NCBI GenBank assembly: GCA_001972305.1
Contig: BDDD01000056.1
Span: 253,704-317,703 of the forward strand
From: Cephalotus follicularis
Lineage: Eukaryota; Streptophyta; Magnoliopsida; Oxalidales; Cephalotaceae
Length of the DNA: 64,000 nucleotides
Reading direction: 5' to 3'
The position numbers and the translations under genes are program-made. The notes under the pieces were generated by a model. It did not search any database. It worked only from the letters and a program-made list of their open reading frames with translations, and was not told the DNA's origin. This document shows, piece after piece, positions 1-64,000 of this stretch; the first letter of the stretch is position 1; every line of letters begins with the position of its first letter.

Positions 1-1677
1 TAGAAGAGATAACCAACTGAAGGGAGAGAGAGGAATAGGTTGAAGTTTGAGGTGCGGTTGATTGAGAGGAAAATTCTTGAGATGGAGGTTAAACTGTTGG
101 GGTTTGAAAAGATCGATTTAGCAAAGTTAGGGATATGTCCTGCAAGCTAGGTTATCTTATAATAACAATAGTTTGTAATAACATTATTGTTCAATAACGA
201 TGTTTTTATTAATCAATGAGAATTGTTTATTTGTATTTGTATATTTATAATCAATGAATATCCATAGAATAAAGTATGATGATTAAGACCATGATGAGAT
301 CATGTTGTGAGACTTAGTATATCTATAAGATTTATTCTAGAATCTTCCTAGTCATAGCATTATATACATGAGACATATATAATCCAGTGAGACTACCACG
401 TCGTATGCCAACTTGTTGAAGAGGTTGATTGATCTCATAAGTCATCATGTAGTGACTATATGCGATATACGTGGGTGCTCATAATGTTATGAGTTGACTG
501 AAGTTACTCGCAGTAAGAAGTCTTTATGGAGTTTTAATTACATGTCAAACAGGCTTCTTATATTGCAATTGTGTAAGTGGTCCTTATACCAGAGCCACCA
601 CTTGATATCTTCTGTACAAGATATCGCGCCTTGATGATATTTAAATACATCCCCTAATCACGTGGAGTTTACAGGTATTAGTTGGGCATGGTAAATATGC
701 ATAGAGATTTGTGAGTGTGCAATATGGGATCTACCGCACCCAGTGAAAGGAGATTATGCTTATGGAGATTATATGTAATATTTTCTGGTTTGAATGAAAA
801 AGTATTGGAAAGTGCTTTACAATATCAGAGATCAGATAAATAGAAAAGGTTTTCTCGTAATAGTTAATTACCTGATATATCAATTTAAGGAATTAAAATA
901 TTAGGGCTTGACATTATCTGTGCCATAGGTTTAATTCAAGCATTGTTGATAAGAATTATATGTACACGTAAAATGTAGCTTGAGGTTTAAGGTTAATTCA
1001 TATTACATAGAGGTTAATATCTATTGCTAGATGTTGATATTGATTAGTAGGATACTCGAGATTTACTGATTATTAATCTCGTTTAATAAAGAATTAAAAT
1101 CAATGTTTAATTATGTTTTTCGATTAGAAGTTTCTAATGCGATTAGGAATGACTAATTGGAGAATTGTAAGTGTTATGATTAATCCTACAACCAGCGTAA
1201 TTATGAACTCATAGGGTTACACATAATACAAGTGTGAAAATACAAATGGATCAGAGAGAAAATTAAATTAAGGCTTGTCCCTAATTAATACTACTAATAC
1301 GATTAGTGTAATTAAATATGCTTAAGTGATAAGCTATATGATTAATAAGATTAATTATATTGACTATTCTCATGACCTATCTAACTTTGACTAGGTCATG
1401 TTAAAGGTAGTAAGGCTTGACCCATCGCTTAATATAAATGGAATGTGATGGTCATGAGATAGGCTTAAGAGCTTTACTAGAAAAAGGAAAGAAACACAAA
1501 AGTGGACTAGCATCCCTAAGTTCCTTTTTGGCCGAAACTTTCTATCCTCTCTCCCTTTGATCCTTTATCATCTCTCTTGTCGTGGACTAGTTGGAGTAAG
1601 CATAATATTTGCTTCTCAAAGTGCCTTAAAGTGAAAAAGGATTTGAAAAAGAAAAGGAGTAAAGAATCAACCAAGAA
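1..1677. other. AT-rich stretch, no supported gene
   Basis: I see no complete gene here. At 31-150 (+) one frame is open for 39 codons before a TAG and is rich in Lys, Glu, Leu and Ile, like a coiled-coil tail, but the frame is closed just upstream and I cannot name it. The rest is AT-rich with no clear repeat structure. It is continuous with 4395-5084 once the intervening solo LTR is removed, so the two blocks are one old segment, possibly a decayed LTR-type repeat. Confidence 0.4.
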
Positions 1678-4394
1678 TGTCAGGACCCATTCCCGCTAAC
1701 TTTATGGGACACGTGTCCTACCAGGGATGGCGCTCCTCTTGCCAACAACCCTCTTAAACTAAAACTGCCCGAGGAGAAAGCCTGGGCTGGGCTGGGTGCG
1801 TAGCTAACAGGGCAGCCGGGGCAGAGGACCGAACTCCTCTCCTGCTTGTGCCCAGCGTTACATGTCCAAAGCTCCAAACGCGCCATATCACTTATGCCCG
1901 AGGAGAACACCCACGTGCTCCTCACAAGATTAATTAACATATAGCGCGAAAGCATGCCCGGGGAGAGGGCCTGGGCTAACGCGCGACAACATGCCCGGGG
2001 AGAGCACACACATGCAACTCACGAGCGCACTTAACCACCTGTGGTCCAACATGCCCGGGGATACCCCTTGTCCTCGGGTCTTTCTCCTTCCCTGGCTAAA
2101 ACATCTTTAGCTCAAGTTCCAAAACGCTGCGCATAACTAACGCCCGGGGAGAAACCCACGCACGCTGCATGTGATCACTTAAACTCCCCTGGGGACACGC
2201 ATAATGTCCCCCGGCACCCCTGCTCAACACAACAACACTAACATCAAAACGCACAGCATAACTTAAACACATCAAACTTATGCCCGTCTTGGGTCTTCTT
2301 CTAACAAGCCTTCTCTGGCCTCTACCCGAGGACTCCTTCTCGGGGTCATACTCCAAAGGCCAACCTTACCCGGGGACAGCCTACCTCCACAGGTAAAACT
2401 CCATAAACACAAAACATCTATCATGGCCTTAACTATTCTCCCCCGCTAAGCTCATCTCCGATATACTAGCCCGGGGACTCTCTAGCTCCCCGGCCATACC
2501 TGGGATCACAAAACTCAAAACATGAAATATTCATAAAATCATAAGATAAACACATCTGTCAACTCAAAACATCCATAACATATCTGGAAAGTATCAGATC
2601 ATTACATATTTGTGTCCTGGCATACATACACTGTCTTCCTTGGCAGGCAAAAGAACAACAAAGCTTATTGTCTATACAAAAGGTAAACTCTCAGCTACTC
2701 TACTACAAAAGAAGGGTAACAGAACCCAAAGAATGGCCCATGCTATGCAATGCTAACGCCCGAGCTGACGTTCCATGGTGCTGAGCTCAAAACTACCTTT
2801 GCTTAACTATCTACTGCTGGGCTAGAGGGTCTCCTCCGGCTGGCTAGTCTGCAAAATAGTCAGTGAGGGGATTAGTCCAACTGACTAAGTGAATGAGAAC
2901 GAAACATCCTCTAGTACATTCTTTAAAAATTAATGTGCTGAAAGAAAGCTTGCCATGAGCATGAAAAACTATCCCAAGTGGAGAAAAGACTGTATACAAA
3001 GCATATCTCATGGCATACAATAAAGAAACGCTCAAAGTACTTGAAAAACTTACTCTTTCTCTGCTTAGCTGATTCTAGAACGTTCATAAAAGCTGAAATA
3101 AACTTAAGAATACAACTGATTAAGAGAAAGTGATCTAAAAAAGAACTGGGTCCTTCCCGGCTAAACACCCGAGGAGAACAACTATGTTAGAACTGGCTTT
3201 TCTTTGCTATGCTGATCTAGGCTGAAGCCTGCTGGTTACATAATATAGTTGCCAAGTTATAGTAGCGTTGAGCTGAGCTGATCGAGGCCGAAGCCTGCTT
3301 GGCAGTATCTGTCGAGAACCCATGGTTCCCTTCTGTGCTTACTATTTCTTGCTTTTCTTACTTATCTGGGCTGATGGCATGACTGCCAAGAACAAAGTCC
3401 TCCTCTAGAAGACTTACTGAAAGGCTCTAATCTCTATTCTGGCAACTTAGCTCTGCTGTACTCAAACCCTAAACACCATCATAGACAATAGTGTAAAGGA
3501 GATCCAGGTAGGACCTGGGGACAGTCTCGCCTGGCTTCCCATCATAGGCAATAGTAGACCGAGGAGGTTGGAGCTATGTACATAGTGCTCGGCTGCACTA
3601 AAACCCTAAACACCATCATAGACAATAGTGTAAAGGAGATCCAGGTATGGAACCCGTGGGCAGACTCGCTCGACTTCCCATCATAGACAATAGTAGGTTG
3701 AGGAGTGGGGTTGAGCACGTACGCGTTACCTTATCTGAAAAGTGACTAATTCACTTGGAAGAACTTGAGCTCTAGTGCTCGAGAAACTCTCTTCCTCTCT
3801 CTTATGTCAAGGGAAACATACAAAGACGCTAGGGAAAACAATTTCCCGTTAGAAAGCTCTCACTGTACTGGAAGTTAAAAACTGAAAGAGTTATCAAGAA
3901 CATCATGAAACAACTAGAAACATAGAAAGGATGTCCCACTCACAGTTCTTGCTACTTCCTTGGACGCTAACCTCTCTTCTTTTCTGCTACGCTCTACCTC
4001 TGGCTTGACTGCTTCTTCTTGTCTACTTGTTCTTCTTGCTGGGGTCGGACGCTTCAAGCTTCCTCTGGTCCAGGCGCTAAGAACAAGAAGAAGAAGAAAA
4101 CTAGAACTCTCTCTCTCTAAAAATCTCTAATCTGTTGAAGCTAGAAGAAAGGAAAGACCATATCTCAAGATAACTCCACACTAATCCCAACTTAAGCCAT
4201 CTTTTGTCTTGGAAGTTGGAATCTTCCTCAAGAAGCTTTGCACTTAAGTCCATCAACTTCCACTAATCATGCTTTACACTTGGGCTTATAACATAATCAA
4301 CACTTAACCTCCTTTCTTACTCAATTAAGTCCAAAGCCCATAAAAAAAATTATACACCATAGAAAAAGTTTCAAAACTGCTACGGGGCGTTACA
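1678..4394 (-). mobile_element. solo LTR of a large-LTR gypsy family (2.7 kb)
   Basis: The block begins TGTCAGGACCC and ends GGGCGTTACA, and it is flanked by the perfect 5-bp target duplication aagaa (1673-1677 and 4395-4399). It holds no coding region; its ORFs are chance frames in a GC-rich LTR. It shares phrases and length (2717 bp) with the LTR at 59962-62670, for example the 'ggggattagtcca' stretch near 2866 and 61036. It is therefore a solo LTR of the same family, left by recombination between two LTRs. By comparison with that copy the element direction is minus. It contains internal tandem repeats, such as a roughly 137-bp unit repeated at about 3470 and 3607. Confidence 0.88.
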
Positions 4395-5084
4395 AAGAAA
4401 GTTTGAATTCGTTCTCCCTCTGTTCTCTTTTATTATGTATATCAAAGTGTTGATCAAAATAGATCTTGGCATAGACTTTTATACTTGTTAATCCATTCCA
4501 TTTAGGATTGCGTGAAATGGTTAGATTAAGAGTTAATATAATCACTTTGTATAGAAACCAACAAGTTGTATTGTTCTAAGAAAAATAGGGTTGTGGAGGA
4601 GATAGAGGTTGTTATGGTGTATCATGATCTCTTGCGAGTGGAGATTCAAGAGAGTGTGGGGAAGACCCTTGGCCTTCTCCCTTGATTTCTATGATAGTGG
4701 TTGGGTCATGGTTACTTTCTTGCCTATTTTTGTTTATTACCTAGGAGAAGCATGTAGCTCGTTTGTTTACATGACCTAGTTTTGTGTCCTTGCATTGATA
4801 GCTAGAAATACCTAGTAGACCAATTACAATTTCTAGCCCGATGATGTATTCCCTTTTGGAGTGGCTAGTTTGCCTATTTTGGTATGAGTAATGTTGTAAG
4901 TGTTTTATATGTAAATCACTAGTTACTTTCGCATTAATATGCGCAACTTTTATTTTATGTCTTTCCTTTTTTGCAATGAGTAACTAAAATCCCATACGAT
5001 GTTAACTTTATGAATGTATAATAACTAGATGACAGATCAAGACCTAAAAATCTATGAAATGAAGAGAGAGATGACGTTTTAAAT
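4395..5084. other. unassigned flank between solo LTR and copia element
   Basis: This is the right half of the AT-rich segment split by the solo LTR. I see no gene, RNA or clear repeat in it. Confidence 0.4.
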
Positions 5085-5495
5085 TGTTGGGTTTGTGTCT
5101 TGTATTCTATTTACTGGGCTTTTATGTAGTTGGGTCAGTTTGGGTCCCATACATGTAATGCGAAGTAGTTTAGAATTAGGGTTCTAGTTTCCCTATATAT
5201 ATATGTCTTTATATGTGATTGTAAACCTGTAAGAGAGCTAGCTGTTAAGGTGACTATTGAAACAGACAGTGCATAAGACATAATCTCTGAGAGCTGAGAG
5301 AATTATGGTGAGAATCTAATTCTTGATTGAAAAAGAACAGAAAATCACTCTGTGTGGATTCTCCGTGGACATAGGTCAATTTGGACTGAATCACATATAT
5401 CTGTGTGTTCTTGTTTGTGATTTCGTTATTATTGTTCGTGTGTGTTTTCCTCTAGCCAATTTGTGAAACATCGGGGAAGACCGATATTTCCAACA
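5085..5495 (+). repeat. 5' LTR of copia copy 1
   Basis: Starts TGTTGGG and ends CCAACA, directly followed by the primer-binding site. The 411-bp sequence is clearly related to 9156-9490, 43593-43991, 46276-46665 and 47415-47783. It contains a TATA-rich stretch near 5195-5215. Confidence 0.85.
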
Positions 5496-5497
5496 AG

Positions 5498-5508
5498 TGG
5501 TATCAGAG
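5498..5508 (+). promoter_or_regulatory. primer-binding site (tRNA-iMet type)
   Basis: TGGTATCAGAG lies two bases after the 5' LTR and matches the 3' end complement of initiator methionine tRNA, the usual primer of plant copia elements. Confidence 0.85.
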
Positions 5509-6248
5509 ACAGGTTGATTGATCAAAGCATTGGATTGTGGAGGATTGATTAAAGACATGAAACTCGAAAAAAAAAATCAAATCAGAGAACAACAATGCAT
5601 GTTGACGTCAACATCGAGCTTGTTGATGTCTCACCACCATTGTGTGAAGTCCACTAGTTCTCAGAGGCTGTCATCACCGTCCAAGGGTACTGCCGTGATC
5701 AGGGAGGAACGAGTGTTCATCTAGTGCAAGCGACATCATCAACGGTCACTGGAGGAAGGAGTACGCGTCGCCAGAAGGACCGTAGCTTGGAGGCTTCAAT
5801 CCCGTCAATCAGGACCAAGGCAGAGGAAGTCAAGACAGCCAAAGCATCTGCCAATGGTCAATCGGTCCAATCTGATCACCGTAACGTGATAGTGAGAGCG
5901 CGTGGGAGTTGTCTAGCAGCGGGGAGGAAGGAAAGAGAAAAGGAAGAAGAAAACCTTTTTGAACGGTTGTGATTGCTTGGTGTTTGGATTGTGATATCTT
6001 GGGTTATCAAAATCAGATTTGGGTGGTTCAAAAGTCGATTCTAAAATTTTTGAATGTTTCAGACACAGTGAACGGGTCATATTAGCGTGATTTGGCTTGG
6101 ATTGTTTGATATTTTCTTGTTAGTATGATTTAGGCTCAGTTTTGGTGATCAAGGACAATTCAGAAGTGGAATTGAGGTTGATCAGGACAATAGGAGCAGA
6201 TGGCAAGGACTGAGGGATGAGGTGGAGCACCAGATGGAAAGGAAGGGT

Positions 6249-8282
6249 ATGAGTTTTCCCATGACACCCTTCAATGGCCATAATGACTTCATGTTATGGC
6301 AACAACGGGTGAAGAATATCTTCACGCGAGAAGGACTGATTAAAGCTCTTAAGAGGCCGACAGAGAAGCCAAAAAAGTTGATTGATGAGGCATGGCAGGA
6401 TATGAGGGATTTAGAATGCAGTACAATTCAGCTATATTTTACGGATAACACATTGTGGGAGGTCATTAGTCTAACTAATCCATTAGATGTCTGAGAGAAA
6501 TTAGAGAGCAGATACAAGTCCAGGTCGCTGCAAAACAGATTATTCTTGAAGAAGAAATTATATGGCCTTCAGTTAGTAGATGGATCAAGTTTTGAGGCAT
6601 ATTTGAGTAAGTTTAACAAGAAATTGAAAGAACTGACATCTTTAAAAGTGAAGATTGAGAATCAGGATCAATCACTTCTCTTGTTAGCATCAGTGCTCAC
6701 AACATATGATCATATAGTCACTACATTATTGTTTGGAAGGGATACTATTTCTTTGGATGAGGTCGTTGCTTCTTTCTTAACGAATGAGACAATGAAGAAG
6801 TGCAGCAGCGAGGTGACATTAGGTGAGGGTAGCGCATTGGTTACAACTAGTGGTGGTCAGAAAGATAGATCGAAGGATCGGGGTGATGAGTCTAGCAGAG
6901 TCAGAGCACGCTTAAAGTCGAAGGTTATGAGTTTCCCCGTGGCACCCTTCAATGGCCATAATGACTTCATGTTATGGCAACAACAGGTGAAGAATAACTT
7001 CATGCGAGAAGGACTGATTAAAGCTCTTAAGAGGCCGACAGAGAAGCCAGAAAAGTTGATTGATGAGGCATGGCAGGATATGAGGGATTTAGCATGCAGT
7101 ACAATTCAGCTATATTTTACGGATAACACATTGTGGGAGGCCATTAGTCTAACTGATTCGTTAGATGTCTGAGAGAAATTAGAGAGCAGATACAAGTCCA
7201 GGTCTCTACAAAACAGATTATTCTTGAAGAAGAAATTATATGGCCTTCAGTTAGTAGATGGATCAAGTTTTGAGGCGTATATGAGTAAGTTTGACAAGAA
7301 ATAGACAGAGCTGACATCTTTAAAAGTGAAGATTGAGAATGAGGATCAATCACTTCTCTTGTTAGCATCACTTCTCACAACATATGATCATATAGTCACT
7401 ACATTATTGTTTGGAAGGGATACTATTTCTTTGGATGAGGTCGTTGCTTCTTTCTTAATAAATGAGACAACGAAGAAGTGCATCAGCGAGGTGACATTAG
7501 GTGAGGGTAGCGCATTGGCTACAACTAGTGGTGGTCAGAAAGGTAGATCGAAGGATCGGGGTGATGAGTCTAGCAGAGTCAGAGCACGCTTAAAGTCGAA
7601 GGTTATGAGTTTCCCCGTGACACCCTTCAATGGCCATAATGACTTCATGTTATGGCAACAACGGGTGAAGAATATCTTCACGCAAGAAGGACTGATTAAA
7701 GCTCTTAAGAGGCCGACAGAGAAGCCAGAAAAGTTGATTGATGAGGCATGGCAAGATATGAGGGATTTAGCATGCAGTACAATTCAGCTATATTTTGCGG
7801 ATAGCACATTGTGGGAGGTCATTAGTCTAACTGATCCGTTAGATGTCTAAGAGAAATTAGAGAGCAGATACAAGTCCAGGTCGCTACAAAATAGATTATT
7901 CTTGAAGAAGAAATTATATGGCCTTCAGTTAGTAGATGGATCAAGTTCTGAGGCGTATTTGAGTGAGTTTAACAGGAAATTGGCAGAGCTGACATCTTTA
8001 AAAGTGAAGATTGAGAATGAGGATCAAGCACTTCTCTTGTTAGCATCACTGCTCACAACATATGATCATATAGTCACCACACTATTGTTTTGAAGGGATA
8101 CTATTTCTTTGGATAAGGTCGTTGCTTCTTTCTTAATGAATGAGACAATGAAGAAGTGCAGCAGCGAGGTGACATTAGGTAAGGGTAGCGCATTGGTTGC
8201 AACTAGTGGTGGTCAGAAAGGTAGATCGAAGGATCGGGGTGATGAGTCTAGCAGAGTCAGAGCACGCTCAAAGTCGAAGGTT
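6249..8282 (+). pseudogene. gag: tandemly triplicated copia gag
   Basis: Three head-to-tail copies of a copia gag unit start at ATG 6249, 6927 and 7605. Each is exactly 678 bp (226 codons), so the joins keep the frame. Each unit begins M-S-F-P and has the N-terminal gag features F-N-G-H-N-D-F and L-W-Q-Q, then a Y-K-S-R-S-L-Q region and a basic tail. Gag normally forms the virus-like particle in the cytoplasm. All three copies are broken at the same codon, where a Trp is expected: TGA at 6492 and 7170, TAA at 7848. Unit 2 has a further TAG near 7300 and unit 3 a TGA at 8091. The shared stop suggests that gag was already dead, or read through, before it was triplicated. Copy 2 of the family has a single gag. 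Confidence 0.85.
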
Positions 8283-8835
8283 CACAACAGAAACATAAAA
8301 AAAAATTGTGTGCGATGAGGAATGATATATAAAGAAAGATTGCTCGCAATTCAAAAACTTCCTAAAGGGGAAAGGAAAATCATAAGAGGCTGCAGTTGTT
8401 GAGGCATCATCAAAAGATGATGTGTATTTTACTACATCTTTAGGTTTGGTTAGTTCAGATTGAATTCTAAATCCTGGTTATGCGTTTCACATGTGTGCAG
8501 TCAGGGAACAGTTTAGCACGCATCAGGCTTGCGATAGTGGTATGATCAAGATGGCAAATAATACAAAGTGCAATGTTGCTGGGATTGGATCGGTAGGGAT
8601 TCGCATGTTTGATTGAGTCGTGAAAACTTTGGCTAATGTTTGACATGTGCCAGATCTAAGGAAGAATCTGATTTCGTTGGGTACTCTAGATTCAAGACGG
8701 TGCAAGGTTACTATTGAAGGTGAAGGCATGAGAGTCACCGAAGGGGCATTAGTGAAGTTGCAAGAAAAGATGATTGGAAAATTATATAGACTTGTAGGGG
8801 CTGTTCAGGCAAGTGAAGGTTCTGTTAGATCCTAG
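8283..8835 (+). pseudogene. copia zinc knuckle, protease and GAG-preintegrase relic
   Basis: After the third gag unit the translation, with frame changes, gives a zinc-knuckle-like C-x2-C-D-E stretch (about 8307-8350). It continues into a protease/preintegrase region with A-F-H-M-C, A-C-D-S-G, G-I-G-S and R-K-N-L-I-S-L-G-T-L-D (about 8470-8700). These are typical of Tork/TNT1-type copia polyproteins just before integrase. In-frame stops near 8614 and 8641 break it. After about 8835 the sequence does not enter integrase; it runs through a short non-coding tail into the 3' LTR. Confidence 0.72.
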
Positions 8836-9155
8836 ACAAGTGCAACTGTTGAGGGACGAGGATATGATATGGTTCTTCTAGAGGTTGGATGTAGATCGAA
8901 GAAGAAACGAGTGACGTTTGCTTATAATATTGAGTGTGGCATTGTTCTCTTTGATTATAAGAGAGAGGTGGAGCCATATAGCACATCGCAACATTGAGCT
9001 ATGATGCCCCATTCTAGGGCATGTACATCCCACGTGAGGGCGTGGGGTCATGAAGGTTCAGGCATGAGAAACATACAGAGACATGAGCGAGAATTGAAGA
9101 CAATCAATGATGCTTCATGATGGCTAACCAGAAGAATTCAAACCAGGGTGGAGGT

Positions 9156-9490
9156 TATTGAGTTTATGTCTTACTAAGCTTTTATGTAGTTAGGTCAGGT
9201 TGGATTGCATATATGTAATGTTAAGTAGTTTATGATTAGGGTTCATGTTTCTGTATATATGTGTCTCTATATGTGATTATAAACTTGTATGCGAGCTAAC
9301 TGTTAAGGTAGCTATTGAAACAGACAGTGCCTATGATATAATCTTTGAAAACTAAGAGAATTATAGTGAGAATTTAATTCTTGACCGATAAAGAATTGTA
9401 ATATCTATTTGTGATTTTTTTTATTATTATTTATATGTGTTTTTTTCAAATCATTTCGTGTAACATCAAGAAAGACCGATATTCTCAACA
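9156..9490 (+). repeat. 3' LTR of copia copy 1
   Basis: Collinear with the 5' LTR (5085-5495) but lacks two blocks, including the one just before the end. It is preceded by a purine-rich stretch (gggtggagg) expected of a polypurine tract and ends TCTCAACA. Confidence 0.8.
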
Positions 9491-9718
9491 TATCTATCGT
9501 ACTCAGCCATTTGGCTTAAGCCATAACAACAGCGTATAACTCACCCTTGTGAGACAACAAGTGGGTCTCTTACAATCTTTTTCATGATCTTTTACACGTA
9601 TGCTGTATATGAAATCTTTTATTAGCGTCATCATGCATATTACATAGCTTCGAAGTGCGGTAAAAAACAAACACATTTATTATACCGCAACTGGGGCGCG
9701 CTTAAATTGTTCTTGTCT
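9491..9718 (-). other. presumed 3' UTR of the cyclin gene
   Basis: These 228 bp separate the cyclin stop codon from the copia 3' LTR. There is no ORF. The transcript must end here or inside the LTR; I cannot place the poly(A) site from sequence alone. Confidence 0.4.
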
Positions 9719-9807
9719 TCACAAACAACTTGCCTTGAACACATGCTCAAGAATGTTCCTGACAAGTTCGATGGTATAATCTTCTTTGCACGAGGTTACA
9801 AACTTCA
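9719..9807 (-). CDS. CYCJ18: terminal exon 9 of cyclin-J18-like gene
   Basis: This 89-nt exon follows the acceptor TTGTTGCAG. Its first two bases (TG) complete a Val codon begun by the G at the end of exon 8. It then reads [10 protein letters not shown] and ends F-K-A-S-C-L before TGA at 9721-9719. It gives the C-terminal 29 residues. It is too short to stand out as an ORF and lies 38.6 kb from the rest of the gene. Confidence 0.82.
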
Positions 9808-12800
9808 CTGCAACAACAAGTTTCCTTAATTAGTACCTATTGTGAGTTCGACAATCATTAATTGAGTTTTTAACTTTCAGTTTTTTAAATAAAAAAATTA
9901 TTTAAATCAAAATCTAAACATTTTAATTTTAAAATTTGAATTTATATATAATTTTCATAAAAAATTAAACCCTAAAACTAAAAGATAAATTGAATAATTT
10001 TTACTTTATACTTATAATATTATTGATACAAAGTTAAGAATTAAAGTTAAAAACACTCGAGTCCCAAACAGAGTTTTAATATCATTGCCGGACAATCTAT
10101 CTACATAAATTGAATAAATGGCTCAGCTTCACAGCCATAATTGCTTGGTAATCTAAAGATTCCACATTAACAACATTTATGTAACAAAAATACAAGGGTG
10201 TACTTCATGCAGTTGAGATATGAATTGATAAATGATTGTAATTAACAAAAAGATGAAAGTGGTACCCACCCAAATGGATTTTCAAACGTTTTTTCATGTC
10301 GCTCTAAAGGATCCACCAATTGACTAGCTAAGGATGACCAGGATGGAGCACCTACTACTCGCTAGCACAAAGTACCTTTATTCTGCTATTCATGCTCGGC
10401 AGAAGCCAAGACAATATAACTTTTTAGAGGATAAGTGAGCTTAGTGGAGGATTCAAGTATGTTTTGACACCTAAGACAAACTAGTAGGACCAATTTTCAA
10501 CTTTTTTTCTTTTAATTAAGATTATCCTTTTTTTATATGGTTCAAGCTTCAACCATCACAAAAAAAATCACTGACGATCTTGAAAATTGTTTGCCTCATA
10601 TCACTATTGGTGGGAGAAAGTCAAGAGAGATGTTTGGTATACGGAAAAAAAAGTTACACGACATAAAAGAAGGGTTACGCTCTATACTTTAATTCGATTT
10701 AATTAAAAAATTCAAATTTATATATTTAGATCAATTAACATTATAAACTAACAAAAATTGATAATGATTTAACGTGATATTGACGTTTATTGACATAAAA
10801 TCCACGACATCATCATAATTTTTTTTAATTTGAGGTGTTACAAATTTTTCGGGTGACACGACAATGCCACGTCCAATTATTGATGGTAACGCCAGTACTC
10901 TTAACATTTTTGTTAGTCAAAAGTGGTAATTAATCTAAATTTCTAAGAGCAGTTAGCAATCGAGAAATATGAATCTGCGGTTTGAAAGCAAGATAACTAA
11001 AGGGGTCCAAGTAGGGCCTATGTATTATAACCAATCCAATCATCATAAATGGCGTCTCTACTATTGGACAAGGACCAATCTATACAACAGACTGGCTCAA
11101 GGAATTCCTCCTGCCATCACCCACCTTAAATTATAGAGCCTTCATTCTCCATAAGGCATGAAAAGCGTTCACACGTGTGCTTTTCGTACTTAAATGTTTA
11201 GTGCGCAACACCAACACACCACAATCATATCATCCTACCTACCAGATAGTGTTGAGCACGGGACCAAGGATACAAAAAGCCAAACACTTGCTGTCAACTG
11301 AGTTCAACTCAGTAAAGTTCAACGACTTCTAATCCGCCAAAGAATTTAGCTTTGGCAAACTGGCGGTTATGCCAATCTGTAGTTTTGTTCTTTCCAAGTA
11401 ATAAAAAGGTATCCAAATAGACAGATTTACTTAATTACCCATATTCATCTGTCGAAGATCTGATTTAAAAACCTTTGACCCAATCTCAGTTTATTGAAAG
11501 CTATAACATGGCACTTTTCTACTAAAGCTCATATTTCATTTTATTTTTCTTACTTTCACACGTAGAAAATCTTGTTTATTTTACCCCCTTTCCCCATTGT
11601 GACTTTTATATAAATGAGGAAAATTTGCTCGGGGAATGTAGTTTAAAATTTATTGCCTTTGGGTGTAAAACTGCAGGTGTATAAAATGCCAAATAAACAC
11701 TGGCTCACACTTTTTTTTTTTGTTACTAGTCCAGTTAGGAAGCGCGTACTTCACACTCACTAATATCATACTTGTAGCTAGAGTTGCAAGAGGTCCGGGT
11801 CGAGCCAGACCGTGGCCCGGACCGGTCGGGACCGACGAAAGGCGGTCCGGTTCTTGAACCGGACCTCTTTTATCATGGTCCGGGCCAGTCCGGTTCATGG
11901 AGCTAAAAAATGAGAACCGAACCGGTCCGTGAACCTTAACCATGAGTGAGACTTGCCGGTTCGGACCGGTTCGGTTCATATTCACGTTGACGCGTATGTA
12001 TGACGTTGACGCTAATGTCATTTGAGCTGATATTCGTCAACGCTATCTTATGACTATGATGACCTAGAATCTTTTCATCTTGTGCGTCAACGCTATCTAT
12101 TAGCGTTAACGTCATGTTTTTGCGTCTACGATGACGTTAACGCCTATGTTAAAAAATCAAATGGTACACGATAAGCGTCAACGCATAAGTTAGACGTCAA
12201 CGCCTACGGGTCGAGTATATAATGCTCTGTGCGTTTTCGTCGACTCTTACTTGTTTTGGCGTTGAAATCTCTAGTTTCCCTCTCTCTGCTTTCTCTAAAA
12301 TCCGAACCCTAAACCTAAAAATCTTGAATCTTTTCCACTCAAAACCTTATCCTACATTATGCCGAAGACCAAGCACTCATCACATGGAGGGAAGGTACCT
12401 GCTAGTCAGAGATACAAGAGCTCTTACGCTAGGAGAAAAGTGCTCTGTGGAAGGACTGTTGATTTCTCCTTCACTACAGGTGATAAGTTTAATTTAGAAC
12501 AATGGTTTGATGTTTTAGGTTGAAAAGATTACTTTACGATTAATGCTCCATATTACATAGAATCTGTTAAAGAATTTTATAGCAATATGAGTAATGTAGG
12601 AGATGATTGCAATGATGTTTTAGAATTGACGACTAAAGTTAATAGAATAGTTATCAAGTTTGATGATAAGATTCTAGGTCAGATTTTGAATGTACCTGCT
12701 GCTGGATCAAAGTTTTTTGAAACGAAGAAATGGCCGGAGGATCCGGAATTAGTTTTGGAGGATTGTCTTAGGGTGTTCTACCCTAATGAGAATGTTTTTG

Positions 12801-15800
12801 GAGGCATGGCCAAACCTACCAATCTCCTTGGTGCTGAGCATAGGCTGCTCCACCACATAACTGCCACTTACATTCTACCTACCTCCGGTAGACATGAAAA
12901 GATGAGTTACCAAGACTTGTATATTATGTGGCACGTTGTGACTGGTAAACCATTGAACCTCCCTCATTTAATCATGAAGAACATGTTAAGAGCAACTTCT
13001 AAAGTTGAAGGTGCATTGCCATACGGTATGGTAATCACCAAGATTCTCTCTCACTTTGGGATAGTGTTTGGGAATGAAGTTGCATCGGACTAGATGTTGG
13101 GGACATCTACAATGCCTCTTCCTTGAAGAGAATGGGATGGAAGAGAGTGTTTGATTTTGAGAAAGGTGTTCAATGGCTGCCCAAGGAATGTGGAAGAAAA
13201 AGAAAAAGAGTTGAAGGTGAAGGTGATGAGGATATTGAAGAGTAAGGAGAAGCTCAAAGAAAGAAGCAAACCCCTGCACCACAGATGCAGCAAGGTCAAG
13301 CAAGTAGCAGCAGCAAGGCGTCTACGACCATGGATCTTGTGGTGGATTATCTGAGGAAGTTGAATATCAAGATGGATAATTTGAGAGAGGAATTTCTTGA
13401 CATCTTTGACGATACACATAGAAAACTTAGAAGACTGAAGAAGAAGATGATTGTCAAAGGTCTTATTGAAGCTACTGACCTCTCCTCTTCGGAAGAAGAA
13501 GAATCGGAAGAAGAATGAGGAGATAATGTGAAGACTTGATTCATATATTGCATTTTCTGTTTTTAAACATTTGGTTTATATCAGTTGTAAAACCTTTGTT
13601 TTGTATCAAATTTTCAGTTCTCTGGATGTTATATTATCATGTTACATACTTGATCTTATATATGGTTATGATGAGATGTTTGTGTAATGTGTATGCCTAT
13701 GTTTTTAAGAGTATGTATCAAATGTTTTTAAATTGATATCGTATACGCAAAGGTTATGTTTGACAGTTATGCATCAAATGTACCCGTAGGCAAATGTTTG
13801 ACAGTTATGCATCAAAGTATGTATCAAATGAAAACAATTTTATATATGTTATGCATCAAATGTTTGACAGTTATGCATGAGATGTTATATATGTTATATA
13901 TGTCTATGGGTATCTTTGAATATCAAGATGGTATAAATTGATATCATCTGTGTATCAAATGTTTGAAAGGTTATGCTTATGTTTGAAAGGAGTAGAGTTA
14001 TGTTTGACAGGAAAAATTGCAAGTGAAAACAAGCAATATGTGCATTCTGTTTTATTGGCATCAACGACTATATCTTAGGCGTCAACGTGCTGGGCTTCAA
14101 TATGAGTTTCTGGGCTTTGGAAGATGATCTTCGTCAACGCCTTTAATGATTGACGTCGACATGCTGAGAATTTCATTATCCGCGTCAACGCCTTAAGTAA
14201 GACGTCAACTCAAAAAGGTGAAACGTCAACGCCTTAAGGAAAACGTCAACGCCAAAAGGTGCAATTTCAGACAGTAGCTTTGGACGTTAACGTTAAGCAT
14301 TTTTAGCGTCAACACTTATGATTAAAACATCAACGCCATTTTTAGACGTCAACGCAGAAGAAAGCACAATGCGGATAGTGACTTGAATGTTAACGCGAAA
14401 AGTAAAAGGAGTCAACAGAAATGACATCCGCATCAACGTCATACTTACGCGTCAACGTGAATAAAGATATTTAGCATTTTGAAAAACAAAACATCAATTG
14501 AATTCAAGAAGATCACAGTTTAATATTTGAACGTTAAAAAAACATCAAAAGTTAAGTACATATTAAAAAAACAGCCAATTCTTCTTTCGATTCATTTTCT
14601 TGAGATGAGGAGATGTCATTAGCAGCTTCAACAATTTCTTTGACAATCAACTTCTTCTTAAGTCTCCTTTGTCTTATGTGTTGATCCTCAAAAAGGTCAA
14701 GAAACTCCTCTCGCATATTGTCCATCTTTCTTTTCATCTTCCTTGAATTCTTGGCGATGTAGTTTTATTCGTCACTACTACCGTTATTTTCGTCTATAAT
14801 TTTTTGAATCCTCCTATCTTGAACGATCCAATCTTTCAAGCAAACACAAATCTTCATTGTTTCTGCTTTCAACCGACCTCTTCTCTCATCCAAAACCCTA
14901 TCACCTGCAGAAAAAGCAGATTCGGATGCTACTGTGGACACAGGAGCTGTTAGTATATCACGTGCCATTATAGAAAGAATTGGATAAAAAGTATGTTGTT
15001 TTTGCCACCATTGTAAAAGATCTAAGGACGCTCTATCTTCTTTATTAATGAACTGAATATTAGTATTAAGGTAATGTTGTAGTTCAGTATTTGTATTAAC
15101 CATACTACTACTACTACTACTACTACTACCAACTCCATAAGCAATCCTATCAAAAAAATCTATGGGATCATTACCACTACTACTAACATTTTCTTGATAT
15201 TCATTTACAACACTATTTTTTAACATATGTATCAAATGCATCATGTAACAATTGAGTAATCTCATTACCATCTAATTGTATTGGATTACCTTTGCTCATG
15301 TATATTTGACATTTGTTTGCAATGAATAACATACCTTGTAATTTTATTCTATGATCCATTATAGCAGCCAAACAAAATAAAGGTGGAATTGTTTCACAAT
15401 ATTTTAAGAATTTTTCTTCCATCACATCACAAATATCTATAAAATTATTTTACACCCTATATTTAGTAAAAACTTCACAAATTTCCCACAATTTATCAAC
15501 GACTAAATTTATAGTAATATAATAAGAACCAGAAAATAGATAAGTCAATTCTTTAAATTTTTCTAAAAATTGGGTCATAACATAACAAGTTGTCCAATCT
15601 CTATCAGATATTTCAGAATAAGAAGAATATGCAGTCATGTGCATACCTATGAATGCATTTATTGGTAATCTAAATTCATAAGTACGCAGCAACATTTCAT
15701 AAGTAGAATTCCACCTATGTGTCACAGCATGTACCAAATTTTTATATTTCAAATCACATTCATTACAAAGTTGTTTAAATGTTTGTTTTCTTATACCCGA

Positions 15801-18800
15801 TTGGGCTATAAAGGTAATAATACTTGTAATTTTTTGTACTTGTTCTGCAACAAAAAGTAAACCATCTTGAACAATTAAATTAATAATATGACACACGCAT
15901 CTAACATGAAATAATTTACCATTTAATATGGGATCAAAAAACCTTTTAACTGTCTAACAGCAGCATCATTATTAGTAGCATTATCAAAACTAATAGAAAT
16001 TTTTTTTCCTCAATTCCAAACTCACGAGTTGTTTTTATTATAGAGGTAGCTATATTATGACCAGTGTGAGGATAATCCAAATTTTTAAATGCAATAATTC
16101 TTTTTTGTAATAATCAGTTTTCGTCAATATAATGAGTAGTTATACAAATAAAACTTTTTCTCGTGCTTGTGCTCCAAACATCAGACGTGAGAGAAAAAGT
16201 AGAAATTTTTGTAAAAGAAGAAATTAATTTAGCCTTGTGTTCTTCATAAATAATAAGACAATCACTTTTAAAGGTAATTCTTGAATATAATTTCGCTTGT
16301 GGATTAAGTCTTTCATGTACTAGATCATAGAAAAAAACTAAGTCAACATGGGAAAATGGTAATTCATTATCTATAATATAATAAACTAATTTTCTTCTAT
16401 AATTTTCATCGGTAAATCTAAAAGTAAGTAATTTATTATCACCACTGACTTGGCTAAATTGGAGTTGGGTTTGACCCGAACCTTTAACGCCATGTTGTTC
16501 CAAGCATTTTACTAAATGCCTCTTGTAAGTTCACGTACCACCCCCACTTGTATAAGCATAATTCTTAGTCTTACATACCTTGAAAAAGACACGTTTCTTC
16601 CCATTCCCGGCATCTCTAATCTCCATGTGCTTCCATATGCCGGATTTTTGTTTCCCCCCTTTGTTAGGATCGTTCTTCTCGAATTGTAGGGATGTTCCAC
16701 CGATCGCAGCATCCGATGGCGTATCTTCATCCAAGTCAAAAAATTTATCACCAGGTGGAGGAGGTTGTTGCATCATGTGGGCAATTTGGTCGTCGTTAGA
16801 AGGAAGTTCCACATCCGCCAAGTCGAACGCGGTGGTGGATGTAGAACCCACCTTCTCGGTCTTCCTTGCATGTTTCCTTGCTCTTGATGTTGAATCCATT
16901 ATAATTGAAATCTGTAATTAACTAATAATTAAAAAATAAGTAAGATGATAAATTATAAAAGTTAATACACTATAAGGCAATTTAGTACAATAAAACTCTA
17001 TAATTTTGACAAAAATTGATTTCAATGTTGATTGCTGTTGATTGTTGTTGTTCTTCAGTGATTCAACCTTTATTTATAGACTTCATATTGAATATAGTCG
17101 TTAGAATCATCTTCTAGCCGTTGGAATCACTTTAGGAAAATGAAATCTCCACTAAAAACTAGCCGTTTTTTTTGTCTGTTTGATTTGACGTCGACGCTTA
17201 CTCTTAGTGTTGACGTCAATAACCTTGTGCGTTAACTCCAATGGTTCTTCGCGTTGACTTCATTAGCCGCTTTCTAATTTTTGCTTCATTCACGTTGACG
17301 CCTTTTAATAGCGTTGACTCGAATGTCATTTGTGTTGCCTCAATTTGCCTTATGCGTTAACGTCCACAGCTACTACTGTCCGTTTTTTGCACCTTAGGCG
17401 TTGACGTCTAAATATTGGAGTTGACGTATTCATATTGGAGTTGACGCCAAAAATACAATTCCCAGCGCGTTGACGAGGATCATCCTGAATCAATTCATGT
17501 TGTAGCCCTCAACGTTGACGCCAATATCACGGTCCGGGCCGGTTCAACGGTTCCTGACACCCTGAACCAGCCCGGACCACATTGCCCGGACCGGTTTAAC
17601 CATGAACCAGCCACGTGGCACACGGTCCGGGCCGGTTCAAGGCCCAGGCGGGCCGGTTCGGGCCGGTTCACGATTTTAACCGGCCCACTTGCAACCCTAC
17701 TTGTAGCAAACATGAATATTGTCTTTCACTAACATAGAAACTCTGTTTCGAGTACTATCTAACTTGAAAAAAACTCATTTTCATGATTGATTTCCTTGTA
17801 CAATAAATTGAAAAATATAACAACACCAATACGCGGCGATGTGTCTACCTTCTCTTAATTTAGGCTGAAACCATAAAGAAAAGGTAACTGAAAGTATTGA
17901 CTTCATTATTTAATGTTTATGATGCATCAGCAAAATACATATTTGTTGTAACCTTTTCTAATACATGGATCGTGTTCGATTTCATGTCCTTTAGGTTCAT
18001 ATTACGGTGTACATTAACATACAGAGATGTACATTATATTACGGTGGATAGCATTACCTATGACATACTTTATTTGAATACGAAGTCCACAATATAATGG
18101 TGTGTTCATTAGAATTTTGGTACAATTTTGTAGTTGTCGCCTAAGACAACAGGCGAACAATTTATTTATTAAAAATACTTTTATCCAAAATAAATAAAGT
18201 TTTTTGAAAAATATTTTTCATAGAAAATTTTTTTACTGTGTGGTGAGTTTTTATTGGAGATACTCACTCTCCATGTGATATGTGGCAGATATTCTGTATT
18301 GTAACATGTTTGTTAATAATTTGATAAGGTATATTTTGTTTCTATATCTCATGTTGAAAGGATCACATACATGCCTTTTGGTTTCAATATGCATGATTGT
18401 GTGTGGGTAACTTTGTTTATTTGTTTTGGTTTGGGGTAATTCCATTTCTTCACGGTTGCACCAAAGTAGATCATTTTGGTATTAATGGGATTATCTCATT
18501 CTGCTGTTACAGAACTGTCTCTAAGTTATTGTATTCAATCACCTCTCCAAAGGGGGTTATTGATTGTTTTAATTTGGGGACGTGCATGAAACATTTTGTG
18601 TGAGTGTGCATTGTTCTAGAGTGTTTTATTTGCCCAAAGGTAATAAGCGTTTCGAACACTGGTGTACGCTCATTTGTTGGTTTCATGTGAAAAATCCTAC
18701 TGGCATGTTATTTCTCATCCCAAAGAACAGTTTGTAACGTTGCACCAGAGTTTTCATGGAGGATATTGCTTATTTTGTTTTTAAGCATATTCTTCTTATT

Positions 18801-21800
18801 ATTACTCATTTTAATAACCTTTTGTAATTTTTTTGTTATCATGGACAGTTTCTTTTAGTGTTAAAAATAATACTGCGACAATTGAGGTCCTCACTAGATC
18901 TAATTATAAGAGATGGAAGCAAGATATTTAGTTTGTTATGAGGATGACTGATATTGATTTGGTCCTAATACTGACAAGCTTGCGAATTTGACCAATCAGA
19001 GCACTCGTGCTCAGAAAGAGCACCATGCAATGTGGGAGAGATCTAATCGTCTTTGATTGATGGCTATGAAGAGATCCATTTAAGAACACCTACTAGGAGG
19101 CTTACCTAATACTAGTAGTGCTGTGCAGTTCTTTGCTGCCAGAGGACAGCCATACCAAGTGTTCAGTAATGCTGAAGTTGGATTCCTAATGAAAAAACTT
19201 ACGAGTATGAGGTATGATAGTGTGGGGGGTGTAGGGACTATATCTTCAAATTGGTCAATCTCCAGTCCAAACTTAGAAACCGTGAAATTTCTCTTCCTGA
19301 TAACTACATTGTCTGACATGCCCTTATTTCATTACCTGCCATGTTTAGTTAGATTAAAGTTGCCTATAATACCCAAAATGAAACTTGGAGTTTGAAGAAA
19401 AGAAACTTAAAAAAGAAAAGAGTGGTGTTGCTTTGTTTGTGTCTCATTCCAAGTATATTTATGGTAAGGGGTCTCATAGGAAGTTCAAACCTGTAACTCC
19501 TACAAAATCTCAGGTTAGGAGGCATGGTGATGGTAATGGGAATGGTCAGACTTGTAATGTAGGAGGTCCTAAGGCTACCATTGAAAAGGATGTGAAACGT
19601 TTCTCTTGTTACAAAACTGGTCATATAAGATGAGATTGCCTCAGATTCAAGTCTTGGTTAGAAAAGAAACAATCAGGTAACTCCCTGACCCTTGTTTGTT
19701 TTGAATCCAATTTTGTTGATGTCCCATCATATTCTTTGTGGCTTGACAATGATGTAAATGTTCATGTTGCTTTTTATAACACCCCGTGTTATAAATTGGA
19801 GTATACAGTTATGTATTCATGCATTGTGAAATGATTATGGACCTTTGATGATTTAATTAAGGCATGCATTAGTTTATTTTAGACTATGCTAATTGGAGCT
19901 TAAATGGATAAGTTGGTTTGAATTTAATATTGGGCTATGAATTTTATGTTATATGTGATGAAGTAAAAGACCTAAGCTTGATATAGGCATGGTCCAATTT
20001 TGTTGTAGGATTTATTCATACATTAAGGCCCAAAGTAAGGGAATTATATTGTAAAGTCCAACCCCAAGCAAATTCCTTCATGGTATAGCCCAAAGTGATG
20101 TATATTGAGCCCAAATAATGCAAAAAAATTTCAGCCCAAATTGTCTAATGACCATGGCCAGAATTTTTTTTAATCTTAAAGGCCCAAATCATCATTTTAA
20201 TGGCCCAAGTTTCTTCCTTCATGCAAAAATCCGAAAATTTATGTAAAGGCCCAATCAACTTTTTTTTTTTTTGGTTCAAACATTATGCATAGCCGAAAGT
20301 TTTGAATTGTTAAGGCATTTTATGTGTTGACTTCGGTTAAGTGATTAAGCCTTCTCCAAAATCTTAGAATGTTCCATTTAGTGTTATATTTTGTCTTACA
20401 TAAACAAAACGACACCTCCCTCTTTAGAACCCCCTTGGCCGAAGCTATCACCACCATTAGAGCTCATCTTCTTCAATTTTCTTCAAGGGATTCTTTAAGG
20501 ATTTATGCAAGTGATGATTCCTCCTCCATCATGGTAAGTTCTTTAATATTCTTATTTTAATTTCTTCCATTAATTTCGGGTTTGGAGAAGATAATGGGTA
20601 TGGATGACCATCTGGGAAGTTAGGTTGTGTTATGCACAAGTTAGTTTTTATCAAGGCACGGCTCGTCGGTTTTGGTTAAGGTAAAAGGGATGGGTCGTGT
20701 CAGTTTTGGTATCAGAGCGTAGGTTTGGGATTCTTGGGTTATGCATTTCATGCATTGCATGTAAAGTATACATGATGAATGGTGAAATTTTAAGTTTGCA
20801 TGTGAACATATGGTGCCTCGTGGTCTTGGTAAAGGTTATGGTCGAGATGGCCGATCGCAGGTGGATCAGGATGTAGCTCTAGTGGAGCCTAAAATTCTGA
20901 TAGACCCTGGAATATAAGGACATGAGATTCAGTTGGTGGTAGTTGCCAATATTTCAGCAGCACAGTTTGTTGCACATTATGATTATCACATCTAATGAAT
21001 ACGGGTGGTTAGACTGAGACGATATAATCAGTTATATTATTAGCCTCGGGTATTGGCGATTTCGATTTCATAATCGTTACCGATAGAACGCATGTAGCGC
21101 TCAAGAACTATACTTTTTGAGGGGATTGCGAGATCATAGCCTTTAACGATTGAGCGCATACAGCGATTGGGGGCGACGGTCTTTGAGGGGACAGGAGATT
21201 CAGCTGATGCAGAATCATGGTTGAGCTGTATAGAGCGTATATTTGAGCAGGTTGGGATTATCGATGATTCGAGAGTCCGGTATGCATCATTTCTGATGGA
21301 AAAGGGTGCCCTTCGCTAGTGGAAAGCCCTCAGGGCTAGATATGAGGATCCAGCACAGATTACTTGGGAGGTGTTCAGACGAGAGTATCGTTAGCATTTC
21401 TTTCCTCCCACTTATATTCAGGAGGAACGGAGATAGTTTATTTATCTGCGTTAGGGCAATGTAACGGTGGCGCAGTATGAGTATAGATTTATGGAGCTAT
21501 CTCATGATGCTCCAGTGCTAGTAGCGGATCAGGCAGAGAGATGTCAAAAAATTCTTGGACCAGAGATTCGACATACCGCAGCAGCCTCCCATTGGACTGT
21601 CTTTGGTTATTTAGTAGAGTCTGCGAAGAGAGTGGAACATAGTTTATTAGATCAGAGGCTTCGTCAGGAGCACGGTTAGAAATGACCTACATCATGACTT
21701 GAGCAGGGAGAGAGTTCCTCTAGTAGTCAGAGGCAACGAGTATCCCTGCCTTCTACCAGATCAGCTGATGGGGAGACCCAAAGACCGACTAGATCAGAGG

Positions 21801-24800
21801 GACGGAGAGCACTCTCCCAGCTACAGATGTAGACATCAGCTTCTAAAACTATGAGAGAGAGATCTTATAAGAGTGGTAGACAAACTCGCGCTCAGAGTGT
21901 AGCGGTTTCTTCGCTGCCACCTCGATGTCAGACATGTGGGCGATTCCATTTTGTGGAGTGTCGCAGTTGGATACGAGTATGCTATTGGTGTGGTCAGACA
22001 GGACATATTAAGAGAGATTTTCCACAGATGGCACAGCAGCACACAGCAACGACATCAGGATCAGCTCCTACAATTAGGCTGTCTGTGGACAGGGGTACAG
22101 TTCGGACAGGGCAACAGTCGGGTGTGCCGAGGAGCGGGACTACTACACCTCATGCTAGTACTTCTAGAGCTGGCTGTGGTAGACAGTCGGGTAGACCTGC
22201 GGCGACCGCCAGAGTTTTTACATTATCCAGAGATGAGGCACTGGTAGCTCCTGATGTGGCAGTAGGTACGGTTATTATCTTTGGGAAGAATGTCGTAGTC
22301 TTATTTGACACGGGATCTACCCTATCCTTTATTCCTTAAACATTTTGCATTTATTCTGACCGGGATTTGAGCTCATTAGATGTTAGTGTTGCCGTATAAA
22401 TCCCTACGAGACAATCTTATCTAGTAGATCGGGTGTACCGGAGTTAGGATGTCATAGATTTCCTGCAGTTATTATACCCTTTCACATCGAGGATTTGAAT
22501 GTTATCTTCGGTATGGTTGGCTATAGTTCATCGGGTATTAGTGGATTGTTCTAAGAGAATAGTTACCTTTTGTATGCCCGATGGATCCAGTATGGAGTTG
22601 GAGTGCGAGCGGCGCACTGAGCCAATTCAGATGATTTCAGCCATGGCAGCACAAAAGATTTTACAGGCAGGTGGCCAGGGATATTTGGCACATGTGGTGG
22701 ATATTGGGATGGCTAAGCAGAGGCTGGAAGATATACCTGTGGTCTGTGAGTTTTCGAACGTATTTCCGGAAGATTTGCCTGGAATACCACAAGAAAGAGA
22801 GACTGACTTCTCCATAGAGTTGATTCCGAGTACAGACCCTATATCTCTCACATCTTATAGGATAACACCGGTTGAGTTGAAAGAGCTGAAAGTGCAATTA
22901 CTGGAATTATTGGAGAATGGATTTATAAGACCCAGTAGTTTCTCCTTAAGTGCTCCGGTTTTGAAAGATGATACTCTCCAGTTGTGCAATGACTACAGGT
23001 AATTGAATTAGTCATGATGCGGAATAAATATCCTTTACCACGTATCAATGACCTCTTTGATCAGCTGCATGGAGTCTGTGTAGTTTCGGAGATAGATCTT
23101 TGATCAGGGTATTGTTAGTTGAGGATTCGGGAAAGGGATATACCGAAGACAGCTTTTAGAACCAGATATGACTATTACGAGTTTTCGGTCATGCCATTTG
23201 GCCTGACCAATGCGCCAGCAGTATTATGGATCTTATGAATCGATTCTTTCGGCCTTTTATAGACAGTTTTGTAGTGGTGTTTAATGATAATGTTATGGTA
23301 TATTATTGCAATCAGGCTGATCATGGTAAACATTTGAAGACTGTACTACAGACGCTGAAAGATTATCAGCTATATGCTAAGCTCAGTAAATGCGAATTCT
23401 GGCTTGACAAGGTTGTATTTCTGGGATGTGTTCTTGGGTCAAGGTAATGAAGTAGACCCGGAGGAGGTAGAAGCTACATTGGCTTGGGAGCGGTCCAGAA
23501 ATGTTACAGAGGAATGCAATTTTCTCGGGCTGGCAGGATACTACAGGAGATTTATTGAAGGTTTCTCTTTGTTAGCAGTACCTTTGTCTAAGCTAATAAG
23601 GAAGGAAGTTAAGCTTCAGTGGACGGATGACTGTGAGAGGAGCAAACATTATGCATAGCCGAAAGTTTTGAATTGTTAAGGCATTTTATGTGTTGACTTC
23701 GGTTAAGTGATTAAGCCTTCTCCAAAATCCTAGAATGTTCCATTTAGTGTTATATTTTGTCTTACATAAACAAAACGACACCTCCCTCTTTAGAACCCCC
23801 TTGGCCGAAGCTATCACCACCATTAGAGCTCATCTTCTTCAATTTTCTTCAAGGGATTCCTTAAGGATTTATGCAAGTGATGATTCCTCCTCCATCATCG
23901 TAAGTTCTTTAATATTCTTATTTTAATTTCTTCCATTAATTTCGGGTTTGGAGAAGATAATGGGTATAGTGTTTGAATTGATGATAAAAATGAATTTAAG
24001 TGTCAAATTGGATGCTAATTGAAGCAAAATAACATGATTATATCTTACTATCATCTCTTTAAAAAAAAAAGAAAAAAGAAGAAGAAAAAAAGAAGAAGAG
24101 AAATTCGGTTTGGGGATTAATTTAGGAAGATGATGTGTTCGCCGTGGAACTTTGGTATGTTGTGCTTGAATTAAAGTTTAAAGGGGTTCATTTAATCTTT
24201 CTTTTATTCCCTTTAAATTTTGGGTTTCATGGAAGTTGATACCTTGTTATAAAAAAAATGAAATGAGAGTGATTAATGTAGAGGAGTGATGGAACTAGCA
24301 TGATTAGAATAGATGATATATTTGCTATTCTTTTTCTTCGATTTTGGAATTAAGTGAGGCTTCGATGGGAGGAATTGATTTTCGTTTTGGATTATAAGGT
24401 GTTTATATTAAGAATAAGGTTTTAATTTATGTTTTGAACTCACCTTTATATCTCTTAAAAATTTTGGGCTTGTAAAGGTAATGAAGGATTAGTTTCTTTT
24501 GTAGTATTATAAGAATGATGAAGGTACTTGATTAGATAATTGAGTAAATATATGATAATGGAAGCAATAAGTGTATATCTATTTTAGTTGTTGAATTAGT
24601 AAATGAAGGATTATGCCATTAAGTGATTACTATTTCTTGTTAATAAAATTTCTGGTTTGTAAAGGAGAAACTTTAGTTTGATGGGTTTTAAAGGAGATTG
24701 TGTAAATTGTAGTATGGTAGTATGATTCAATTACTTCCTCATCTCTTTTAAATTTTGGCTTTGTTGAAAAAGGGAGAAGGGATGAGAAATTCTATGGATT

Positions 24801-27800
24801 TAAAGATGACTTGTGATTATTAGAGTTTAAAGTGTGGATGATGAAATGCTTATATAAAATAATATTGGTAAGTGGATATATATCTATATATTCAAGTAAA
24901 ATGTAAATTAGTGTTGTATCAAAGAGAAACTAGGAAAGTATATGAGATTAATAATATTAGAGAATGAGTGGAATTTTAAGAAAACGTGAAACGTTGTTAT
25001 GTAAGTAGTAAAATGCTATAGCAACGGAAACGGTGAAATCAGGGGATATAGCCTCATATGTGCATTATATACATAATATACTATATAAGCATGGGAAGTA
25101 TGCTTATGGATATTGTCATGTAATGACTTTGTAGACGCGGATTCGATTTCTGATCCGGAGCATTGCGGGGTTAGTCAGCGATAGCCAAGTTCCATAAATC
25201 AGTGAGTGAGACATTCCCTTCCTCTTATCTTGAGTATTTCGTTGATATGTGCCCGGTTGTGTTTGTGTTATATAAATTGATTGGGATTTGAATCCCATAT
25301 GTCTTATGTGAGTTTGATTCTTGATTTATATATGAGGCTTGGATTCTGGGTGACTAAGTCATCTTCATGAGATATATGTCATTGTGATTATTATATCTTG
25401 CTTGTACTCTGATACTGGTACTTTGTGATACGTCACATATGATTCCACCAGCTTTGAAGTAGTTAAAGGTAGACCACGAGAGTCAGGCACCTCATGTTGG
25501 CAATTCTGTCCAACCTCACATGCATTGCATTGGGACATTCGGGATACTTTTTTTTGTGTGTTCATGCTGATGATATCGATATATATAGATATATGGAAAG
25601 AAAACGAGATTTATATAGATAACTGAGATGGTGATATAAAGTTGAATATAGATGTGATATCCTGATGATAGAATAAAACTAAAAATGAACTGCTGATTCC
25701 TCCTTCGGGAGTGTGGAAAATTATAAACTGTGATTTCTTACAGGTAGAAAATTTGGGAAATGTCAATTTTTAGGGGGAACTCTTGCAGTTTTTCTGCAGA
25801 AATTACACCATATTTAATGGACAAATAAATAGATAATTGTTATAGATATTGAATTAAAATAGCAATAATATGGCTAAGGAGGTCAGGAATGAAATAAATT
25901 GGTGGGTGCTAGGTTATAAAAGGTTTGTTGGTATGTTATGTTATAAGGATAAAAAGATTCAATAAGTGATTAAAATTGATAAAGATGGTGTAATGGACAA
26001 GTTAATATAAAAACTCTAAAGTTAAGCGTGCTCGGTTGAGAATAGTACTGGGATGGGTGACCATCTGGGAAGTTAGGTTGTGTTATGCACAAGTTAGTCT
26101 TTATCAAGGCACGGCTCGTCGGTTTGGGTTAAGGTAAAAGGGATGGGTCGTGTCACTTTTACTTTGCCGAGGTTCATAAGTAAACGAAGGCAAAATTAGC
26201 AAAAAATAAAGCTCAAAGTAGTTTATTGTTTTAATTTTATTAATTCAAAAGTTTAGATAACTTTGAATTCTAATATTGTTGGTGAATGTTTTTTGTCCAA
26301 TGGCTTATATAGACTTTGTTTGGTTGCTGATAATGTTTATGCCTCATTGAATATATGTGATTTCTAAAAGATCTCTGATTAAAGAAATGTCTTCAATGTT
26401 GTGGCATAAAAAGCTTGGACACATTTTTAGGCAAGAGTTGAAAGATTAATAAAAGATAACATTCTTCCATCTATTGATTTTAGTGACCTAGAAACTTGTG
26501 CCGATTGCATTAGGAGTAAATTGATCAAGACTAAAAAAAAGAGCCAACTCGTAGTTCTGAACTTTTAGAAATCATTCACACATATATTAGTGGACATCAT
26601 TCTTTTAGAAAATATCTACCACCACATAATGTAAAAGAAAATGGTGAGTCTCTTGAAAATCTTAAAATATTTAAAATTGAAGTTGAAAAACAATTAGGAA
26701 AAGTCATCAAAATTGTAAGTTCTGATCGTGATGGTGAGTATTATGACAAACATGATGATTTAGGACAATAGATGAGTCCATTTTCTAAGTGCTTGCAAAA
26801 CTTTGGGATTGTTGCCCACTATACTATGTCTGGTAGTCCTAAGCAAAATGCGGTGGCTGAAAGGCGTAATCGCACCCTTAATGAAATGATGAGAAGAATG
26901 ATGAGTATGACTAACTTGCCAAAATATCTTCAGGGTGAGGCTATCAAAACTACCTTGTACATTCTTAATAGGGTTCCTAAAAAGTCATTTCCTAAAACAC
27001 CTTTTGAATTGTGGACTAATAGGAAACCTAGTTTTAACCATTTTCGTGTTTGGAGTTGTCTAGTTGAAGTGAGAATCTATGATCCTCTTGAGAGAAAAGC
27101 ATAATCCTGAACAACTCGTTGTTTTTTCATTTGGTATCCAAATCACTCTAAGGTATATATGTTCTATTTTCCTACACGTGGTACAAGAATTATGGAATCT
27201 TATACAACAAAATTTTTGGAACTTGATGTCGCAAATATTCTCTCAGCTTGTTGATCAGGTAGATCATAACAATGTTGTTTCTATTCATTTGCCTATTTTG
27301 CAAGGGACTATAGTATTTGTGCCTATGGAGAGAGCAGAGATTGAACCTGAAAATGCACATGTTCTTGATGTTATTGCTCAACCTGTTCCTGTTACTGTTG
27401 CTTAGCCACATGATCCTATTGTTGAGGTACCATTGATGAGATCTGTGAGGCAAAGAAGACTTTCTATTTCTTATTTCTATGTTTATCTTAGTGAGGGTGA
27501 TTGTTTATGTTGGTCATGTGATTGATCCAGTGATCTTTTTTGATGTGGTTGCTAGTCCACAGTCTGATAGGTGGATGGATGCAATGAGAGATGAGATTTA
27601 GTCTATGATACATAATGCAGTGTGGGAGCTTGTTGAGCTTCCTGGTTGTTTTAAACCTATTGGCGGCAAGTAGGAGTATAAAACCAAGAAGGACTCTAAT
27701 AGACAAATAGAACGTTTCAATGCTAGACTAGCGGCAAAGGGATCACTCAGATTGTGTGGGACATGATTGTATTGAAGTGTCGTCTAGGATCATGTTTTTA

Positions 27801-30800
27801 AAATTTGTGGCCACAATTCAAAACTTTGTGATTCTACATGTGAGTCGTTTTCTAAAGTACTTTTTGAAATCTTTAAAACTACAATTAATGTTTGTCAAAG
27901 TGGAAGAATGTTAGACAATATTTATAAATTGTGGGCTTTCATTAATTAATTGTTATTTTCCTTTTAATAAAACCGGTAGAATAATAATCCATCTGAGACA
28001 GGATTGTGATATGATATTGTATGAGCTAAGCACACTTAATATAAATATGGGTTGTGGGTAGTGTAGGCTGTTGAAGCCTAGCAGGACCCATAATGAGAAG
28101 GCCTACTAGGGTGTGTGTGTGTGTGTATGCTAGGTTCCCTCTACTGCTTCAAGAAAAATAGAATGTGTTTTCAATCCATTGTGAGCCACTATTGATTGGA
28201 GAAAGGAAGGGAAGGTTGGCTGTCTACCGTATTGTTCTTGTAGCTCGTAGAGAATCGTTGTTTACATTTCGCTGCTATTATGATAATGGATCAATCAAGT
28301 ATTATGACAAGAAAATGTACGATTTCTATTCGTAATTTAACGGTGTTCTAATCTTGCATATGAATTAATTATTCAACAAATGGCTCATAACTCAAAAGAG
28401 ATGAGACAAATGCAAGGATGAAAAAACTCAGATGGGGAACCGTAACTGGAATTTTGTAAATACGGCTTGTATTCCACTAATAGGGAATATCCAAAACAAT
28501 TTATTAATATGGTGGAGGTTGCTTTGTAGCAGAAGGGTACCTTGGTGTATGCAACGATTCTATATGGTTCATGAACATATTGTCAAATGGATCTCAGGTG
28601 CTACAACATTTTGTGGTGGGCCACAAAACTTTATGTTGTCATTTCAACTGTGATCGACAATCAATGTCGATGGCTGTAGCAAGGAGGATGATCAATTAAG
28701 AAGGGACATGTACCTAGTTTACAATGGCAAAAGATGTCAGACTCTCAAGCCTCTTGCGATTTTGACCTTTGGTGCATGCAAGTGTGACATAAAGGACTGC
28801 CACAACAACATGAAGGATGCAACAAATTGGGGATGGATTTGGTTTATAGTAAATATATAAATCTTTGGGATTATGATCCCAATAGAGGGAGACAGTTAGT
28901 TTTAGCCCTTGTTGGATTCATGTACACAAACAAGTTTGAGAAGAATTTTACTGGCAACCTATTTAATTTTCACTAAAATAACATAAGTTGTCATTTCAAA
29001 ATGATGGTAAATCACAAGATCAATAAAAGCAAACTTCATTTAGTAAGAGATATTCTATAGCTATTATTATTTTTTGCGCCAACAAACGGATAACGCAATG
29101 AGAGGTAATCCTCACCCTCCACAAATCCTTCCATTCCTAGGTAAAGTCGAGATATCACTTTAGTAAAAAGTGTTAGGTACATCTTGGCATCAAAATTTGA
29201 CATGTGAACTACACACAACAATATTATGTTGAGGGATGCTAATTGGTAACATTGATTAGTTGCCCACGTATCAAAATTTGATATTAAGATACACTAATCA
29301 CTTATTACTACAATAATACTAGAAGAATTTCCACCAAAGAAATGAAATGGACAAAGTAGGAAACATATTGCGAGACCGCTCTTGATTATGTAGCAATCCT
29401 CATAAAACAAATAAGCATCTCATCTATCAATCTCATGTCACCACATTATAGCTAGAATATCCTTTACAGTACATGATGAAGTAAAATTCAAACAATAACC
29501 AGAATGATGCCACTAGTACTATCTTAACAACTGCACGATTGAGTGATACAGATCCCATTCATATTAGAGTCCTTACCCGATTCCGAAAATGATAACTGTC
29601 ACAAGTCTCACTAGGACTCCAGTAATCTAAAAGTCGCTCTAGGACTTTGACTTACAAATTCCAGCAAAACTCTACAAGGCAAGGTACACTAAAACACTAC
29701 TACTCAATGTTATAAATAGAGGGGAGGACCTCAAGTACGAATTTATCTATTACCCTATCTAATCCAACCTTACAAAAACCCAAAGTTTTTGGGTAATTGA
29801 CTTAAGTATCGGAAAGTACTTCCGGAGTTCCCTCTGGTCACCTCTTTTCCATTCTTTTTTCTTGCAGCTCTCGAAATCAATGGTTGCTAGAGATCTACGG
29901 ATTTTCACAACAAAAAATTGGTGTCATCCATGGAAAAAGACAATCACTTGACATATTTCTACACTTACGGACAAGACCATGACATGAAAGAAAAGACCAA
30001 CGAGTAAGGTTACTTAACAACATGCTCAGAACTCTCAACACAACAACTCTGGAGATCAATCCTGCAAGAAGAGAGAGGTGTTCTCCAGTTTCCTCACACG
30101 AGAAGGATCATCTATCTCAACCTTAACGGGTTCTTGAGGCTGCTGCCACCTGTTTATACATGGGTTATTACAAAAGCACCACATTAACTTGGAAGATTGG
30201 TCAAGATAGACCTCTAGTTTCTAATATATTCATTTATCATGCGCCTCCTTAAATGGGCCATGAGCAATTTATGTAAGAGCGCTCTACGAAGCCCTTCAAT
30301 ATTATCTACAGGCTTATTTCTTGAAAAGTAGATTTTTGCCGTGAGAAGGCATCATTCCCAGATATAGATATGACTACATGAGATTAGCTTGGGTCCGTTA
30401 TTTGTTTGGTTCACACTATACAGGTGAAATGCGACTTCTCATATCATTAGTAGGCCTGCACTGGTTTCTATTATATATCAAGCCATATGAGATGTCCTAC
30501 GCGCTTTGTCAAGCTCATTCCATGAGAATTGAGTGAATTAGCCATGAATTGCCATTCATGCGCCTTGTCACTTTGCTCGTTAGATCTTGAACAGAGTTCT
30601 ACAGGGCGGCTTTTGGCTAAGTATTGGAGGCGACCGTGAATGCCCTTCTCACTTAGTGATTTGGTTAAGTAATCGAAGCGAGTGTAAATGCTTCTTACTT
30701 AATTGCTTCAGGGACTCTTCTTGAGAGTTTTGATTTGGTGGTTGAAAGAGTAAGTCATGGAAGATTAACTCACGTTGACCTATTTTTTAGTGATTCGAGT

Positions 30801-33800
30801 TTGATCACAATTGATGTGTTGATACATGTTTTGGAAAGAATAGGATTCCACGTAAGAATATGATCCTGGTTAACTTATTTAAGTATGAATCTTATTTTTA
30901 CTAAGATAAGGGTTTTCTTGTAGCCCATTCAAAAGGACTTTATAAATAGAGGCCTTTAGGATTACAAGTAAAAGGGGGATTTCGTCAACTGGTTCAACCT
31001 AAACAAGGTACAACACTTCAACTTGCTGATTTATGTTCCAAACTATACAATCTCTCTAGAAGATACTTCTCTTCCCCTCCCCCATACCCCAAGTCGCTCT
31101 AAAAAAGAACATCATTTGTCTTACCAATATTGTATGTAATCACCTATCTCCAAAACCCTAATTTACAAACACTAAAAAGAACCTCTTGTTAAACATTTGG
31201 CGATTCCACTGGAGAGGTGATTGTACGAGATGGCTAGAAGAAGGAACGTGCCAGTTGGTCAAAACGGAAACAACGTTGAAGAGGTTGATCAAAATCAATA
31301 AAATTCGAGCTCGGTGCGGCAAATGTTCTAGAGGCCACATTGGTTGCAACACTCAAACCCATTATTGAAGCCATTTAGACAACCCAAAAAACTATCTTAA
31401 CCAATCTTCAACAACAACAGACTTTGCAGCAACACCAACATACTATCTAGCAACATTAAGCTTTCATGACACAGTTTTTGCTAAATCATGTCCCTAGACC
31501 CACTGCTATACCTGTCACGCCCCGAACCCCAAGGAAGACCCCAAGGCTTGACACATGGCAGATCCGTCCATACCATCCATCACATACGTGGCAACATACA
31601 CCAAGATACATTACAAATTGAAAACTTTAATATATATGATGCATACGGAAGAAACGCATTCAACATTCGTATAGATAAGCCCAACCATTTCCATAACATT
31701 CGATACATATATCTTAGGCGCTGCCACAAGCCGGCAGATCAATAGCTGAAATACAAAATGTCTCTTATACATCCAAATTCATATACACAAGGTAGATGAC
31801 AGAAACTATACTGCTACAAGAAATCATGTGCTGCGATCTGGTCCGTCTCATCACTTCGGTGCTTCACAGAATGGGTCAGCAACCCATAGTTGTGTAGGCT
31901 ATACTATATGCTATGAAATGCAGTAGTTATACATACATACACATATATATATGCATGAATACCAATTGTGGACAGCGTCAATATACCAACCGTCCCTAAG
32001 CGGTGGTACACTTGGCTAGTTCTAATCACATCAAAGGCCATGGGCCTGCAGACACTCCATAAAACATTCTATAACCATCCATGGGGACAAACAATCCATA
32101 AGGTCAAGTGCTTCTCTGCCACTCCTCCCCGAGATAGTACCCCCACCGTCTATGCACTTTCTGTGCCATAGCCGTGTGGAGCAAAGGATAACATCGGCCA
32201 CATAATTCGTACCGTAATGCTAGTCCCAAAGTTACCAGCCCGTAATACTAGTCCCGAAGGTACTAGCCTATAGAAGAGATCTGTGCGATCTATGCCATAG
32301 CCGTGCCGTATCCGTACCGTATCCATCCACAATGTGGTGATGCCTGTAGGTCACCCAAAAAGGGAGGATTGCCATATTCGTATAATATGTAGCCTACACC
32401 CATAATACTTCATGACAGAAATGAAGATTATGAATGAGTTATCCTGATAAGGCTCAACCATAACAATCATCAATCATAGCCGTACCATACCCATAGCCCG
32501 TATCCGTATAACAGTAAAAATGATAGGGACCTAATATAAAGGATCACATACGATCCACTCCGTCAAAACCATTTACGTAACCGTTTCCATAACCGTTTTT
32601 CCAAAAATGTTTTCCATTTTTTGGTCCCTATCGAAGTTGTAAAACAATGGAGAGGAAGTCCAACTAGGATATCCGCATCCAGATGTCCCAATTGAGCTAT
32701 CCTAACCATTCTTGAAAACCATTTGTGTAAAAAAACTTTTGTTGAAACTTTTCTTTAAAGAATCACTTTGAAAGTTTATTTGAGGATTAAAGATGTTAAA
32801 AGATGATTCACATAGGCCACAAGGCCTTAGGGAGGCTTCCTATAGAATCCATTTGAAGAGAAAACCATTTGGGGTTGACAACAGTGTAGTTTAGCTGAAA
32901 CAGGGTGCTAAGCGTCGACTGCTTTGTCCAAAGCGTTGACGGATAATGCCTAAGCATCGACGCCTTCATGCTAGGTGTCGATGGTTAAAGCGTTTGTGCC
33001 TTAAGCGTCAACGCGTGCACTAAGCGTCAGCCATTTTGCAACACATAAAGCGTGACGCTTTAACCGAAAGCGTCGACGGTTTGGTCCTTAAGCGTCAACC
33101 GTTTACATGAAAGAGTCGACGGTTTGCGCGATCAAAGCGTCAACGCTATAGCCAAAGCGTCGACTGTTTGACAGCACCAAGCGGTTCATCAAATCGTCTT
33201 TAAAATCCATTTAAATCCGTTTAAATTCTATCCAAAGGCAGCTATATGCCCCTAAGGTCGATAGCAACATAAAAACAGTTTTAACCCTTCAAATCCATAC
33301 CCATAACCCATGAATCTAGAGAGAGAAAGGGATTAGGCTTGTAAACATAAACTCTCAATTCTCTCTTTGATTCCCATTTCAATCCGTTTTAAACTATAAC
33401 AGATACCCAATTCCATTCATCTATCATGTATACAACTACCCATAACCATACCATCATGCAAATGCATCAAAATATGGAAATCAAAGCATATGTAGAACCT
33501 ATCTCAAATTGGCTGAGAACGGAGAATAAGCTGCTTGAATCCTTGTTCTGTTTCTCCCTTCAGGTTCTACACTCTGTCACGATCCCAAAGACACCTTCCT
33601 TGCTCGATTTAGCCCACTGTATCTCTCTAACTCACTCTCTCTCTAGAATTGAACGAGAAATAAAAATGAGAATAGGAAGAGCTGAAATGGCTATATATAG
33701 AAATAGGCTCCTTTAAGCGAAAATCTCAAAAGCTAGGATCAGGTTCAATTGAACCACCACTACCCGTAAACAGCCATAAAAGTGAAAAATAGTATATATC

Positions 33801-36800
33801 ATATACAATCCATGCCATCTATACATAAAATACCGTATAAGTACAAACAAAATACATACAATTCCATACATATGAAAATCTGGAGCTTACATCCTCCCCT
33901 CATTAAAGAAATCTCGTCCCGAGATTCCCTAGGATCAAAACAAATGAGGATACAAAGCTCTCACGTCATCCTCACGCTCCCATGTTGCTTCCTCGAGCTC
34001 GTGATACTGCCATAATACCTTGACCAAAGCAATTTCCTTGTTCCTTAGCTGCTTGACTCGGCGGTCAAGAATTTGAACATGTATTTCCTCAAAGCTCATA
34101 TCCGTCCACAGATCCAACTGTTCATACTGCAATACATGTGAAGGGTCTGGGTGGTACTTCCTCAGCATCGACACATGAGATGCACTGTGCACCTCTGATA
34201 AGCTGGGAGGTAAGGCAAGTTTGTAGGTGACTACACCTACCATTTCAAAGATCTCAAAAGGTCTTATAAACCGTGGAGCTAACTTCCCTTTCTTGCCGAA
34301 CCTCATAATTCCCTTAGTCGGTGAGACTTTAAGGAAAACATGGTCACCCACCGAGAACTCTAGATCCTGTCGATGATGATCAGCATAACTCTTCTGTCGA
34401 CTCTAAGCCATTAGGAGCCTTTCCCTAATAACCCTGGCCTTCTCTGGCGTTTCTTGCATAAGCTTTGGCCCTAGGAGACTCTGCTCGCCTACCTCAAACC
34501 AACAGACTAGAGTTCTGCATTTCCGTCCATAAAGAGCTTCAAACGGTGCCAAACCGATGCTAGCATGATAACTGTTATTATAAGAGAACTCCATTAAAGG
34601 TAGATGTTCATCCCAACTGCCACCCTAATCCATCACATATGCCCGGAGCATATCTTCAAGAGTCTAAATCATCCGTTTAGACTGACCATCTGTCCCGGGG
34701 TGAAAAGCCGTACTAAAACTCAGCTGAGTACAAAAATATGTCTGCAGTTTCTTCCAAAACCGCGAGGTAAACCGTGGGTCCCTGCTGGAAACAACGCTAA
34801 CTGGTACTCCATGGAGTCTCACAATCTCCCCAACATACAGAGATGATAATCGTTCCAGAGAATAAGTCGTCTTGATCGCTAGAAAATGGGCAGACTTTGT
34901 GAAGCAATCAACAATAACCCATATGGCATCATGGTTAGCTCGCGTCTATGGCAACCCCAATACAAAATCCATCGTGATATGCTCTCATTTCCATTGTGCC
35001 ACTGGCAACGACTATAGCAATCCAGATGGCCTCTGATATTATGCCTTTACTTGCTGACATACCAAGAAGGAAGCAACATACTCCACGATCTCCCTCTTCA
35101 TATTATTCTACCAATAGGTAAGCTTTAGGTCTTTGTACATTTTAGTGCTCCCTGGATGCACTAAGAAACTGGAGCGATGAGACTGAGACAATAGCTCATC
35201 CTTCAGTTCCTTACTGTCAGGAACGCAAACCCTACCATGAAATCTGATCAAACCATCACCATGAATCGAGAATTTGGGCTTCAATCCACCTTGACCATCC
35301 AATGCAACCTTAAGCAAACCTCCATCCATCCCCTGAGCCTCTCTGATCCTGTCCATTAACCATGGCCGTGCCCGAATCTGGGAAACCGTCAAGCAAGCTA
35401 ATCGGTGACTCAGAGCATCTGCCACCACATTAGTCTTGCCTGGATGGTACTGTATCTCGCAGTTGTAATCATTGAGCAACTCCATCCACCTCATTGTCTC
35501 ATATTTAGGTCTTTTTGGGAGAAAAGATGCTTCAAGCTCTTGTGATCTATGTACACCTCAAACTTTATGCCATACAAATAATGTCTCCACTTGCGTGGCT
35601 CAAAGATTATTGCTGCTAGCTCCAGATCATGAATTGGATAATTCTCCTTATAAGGCATTAACTCCCTTGAGGCATATGCGATAACCTTCCTATACTGCAT
35701 CAAAACACAGCCCAAACCATTCCCTGACGCATCACTGTACACGACGACACCTTCATTACCCTCTGGCAAGGCCAAGATTGGCGCGGAAATCAAGCGATGC
35801 TTCAACTCCTGGAAGCTCTGCTCGCAACTGTCATCCCAAACAAATGTTGTTTTCTTCTGTGTCAACCTGATCAATGGTGTAGCAATCCGTGAGAATCCTT
35901 CGACAAAGCGGCGGTAATAACCCGCTAAGCCCAAGAAGTTGCGAACTTCTGTCACGTTCATCGGCCGTCTCCAATCCTTCACTGCTTCTATCTTTGTTGG
36001 GTCCGCTGACAACCCAGCACTAGAAATGACATAACCCAGAAAAGCCACATCGAACAACCAAAATTCACATTTGCTGAACTTGGCATACAACCGATGATCT
36101 CTCAGAATCTGCAATGCCAAGTGCAAATGTTCCTTATGCTCCTCCATACTCCTGGAATACACCAAGATATCATCAATGAAGACCACGATGAACTGGTCGA
36201 GATACGGGCTGAACACCCTGTTCATCAGACTCATGAATGCAGCAGGGACATTGGTCACCCCAAATGGCATCACTACAAACACATAGTGCCCATACCTTGA
36301 CCTGGAAGCCGTCTTTGGAATGACTTCCACTCTAACCCTGAGTTAATGATATCCTGATCGCAAATCCAACTTAGAGAACACTGAAGCACCTTTCAACTGA
36401 TCAAACAACTTATCGATATATGGCAACGGGTACTTATTCTTAATTGTAACCATGTTGAGTTGCCAATAATCGATACACATCCGGAGAGATCCATCATTCT
36501 TCTTCACAAACAAGACAGGTGCTCCCCAAGGGGAAACACTCGGTCTAATAAAACCTCTATCGAGAAACTCCTACAACTGAACTTTAAACTCTTTCAACTC
36601 ATGAAGGGCCATACAATAAGGAGCTCTCGATATCAGTGTCGTCCCTAGAAGCAAATTAATCACAAACTCCGTATCCCTCTCGGGCGGTAAGGATGTCAAC
36701 TCATCAGGGAATACATCCGGATATTCACAAACAACCGGAACATCCTCTAACCTCGGTACCCATTTCCTGCTATCAGTCACATGCGCCAGGAAACCACTAC

Positions 36801-39800
36801 ACCCCTGTCTCATAAGCCTTTCAGCATGAAGGGCTGATATCATCTGAACCGACTGGTGCTCTAAAGTTCCAATAAACTGGCACTGAGACTGTATTGGCAT
36901 ACTGAAGATCATAACCTTCCCGTAGCAATTCACATGAGCATAGTGTGTCGCTAACCAATTCATCCCAAGGATCACATCCAGATCACCCATTGACAACACT
37001 ATAAGATCTGCTAGCAAAACACGACCGGTGATCTCTAAAACACAAGACTTACACACCTATTCTAAAATAACAGACTTCCCCACTGGGGTACTAACCTCTA
37101 TCACAAAAGGCAAAGTCTCAGACTCCACATTAACATGGCATATAAAATGTAAGAACCCAAATTTCCAATTAAGATATTATTTATGTTTGCTATTGTGTAA
37201 TTGGCAGATATTTCAAGGGACCCGTAGTATGACCCTACGCTCGGGGAGTAAACGAATGAACGGAAAGTGCGAGCTTGAGGAACCTCTTTAGAAGCAGTTT
37301 TTGAGAAACAAAGAAAATGCGATGATACTCGCACTATGTTTTGTTATGAAATATGAATAACGTTTTTCCGCTGTATGTTTATGTAGAAAAAGGATCCTGT
37401 GTAATGTAGACCTATGACGTGGTCATGATTTTTTTTTATATAAATGTTTATGTGAAATTGAAGTTTATGTACGATATTTTTTACAAAGCGTACATTTATG
37501 ATGTTATGTACTTATAAAGAAGAGTACCTAAGTATGGAACGTTTCACACCCACACGTAGCGCACCGATCTTCGGAGCTCGCTTTGTGCGTAAGGTGAACT
37601 CGGGTCGGGGGCGCTACATAAAATGTGATGCAATGTATGAATGGGATGAGCCTGGATCTATAAGAGTCCGTGCCATATGTTGAGAGATACAAATAGTACC
37701 TCTTATCATTGATGCAGATCCTCCTACGACCCCATGATCCATAGCATATACCCTACCCTGCAGGGTAGGCATCGACCTTATAGGCTGTTTCCCCTGATCT
37801 CACCCTGTTACTGAAGGCGAATTGGTACTGGGACGGCCTTGATACTGTTGTCTAGGACCACTGCCCTGTTGAAAATCAATACCTTGAATCTGTTGAGAAC
37901 CTCTCTGAGACTGACCTAAACTCTGCCCTGGTTGACTCCCTGAACCATGTTTGCCAAAAGGACACTCTCTGGCTATGTGATCTATAGTTCCACAACTCAT
38001 ACATTTACCAACTCTCCACCAACAGTTATCAGATGTGTGATTCGTGCGTTGACAATGTACTCACGGATCAAAGGGAGCCTGACTACCACCACTGGAAAGT
38101 CTAGAGCGATCTCCCTGTATCCCCTGGCTCCTCTGCTGAGAGTCATGCCCTCTGCGTAGAGTTGCAAGTGGTCCGGGCCGGGCTGAACCGCGGCCCGGAC
38201 CGTTCGGGACCAGCCAAAGGCGGTTCGGTTCGTGAACCGGCCAAAGGCGGTTCGGTTCGTGAACCGGCCCGCTTTTCTCACGGTCCGGACCGGTCCGATT
38301 CATGGAGCTAAAAAGTGAGAACCGAACCGACCCGTGAACCTTAACTGTAAGCGAGGCGGGCCGGTTCAGGCCGGTCCGGGGCGGTTCAGTTCATATTGGC
38401 GTTGACGTGTATGATAGGCGTTAACGTCTATCTCCTTATGCGTTGACACCTTTGGTTCTTTGCGTTGACATCATAAGCTTCTGTTCGATTTTTGCTTTAT
38501 TCACGTTGACGTGTATGTATGACGTTGACGCTGATGTCATTTGAGTTGACTTCATTTGCCTTGTACGTTAACGTCCATTTCAATTTGAGAATCCTTTTGT
38601 GTGTGGCTGTCTTTAGCGTTGACGTGTACCATAGGCATTGACGTCTATCTCCGGTTCACGGTCCGGTTCGGTCCGGTTCAACGATTATGAACACTCTGAA
38701 CCGGTCCGGACCGCTCTCAAGGGCCGGTTTAACCACGGGTCTGCCACGTGGCACACGGTCCGGGCCGGTTCAAGGACCACACGGGCCGGTTCGGGCCGGT
38801 TTCACTGTTCGAACCGGCCCACTTGCAACTCTACCTCTGCGCCTCTGCCTGGAGCTATGACCTCAACCTCTCTGCTGTGACCCTTTGGACTGTCCTCTCT
38901 GACCAAAAAAACCTGGCGGACTGCCGACACTCTGAGGCGAGCCACCCTGACCATGACTGTTGTTCCCGAATCTCTGGGACTCGTTATTGCTCCCAGAACT
39001 CCTCCCCGACTGCCATCCTGAAGAAGCAGGTCTGCTACTACCAGACTAAATCCGTAAATTATACCCAGGCTCAATATCTCTGGCTCTGCTAGCCAACTCA
39101 AAGAAGGATCTCAGCCTGAGCGGTACAAGCCTCTGTCTGATATCTGGTTTGAGGCAATCAAGAAACTTCTTAGCCTTTCTTGCTTCGGTGCACACCATAT
39201 GAAGAGCTATCCTTGACAATTCAAAAAAAATTGGCCTCGTACTGGGCTACAAACATGTTACCTTAGGTTAAGGCAAGAAATTCAGCCTCTCTCTTATCAA
39301 CTTCAGCCCCAGGATAATACTGCTCATTGAACTCTATTCTAAACATGTCCCATGAATTTGGTATCCCATTTTCCTCCTAAGAGGCAGCAACCATGTTCCA
39401 CCAATGTTATACTTCGCCCTGTAGCATATAAGTGGCGAAGACCACTTTCTCAGAGTTTTAACATCTTAAGACTCGGAAGATTTTCTCCATTTGCATTAGC
39501 CATCTCTCAGCAGTAACAACATTAGGGTCCCCTGTAAAAGCTGAAGGATTTAACCTCAAAAATCTGACTAAGGGATCCTCCCTGGTGTATGTAGGTCAAC
39601 TGATCTCCTTACTATTTCGGCACACCTAGCGGGCCTTACAACCGGGGTTTGCTCTGGTGCCTATGCTACACGCCTAACCGACCGTGTAGCTGGGGTTTGC
39701 TCATCTGTAGCTGCTTGCCGCTACATAAATTCATTCATTTGGTTCATCATGTTATACATCTTCCTCATAAAACCTCTAGTTCCCTTTGGCCAAGAGCAAC

Positions 39801-42800
39801 AAATTCTGCTTGTTGGCTCACATTCTCTTCCTCTTGTTCTTCAACATCCTACTAGCTCGGGCACGTCTAGTCGACGGTCATGCCTTAGCTTTTCCTGCAG
39901 CTCCCCTCCTTTGGCCTTCCATATCTACCTTGTATAAGAGACAAAAGTCAGCTATCCAATTTCATAATCATAATTCCAAGACAGATGCAGCAACCAACAA
40001 CTTATCAATATCACTCAATCCTAATATCAATAGTCTTATCCATGTCACTTAATTCCAATAGCCAAGGATCCTATCCTGGTATAGCCAACATAGCGTGGCT
40101 CTGATACCACCTAAACTGTCACGCCCCGAACCCCGAGGAAGACCCCAAGGCTCAGCACATGATAGGTCCATCCATACCATCCATCACATACGTGGCATTA
40201 TACACCAACATACGCTACAAATTTAAAACATTAATATATATGACGCACGATGAAGAAACACATTCAACATTCATATAGATAAGCCCAACCATTTCCATAA
40301 CATTCGATACATATATCTTAGGCGTTGTTACAAGCCGGCATGTCAATAGTTGAAATACAAAATGTCTCTTATACATCCAAATTCATATACACAAGGTAAA
40401 TGACAGAAACTGTACTACTACAAGAAATCATGTGCTGCGATCCGGTTCGTCTGATCACTTCGGTGCTTCACCTGTACCTGACCCATTACGAGAATGGGTA
40501 ACAACCCATGGCTGTGTAGGCTATACTATATGCTATGAAATGCAGTAGTTATATATATATATATATGACATGTTATATGCATGAATGCCAATTGTGGACA
40601 ACGTCAGTATACCAATCGTCCTTAAGTGGTGGTATATTTGGCTAGTCCTAATCACATCAAAGGTCATAAGCCTACAGATACTCCATAAAACAATACATAA
40701 CCATCCATGAGGACAAACAATCCATAGGGTCAATTACTTCTCTGCCACTTCGACCCGAGATAGTATCCCCACTGTCCATACACTCTCCATGCCATAGCTG
40801 TGTGGAGCACATGATAAGACCGGCCACATAATCCGTACCGTCATGCTAGTCCCGAAGCTACCGGCCCGTAATACTAGTCCCAAAGGTACTAGCCCGTAGA
40901 AGAGATCTGTGCGATCTATGCCATAATCGTATCGTATCCATACCGTATCCATCCACAATGCAGTGATGCCCGTAGGTCACCCAAAAAGAAGGGATTGCCA
41001 TATCCATATAATATGTGGACTACACTCATAATACTTCATGATGGAAATGACGATTATGAATGGGTTATCCCGATAAGTCTCAACCATAACAATCATCAAT
41101 CATAGTCGTACCATACTCATAGGCCGTATCCGTATAACCGTAAAAATGATAGGGACATAATATAAAGGATCACATAGGATCCACTCTGTCAAAACCGTTT
41201 TCGTAACCGTTTTTCCATAACCATTTCCAAAACTGTTTTCCGTTTGTTGGTCCCTATCGAAGTTGTAAAACAATGGAGAGGAAGCCCAACTAGGAATTCC
41301 GCGTCCAGATGTCCCAATTGAGCTATCCTAACCATTCTTGAAAACCATTTATATAAAAACTCTTTTGTTGAAACTTTTCTTTAAAGAATCACTTTGAAAG
41401 TTGATTTGAAGATTAAAGATGTTAAAAGATGATTAACATAGGCTACAAGGCCTTAGGGAGGCTTCCTATGGAATCCATTTGAAGAGAAAGCCATTTGGGG
41501 TTGACAACAGTGTAGTTTAGCTGAAACAAGGAGCTAAGCGTCCACTGCTTTGTCCAAAGCGTCGATGGTTAACGCCAAAGCGTCAACGCCTTTGTGCTAG
41601 GCGTCGACGGTTAAAGCGTTTGTGCCTTGAGCGTCAACGCGTTCACTAAGCGTCAACCGTTTTGCAACACATAAAGCGTTGACGGTTTGGTCCTTAAGCG
41701 TCAAACGTTTACATGGAAGAGTCGACGGTTTGCGCGATCAAAGCGTCGACCCTATAGCCAAAGCGTCGACGGTTTGACAGCACCAAGCGGTTCGTCAAAT
41801 CGTCTGTAAAATCCATTTTAAAACTATTTAAATCAGTTTAAATTCGATCCAAAAGCAGCTATATGCCCCTAAGGTCGATAGCAACATAAAAACAGCTTTA
41901 ACCCTTCAGATCCGTACCTATAACCCATGAATCTAGAGAGATAAAGGGATTAGGCTTGTAAACCTAAACTCTCAATTCTCTCTTTGATTCCCATTTTAAT
42001 CCGTTTTAAACCATAACAGATACCATATTTCATTCATCGAGCATGTATACAACTACCCATAACCATACCATCATGCAAATGCATCAATATGTGAAAATCA
42101 AAGTATATGTAGAACTTACCTCAAATTGGCTGAGAACGGAGAATAAGCTGCTTGAATCCTTATCATGCTTCTCCCTTCAGGTTCTACAGTCTGCCACGAT
42201 CCCAAAGACACCTTACTCAATTTCGCCCACTTTCTCTCTCTAACTTACTATTTCTCTAGAATTGAACGAGAAATGAAAATGAGAATAGGAAGAGTTGAAC
42301 CGCCTATGTATAGAAATAGACTCCTTTAGGCAAAAATCTCAAAATCTACAATCATGTTCAATTGAACCCCCACTACCCGTAAACAACCATAAAAGTGAAA
42401 AATAGTATATATCATATACAATCCATGACATCTATACATACAATATCATACAATACTGTATAAGTACAAACAAAATACATACAATTCTGTACATATAAAA
42501 ATTAGGGGCTTACAATACCACCTATTCAACCGATCCACACTCCACCTACTACTACTGCTACCACAACGCATGGAGGGGTGCCACTACAAACTCCATTTTC
42601 TATCCACGCTTCTAATCTACGAGTTGGTATTGAGCGAGGTAAGGGTCCCTATGCAACAATGAATGAATTAGAACAATTGATGCAAAAGGTATGTGACTCC
42701 CCCTTATTGGCAGATATTGACATGAGGCTACTCTACCCAGTCCATTTAGTAAGTATGTTCTATCCTTTGGATTATAAAATCCCCAACTTTGATATGTTTA

Positions 42801-45800
42801 ATGAAAAAACAGGGAGTGCAAAGGAGCATAAAATCCGTTTTATAGATGCATTACGAGTGCATGGGTTAGATCTTACACCGCGCTTTCGTGAATTCTCCAA
42901 ATCACTCAGTGATAGAACGTATACTTGGTACTCAACCTTGCCAGCATGATCAGGTCCAACCTAAGACATGGCCACCTTATTCTATGAAAAATTCTTTCAT
43001 ACTCAGACTCGTATAACGGTTTTGGACTAGGGGCGCATTACCCAACTAAGTACTGAAGAGTTGGGTGTCTATGTGGAACACTTCAAGGACCAAGTTATGG
43101 AATGTCAAGAGTCTATGAACTAGGAGCATGTGATTGATACCTGTATTTGAGGTATGGCTGATGAAAATAGAGTATTTCTGGAGAATTTGGAAATCAAAAC
43201 TTTGGAGTGCCTTAGTGAGACAGCTAGGAAAACTACTGGGTCCATGAGACGAGACAGTTAGGAAATCAAGACTTTGGAGCGCCTTACAGTAGATGGCTTT
43301 CATATATCTCGGGTGCTTAGCTTCCTTTGTACTGTTTTGCTTGGTCTTTAGATCTGGAGTTTACAGCTGAAGTTTTCCTGGTATTTTGTCTTTGGGGTTT
43401 CAGCGCCTCAGCTACAATAGTTCCCTCTTGTACTTTCTGCAGCTGATGCTTATATAAGCTTGGGTCTATCAACAATTACGGCTTCTAGTTTTACATAATG
43501 TTTAGGTTTTAAACAGTTCATTTTTGGGTTTGTTTTGTTTAGCTTATAAACAATTTGCCTCTTATTTACAGATTTACCTTTGTCTTTGTAAGTGTTGAGT
43601 TTTGTCTTGTATTATGTTTGTTGGGATTTTATGTATGTGAGTCGGGTAAGTCCATTACATGTAAAGTAGGTAACTGTGATTTAGATTTCAAGTTTGTCTA
43701 TATATGTTTCTATGTGTGATTGTAAATCTGGAGATATGCTATTTGCTAAGTTGATTGTGAAACAAACAATCCCTAAGACATAAAAGCTGAGTGTGAGAGA
43801 ATTGTGGTGAGAATCTAATTTATGATCGATAAAGAAAAGAATATCTCCCTAAACAGATTCTTCGTTGGCGTAGGCCAATTTGGGTCGAATAATGTAAATA
43901 TGTGCATTCTTGTTTGTGGTTGTTCCTATTTTATTCATGTTTTTTCTCCTATCGATTCATGCATGAACGGAGAAGCCCGAAATTCCCAATAAGTGATATC
44001 ATAGTGAGGTTGATTGATTAAGGCACGAGATTGTGGAGGATAGATAGCAAAAGTCACAAAAATCATAAAATAAAATGAAGAACAATAGATACACATCATA
44101 GTTGCTGACGTTATCAACGTTGTCTTCAAGCGTTTCACTATCGGTCAGAGTCGTTACCGTTGTCCAAAGTCATCGTTGTGATCAGGATATGCCCAATTCT
44201 TCTCATGCCAAGGACATCGTCAAGAATGGTCGGATGAGGGAGAACGCGTACCAACATATTTGGTTCTTTGAGGTTTTGATCTAAACGATCATGTCCACAC
44301 CAAAAAGATCCACCACCACCGAAGTGATCAACGATTGTCAGTCGTACCAACATCGTCAGTCTCGCCATCAGAAGTCACCAAAGTTGGCCGCAAGCGTCAC
44401 ACATGCTGGCTAGTGAGATGGGATTCTATTGCATCGCGGGAAGAAAAGAAAAAAAGAAAAAAAATTAAGGTTGTGATTGCTCAGGATTTCCCTCCGTTAT
44501 CTTGGGTTATTGAAGTCAAAATTGGGTGATTCAAGAGTCAATTAAAATGTTTTTGAATCTTTTGGACGTGGTGAACGGGTCAAATTAGTGAGATGTGGCT
44601 CATATTGTGTGATTTCTGAAATTGGTGTGGTTTTGGTTTGGTTTGGCTTGGTTGATCAAGAACAATTTTTGAGTAGATTTGAGGTTGATCTCGAGAGTTG
44701 AAGTAGATGATTGGGAATAAGGAAAAGGTAGAGCATAACAGATGACAGGAAAGGGCTTGGGTTTCCCTGTGGTACATTTCAATGATCATAATGACTTCAT
44801 ATTGTGGCAACAATGGATGTATAATATTTTGACTCCGGAATGATTGATTAAAGCTCTCAAAAAGACAAAGAAATTAAAAATTTTGACTAATGAGGCATAA
44901 CAGGATATGAGGGATTTGACATGTAGTACCATTCAACTTTATCTTGTAGATAACAGGTTTATGAGAGGTCATTAGTTTAATTGATTCGTTAAATGCCTGA
45001 AAAAAATTATTCAAGTCCAAGTCTTTGCAGAAAAGGTTGTTCTTGAGAAAGACATTATATGGTCTTGAGTTAGAAGAGGGATAAAGTTTTGAGGTGCATT
45101 TAAGTGAGTTCAATAAGATTCTGACAGAGTTGGTATCTTTAGAAGTAGAAATCGAGAATGAGGATCAAACACTCCTCTTAATTGTATCACTGCCTATATC
45201 ATATGATCACATTATCACAACAGTGTTGTTTGGAAAGGATACTCTTTATTTGGATGAGGTCATTACTTCTTTACTGATAAATGAGACAATGATGACGTCA
45301 AGAAAAGGTAGTGCCTTGGTTACAACTAGTGGTCGGATAAGTAGATCAGAGAACCAAGGTGATACACCTAGCAGAGTCATAGTGCGCTCGAAGTTGAGAG
45401 TTCGCAACTAAAACAAAAAGTGTTTTGTGTACGATGAGGATTGTCATATAAAGAAAGACTGTCTGCAGTTCAAGGAGTTTATGAAGAGGAAAAAAATAAT
45501 CAAAGACTATAGTTGATCTGACATTGTCATATGAGGATGCTTCGTATCTTGATACACCTTTAGTATGGTTAGTTTAGACAGGATTTTAGATTATGGTCAT
45601 GCATTTCACTTGTGTGTAGTCAACGAGCAATTAAGCACATATCAAGCTTGCGATAGTAGTACGATTAAGATGACAAATAATGGAGAGTGCATGGTTGCTG
45701 GGATTGGATCGATACATATTCGCATGTTTGACGAAGTCTTGAGAACTTTGGCTGATATTAGACATGTGGAAGATCTAAAGAAGAATCTGATTTCATTCGG

Positions 45801-46342
45801 TACTCTGGATTTCAAATGGGTGTAGGTACACTATTGAAGGTGGAGTCATGAAGGTCACCAAGTGAGCATTAGTGAAGCTGCATGGGAGGATGATTGAAAA
45901 ACAGCACAGACTTATTTGGACTGTTCAGACATGTGGAGGTTTTGTTAGATCTCAGGCAAGTGTTACAGTTGAAGGACATGGATGTGAGATGGTTCATCTA
46001 GAGGTCGGATGTAGATCGAGGAAGAAATGTGACGTTCGCTTCTGATCTTGAGGGTGACATTGATATCTCTTATCGCAAGAGAGAGGGGGACCCACATCGC
46101 ACATCATGAAATTGAGCTAGGATGCCCTAGGCGAGGGCGTGTACTCCCCAACTAGGGTTGTGCGGCTATGTCGGTTTGGGCATGCAAACATACAAAGACA
46201 TGAATGAGTTTGCATAATTGAAGATAACTAGTGATGCTTCAGGATGGTTAGCAAAATACAAGCCAATGTGAAAATTGTTGGATTTTGTTCTTGTATTTTG
46301 TTTACTGGGCTTTTATGTATTTAGGTCGGGTTAGGATTCAGG

Positions 46343-46384
<42 letters not shown>

Positions 46385-47481
46385 GTGTGTGTGATTGCAA
46401 ATCTAATGGTAGCAAGTTATTAATGTGACTGAAACAGATAGTGCATTGGACATAAGAGTTGAGTGTGAGAGAATTATGGTGAGAATATAATTATTGACCG
46501 ATAAAGAATATAAGATCTCCCTGAATTGATTCTCTGTTGACATGGTTAATTTAGATTGAACCACGTAAATCTGTATGTTCTTATTTGTGATTTTTCTTAT
46601 TACGCTCGTATGTGTTTTTTATCGAATCGATTCGTGCGTGAACTAGGGAACCTGAAATTCCCAACCATAAGAAGTTTTATTAAATTCTTGGGCCTTGTTT
46701 AAAGTGTTTGTTTAAGGGTTGACATATTTACCCCTTTACTTGTAAATGGTTTTTTTAATATATATATACACATACCTTGAACTTTTGTTCACCATTTTTT
46801 TTAATCGACAAGATTGTTTTTCATAACAATTATGGGGCCAAAGTTTGTGGCTGTAGCAATTTATTTACAGATTCGCATCTTTGATGGAATCTTGAGAACT
46901 TTGGCTGATATTCGACATGTGGAAGATCTAAAGAAGAATCTGATTTCATTCGATACTGCGGATTTCTAAAGAGTGCAGGTATACTATTGAAGGTGGAGTC
47001 ATGAGGGTCACCAAGTGAGCATTGGTGAAACTACAAGGGAGGATGATTGGAAAACTGGACAGACTTGTTTAGACTGTTCAGACAGGTAGAGGTTTTGTTA
47101 GATCCCAGACAAGTACTACAATTGAAGTACGTGGATATGAGTCGATTGTAGATCGAGGAAGAAATGTGTGACATTCGCTTCTGATCTTGAGGGTGACATT
47201 GATCTCTCTTATCGCAGGAGAGAGGTGGAGCCACATCGCACATCACGAAATTGAGCTAGGATGTCCCAGGCAATGGCTTGTACACCCCAACTAGGGGTGT
47301 GGGGCTATGTTGGTTCGGGCATGCAAACATACAAAGACATGAATATGTTTGCAGAATTGAAGACAACTAGTGATGCTTTATGATGGTTGGCAAAATACAA
47401 GCCAATGTGAAAATTGTTGGATTTTTTTTTGTATTATGTTTACTAGGCTTTTATATATTTGGGTCGGGTTAGGATTCAGGT

Positions 47482-47532
<51 letters not shown>

Positions 47533-50032
47533 TAGCAAGTTATTAATATGACTGTGAAATAAACAGTGTCTTGGACATAAGAATTGAGTGTGAAAGAATT
47601 GTGTTGAACATTTAATTCTTGACTGATAAAGAATATAAGATCTCCTTGGATTGATTCTCCGTTGATGTAAATCAATTTATATTGAACCACGTAAATCTGT
47701 ATGTTCTTATTTGTGGTTATGCTCGTCTATGTTTTTTGTCGAATCAATTCGTTCGTGAATAGGAAAACCTGAAATTCCCAACAGTGAGAAGTTTTCTTAA
47801 GGTCTTGGGCCTTGTTTAAAATGTTTGTTTAAGGGTTGACATATATATCCCTTTACTTGTAAATGGTTTATATATATATATATATATCTTTATAAGAGAA
47901 TGATTTTAGTGCTTGTTTACATTAGAAAATAAATGGGCATATTTTCCTGTAAAGTTAATCTAGAGCGCCGCCCTCCCCCCGCAAAAAAAAAAAGGGGTCC
48001 AGCAAATAAAAACAGGACTAAATGACGGTTTCAGAAGTTCAACCGCCTGGTTGAATTTATTCTAGTAATGCTAAAAGGATGTACCAAACTAATAATAGTT
48101 AAATGACATAAATATCAATTTAGAATTTTTATTCAAAGTACTTGTTGGAGCCTAGATTAAACAATGAATCAATTGAGGGACCGAATTATAAAAATCAGAT
48201 TAATTGATGATCAAATTGATACTTTTACCTAAAAAATGGATAAATTAGATGTTGCATAAAAATATGAAATTTTTTTAGGCAAAAGTATCAATTTAGTCGT
48301 TAATTGATTCGAGTTTTATAGTTCAGTCTCTAAATTAATCCATTTTTTAGTCTAGACCTCAATAACTACTTTGAGTAAAAGTTAGAGTTCCAAATTGATA
48401 CTTTCGCCTATTTAAACAAGAAATCTTACCCCAAGGTATAATTGGAAACTCCCACCTCTGTTGAGGAACTGTGGTTACATATGCAGAAACCTGCAGGATG
48501 TTGAAAACTCTCATCAATATGAACAAACTAAATTGATTGTAGTAGAATTACTAGAAGTAGATGATGTAAAACATGCCAATACGGATGCAGCAAGAGAGCA
48601 AGGAGAACTATAAAGGACTGATGTCTCCTCCGTTTCATAGAGAAGATCCATGATGTCCATGCATGCATCAAAGTTCATGAGTTCCGCAGCCTTTGCTACT
48701 CCCCTGAACTCAAAATCACACAAAAAAATGCTCCTAGATGACTTCAGTTATCTGTTGAAAAAAACAGATTATCTTGGAATATCATAACTGTAAGAAAAGA
48801 AACTCACCGAAATTGAATAAAAAGTGCTTCAATGAATCCAAAAGCAGTATTGGTTGTGCCAATTTCAAAATCCAAAACCTTCAGAAGAAGGGACGCAAAA
48901 TAGAAAACCCATTCATACTTCATCTCAGTTGAGCTGAATAGTGCAAGTAACATCTTAAATCTACAAGTAAATATACCTGCAATAAGACCACCTCCTACAG
49001 AGAATCTCATTAAGCACTCTGGACAACATTATAAAGAAAAGAAGCAATTCTGAATGATAGTTGTAGAAGATAAATGGCTTACTGCCTCCAAAAAATCTCG
49101 AGTTGTAAAATGATCCTCTTGAATGAACTTATCTCCCAAGGACTTCAGACTTTTCACAGACAACAGACGTGAATCATGTATCTAAAAAACATCAAAATGG
49201 TCATGAATGCAGGGAAACACAATAAGAATAATGAGGAAAAATGAAGGCACAAAATACTAGAAAATGAAAAACCAACTTTGCTTGAAATCCACAGAGAAAT
49301 GAGGCCAAATAATTGCAGACTGCTCTCCCTTATTGGTTGCAAAAGCCAGCTTCGCTTGTCATCTCTTTGGATGAATCTTCACAAACAGAACCGAGATTCA
49401 AAACAATTACACGACATCAAGTAAAACCCCTTGGAAAAAAATATCAACCAGCGAAACAAAATAACTTATTTACAACATGTGGATAACAATACAAACAATG
49501 TTGAAGCTAAAACTGTTGGTACCGACTTGTGTGGTTGAATTTAATTAAAATTCTTCAGTAAACTTAACAGTTACGCAACAAATTAGATAAAATTTTATTT
49601 ACAATAGATAAAATTTCAATATTTGTAGGGCTACATTTTGTTTTTGTTTAAAACTAAAATGAGAGAATATCACTTAATTTCTTATGGATTTTAAGAAACC
49701 TCAACTATAATTTTGCATATTAACAAAGAAAAATATATATTATTTATATTAAAAAGGGGAAAAAAAGTATTAAAAGAAATCGTAGAACAAACCTGGAGAG
49801 AGAAGAATAAAATCGATCTGCGAAGAGTGTTAATGCAGTGTACTTGACAATGGGAGTAACTTCCAGTTGCTACAATAACATATTCCAAAATACGAATAAT
49901 TAAATCAAAGTAATACAAAAACAATGACATATAATAATGTAACATTCTCTTGAAATTAATTACCGTAGCAGATTGAATAAGAAACTCCACCGCTTGGAGT
50001 CGCAGAGAAGAAGAAGAGCTATCAATTCGCAT
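9719..50032 (-). CDS. CYCJ18: cyclin-J18-like gene, nine coding exons, 38.6-kb intron 8
   Basis: The coding exons on the minus strand are 50032-49964, 49869-49793, 49376-49277, 49181-49083, 48994-48977, 48878-48808, 48703-48577, 48490-48430 and 9807-9719. They join in phase to 711 nt, 236 residues plus TGA, close to the length I recall for Arabidopsis CYCJ18. Recognisable blocks are A-V-E-F-L-I-Q-S-A at the start, [12 protein letters not shown] and W-I-S-S-K in the cyclin fold, [42 protein letters not shown] and V-K-F-V-T-S-C. Cyclins bind and activate cyclin-dependent kinases in the nucleus; J18 is an atypical plant class whose partner I do not know. The introns are 94, 416, 95, 88, 98, 104, 86 and 38,622 bp. 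All have GT-AG ends except intron 7, whose donor is GC or a GT six bases upstream. No stop or frameshift is seen. The identification is from memory of the family; the exon phases are direct. Confidence 0.88.
9808..11770. other. 3' end of giant intron, no gene seen
   Basis: AT-rich intron sequence between the acceptor of exon 9 and the hAT element. No ORF, terminal repeat or RNA gene was recognised. Part may be ancestral intron. Confidence 0.5.
11779..12215. repeat. left hAT terminal and subterminal repeats
   Basis: The inverted repeat is followed by about 170 bp rich in CCGGACCGG-type palindromes. A cluster of GCGTTGACG/CGTCAACGC copies follows from about 11985. In hAT elements, repeated short subterminal motifs are the usual transposase-binding sites; which motif serves here is inference. 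Confidence 0.8.
12359..13518 (+). pseudogene. hAT-borne accessory gene, plant-transposon-protein-like domain
   Basis: The frame opens at ATG 12359, is broken by TGA at 12521 where a Trp is expected (F-D-V-L-G then stop), and runs on to a stop at 13091. A change of frame at about 13090 allows it to continue as [11 protein letters not shown]. There is another stop near 13242, and a coiled-coil, acidic tail ([11 protein letters not shown], then [11 protein letters not shown]) ends at 13518. The middle ([24 protein letters not shown]) resembles the 'putative plant transposon protein' domain of many retroelement-linked plant ORFs; that match is from memory. It is not a transposase. Its tail is homologous to an inverted copy at 14552-14737. 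Confidence 0.62.
13519..14049. repeat. AT-rich 3' region with short degenerate repeats
   Basis: The sequence downstream of the accessory gene contains several spaced copies of a phrase like TTTGACAGTTATGCATCAA (about 13758-13880). It has no gene; the small ORFs here are repeat artefacts. Confidence 0.6.
14050..14470. repeat. central array of CGTCAACGCC motifs in the hAT
   Basis: About a dozen imperfect copies of (G)CGTCAACGCC and its complement lie within 420 bp, between the accessory gene and the inverted tail copy. The same motif forms both subterminal clusters of this element. Confidence 0.8.
14552..14737 (-). pseudogene. inverted second copy of the accessory-gene tail
   Basis: The minus strand reads [15 protein letters not shown], then [10 protein letters not shown] and a Ser/Glu-rich end. 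This matches the C-terminus of the plus-strand accessory gene (13370-13518). It follows the transposase stop by about 30 bp on the same strand, so both genes of the hAT end in related tails facing each other. Confidence 0.75.
14765..16899 (-). pseudogene. hAT transposase (BED finger, RNase-H-like fold, hATC dimerisation domain)
   Basis: The reading starts at ATG 16899. A BED-type finger lies at about residues 90-135 (S-G-I-W-K-H, then S-G-G-G-T and K-R-H-L-V-K-C); the first zinc Cys is replaced by Phe (V-F-F-K-V-C). The core has [10 protein letters not shown] and [10 protein letters not shown]. The C-terminal hAT dimerisation domain has [21 protein letters not shown] and L-K-D-W-I, ending near 14765. 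Breaks include TGA codons near 16532 and 16113, base losses in homopolymers near 16000 and 15945, and a frame break near 15450. It resembles RICESLEEPER/DAYSLEEPER-type zinc-finger BED proteins. It once excised and integrated the element; this copy cannot. Confidence 0.9.
17180..17699. repeat. right hAT subterminal and terminal repeats
   Basis: GCGTTGACG-type motifs (17185-17525) are followed by a CCGGTTC/GGTCCGGGCC-rich block and the inverted end CTTGCAACCCTA. The arrangement mirrors the left end. Confidence 0.8.
17708..18840. other. intron sequence, no gene seen
   Basis: AT-rich DNA between the hAT and the copia gag relic. The 5' LTR of that copia should lie here, but I find no primer site or LTR end that I trust. 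Confidence 0.4.
18841..19769 (+). pseudogene. gag: copia gag and protease start
   Basis: Fragments in several frames read like a copia gag: an R-W-K-Q-D block, [25 protein letters not shown], and [12 protein letters not shown]. They are followed by a zinc knuckle relic (C-Y-K-T-G-H-I-R, stop, D-C; about 19605-19632). The first Cys of the knuckle is changed. The last codons ([10 protein letters not shown]) are the protease start, with the catalytic D-S/T-G altered to D-N-D. Stops and frameshifts throughout make it inactive. Confidence 0.75.
19775..20702 (+). repeat. 5' LTR of the gypsy, internally deleted
   Basis: Starts TATAACACCCCG (the usual TGTAACACC with one change) and ends GTCGTGTCA. 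From about 20274 to 20606 it matches 23646-23970. It then jumps to the segment that in the 3' LTR begins near 26050. Confidence 0.82.
20707..20718 (+). promoter_or_regulatory. primer-binding site (tRNA-iMet type)
   Basis: TGGTATCAGAGC lies four bases after the LTR end. Confidence 0.85.
20811..22339 (+). pseudogene. gag: gypsy gag with start of protease
   Basis: The frames carry gag features: F-L-M-E-K-G-A-L-R then a stop for Trp, [10 protein letters not shown], and [17 protein letters not shown] zinc knuckle follows near 21980-22025 ([14 protein letters not shown]), in which the fourth ligand Cys is Phe. The protease begins with L-F-D-T-G-S-T (about 22300-22325), so its catalytic D-T-G is kept, but TAA follows at 22337. 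At least six stops lie upstream. Confidence 0.82.
22340..23642 (+). pseudogene. pol: gypsy protease, reverse transcriptase and start of RNase H
   Basis: Visible blocks are [15 protein letters not shown] (protease-RT linker), [21 protein letters not shown] and the catalytic box as [10 protein letters not shown]. The usual F-I-D-D is changed, so the enzyme is dead. [11 protein letters not shown] follows at about 23520. The frame ends at [10 protein letters not shown], where a deletion joins it to the LTR. Confidence 0.85.
23643..26155 (+). repeat. 3' LTR of the gypsy, 5'-truncated
   Basis: Matches the 5' LTR at both its ends and carries the 2.1-kb middle missing there. The middle is AT-rich with no coding. 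Confidence 0.82.
26161..27760 (+). pseudogene. pol: copia integrase and start of reverse transcriptase
   Basis: After the gypsy the same polyprotein resumes, with the GAG-preintegrase box ([12 protein letters not shown] near 26395, then [13 protein letters not shown]) and C-A-D-C-I-R. Next comes the integrase core with S-D-R-D-G-E-Y-Y and [13 protein letters not shown] (26772-27104 open). In the N-terminal part of reverse transcriptase, [11 protein letters not shown] and V-W-E-L-V-E-L-P are visible (about 27560-27640). Stops and a large deletion end it near 27760. Confidence 0.8.
27909..28309 (+). repeat. likely 3' LTR of the split copia
   Basis: Begins TGTTAGACAATA directly after a purine tract and contains a (GT)n run near 28115. 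It probably ends near the TTATGACA at 28309. The right boundary is uncertain because the other LTR is not identifiable. Confidence 0.5.
28310..29596. other. intron sequence, no gene recognised
   Basis: AT-rich with short frames only. A frame near 28690-28860 (+) is open but matches nothing I know. Confidence 0.4.
29597..29934 (+). mobile_element. relic LTR plus primer site, Tat/Ogre-like gypsy
   Basis: TGTCACAAGTCTCACTAGG starts a segment with a TATAAATAGAGG promoter-like box and the phrase 'ggaggacctcaagta' seen in Tat-lineage LTRs. It ends CAACA near 29912. The primer-like ATTGGTGTCATCCATGG (29918-29934) matches the unusual primer site of this lineage. No gag or pol follows. Lineage is from memory of the motif. 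Confidence 0.5.
29935..31193. other. unassigned DNA and probable LTR of the outer gypsy
   Basis: 29935-30550 has no recognisable gene. From roughly 30580 to 31193 there is a promoter-like stretch (TATAAATAGAGG near 30943) ending TTAAACA, which looks like the 5' LTR of the gag relic that follows. Its left end is not defined. Confidence 0.4.
31197..31512 (+). pseudogene. gag: outer gypsy: primer site and first part of gag
   Basis: A primer-like TTGGCGATTCCACTGGAG follows an LTR-like end. Gag starts at ATG 31230 with M-A-R-R-R-N-V-P-V, then stops and frame changes, and a Gln-rich stretch. It is cut at 31512 by the Tekay-like element. The rest of the gag lies at 42520-43300. Confidence 0.62.
31513..33891 (-). 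repeat. 3' LTR of the Tekay-like element
   Basis: 2379 bp, collinear with 40117-42514 but visibly diverged, so the insertion is not recent. An array of AAGCGTCGACGG/AAGCGTCAACGC motifs lies at about 32909-33175. Confidence 0.92.
33892..33904 (-). promoter_or_regulatory. polypurine tract of the Tekay-like element
   Basis: The minus strand reads ATGAGGGGAGGA directly before the LTR start TGTAAGC, as needed to prime plus-strand DNA synthesis. Confidence 0.85.
33935..35494 (-). pseudogene. pol: Tekay-like RNase H end, integrase and chromodomain
   Basis: On the minus strand, 35494-35108 carries the end of RNase H ([13 protein letters not shown]) and the integrase zinc region ([10 protein letters not shown]). 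35107-34595 holds the catalytic core across stops, with [11 protein letters not shown] and S-S-R-D-P-R-F-T-S. 34594-34403 has [10 protein letters not shown]. 34351-33935 has the integrase C-terminus ([12 protein letters not shown]) and a chromodomain-like end ([18 protein letters not shown]). Chromodomains of this class are thought to guide insertion to heterochromatin. Stops make the protein inactive. Confidence 0.9.
35491..36700 (-). pseudogene. pol: Tekay-like reverse transcriptase and RNase H
   Basis: The minus strand is open for 279 codons (36330-35491), with [14 protein letters not shown], the catalytic [20 protein letters not shown] and the RNase H motifs Y-S-D-A-S-G and L-E-L-A-A-I. 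Upstream, 36700-36331 holds fingers motifs ([17 protein letters not shown]) with stops. The polymerase active site itself is intact. Confidence 0.92.
36571..37799 (-). pseudogene. Tekay-like protease, split by a solo LTR
   Basis: The protease start is at 37799-37624 ([10 protein letters not shown]; the usual D-T/S-G is D-P-G). It continues at 37147-36571 after the inserted LTR with [19 protein letters not shown] and the linker [13 protein letters not shown]. The changed catalytic loop and the stops argue against activity. Confidence 0.85.
37148..37618. mobile_element. small solo LTR (471 bp) inside the Tekay-like protease
   Basis: Begins TGTAAGAACCC, ends GCGCTACA, and is flanked by the perfect duplication taaaa (37143-37147 and 37619-37623). 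It interrupts the protease frame cleanly. It shows no coding and could be a solo LTR or a short non-autonomous LTR element. Confidence 0.88.
37800..40080 (-). pseudogene. gag: Tekay-like gag, interrupted by a hAT derivative
   Basis: On the minus strand the gag shows [41 protein letters not shown] and a zinc-knuckle region near 37990 ([13 protein letters not shown]). Between the capsid part and the knuckle it is split by the 677-bp hAT derivative at 38157-38833. Several stops are present. Confidence 0.85.
38157..38833. mobile_element. non-autonomous hAT derivative (677 bp)
   Basis: The ends (TAGAGTTGCAAG and CTTGCAACTCTA) are the same as those of the 5.9-kb hAT at 11779-17699. The subterminal CCGGTTC and GCGTTGACG motifs are also shared. 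A perfect 8-bp duplication cctctgcg flanks it (38149-38156 and 38834-38841). There is no coding. It would depend on the transposase of the larger family. Confidence 0.93.
40096..40109 (-). promoter_or_regulatory. primer-binding site of the Tekay-like element
   Basis: The minus strand reads TGGTATCAGAGCCA, seven bases inside the 5' LTR end, matching initiator methionine tRNA. Confidence 0.9.
40117..42514 (-). repeat. 5' LTR of the Tekay-like element
   Basis: 2398 bp, the partner of 31513-33891. It carries the same GCGTCGACGG/GCGTCAACGC array (about 41535-41780). Confidence 0.92.
42520..43300 (+). pseudogene. gag: outer gypsy: rest of gag
   Basis: Continues the gag begun at 31230. After a Pro/Thr-rich linker come [24 protein letters not shown] and [12 protein letters not shown], the retrotransposon gag fold, then stops. 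No pol follows; the sequence ends in unassigned DNA near 43300. Confidence 0.75.
43306..43592. other. unassigned intron sequence
   Basis: T-rich DNA of unknown origin before the second pol-less copia. I see no gene. Confidence 0.4.
44746..45411 (+). pseudogene. gag: copia gag (single copy) in element copy 2
   Basis: Fragments match the gag of copy 1: [19 protein letters not shown], and an open part at 45094-45411 with [17 protein letters not shown] and L-F-G-K-D-T-L. There is only one unit, so the triplication at 6249-8282 is private to copy 1. Confidence 0.78.
45565..45985 (+). pseudogene. copia protease and preintegrase relic in copy 2
   Basis: Open at 45565-45825 with [18 protein letters not shown] and [12 protein letters not shown], then decayed. 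Like copy 1, it then enters the common tail, not integrase. Confidence 0.75.
46276..46665 (+). repeat. 3' LTR of copia copy 2
   Basis: Related to 43593-43991. It contains an (AT)n run (46344-46374) where the duplicated LTR at 47415 has a (GT)n run. Confidence 0.8.
46871..47890 (+). repeat. tandem duplicate of the copy 2 3' end
   Basis: Repeats 45718-46766 with an offset of about 1.14-1.15 kb. It holds the end of the protease region, the non-coding tail, an LTR (47415-47783) and even the downstream flank ('gaagtttt...gggccttgtttaaa'). Because the flank is included, this is a local tandem duplication, not a second insertion. Confidence 0.82.
47484..47531. repeat. (GT)n microsatellite in the duplicated LTR
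   Basis: An uninterrupted GT run of about 48 bp. The corresponding position of the sister LTR has AT repeats. The His-Thr-rich minus-strand ORF over it is an artefact. Confidence 0.95.
48105..48409. repeat. foldback element at the start of giant intron 8
   Basis: Two arms of about 130 bp (48105-48240 and 48278-48409) are imperfect inverted repeats. Both carry AAATTGATACTTT-type ends and the AGTATCAATTT phrase. There is no coding. It looks like a MITE or foldback transposon and lies 20 bp inside the intron from the exon 8 donor. Confidence 0.75.
48430..50032 (-). CDS. CYCJ18: cyclin-J18-like gene, exons 1-8 block
   Basis: Eight exons in 1.6 kb encode the first 207 residues and carry nearly the whole cyclin fold. 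The start ATG (50032-50030) is the first in the open frame and matches the family's N-terminal position before A-V-E-F-L-I-Q-S-A. The end phases are 0, 2, 0, 0, 0, 2, 0 and 1, and each matches the next exon. The donor of exon 8 is a strong GTAAGA after a Trp codon plus one G. The only partner that supplies the missing TG and continues the protein is at 9807. Confidence 0.88.
48977..48994 (-). CDS. CYCJ18: 18-nt microexon (exon 5) of cyclin-J18-like gene
   Basis: The six codons read E-V-V-L-L-Q and fill the gap between ...F-L-E-A (exon 4) and V-L-D-F-E-I-G (exon 6). The acceptor is TTCTCTGTAG and the donor CAG/GTATAT. Without it the protein lacks six residues of a cyclin helix but stays in frame. 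Confidence 0.8.
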
Positions 50033-50220
50033 TGTTAGATTTGTATGTCTCTTACTTCTTCTCCGAGTTTTTTTTTTTTTTTTTAGGTCTAATTTGTTTT
50101 GAATGGGGAGGACAGATATAGAGTTTTGGCCGCGAGCCTGACGCCTTAAAAGCGCCAGAAAACGGGCCAGTCCCGGCATAGCACGTTTTCAAACGAGTTC
50201 GACCTGGTTTTAAAAAATTA
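50033..50220 (-). promoter_or_regulatory. 5' UTR and promoter-proximal region of the cyclin gene
   Basis: On the minus strand, upstream of the ATG, there is a poly(A) stretch, a TCTATAT box near 50115 and a TCTGGCGCTTTT stretch near 50155. The last is close to the plant E2F consensus (TTTSSCGC), expected of a cell-cycle gene, but the match is imperfect. No transcription start can be fixed from sequence. Confidence 0.35.
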
Positions 50221-50994
50221 TGGAGGTAAACTCTATCAATTTTTTAAAGTGATGACGTGGTATCTGACAAATTTAAGCAAAGAGTCAACCGAATGACTTA
50301 AGCATTCTAGATAAAAAAAAAAGAGTTTTTTTTTTAATTTTATTTTTCAGGATCCTTTTTCATGATTTTATATATATTAGCGCAATCTCGAGTTTTGCGG
50401 TGGATCTCGACTACGTATGATATATGTTATGCGATGTATTATTTAGCTAATTAACTTATTGTTATTTTATGATTAAATGATATTTATTATCTATCTTTTA
50501 ATAAATATTGTTTAAAAATAACAAATATCATATAAAAAAATAGACTGTATCCTATAAAAAATTATATAATTATTATACAAATAGCATCAGATAATTGTTT
50601 TATCATCAATATTCTTGGAAATGATAGCCAAATGTCCCTAAATAAATAAATACCAAGAGGACTAAATTGTTTGTATGATAACAGTCCATAAAAATTCATA
50701 AATTTTAAAATATACTTTAAAACTCAAGCCTGAACAAAAAATGAACTAATTTTAATGTCCAAGTCCAATAATTCACACAAACATTTACAGTTTCTTTAAT
50801 CCAAAATTGATAAAAAAAAAAAGAGGTTTAAAAACTTGCAACATGTTTATTAATATCAAAGCATTTAGCATACTACAATAAATAAATATATGAAATGAAT
50901 GAACACAAAAATAATACCCAAAAAAATAAATAAAACTAAAAAAGAATTCATCTGTATATCTTTAGTTTTACTTCACGTATCTATCAATCTAACA
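50221..50994. other. AT-rich upstream region, no gene
   Basis: Very AT-rich sequence between the cyclin promoter and a solo LTR. Nothing else was recognised. Confidence 0.5.
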
Positions 50995-51896
50995 TGTTGG
51001 CCTTTGCCACCCCGATTAAATGTTCACCACATGTTATTTTGATGATTAACAAACGTAATTTACTTGTATGCATAATTCTTTAAGTTATAAATGCATTTAC
51101 TCACTTAATCTTGTGTCCAAAGTTGTGCCAAGGTTGTTTATGCAGGTACAGGCAATTCCAGCCGACTGGAGGGCAATCCAGTCGACTGCCAGGCATTACA
51201 GTCGACTGCATCAGGGCATCAGCCGACTGCCATGGGGTACAAATCAGGCAGAAGCTTCTGTATCATTTAACACCCAATCCAGCCAACTGAAGCAGGGAAA
51301 CAGTCGACTGCCAGGGGGTCCAGTCGACTGCCAGGGATTCCAGCCGACTGCCATCAATTGTGCAAAATCTGGCAGTAGGTTTTGTAACTTCCAAAATAGC
51401 CTAAACAGCCGACTGAAGCAGGGCATCAGCCGACTGTCAAGCACACCAGCCGACTGCCCACATGATCCAGCCAACTGCCCACTCCCAACGGCTATATTCA
51501 AATAAACGCGCCATCAATCCAGCCAGCTGCCGTCCAAATCCAGCCGACTGGATTTGTATCAGACAGTTAAAAATAGATCCGTTGGAGGCTTAACTATTTA
51601 AGCAAATTTGGGGCTCTTAAATGCGTGATCAAGCTTTCAAGTCTTACATTCTCACAAGTTATCTCAAGCTCAATACTAAGCATTCAAACAATCACAAGAG
51701 ATCAAATCCAAAGCCAATCATACACATTCACAAAGCTTTACTCTTACTTTGTATACACTTATAGCTTTGTTCAAAGTTGTGCTTCATTGTAAACAAATTC
51801 GCAACGAATTTGTAAACACTTAAACATTTACTTTCATTCATACAAGAGAGGTTGTCTCTTGTATCCCCCCCTCTAGACTTCCTACATACCATATCG
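50995..51896. mobile_element. probable solo LTR with palindromic CAGTCGACTG repeats
   Basis: Begins TGTTGGCC and probably ends CCTACA. The flanks taaca and tacca match in four of five bases. About a dozen copies of CAGTCGACTG or CAGCCGACTG, followed by CC or AAGCAGG, fill 51155-51550. The rest of the sequence (a TTGTATCC-type end and clustered short repeats) looks like LTRs of the SIRE/Maximus copia lineage; that assignment is from memory. There is no coding; the frames here are chance. Confidence 0.62.
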
Positions 51897-52390
51897 AAGA
51901 AACTTATATGAATGGTTATATTGTTTTCCTTTTTCTATGTCCAATGTATTGGAAACATAATCTATTATCAAATGAGAGTATAAAGTCCAATATGCAAAAA
52001 CGTTTCGGTCCAAATAACAAACACGTTATATTTAAGCCAAGGCCAATCCACAATATAATGGAGGTGAGCCTTAACATGAAGATGGAGTTGACCGCAGCTG
52101 TTGTATTTTACGGGGGTAATATATGTTTATGGCAATGGACGATAGTGCTTGAAGACTTGGAGTTTGCTGGTGATGATGGATTTTGACGAAGGTTAGGTGA
52201 GAGGTGTTTAAAGTGATGGCTATAGTGGTTGGTGTGTGATTCGGTGAATGGTGGCTACGTTGTTCTGTTCTAGTTGTGTTATTGAGTTGCTTATCATGGG
52301 TTGTGGAGGTGAGATTGCTTGATTGGCAATGGTGATGGTTTTTTTTTCTTGTCTTGGGTGCTTCACTATTAGACTGTAATTATATTATTT
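51897..52390. other. unassigned region
   Basis: An open frame of 92 codons (51908-52186, +) matches nothing I know and has no supporting context. No other feature was seen. Confidence 0.4.
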
Positions 52391-52932
52391 TGGATAAAAT
52401 ACAAAAAAAAAACCTTGAAATTATAAAATGATAACACATAACTTTTTATAGTTTCATAAATAATAAATACCCCTTAAGTTGACAAACCCGTATAAAATAG
52501 TCTTCTCTGTTAAACAGACGGTAAAAAACATTAGTTTAACATATGTAAAAAGTCAAATTTTCTCATAAACCTTATCTTCTTGTTTTTCCACACTTTTAGG
52601 TATATGAGCATGTAAAAAGTTAAATTTACCCCTAATATGATGTGACGTAGATGACAATAATGGTGTGCATATGAAAAAAAGATGATCATAACAGTTGGGA
52701 CCGCCGTTTCATTTGATTGCATTAATTATAAAGTATCTTACAAAATGATGTCTAGTGTCAACACATATGCCTCACAGCAAGACAAAAAAGTAAGCTGATA
52801 AAAAATTACATCATGTGCATAACAAAAAATATCACTGCACATGTATTTTTTCAAAACTCTACATCCAGAATACTCATATACATTAACTCCCAAAAAGCAT
52901 TTTCTGCATATCTGTGTTTGAAAACATCAGAT

Positions 52933-53202
52933 CTATGCTTGGCTTGAAGATCCAACACCACCTCTACCACCACCTGCAACAGAAGAAAAGACCGCTCCAC
53001 TACCTATTCCAATACCTGAACCTCCTCCCCCTTCACAAGAAGCTGAACACCTTACATAATATGTAGCAGTGCTAAAACCCCTCTCACCAACACTTGCAGC
53101 AGATTTTCCAAGTTTAGTTTTCTTTTTTACAAAACACTCGTCTGCTACAAAAATAAATTGCAGCAGATGGGTGCTGAAAAGCACCCCGATGTATGCAGCA
53201 CC
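52933..53202 (-). pseudogene. possible last exon of the MULE protein
   Basis: A minus-strand open frame ends with a Gly-rich tail and S-S-S-Q-A before the stop, the style of MULE transposase C-termini. It is next to a copia LTR start (53203) and to repeat units like those at 56346-56565, which suggests it was joined to that region before the insertion. The link is inference. Confidence 0.35.
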
Positions 53203-55666
53203 TGTTGGAAAGGCTCTATGCGGAAAGATCCATTGGAACAATTTAGGGTTTAGGGTGACATTTTAAAATTTTACATTTTCTAAGTCTCCAATCATTGAGT
53301 CTTTCTAAAACCCTATGCCCATAATTGTCACAATTGGTCATGGGATCTCTAATGTAGCTTTCAATTGAACTATATAAACATTTCCAAGCATCTAGGGCAC
53401 GGGTTGGAGGTACGGGAATTCACTAACCCAACATATTCATTCAATTACAAGGACTAGGGTCACACACAAAACCCTAGTACCATAACCTCCTAAAACCGAA
53501 CCCTAGGAATACAAACCCTTAGGGTTTGCTAGGGTTTCCTCATGGAACACAAACCCTAGACCAAAACCTGAATCTCTCATGCCCACAAACACAAATTATG
53601 AATAAGGATGTTGAGATTCCATTACCTAAACTTCTACTCCTTCCTTGATGTGCTCCCTCTACCTTTGATCCAAGCCTTTTGTCTTCACAAAAGAGCTTCC
53701 TCTACCTCACGACAGCAACTTCTATGAAGGCATGAAGGTTACAAAGTGTTTACCTAAACTAGAGATCACTCAAAGTAAAGGTTGAATGCAAAGCACAAAC
53801 AACCTCCACCTAAAGTGATTATGGAGCGTGAAAGGAAGTTGTTTAGTTATTCTCTCTTCAAGAGCTTAAAGCTCAAGCCATGTCCTCCAATGGAAGACAT
53901 AGACATGGCAAGAAAAAGATAAAGAGAAGAGAGAAAAATAGAGAGCAAGTGACGGGTTCAACAAGAGAGAATGTGAGGGGTGTTAATTAAGACATGTGTA
54001 AAATATCTTTTACTTATGTTTTAAGTAAAAGACTTGACCAAGTCAAGTCTCCTTTTGCTTATCCTCCAAGCAAATAATTCATCACATTTTTCTCTCTTTT
54101 ATGCACCTCAAGGCCGGCCAAAACACAAGGAAAAATTCGGCCAAAGGCTTAACCCAAAAGTGTGTTAAACACACATTTGAAAAGTCCACATTAGTAGGCT
54201 TTCATATTTACATTTGGGCCATTTTGTAAACACATTGGGCCAACCATTTAAGGCATAAGTTCGGCCCAATTGGGATGGTGAATCCCTAGCCCAATATGCT
54301 TCTAAGCCTACAATCTCTCTCTCCTAACAAATGCCCAATGCACTCGTTATTGGAAACAAACAACCCTTTGCACGGAACATTCCATTATGGTGATACTTGA
54401 ACTCATTTCTAATGAAGTGATATGTTCAGCAAATAAAATACTCACTAGCAAAGTAACATCTCTCTTAGATGCTATCCTCTCACTAAATGACATGTTTCCC
54501 TCACACACAACCTGTTCCAAAATCAGGCGGGATCCGAAAGCCCGGTTGGATTTTCGTTACAATGATAAATTTTCTAGAACATCCCAAAGTACTGGTATGA
54601 CCATCATGATAGTCCTTGACTATCCTATAGCCCCGATGTGATCTCTAATCACCTCCAGATCCATGGACCGAAGTTTCATGTTTATCATCCGTTAGCCGGT
54701 TCCCCAGTGCTTTATCACTGTCATCGGTTTATGTGTCATGTATCCCTCATCATCTTGGCTTCGACCGCAGACTAGGGTTTGGATTAATGTCACCCCGGGT
54801 AAAACCACGATAACTATAATTCTATGAACCCATTGAGACTATCGGGAGACATTCCAGGAAACCACTTGTCCCACTCTCCCAAGTGCTCGGCCGAGACTTT
54901 AAGTCTTCAATGGTCACAAATGTTATAGAGCCTATAACCCATCAACACGGGTGTGACGATCCCATATTGCGCACTCGCCTATACATCTCGATGCAGCTCC
55001 CACAAGGACCAAAGACAACCCTTTTGCCAGCACGTGGCTAGTGTTGGGGAAGGCAGAAATCAAAGCAAGCAGTTACTACACAATGCAAGCCAGCCGCTCA
55101 GGTATAAGGACACAATGCAGGTCACGTATGGCCTACTAGTCACCTTTGACTATACACTACCGAGATAATAGGAATCCTATTAACAAAGGTGTTGACTCTC
55201 CAAATAGGGTTCCTATGTTGGGTTGGTTCAGTGACATGCATCATAGCACTCACCCCGCATCAGCTTTAGGGTAAACCCAAATGGCAATGAGATAATCCAT
55301 CCTCTTTTACCATTTGGAACAATCATAACACTACAAGTCTTTGCGATTCATCAATTGCCCTAATAAAGTGAACCTATGACTTGGAACTTTTGTCAGAAGG
55401 GAGTAAGGATCTCATTCTCATAACCTCTCAGGTACGAGATCCAACCCCTCGAGCGACAAGGCGCTATATGTGTATTCAGTTAACTTGGTGATCAACTTAT
55501 CCATAGTGACAATTTGGGATAATACATATAGCAAGTGCCAATTGTTACTGAATATGCACAATAGAACATGAATGGAACTAAGAATGTATGATTCAAGAGT
55601 GTATCATATGTTAATAACATATGGCTACAGCCTCCTCGTGGCTTGCAGGGACACCCTAATCTAACA
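53203..55666 (-). repeat. copia LTR (minus orientation)
   Basis: Starts TGTTGGAAAGG and ends ATCTAACA. On the minus strand it is preceded by the purine tract AAGTGGGAGA, typical for copia elements, so this is a 3' LTR. It shares phrases with the solo LTR at 56911-59137, such as 'cgcactcgc' and 'gtgaacctatgacttgg'. There is no coding. Confidence 0.72.
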
Positions 55667-55915
55667 ATCTCCCACTTGGCCCTTCAGCCACAAAGACCTA
55701 TAGCCCAAGCATACTGCACTCTCTTGCCTCTTAAGTACTGCTCATGGCATTGGTCAGTGGGTCTGCTAAGTTCGCTTCCACTGTGTGACTCTCTCTATGT
55801 GACATCTACCCTTGTGATGTCTCTTATATTTCCTCAATAACATCTCTTTCGAAACGCTACATTCATCTATGATCTCCACGATCAAATGATACCGTTGCTG
55901 TATATGTTTGGGTGG
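55667..55915 (-). pseudogene. pol: copia RNase H tail relic
   Basis: On the minus strand the sequence reads H-I-Q-Q-R-Y-H-L-I, then a decayed tail and the purine tract before the LTR. This is the usual end of a copia polyprotein. The rest of the element is missing. Confidence 0.6.
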
Positions 55916-55959
55916 TAATGAGACTCGATTCCATGCCTTGTGCAACAGCCCCCATCGTC

Positions 55960-56345
55960 GTCACAGTCACCATAACTGGAGGACATGTCTTAAGCTTCAA
56001 GCTCTTGAAGAGAGAAGAACAAAACAACTTCCTTTCACCCTCCATAATCACTTTAGGTGGAAGTTGTTTGTGCTTTGCATTCAACCTTTACTTGGAGTGA
56101 TCTCTAGTATAGGTAAACACTTTTTAGCCTTCATGCCTTCGTAGAAGTTGCTGCCATGGAGTAGAGGAAGCCCTTTTGTGAAGACAAAAGGCTTGGATCA
56201 AAGGTAAAGGGAGCATTTGAAGGAAGTAGTAGAAGACTTAGGTAATGGTTCCTTATCTTCTATTTTCTTCTTTGTTTTGTGGGCTGAAGATTTCGAGTTT
56301 TGGGCTAGGGTTTCTAACCTTAGTCGAACCCTAAAGTTTCTTTGA
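55960..56345 (+). repeat. inverted LTR fragment
   Basis: This segment is the reverse complement of roughly 53500-53905 inside the neighbouring LTR, with scattered differences. The two arms are about 2 kb apart and could form a long hairpin. Confidence 0.78.
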
Positions 56346-56565
56346 GGAAATTGCATATGCATCACTTAGATACAGCACCCAGGTGCTGCATTTTCCAGAT
56401 GAAGCACCTGGGTGGTGCTGCATCTGCATCACCCAGATGCAGCTCCTAGGTGCTTCATCTGCATCACATGGGTGCTTCATCTACATCACCTGGGTGCTTC
56501 ATCTGTGTGCTTCATCTGCCCACATGCAGTACCTGAGGGCTGCAAATGCAGCACCTAGGTGTTGC
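56346..56565. repeat. degenerate minisatellite of about 24 bp
   Basis: Repeats of a unit like CACCTGGGTGCTTCATCTGC with small palindromes (GCACCCAGGTGC). Similar units occur at 53160-53202, on the other side of the copia remnant. Confidence 0.75.
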
Positions 56566-56709
56566 AGTAAAACCACAACTATCTCTCCTACCATTACCTC
56601 TTCCAGTTCCACCATCACTTGTAGTAGCAGCAAAACCACAACTATCACTCCTGCCATTACCTCTTCCAGTTCCAACATCACTTGTAGTAGCAGCATCTCC
56701 ATCTCTCAT
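56500..56709 (-). pseudogene. MULE Gly/Arg-rich tail with a 63-bp tandem repeat
   Basis: A 63-bp unit (21 codons) is repeated at about 56569 and 56632 and reads T-T-S-D-x-G-T-G-R-G-N-G-R on the minus strand. It follows the zinc-knuckle exon after a likely 70-bp intron. It probably encodes the disordered basic tail of the MULE transposase. Confidence 0.5.
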
Positions 56710-56779
56710 CTTTCACTACAATAACATCATTTTGATTGCATTAGATATAATACATGAAAAAAAAATTAAATGTATATAT

Positions 56780-56910
56780 TAATAGGTTGTAGTACCTTTT
56801 GTGAACTCCTGTCATTAACAGGAGCGCGTTGACATCCTTTCCTATTATGACCAAAATGTTTGCAGATCGAGCACCTAACAATGCTCGACCTCCTCCTCGG
56901 AGTAGGTTCA
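56780..56910 (-). pseudogene. MULE zinc knuckle exon
   Basis: The minus strand reads P-R-R-R-S-S-I-V-R then C-S-I-C-K-H-F-G-H-N-R-K-G-C, a complete CX2CX4HX4C knuckle typical of the C-terminus of MuDR-type transposases. A GT donor follows (AAG/GTACTA). It is the continuation of the frame at 59138, split by the solo LTR. Confidence 0.82.
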
Positions 56911-59137
56911 TGTTGGGAATGGTACACCATACCACTCACCCGGATTCAGACCAAGGGTGTTAGAGTGTAGAACAAAAATTTTCTAAATATAAAGCAGCGG
57001 AAGATAACACCTTAACACCATAAAACAAGGTCCAAAAATAGGGAATCCACAGGCAAAGGATCACCACATCATAAAACATAAATGAATTGGTATAACCAAT
57101 ACATGCAAAGGTGATACGCAAACATGGCAACAAAGAGGGTGGCAAGGAGTTCATACCGTTCGGTGATGGCTCCTTCGTCTTTGCCACTTCAAGCTTGTGA
57201 AGACTCCCTTTATGTACTCCTCCAAGTCCAACTCCTACTGCTCCAAGCGATAGGTTTCATAGGACAACAACAAAACAATGAAGAATAGCAGCCTGCGTAT
57301 ACTCTCTATCTCTCTCAAAGCTCACAAAGAGAAGATTGGGATTGACTAATAATGTCAATAGCAATCCACCCTAGATAAGCAACAAACTTGGTGAAGAAAT
57401 CAGTGAAAGGATTAGCCCAGTGAGTGTGTCCCTTGCCCAGCAATATTTTCAGACTCTCAAGTCTTTCTCCTCACACTTTCTCACAAAGACCACCCCGTGT
57501 TTTTATGCCAGCCCGTTTCTTTCTCTCTCTTGTGCTTGTTCCCACTACCCCACTCATGCACACATATTGGATCATGGTGCTACCTCTAAGGAAGCATGTA
57601 TCCATGATCCCAATGTGCGTCCTTCAACTTTCTAAGACTTGGAAACCACTGGGAGTGGAAGAGAGATCATGCGCGTATAGTGCGCCTACATCAGGCACCC
57701 ACGTAGCCGCTCTAAGCGTCGACGCTTTTCCAAAAGCGCTGACGCTTAGACGGCTAAGCATCGACGCCTTACCAAAAGCATTGACGCTTAGATGGGGTTT
57801 AAGCATCGACGCTTTTCCAAAAAGCGTCGACGCTTTGAAGGCTGATCGATAATATTTGAGTCCAACTCATATTCCTTTCGAATATTGATTAAGTAAGATC
57901 AAACAAAAATGTCTCCATAAATTGTAAGATCCACCTAATCGATATTTGATATTATAAATTTCACTAAGATTTAATATGTCTAACATATTTATGAAGAAGT
58001 CATTATTCGGCAAGGACCCTTTAAAATATCGGTTATAATAAGTGGTGTTTGTAAATTACCGAAATGCCCCTAGGGTTCGGTTAAGCCATTCTAAATAGTC
58101 CCGACCTATTTAAATGCTCCCAGAATAATATCCAATATTATGCAGATAAAAAAAAATTAATCTAATTAATTTTCCCATAATTTATTGCACACCGCCATAA
58201 CGCTAGATTTTCTAAGTCGTCGGTTCGCGTGTACTATAATCCTTTGTCATACTTGGCCCCGATTGAGGTCTAGGGTAAGAATACATGTCAACCCTAGATA
58301 ATACCTCAATGCCTAAAATATCTGATTATTACTAGGACCTTTAGTCGACTCTCCAGAAATCTAATTTCCAGTCCACCTCAACCTTGACCAAGGATTTCAT
58401 AAGTCCAAAGTACAATCAGACCATAATAGGGCCGATCACCTTCGCTTAGGTGTGACAATCCCTTATTACGCACTCGCTTATATTCGTATAGATTCGATCA
58501 TACCCAAAGACCACCCGATTGCCAGCCCTGCGCAAGAACTGGGTAAGGTGGAGATCAAAGCATAACCGTCTCCATACAATATAGAGCAGTCACTCAAGTC
58601 TAAGGATCAGACGAGTTAGAGAACTCGCTAAGTGACTAACACTTATATACAACCGCAACAAGTACGAGTCACTACTGGCACGAGAATAGCGACTATCTAA
58701 ATAGTATCTCCTAGGCGGGTCCAGTTCAGTATACATGCTCCTAGTGCGCACCCCGTATTTGCCCTAGTGTCCCAACACAGATGGTAGTGAGAGAATCCAT
58801 CCTCTAATTCCAAAAGCAGACAACATACGCGCAAGTCTATCCGATTCACTAATGCCCACAAAGTGAACCTATGACTTGGAACTTATTCGACATAAGGAAT
58901 AAGGTAGCCAATCTCATTGCCTCCATGCTTGGAATCTAACCTTATGTCAGGGCATCACAAGCGTAAGTAGATTTATAATAACTACTTCGATTATATGATA
59001 AAATACAAGTGATATTGCCGTATAAAATTATAAACAAAGTAGCACGTATTATATATCAGGAATAAGACTGTTTATAAACATGGATAGATGCAATATTAAA
59101 ACCCATCCAATGGCTTGTCGGGTCATCCTATCTAACA
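56911..59137 (-). mobile_element. solo LTR inserted in the MULE transposase (2.2 kb)
   Basis: Begins TGTTGGGAATGG, ends ATCTAACA, and has the perfect 5-bp duplication gttca (56906-56910 and 59138-59142). It is non-coding. It shares segments and end sequences with the copia LTR at 53203-55666. A cluster of AAGCGTCGACGC/AAGCATCGACGC motifs lies at 57713-57837. Confidence 0.9.
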
Positions 59138-59961
59138 GTTCACTCTTCTCCTACTGCTTCTTGGTCTACTAGCTAGCCTCTTAAACGGTGGAGGTTACAG
59201 CTTCTCAATGTCATTATGGGCATCCAGATCAGCTTTAGGCAAAGGGTGGATGACTCTTTCATAAGTCTTCAGATAACTCTTTATGCTAAAGTACTCATCA
59301 CACAAGTCTTCAAATTTGCCCCTTGTTCTTGGTACACATGCCACTACATGCCTGCAAGATAACCCACTAATGCTCCATTCTTGACAGCTACAATATTTGT
59401 CTCTAAATTTCACATCATATTGTTTACCATTCTCCATTACTTGAAACTCTTCTAAGCTATCCGGGGCAAGCAAACAATATCTTTCATCCTTGACTGCTTT
59501 TGATAGCCTTTTCTGTGCATATGGTGTGACTTTGATGCCTTTCCTTTCCCAGCTACGTCCTTTAGCATATCTCTTTTTAATCCTTGTCATAATCTTCATC
59601 CTGATATTGTTGATCATAGTTTGGATAGGTTGGTCTCTCACTCTTCCTATCCACTGATTGAATGACGCACTCATGTTATTAGTGATATGATCAGATTTAG
59701 CATAAGGATGGAACAAGTGTCTGCACCTATAGGAATGTGGTTGCTCCATTATGTAATTGTATGCATCTTCTGAATTAGTCTTCATTTCATCTATGGCATT
59801 CCGCCACTACCACTCAGTGTATACTCTCATACAATTCAAAAAGTTCAACCTCAATAGCATACTAGAGAATTTACCCTTAAAATTGGCATACATATGCCTA
59901 GCACAAAACCTGTGCTTAGCTAGGGGAAAAATGGCATGCACAACATCCACTAAGCCCTACA
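59138..59961 (-). pseudogene. MULE (MuDR-type) transposase, C-terminal half with SWIM finger
   Basis: On the minus strand, from the cut at 59961: K-H-R-F-C-A-R-H-M-Y-A-N-F (end of the catalytic fold), then a stop where Trp is expected near 59805. The 196-codon frame 59785-59195 carries the SWIM zinc finger C-S-C-Q-E-W-S-I-S-G-L-S-C-R-H near 59350-59400 and Y-L-K-T-Y. Beyond a TAA at 59195 it continues with P-P-P-F-K-R. MULE transposases cut and paste the element; this copy is broken by insertions at both sides. Confidence 0.9.
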
Positions 59962-62670
59962 TGTGATGACCCGTTCCTCAGGATAGCCACCTCGAACGAA
60001 TCGCCCATCAGGAAGGAGCAATTTCCCATCTCCTCTAAGCTAAAGCAGCGCCCAACAACGCCAAAACTCATGGCAGGGAAGAAACAAAGAAGGAAATGAC
60101 AAAACGGTAAATAAGCCCTACATTTAAAACCATTTTAAAACACACCGTTTAACTAAAGGGACATAACAACACTGCCCAAACGCACCGTTCCACTAAAGGA
60201 ACATAACAGCCACTGCCCAAACGCACCGTTCCACTAAAGGAACGTGCCAGGGGAGGAAGCCAGGGCAGAGAACGCAACACTACGTCTCGCCAGGGGTCCC
60301 GAACAGGGGATGCCAACATCACACAACACAAAATGACAAACACAAGCCAGGCCTGCACCTCACCCTAAGGCATTCCTTCCCCGGACGAGCCGTCCTCGGG
60401 CATGTCCTTATTCGACGACTGACCACGGACATGTCCTCCTCGGGCATGCCTCCCCGGGCATGCCTCCCCGGGCATGTCCTCCTCGGGCATGTCCTCCTCG
60501 GACAACACGTTCTCCTCGGACGTCTCCTCGGACAACATGTTCTCCTCGGACAGAACCGACGACATAAGCCAAACCACAACATAAACCATCCCAGCACTAA
60601 CCCTGAGGTCAGGACACAAGCCCCACAGGTTGACCCCCGCCCCAAGGAGATCCCCCGACCTGCTCGACCTCGGGTAACATTCTCGATAAACAACAGAAGA
60701 ACGTAACATAACGTTTCAAGTAAAAACACAAAATCTCATCATAAATCACAACAAATCATCATAAGAACACATTATATCATCATTTCAAAAGAATATATAT
60801 CTGTTCACAAAAACATCATCCCCTGTTCACAAGCCAGGGACCAATACAAAAGAATAACATATCCTCCCCAGGCCGGGGACCACACAACAAAAGAATACAA
60901 CCCATATGCCCCCAAGAATGCATGCAATGAAGAGCCCGTGAAGCCGACAGCTCTGCTTATCCTCCGCAGACTACCTTATCAACCCAAGGGATTGCCCTGG
61001 CAGCCACCGCTGCTTCCTCTGCAAAACAACTGGGAGGGGATTAGTCCAAATGACTAGTGAGCAAGAACAAGCATTCTCCAGAGCATCCACAACCACTGGA
61101 CACACAAGGAAAAGAAAAATATAAAATCAAGCCCCACTGGGCAAAACAGAACAAGTCAGGGGATAAACAAAGGAACACAAACTCAACAATATCACAAGGC
61201 TCCACTCCTCGGAGTCTACCAATGGAAAAGAGAGTCAACATCAAAAAGTAGAGGATTCCAACAAAAGATAGCATCACAAATAAAACAACTGTGCCAAAAA
61301 TAAACAAGAGAAGAGGAACAACACAACAATATCCCGTGGTCAGCCGCCATACCAGGCAAAACATACACATCAACCGCCATACCAGGCAAACACACACATC
61401 TATCCAGGCCTCGCCTACTAGAATCTATCTGGACCTCGTCCGCTAATATCTATCCGGCCATTGCCCGCTGTCCACCACAGTATCCGTGGTCTGCCGCCAT
61501 ACCAGGCCAAACACATACACACACACCACCTATCCGGGCCTTGCCCGCTAGAATCTATCCGGGCCTCGTCCGCTAGTATCTATCCGGGCCTTGCCCGCTA
61601 GTATCTATCCGGGCCTTGCCAGCTAACCTCGGCCACATGGAAAGGAACGGAGAACTCCCCTGCACTCAAACGCAGCATACCATCATAGACAATAGTACAC
61701 CGCAGATCCAGGTATGGAACCCGGGGGCAGTTCCCCAAAGCATCCCATCATAGACAATGAGAATACAAAGGAGAGTTGATTCTCGAACGTACCCTTTACC
61801 ACCGACCGAATTCATGCATCCCGTCCACACATCCCAGTGCATCCCACATCTTAGAGGAACCGAAAACAAAAGGAGAGATCATCTGACACAAACAACAACC
61901 GTCAGAGGAACAACATACATTCAACCCAAGAACCATCCGAGCTCTCAAGCTCTACCAAGAATAGGATAATAACATAAACAAGGGTAGCAGGGATCCAAAT
62001 CCCACAAAAATGTTTAACCAGAGGGATCCAAATCCCACAAAAACGTTTAACCAGAGGGCAACAACAGGCACACGAAATATCAAGTAAAAGAAAGAAGAGA
62101 ATGTCCCACTCACAAATCGACTCAAGCTACCGTAGACCAACCCGAAGATGCTCAGTCAAAGCAACATGTTCCTCGTTTGCAAACTAACACATATCAAATC
62201 ATGAAGAAGACATAACACATGCATGAACAGAAAACACAACCAACCAAACCAGGCTATCATCCTCCTCCTTGATCCCAGAGCAACGTGCCACCACACAACA
62301 CAAACCAGGGAAGAGGAGAGCTCACCTTCACAACTCAAAAGCAAAGAGAGCAACAAAAACGCTCACGGAAGAGGGGAAAGAAGAAGAAGAAGAAGAAACC
62401 AGCTCTCTCTCACTTCTCGCTCTCAAAGCCGAACTCCACTTACCAAAAAAGCACTGCCAGCCCACTTACCACTTCCACAATTCTTATCCCAATGCAAGCT
62501 TGGGTACAACAAGCTTCCTCAAGAAGCTAACCATTAAATCAATATAATAACCCCAAACCATCCTGGTCCACATGTTTTAAAATAACTTACCACAATTCCA
62601 CTTAAGTCCTTTCCATGTGCCAAATAAGGCCTTAAGATAAAATCCTCTAAAACAGGTACGGGGTATTACA
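59962..62670 (-). repeat. 3' LTR of a gag-only gypsy-type element (2.7 kb)
   Basis: Begins TGTGATGACCC and ends GGGTATTACA. On the minus strand it follows the purine tract AAGGTGGGGAGGA, so it is the 3' LTR of the element whose gag lies to its right. The family is that of the solo LTR at 1678-4394. It holds short GC-rich tandem repeats (a GGGCATGTCCTCCTC-type unit near 60400-60560; a TATCCGGGCCTTGCCCGCTAG-type unit at 61400-61620). It was inserted in the MULE transposase; the other side of the insertion is outside the window. Confidence 0.88.
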
Positions 62671-62683
62671 TCCTCCCCACCTT
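62671..62683 (-). promoter_or_regulatory. polypurine tract of the gag-only element
   Basis: The minus strand reads AAGGTGGGGAGGA directly before the LTR start TGTAATACC. Confidence 0.85.
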
Positions 62684-62703
62684 AGAAATTTTGACCCCAA
62701 AAT

Positions 62704-64000
62704 TTAAAACACAGGTGGAACATGATTTGAAGAAACAAACTTACCTTCATCCTCAGCAGCAGTGGTAAGGCCTGTACCCGTCTTCAAATTGTACACCCTT
62801 GCAGTGGCCATAGGTCTTCCAGGTGGTCTACTGCTACCAGCTTCCAAACCAGAGGCTTGCCTAGCAGCCAGTCCACTACCTTGTGCTCCCAACTAATTGG
62901 TCCTATGCGCTGGTTCTCTGGCCGTCGACTGTACATCCGAGGATGCAAATCCTTGTGTCCCCGTTGCACCCTGCAACCTCAACGGACATCGATTCCTCAA
63001 ATGCCCGATCTGACCACAGTGGTAACAAGAACGTGTCTCCACTCCACACTCACCAACATGGTGTCGACCACACTGCTGACAACGTGAGGGTGACGAAAAA
63101 GTCGCTGCACTCTCTATCTCAGGAGCTCCATGAGAAAAACTAGGGACCGGAGCCTGAGTCCGCTGCTGGGGTGATCCTCCCCAAGTCCCCTTACCAACTG
63201 GTCCACTGACAGACGAGGCCCCCTTCGTCCTCTGATTCTTGGAGGAACTCTCCTCCACTTCAAGATTCAAAGACCGTTTCTGTCCTCGGTCATGTCTACT
63301 CCTTTGCTCATTTACGCTTAGCTCAACCCTCATGGCCGACTCCACTAGATTACCAAAAACATTCCACTCAATGGTTGCTACAGAATGCCATATCTCCGGC
63401 CTTAAGCCGTCCAAAAACCTCTGACATCTCTCCTTCTGGTCAGCCACCAATGTAGGAGCATAATGAGACAACTCCAAAAACTTATGCTCATACTGTGCCA
63501 CCGACATATAGCCCTGATACAAACGCAAGAACTCCTTCCTCCTCTCCTGGACATAGGTACGAGGAAGAAAATGCTGACGGAACTCCTTCTTGAACAAAGC
63601 CCAGATGATCTCCAGGGGATCCTCAAACCTAGCGCTCAAAGCTTCCCACCAACGCAAGGCTCCTTGCTCCAACAAAAAGGATGCATTACCTACCCGCTGG
63701 TCCATGGATATATCAATTCTTTCAAATATCCTTTCCAAACTATTTAACCAAGTCTCTGCATCAGCGGGGTTCCCAGATCCTTCAAAAACAATCCCTCCAA
63801 GGCGCTGCATACGCTTAAGTGGCAAAGGTTGAGGTCTAACTGCCCCAACGGTTTGAGCCCAAACGGTAAAAGCCTATAACAGCTCAGGCTTACTTCCCGC
63901 AACAACCGGAGGAGGTACTTGAGCAGTAAACTGCCCAGCATGATCCTCGACCTCAGCCGGCCTGCTTTCCCTGGCCTCAACTCCAGGATTTGCCTCCACG
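62704..64000 (-). CDS. gag: gag of a large-LTR, gag-only element (partial, two TAG breaks)
   Basis: The minus-strand frame enters from the window edge. It is interrupted by TAG at 63876-63874, open for 310 codons (63825-62893), stopped by TAG at 62895-62893 and then open to 62704. It has the gypsy gag fold (F-E-G-S-G-N-P-A-D-A-E-T-W-L, A-L-R-W-W-E-A-L, V-A-Q-Y-E-H-K-F-L-E-L-S) and an intact zinc knuckle C-Y-H-C-G-Q-I-G-H-L-R-N-R-C near 63020. Instead of protease and pol, the stop at 62704 is followed within 35 bp by the polypurine tract and 3' LTR. Such gag-only elements (TR-GAG type) depend on partner elements for replication. It is the least decayed gag in the window. The 5' part and 5' LTR are beyond the edge. 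Confidence 0.85.

Follow-up and report, generated by a model that had tools for sequence, protein, structure and literature searches.

We propose, at a probability of roughly four in five, that Cephalotus follicularis (the Albany pitcher plant, a carnivorous species) makes a 236-residue cyclin-J18 from a CYCJ18 gene whose ancestral intron 8 has been grown by transposons, the transcript being spliced from position 48430 to position 9807. Positions are those of the window, that is, the whole stretch of 64 kb of DNA that was analysed. The gene lies on the minus strand, and its nine exons are intact: joined, they give 711 nt and 236 amino acids with a single terminal stop. The nine-exon model with fitting phases and no internal stop, given in the preliminary description of this DNA, is borne out by this join, and the coordinates agree with its distance of 38,622 bp between exons 8 and 9. 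The parts of the gene are as follows; exons 1 to 8 are placed by junctions and frame.

50032-49964, minus strand: CYCJ18 exon 1
49869-49793, minus strand: CYCJ18 exon 2
49376-49277, minus strand: CYCJ18 exon 3
49181-49083, minus strand: CYCJ18 exon 4
48994-48977, minus strand: CYCJ18 exon 5, an 18-nt microexon
48878-48808, minus strand: CYCJ18 exon 6
48703-48577, minus strand: CYCJ18 exon 7
48490-48430, minus strand: CYCJ18 exon 8
48429-9808, minus strand: CYCJ18 intron 8, 38,622 bp, phase 1, GT-AG
9807-9719, minus strand: CYCJ18 exon 9, coding end and stop, placed by junctions, frame and an exon-9 profile
9618-9718, minus strand: candidate 3' UTR of CYCJ18, from motif only (AATAAA starting at 9681 and 9623)

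Introns 1-7 measure 86-416 bp each, in contrast to intron 8 with its 38.6 kb; because both kinds occur in the same gene, CYCJ18 offers a compact setting in which to test how transposons are spliced across. Intron 7 is of the GC-AG type (GC at 48575-48576) and every other intron is GT-AG. Intron 8 has the donor GTAAGA and the acceptor TTGTTGTTGCAG, with a TACTAAT upstream of the acceptor that we take to be a branch-like motif. The identity as cyclin-J18, already claimed in the preliminary description, is confirmed by the Cyclin_N domain (PF00134, E 6.7e-11 in Pfam) and by the best homology to annotated cyclin-J18: among the matches listed, many named cyclin-J18 proteins are about 58-72% identical to the product over most of its length. 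Legume J18 genes are reported to have 8.67 exons on average, which is in line with nine (PMC7763586). The match to a solved structure, cyclin D1, covers profile positions 59-148 only and leaves exon 9 uncovered. None of nine papers found for CYCJ18 deals with intron 8, as far as titles and the first parts of abstracts indicate.

The best database match of the spliced protein is a C. follicularis protein, P0001. Except at two junctions that were predicted differently, it agrees with the translation of the window, and the agreement extends to 49 residues upstream of the ATG chosen here; an open reading frame (49691-50179) extends over the region of this ATG. P0001 is partial and terminates with ...EFPIIPW, at the final full codon of exon 8. 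Its two differing junctions have the microexon-5 residues EVVLLQ swapped for 13 other residues, and seven extra residues (AFFNILQ) between exons 7 and 8, where, by our reading, a nearby GT and another acceptor were used in place of the GC donor of intron 7. In 89 of the 120 listed homologues a six-residue peptide stands directly before the pattern [VMI]L.F, the remaining 31 being skips, annotation variants and pattern misses. Exons 7 and 8 are joined directly in 83 of them (36 were not parsed), and the insert occurs in P0001 only. The exon model of the preliminary description is thus closer to the homologues than the public one. In this way the public model of a conserved cyclin is corrected in its last exon, its 18-nt microexon and its GC-AG intron, giving an example of how a transposon-rich genome can conceal an exon from annotation. 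Misannotated plant microexons (there, of up to 15 nt) are described as a known problem (PMC8831610). The 18-nt microexon is also absent from P0012, P0020 (Vitis), P0018 (Castanea), P0041 (Apium) and P0084 (Gossypium).

Exon 9 contains the conserved C-terminal stretch of CYCJ18 that ends in ILKHVF, as seen both in the alignment and with a profile built from 102 homologues after exclusion of 18 of the 120 for differing ends. Searched against the six frames of the window, this profile matches 9722-9829 with an E of 3.7e-16, the runner-up having an E of 0.23, and no other exon 9 lies closer to exon 8. The distance alone might suggest that exon 9 does not belong to this gene and is the leftover of a second, decayed CYCJ18 copy. 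We find this hardly credible: no exon-9 candidate lies nearer, a tblastn search of the window with the whole protein gave no second copy of any CYCJ18 exon below E 0.1 (the known exons are recovered, except that the 18-nt exon 5 has no match of its own), and P0001 is the one Cephalotus protein named among the 120 listed of 299 homologues. By mean distance, the window gene ranks 51st of 103 over exons 1-8 (193 columns) and 71st of 103 over exon 9 (24 columns); the ratio of exon 9 to exons 1-8 is 1.20, rank 70 of 103, the median being 1.13 and the 95th percentile 1.42. Exon 9 does not appear conspicuously diverged, being slightly farther than exons 1-8 and inside the range of other species, in a comparison whose power is low, since with 24 aligned residues a few My of neutrality would be hard to detect.

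The homologues also bear on the age of the intron. The exon-9 end is carried by 102 of the 120 listed homologues, while the other 18, Cephalotus included, change or end directly after a conserved Trp (17 flagged by pattern, P0039 added by reading the alignment). The 18 include proteins of oaks, chestnuts, grape, kiwifruit, persimmon and Magnolia; not every one of them is an independent case. Protein ends placed so exactly at the Trp point, indirectly, to an old intron there, and the position of intron 8, phase 1 after the conserved Trp codon, looks old. Alternative ends at the exon 8-9 junction are common in annotation, to judge from these predicted proteins; the annotated CYCJ18 proteins P0028, P0054, P0059, P0109, P0116 and others, from several plants, stop soon after the Trp, with a tail that is often intron-like.

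The elements identified inside intron 8 are the following.

11779-17699 (11771-17707 with duplication), unstranded: hAT transposon with terminal inverted repeats and the 8-bp target duplication CTTGTAGC
14768-15271, minus strand: hAT dimerisation frame (Pfam) within this hAT
12587-13090, plus strand: Transposase_32 frame (Pfam) within this hAT
19775-26155 (19770-26160 with duplication), plus strand: Ty3/gypsy-type LTR element with duplication CTTTT and zinc knuckle, protease and RT frames
20277-20703 versus 23643-23967 plus 26038-26155: matching LTR pieces of this element
26161-27750, plus strand: possible decayed copia remnant, weak, with integrase and SH3-like matches below the Pfam cut-off
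31513-42514 (31508-42519 with duplication), minus strand: Ty3/gypsy-type LTR element with duplication ATACC and 2.4-kb LTRs; its frames are protease, RT, RNase H and Tf2-type SH3, with chromodomain and integrase below cut-off
38157-38833 (38149-38841 with duplication), unstranded: small hAT-type element with target duplication CCTCTGCG
43590-47890, plus strand: decayed copia-type sequence with gag and Pol_BBD frames

Two hATs and two LTR elements make up the at least four insertions with perfect target duplications that had been claimed, and the description of the intron as transposon-packed is upheld as well, the identified elements covering about 72% of intron 8 once the copia-type sequence and a foldback described below are added. 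When the scan was strict (8-bp duplications flanking inverted ends of 12 bp, no more than one mismatch), it found only the two hATs and gave 0 matches in each of 20 Markov controls. Two extra matches from a looser scan (8-11 bp, at most two mismatches) look like LTR or tandem-repeat artefacts. The 5-bp duplications CTTTT and ATACC were read by eye. The left end of element 19775-26155 starts with TA instead of TG, and the duplication guided its choice; moreover, for the first part of its left LTR no counterpart was seen in the right LTR. The history of this element is less clear for both reasons. The copia-type sequence at 43590-47890 shows about 72% similarity to parts of a region on the downstream side of the gene, 5081-9406.

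Concerning the three-deep nesting in the preliminary description, two levels are firm, as the hAT at 38157-38833 lies within the LTR element 31513-42514. For 31513-42514 itself no host transposon was found, and a third level is no more than possible. A Pfam search at E 0.1 with a 147-aa frame beside 31513-42514 gave nothing; the frame is unlike the gag frame of the window (62896-63825), and the candidates of similar length include no homologue of it at E 1e-5. A copia host of 19775-26155 is suggested on the right side by Pfam matches, all below cut-off, and the two frames on its left side have no copia match in Pfam.

Over 2354 sites, the two LTRs of 31513-42514 share 90.1% identity (K2P 0.107), which corresponds to 4.1-8.2 My at rates of 1.3e-8 (as in PMC7981209) and 6.5e-9 (assumed). 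Those of 19775-26155 are 99.1% alike over 325 sites, giving 0.36-0.72 My, in disagreement with their second piece (97% alike over 100 sites, 1.2-2.4 My). The right LTR of the same element contains a 5S rRNA-like stretch (25989-26088; RF00001, 36.1 bits) found by a lax Rfam scan of 19500-27000 and lying below the gathering score of 38; it is shortened in the left LTR, at about 20585-20640. LTRs of this kind have been described for Cassandra elements (PMC10853983; PMC10886601), which are non-autonomous, whereas the carrier found here has some coding sequence, namely protease and RT frames. Rfam at gathering thresholds and ARAGORN reported nothing in the window. Pfam scans of 40 open frames, 26 from the intron (of 99 there with at least 70 aa) and 14 from the flanks, gave no non-transposon family at cut-off; the matches to DUF4295, ChpXY, DUF3234, UVSSA_N and MPDZ_u10 fall below it and were read as chance. 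A small nested gene could still lie among the other approximately 73 intron frames.

The target duplications also bear on whether the great distance could be an artefact of an assembly join, with exons 1-8 and exon 9 truly close together or on separate molecules. The stretches 9808-11770, 17708-19769, 26161-31507 and 42520-48429 are without target-duplication support and would leave places for such a join. On the other hand, duplications matching on both sides support continuity over 11771-17707, 19770-26160 and 31508-42519, and these duplication-bounded stretches make up 60% of intron 8. The 64 kb contain no N, and exon 9 is correct in order, strand and phase. We therefore consider a join very improbable.

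According to the preferred reading, in which intron 8 was enlarged by transposons, the intron would stand at its ancestral position, in phase 1 right after the conserved Trp codon, and would have grown to 38.6 kb by repeated insertions during millions of years in an LTR-rich genome. The insertions may have been tolerated because they are located between splice sites that are still intact, and exon 8 (48430) would be spliced to exon 9 (9807) to give the 236-aa cyclin. We infer transcription of the gene and splicing across intron 8, and silenced chromatin of the IBM1/EDM2 kind would be a plausible state of the intron.

The start of intron 8 carries two further features.

48105-48408, unstranded: foldback (inverted repeat), whose pairing starts after 21 unpaired nucleotides of the intron
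48359-48429, minus strand: frame reading on from exon 8 into the intron, which adds 23 residues before a stop

The predicted RNA of the 304-nt foldback has a folding energy of -101.1 kcal/mol, against a mean of -48.0 for 100 shuffled sequences (z -12.0); its far end is set by the stretch chosen for folding. The same place was also picked up independently as an inverted pair, its 113-nt arms being 79% complementary. The foldback contains the stop of the read-through frame, which ends at 48359, as well as the first AATAAA, at 48133; a second AATAAA follows at 48061. If the foldback lies in a transcribed intron, it may give rise to hairpin small RNAs.

This arrangement allows another product, in which a short isoform would be the main one: with proximal polyadenylation inside intron 8, the Trp would be followed by 23 residues read from the intron, and exon 9 would be used rarely or never. 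The frame does stay open for these 23 residues and is then followed by the two AATAAA motifs. Among the listed non-Cephalotus homologues, 17 of 119 diverge right after the Trp (not all independent), several with tails PWGK or PWGN as expected if the donor is read through, and in Arabidopsis loss of intronic heterochromatin is reported to lead to premature polyadenylation at RPP7 and PPD7 (PMC10241880). However, AATAAA is frequent in AT-rich DNA, the donor and acceptor of intron 8 are both intact, exon 9 is likewise intact and its divergence falls within the range of other species, and most listed homologues (102 of 120) have the exon-9 end. We regard a mainly short product as unlikely. There is also a small chance that intron 8 is an old isoform switch of flowering plants, and that in Cephalotus the transposon-filled intron with its foldback, which could feed small-RNA silencing, has now made the control of short and long cyclin sensitive to chromatin. 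This idea is of interest because a strong foldback after the donor coincides with frequent alternative ends.

Introns lengthened by transposons are already well known in plants, and CYCJ18 intron 8, enlarged as we propose, is a clean example that leaves the knowledge of introns unchanged. In Chloranthus spicatus, 876 of 2184 orthologues are reported as genes longer than 20 kb, with LTR elements as the major contributor to long introns; the same source groups genes with an intron length (per intron or per gene) above 40 kb and gives their expression (PMC8626473). The likeness to Chloranthus and magnoliids lies in introns lengthened largely by LTR elements with a conserved exon structure, but that evidence is genome-wide and RNA-supported, whereas ours concerns one gene known from its sequence (PMC8626473). 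Large introns of grapevine consist of more than 80% repeats and are likewise transposon-expanded, LTR elements included; they are copia-rich with many young elements, whereas here older and younger elements of the gypsy, copia and hAT types occur together (PMC3058033). Very long introns are also found in Cycas, averaging about 30.8 kb and reaching about 1.5 Mb in a gene whose expression was observed; this plant differs in being a gymnosperm with far longer introns, a large portion of that content being unknown sequence (PMC9023351). In Arabidopsis, intronic heterochromatin together with IBM2/EDM2 prevents early polyadenylation (PMC10241880; PMC11265718). CYCJ18 resembles IBM1, RPP7 and PPD7 in having a transposon or repeat in an intron and possible proximal polyadenylation; heterochromatin and IBM2/EDM2 dependence were measured for those genes, whereas CYCJ18 intron 8 is read from sequence (PMC11265718; PMC10241880).

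The genome of Cephalotus is itself reported to be very rich in LTR elements (80.61%, from the context a share of the genome), second to maize in that survey (PMC7981209), and RNA-seq reads of the species have been published under PRJDB15743 (PMC12873510). The flanks of the gene in the window contain repeats of copia gag, a gypsy gag frame and a SWIM frame that is presumably MULE-like, and thus transposons are not restricted to intron 8. The surprise expressed in the preliminary description at an intron of 38.6 kb was overrated, because the genome is LTR-rich, the flanks hold transposons and longer introns occur in expressed plant genes (PMC9023351). Upstream of the gene there is an inverted-repeat element (53551-56313) whose arms measure about 340 nt each and are 87% alike; no clear target duplication was read off for it. 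Downstream of the gene, in the copia gag region, tandem copies of 678 bp, about 95% alike, occupy 6242-8282.
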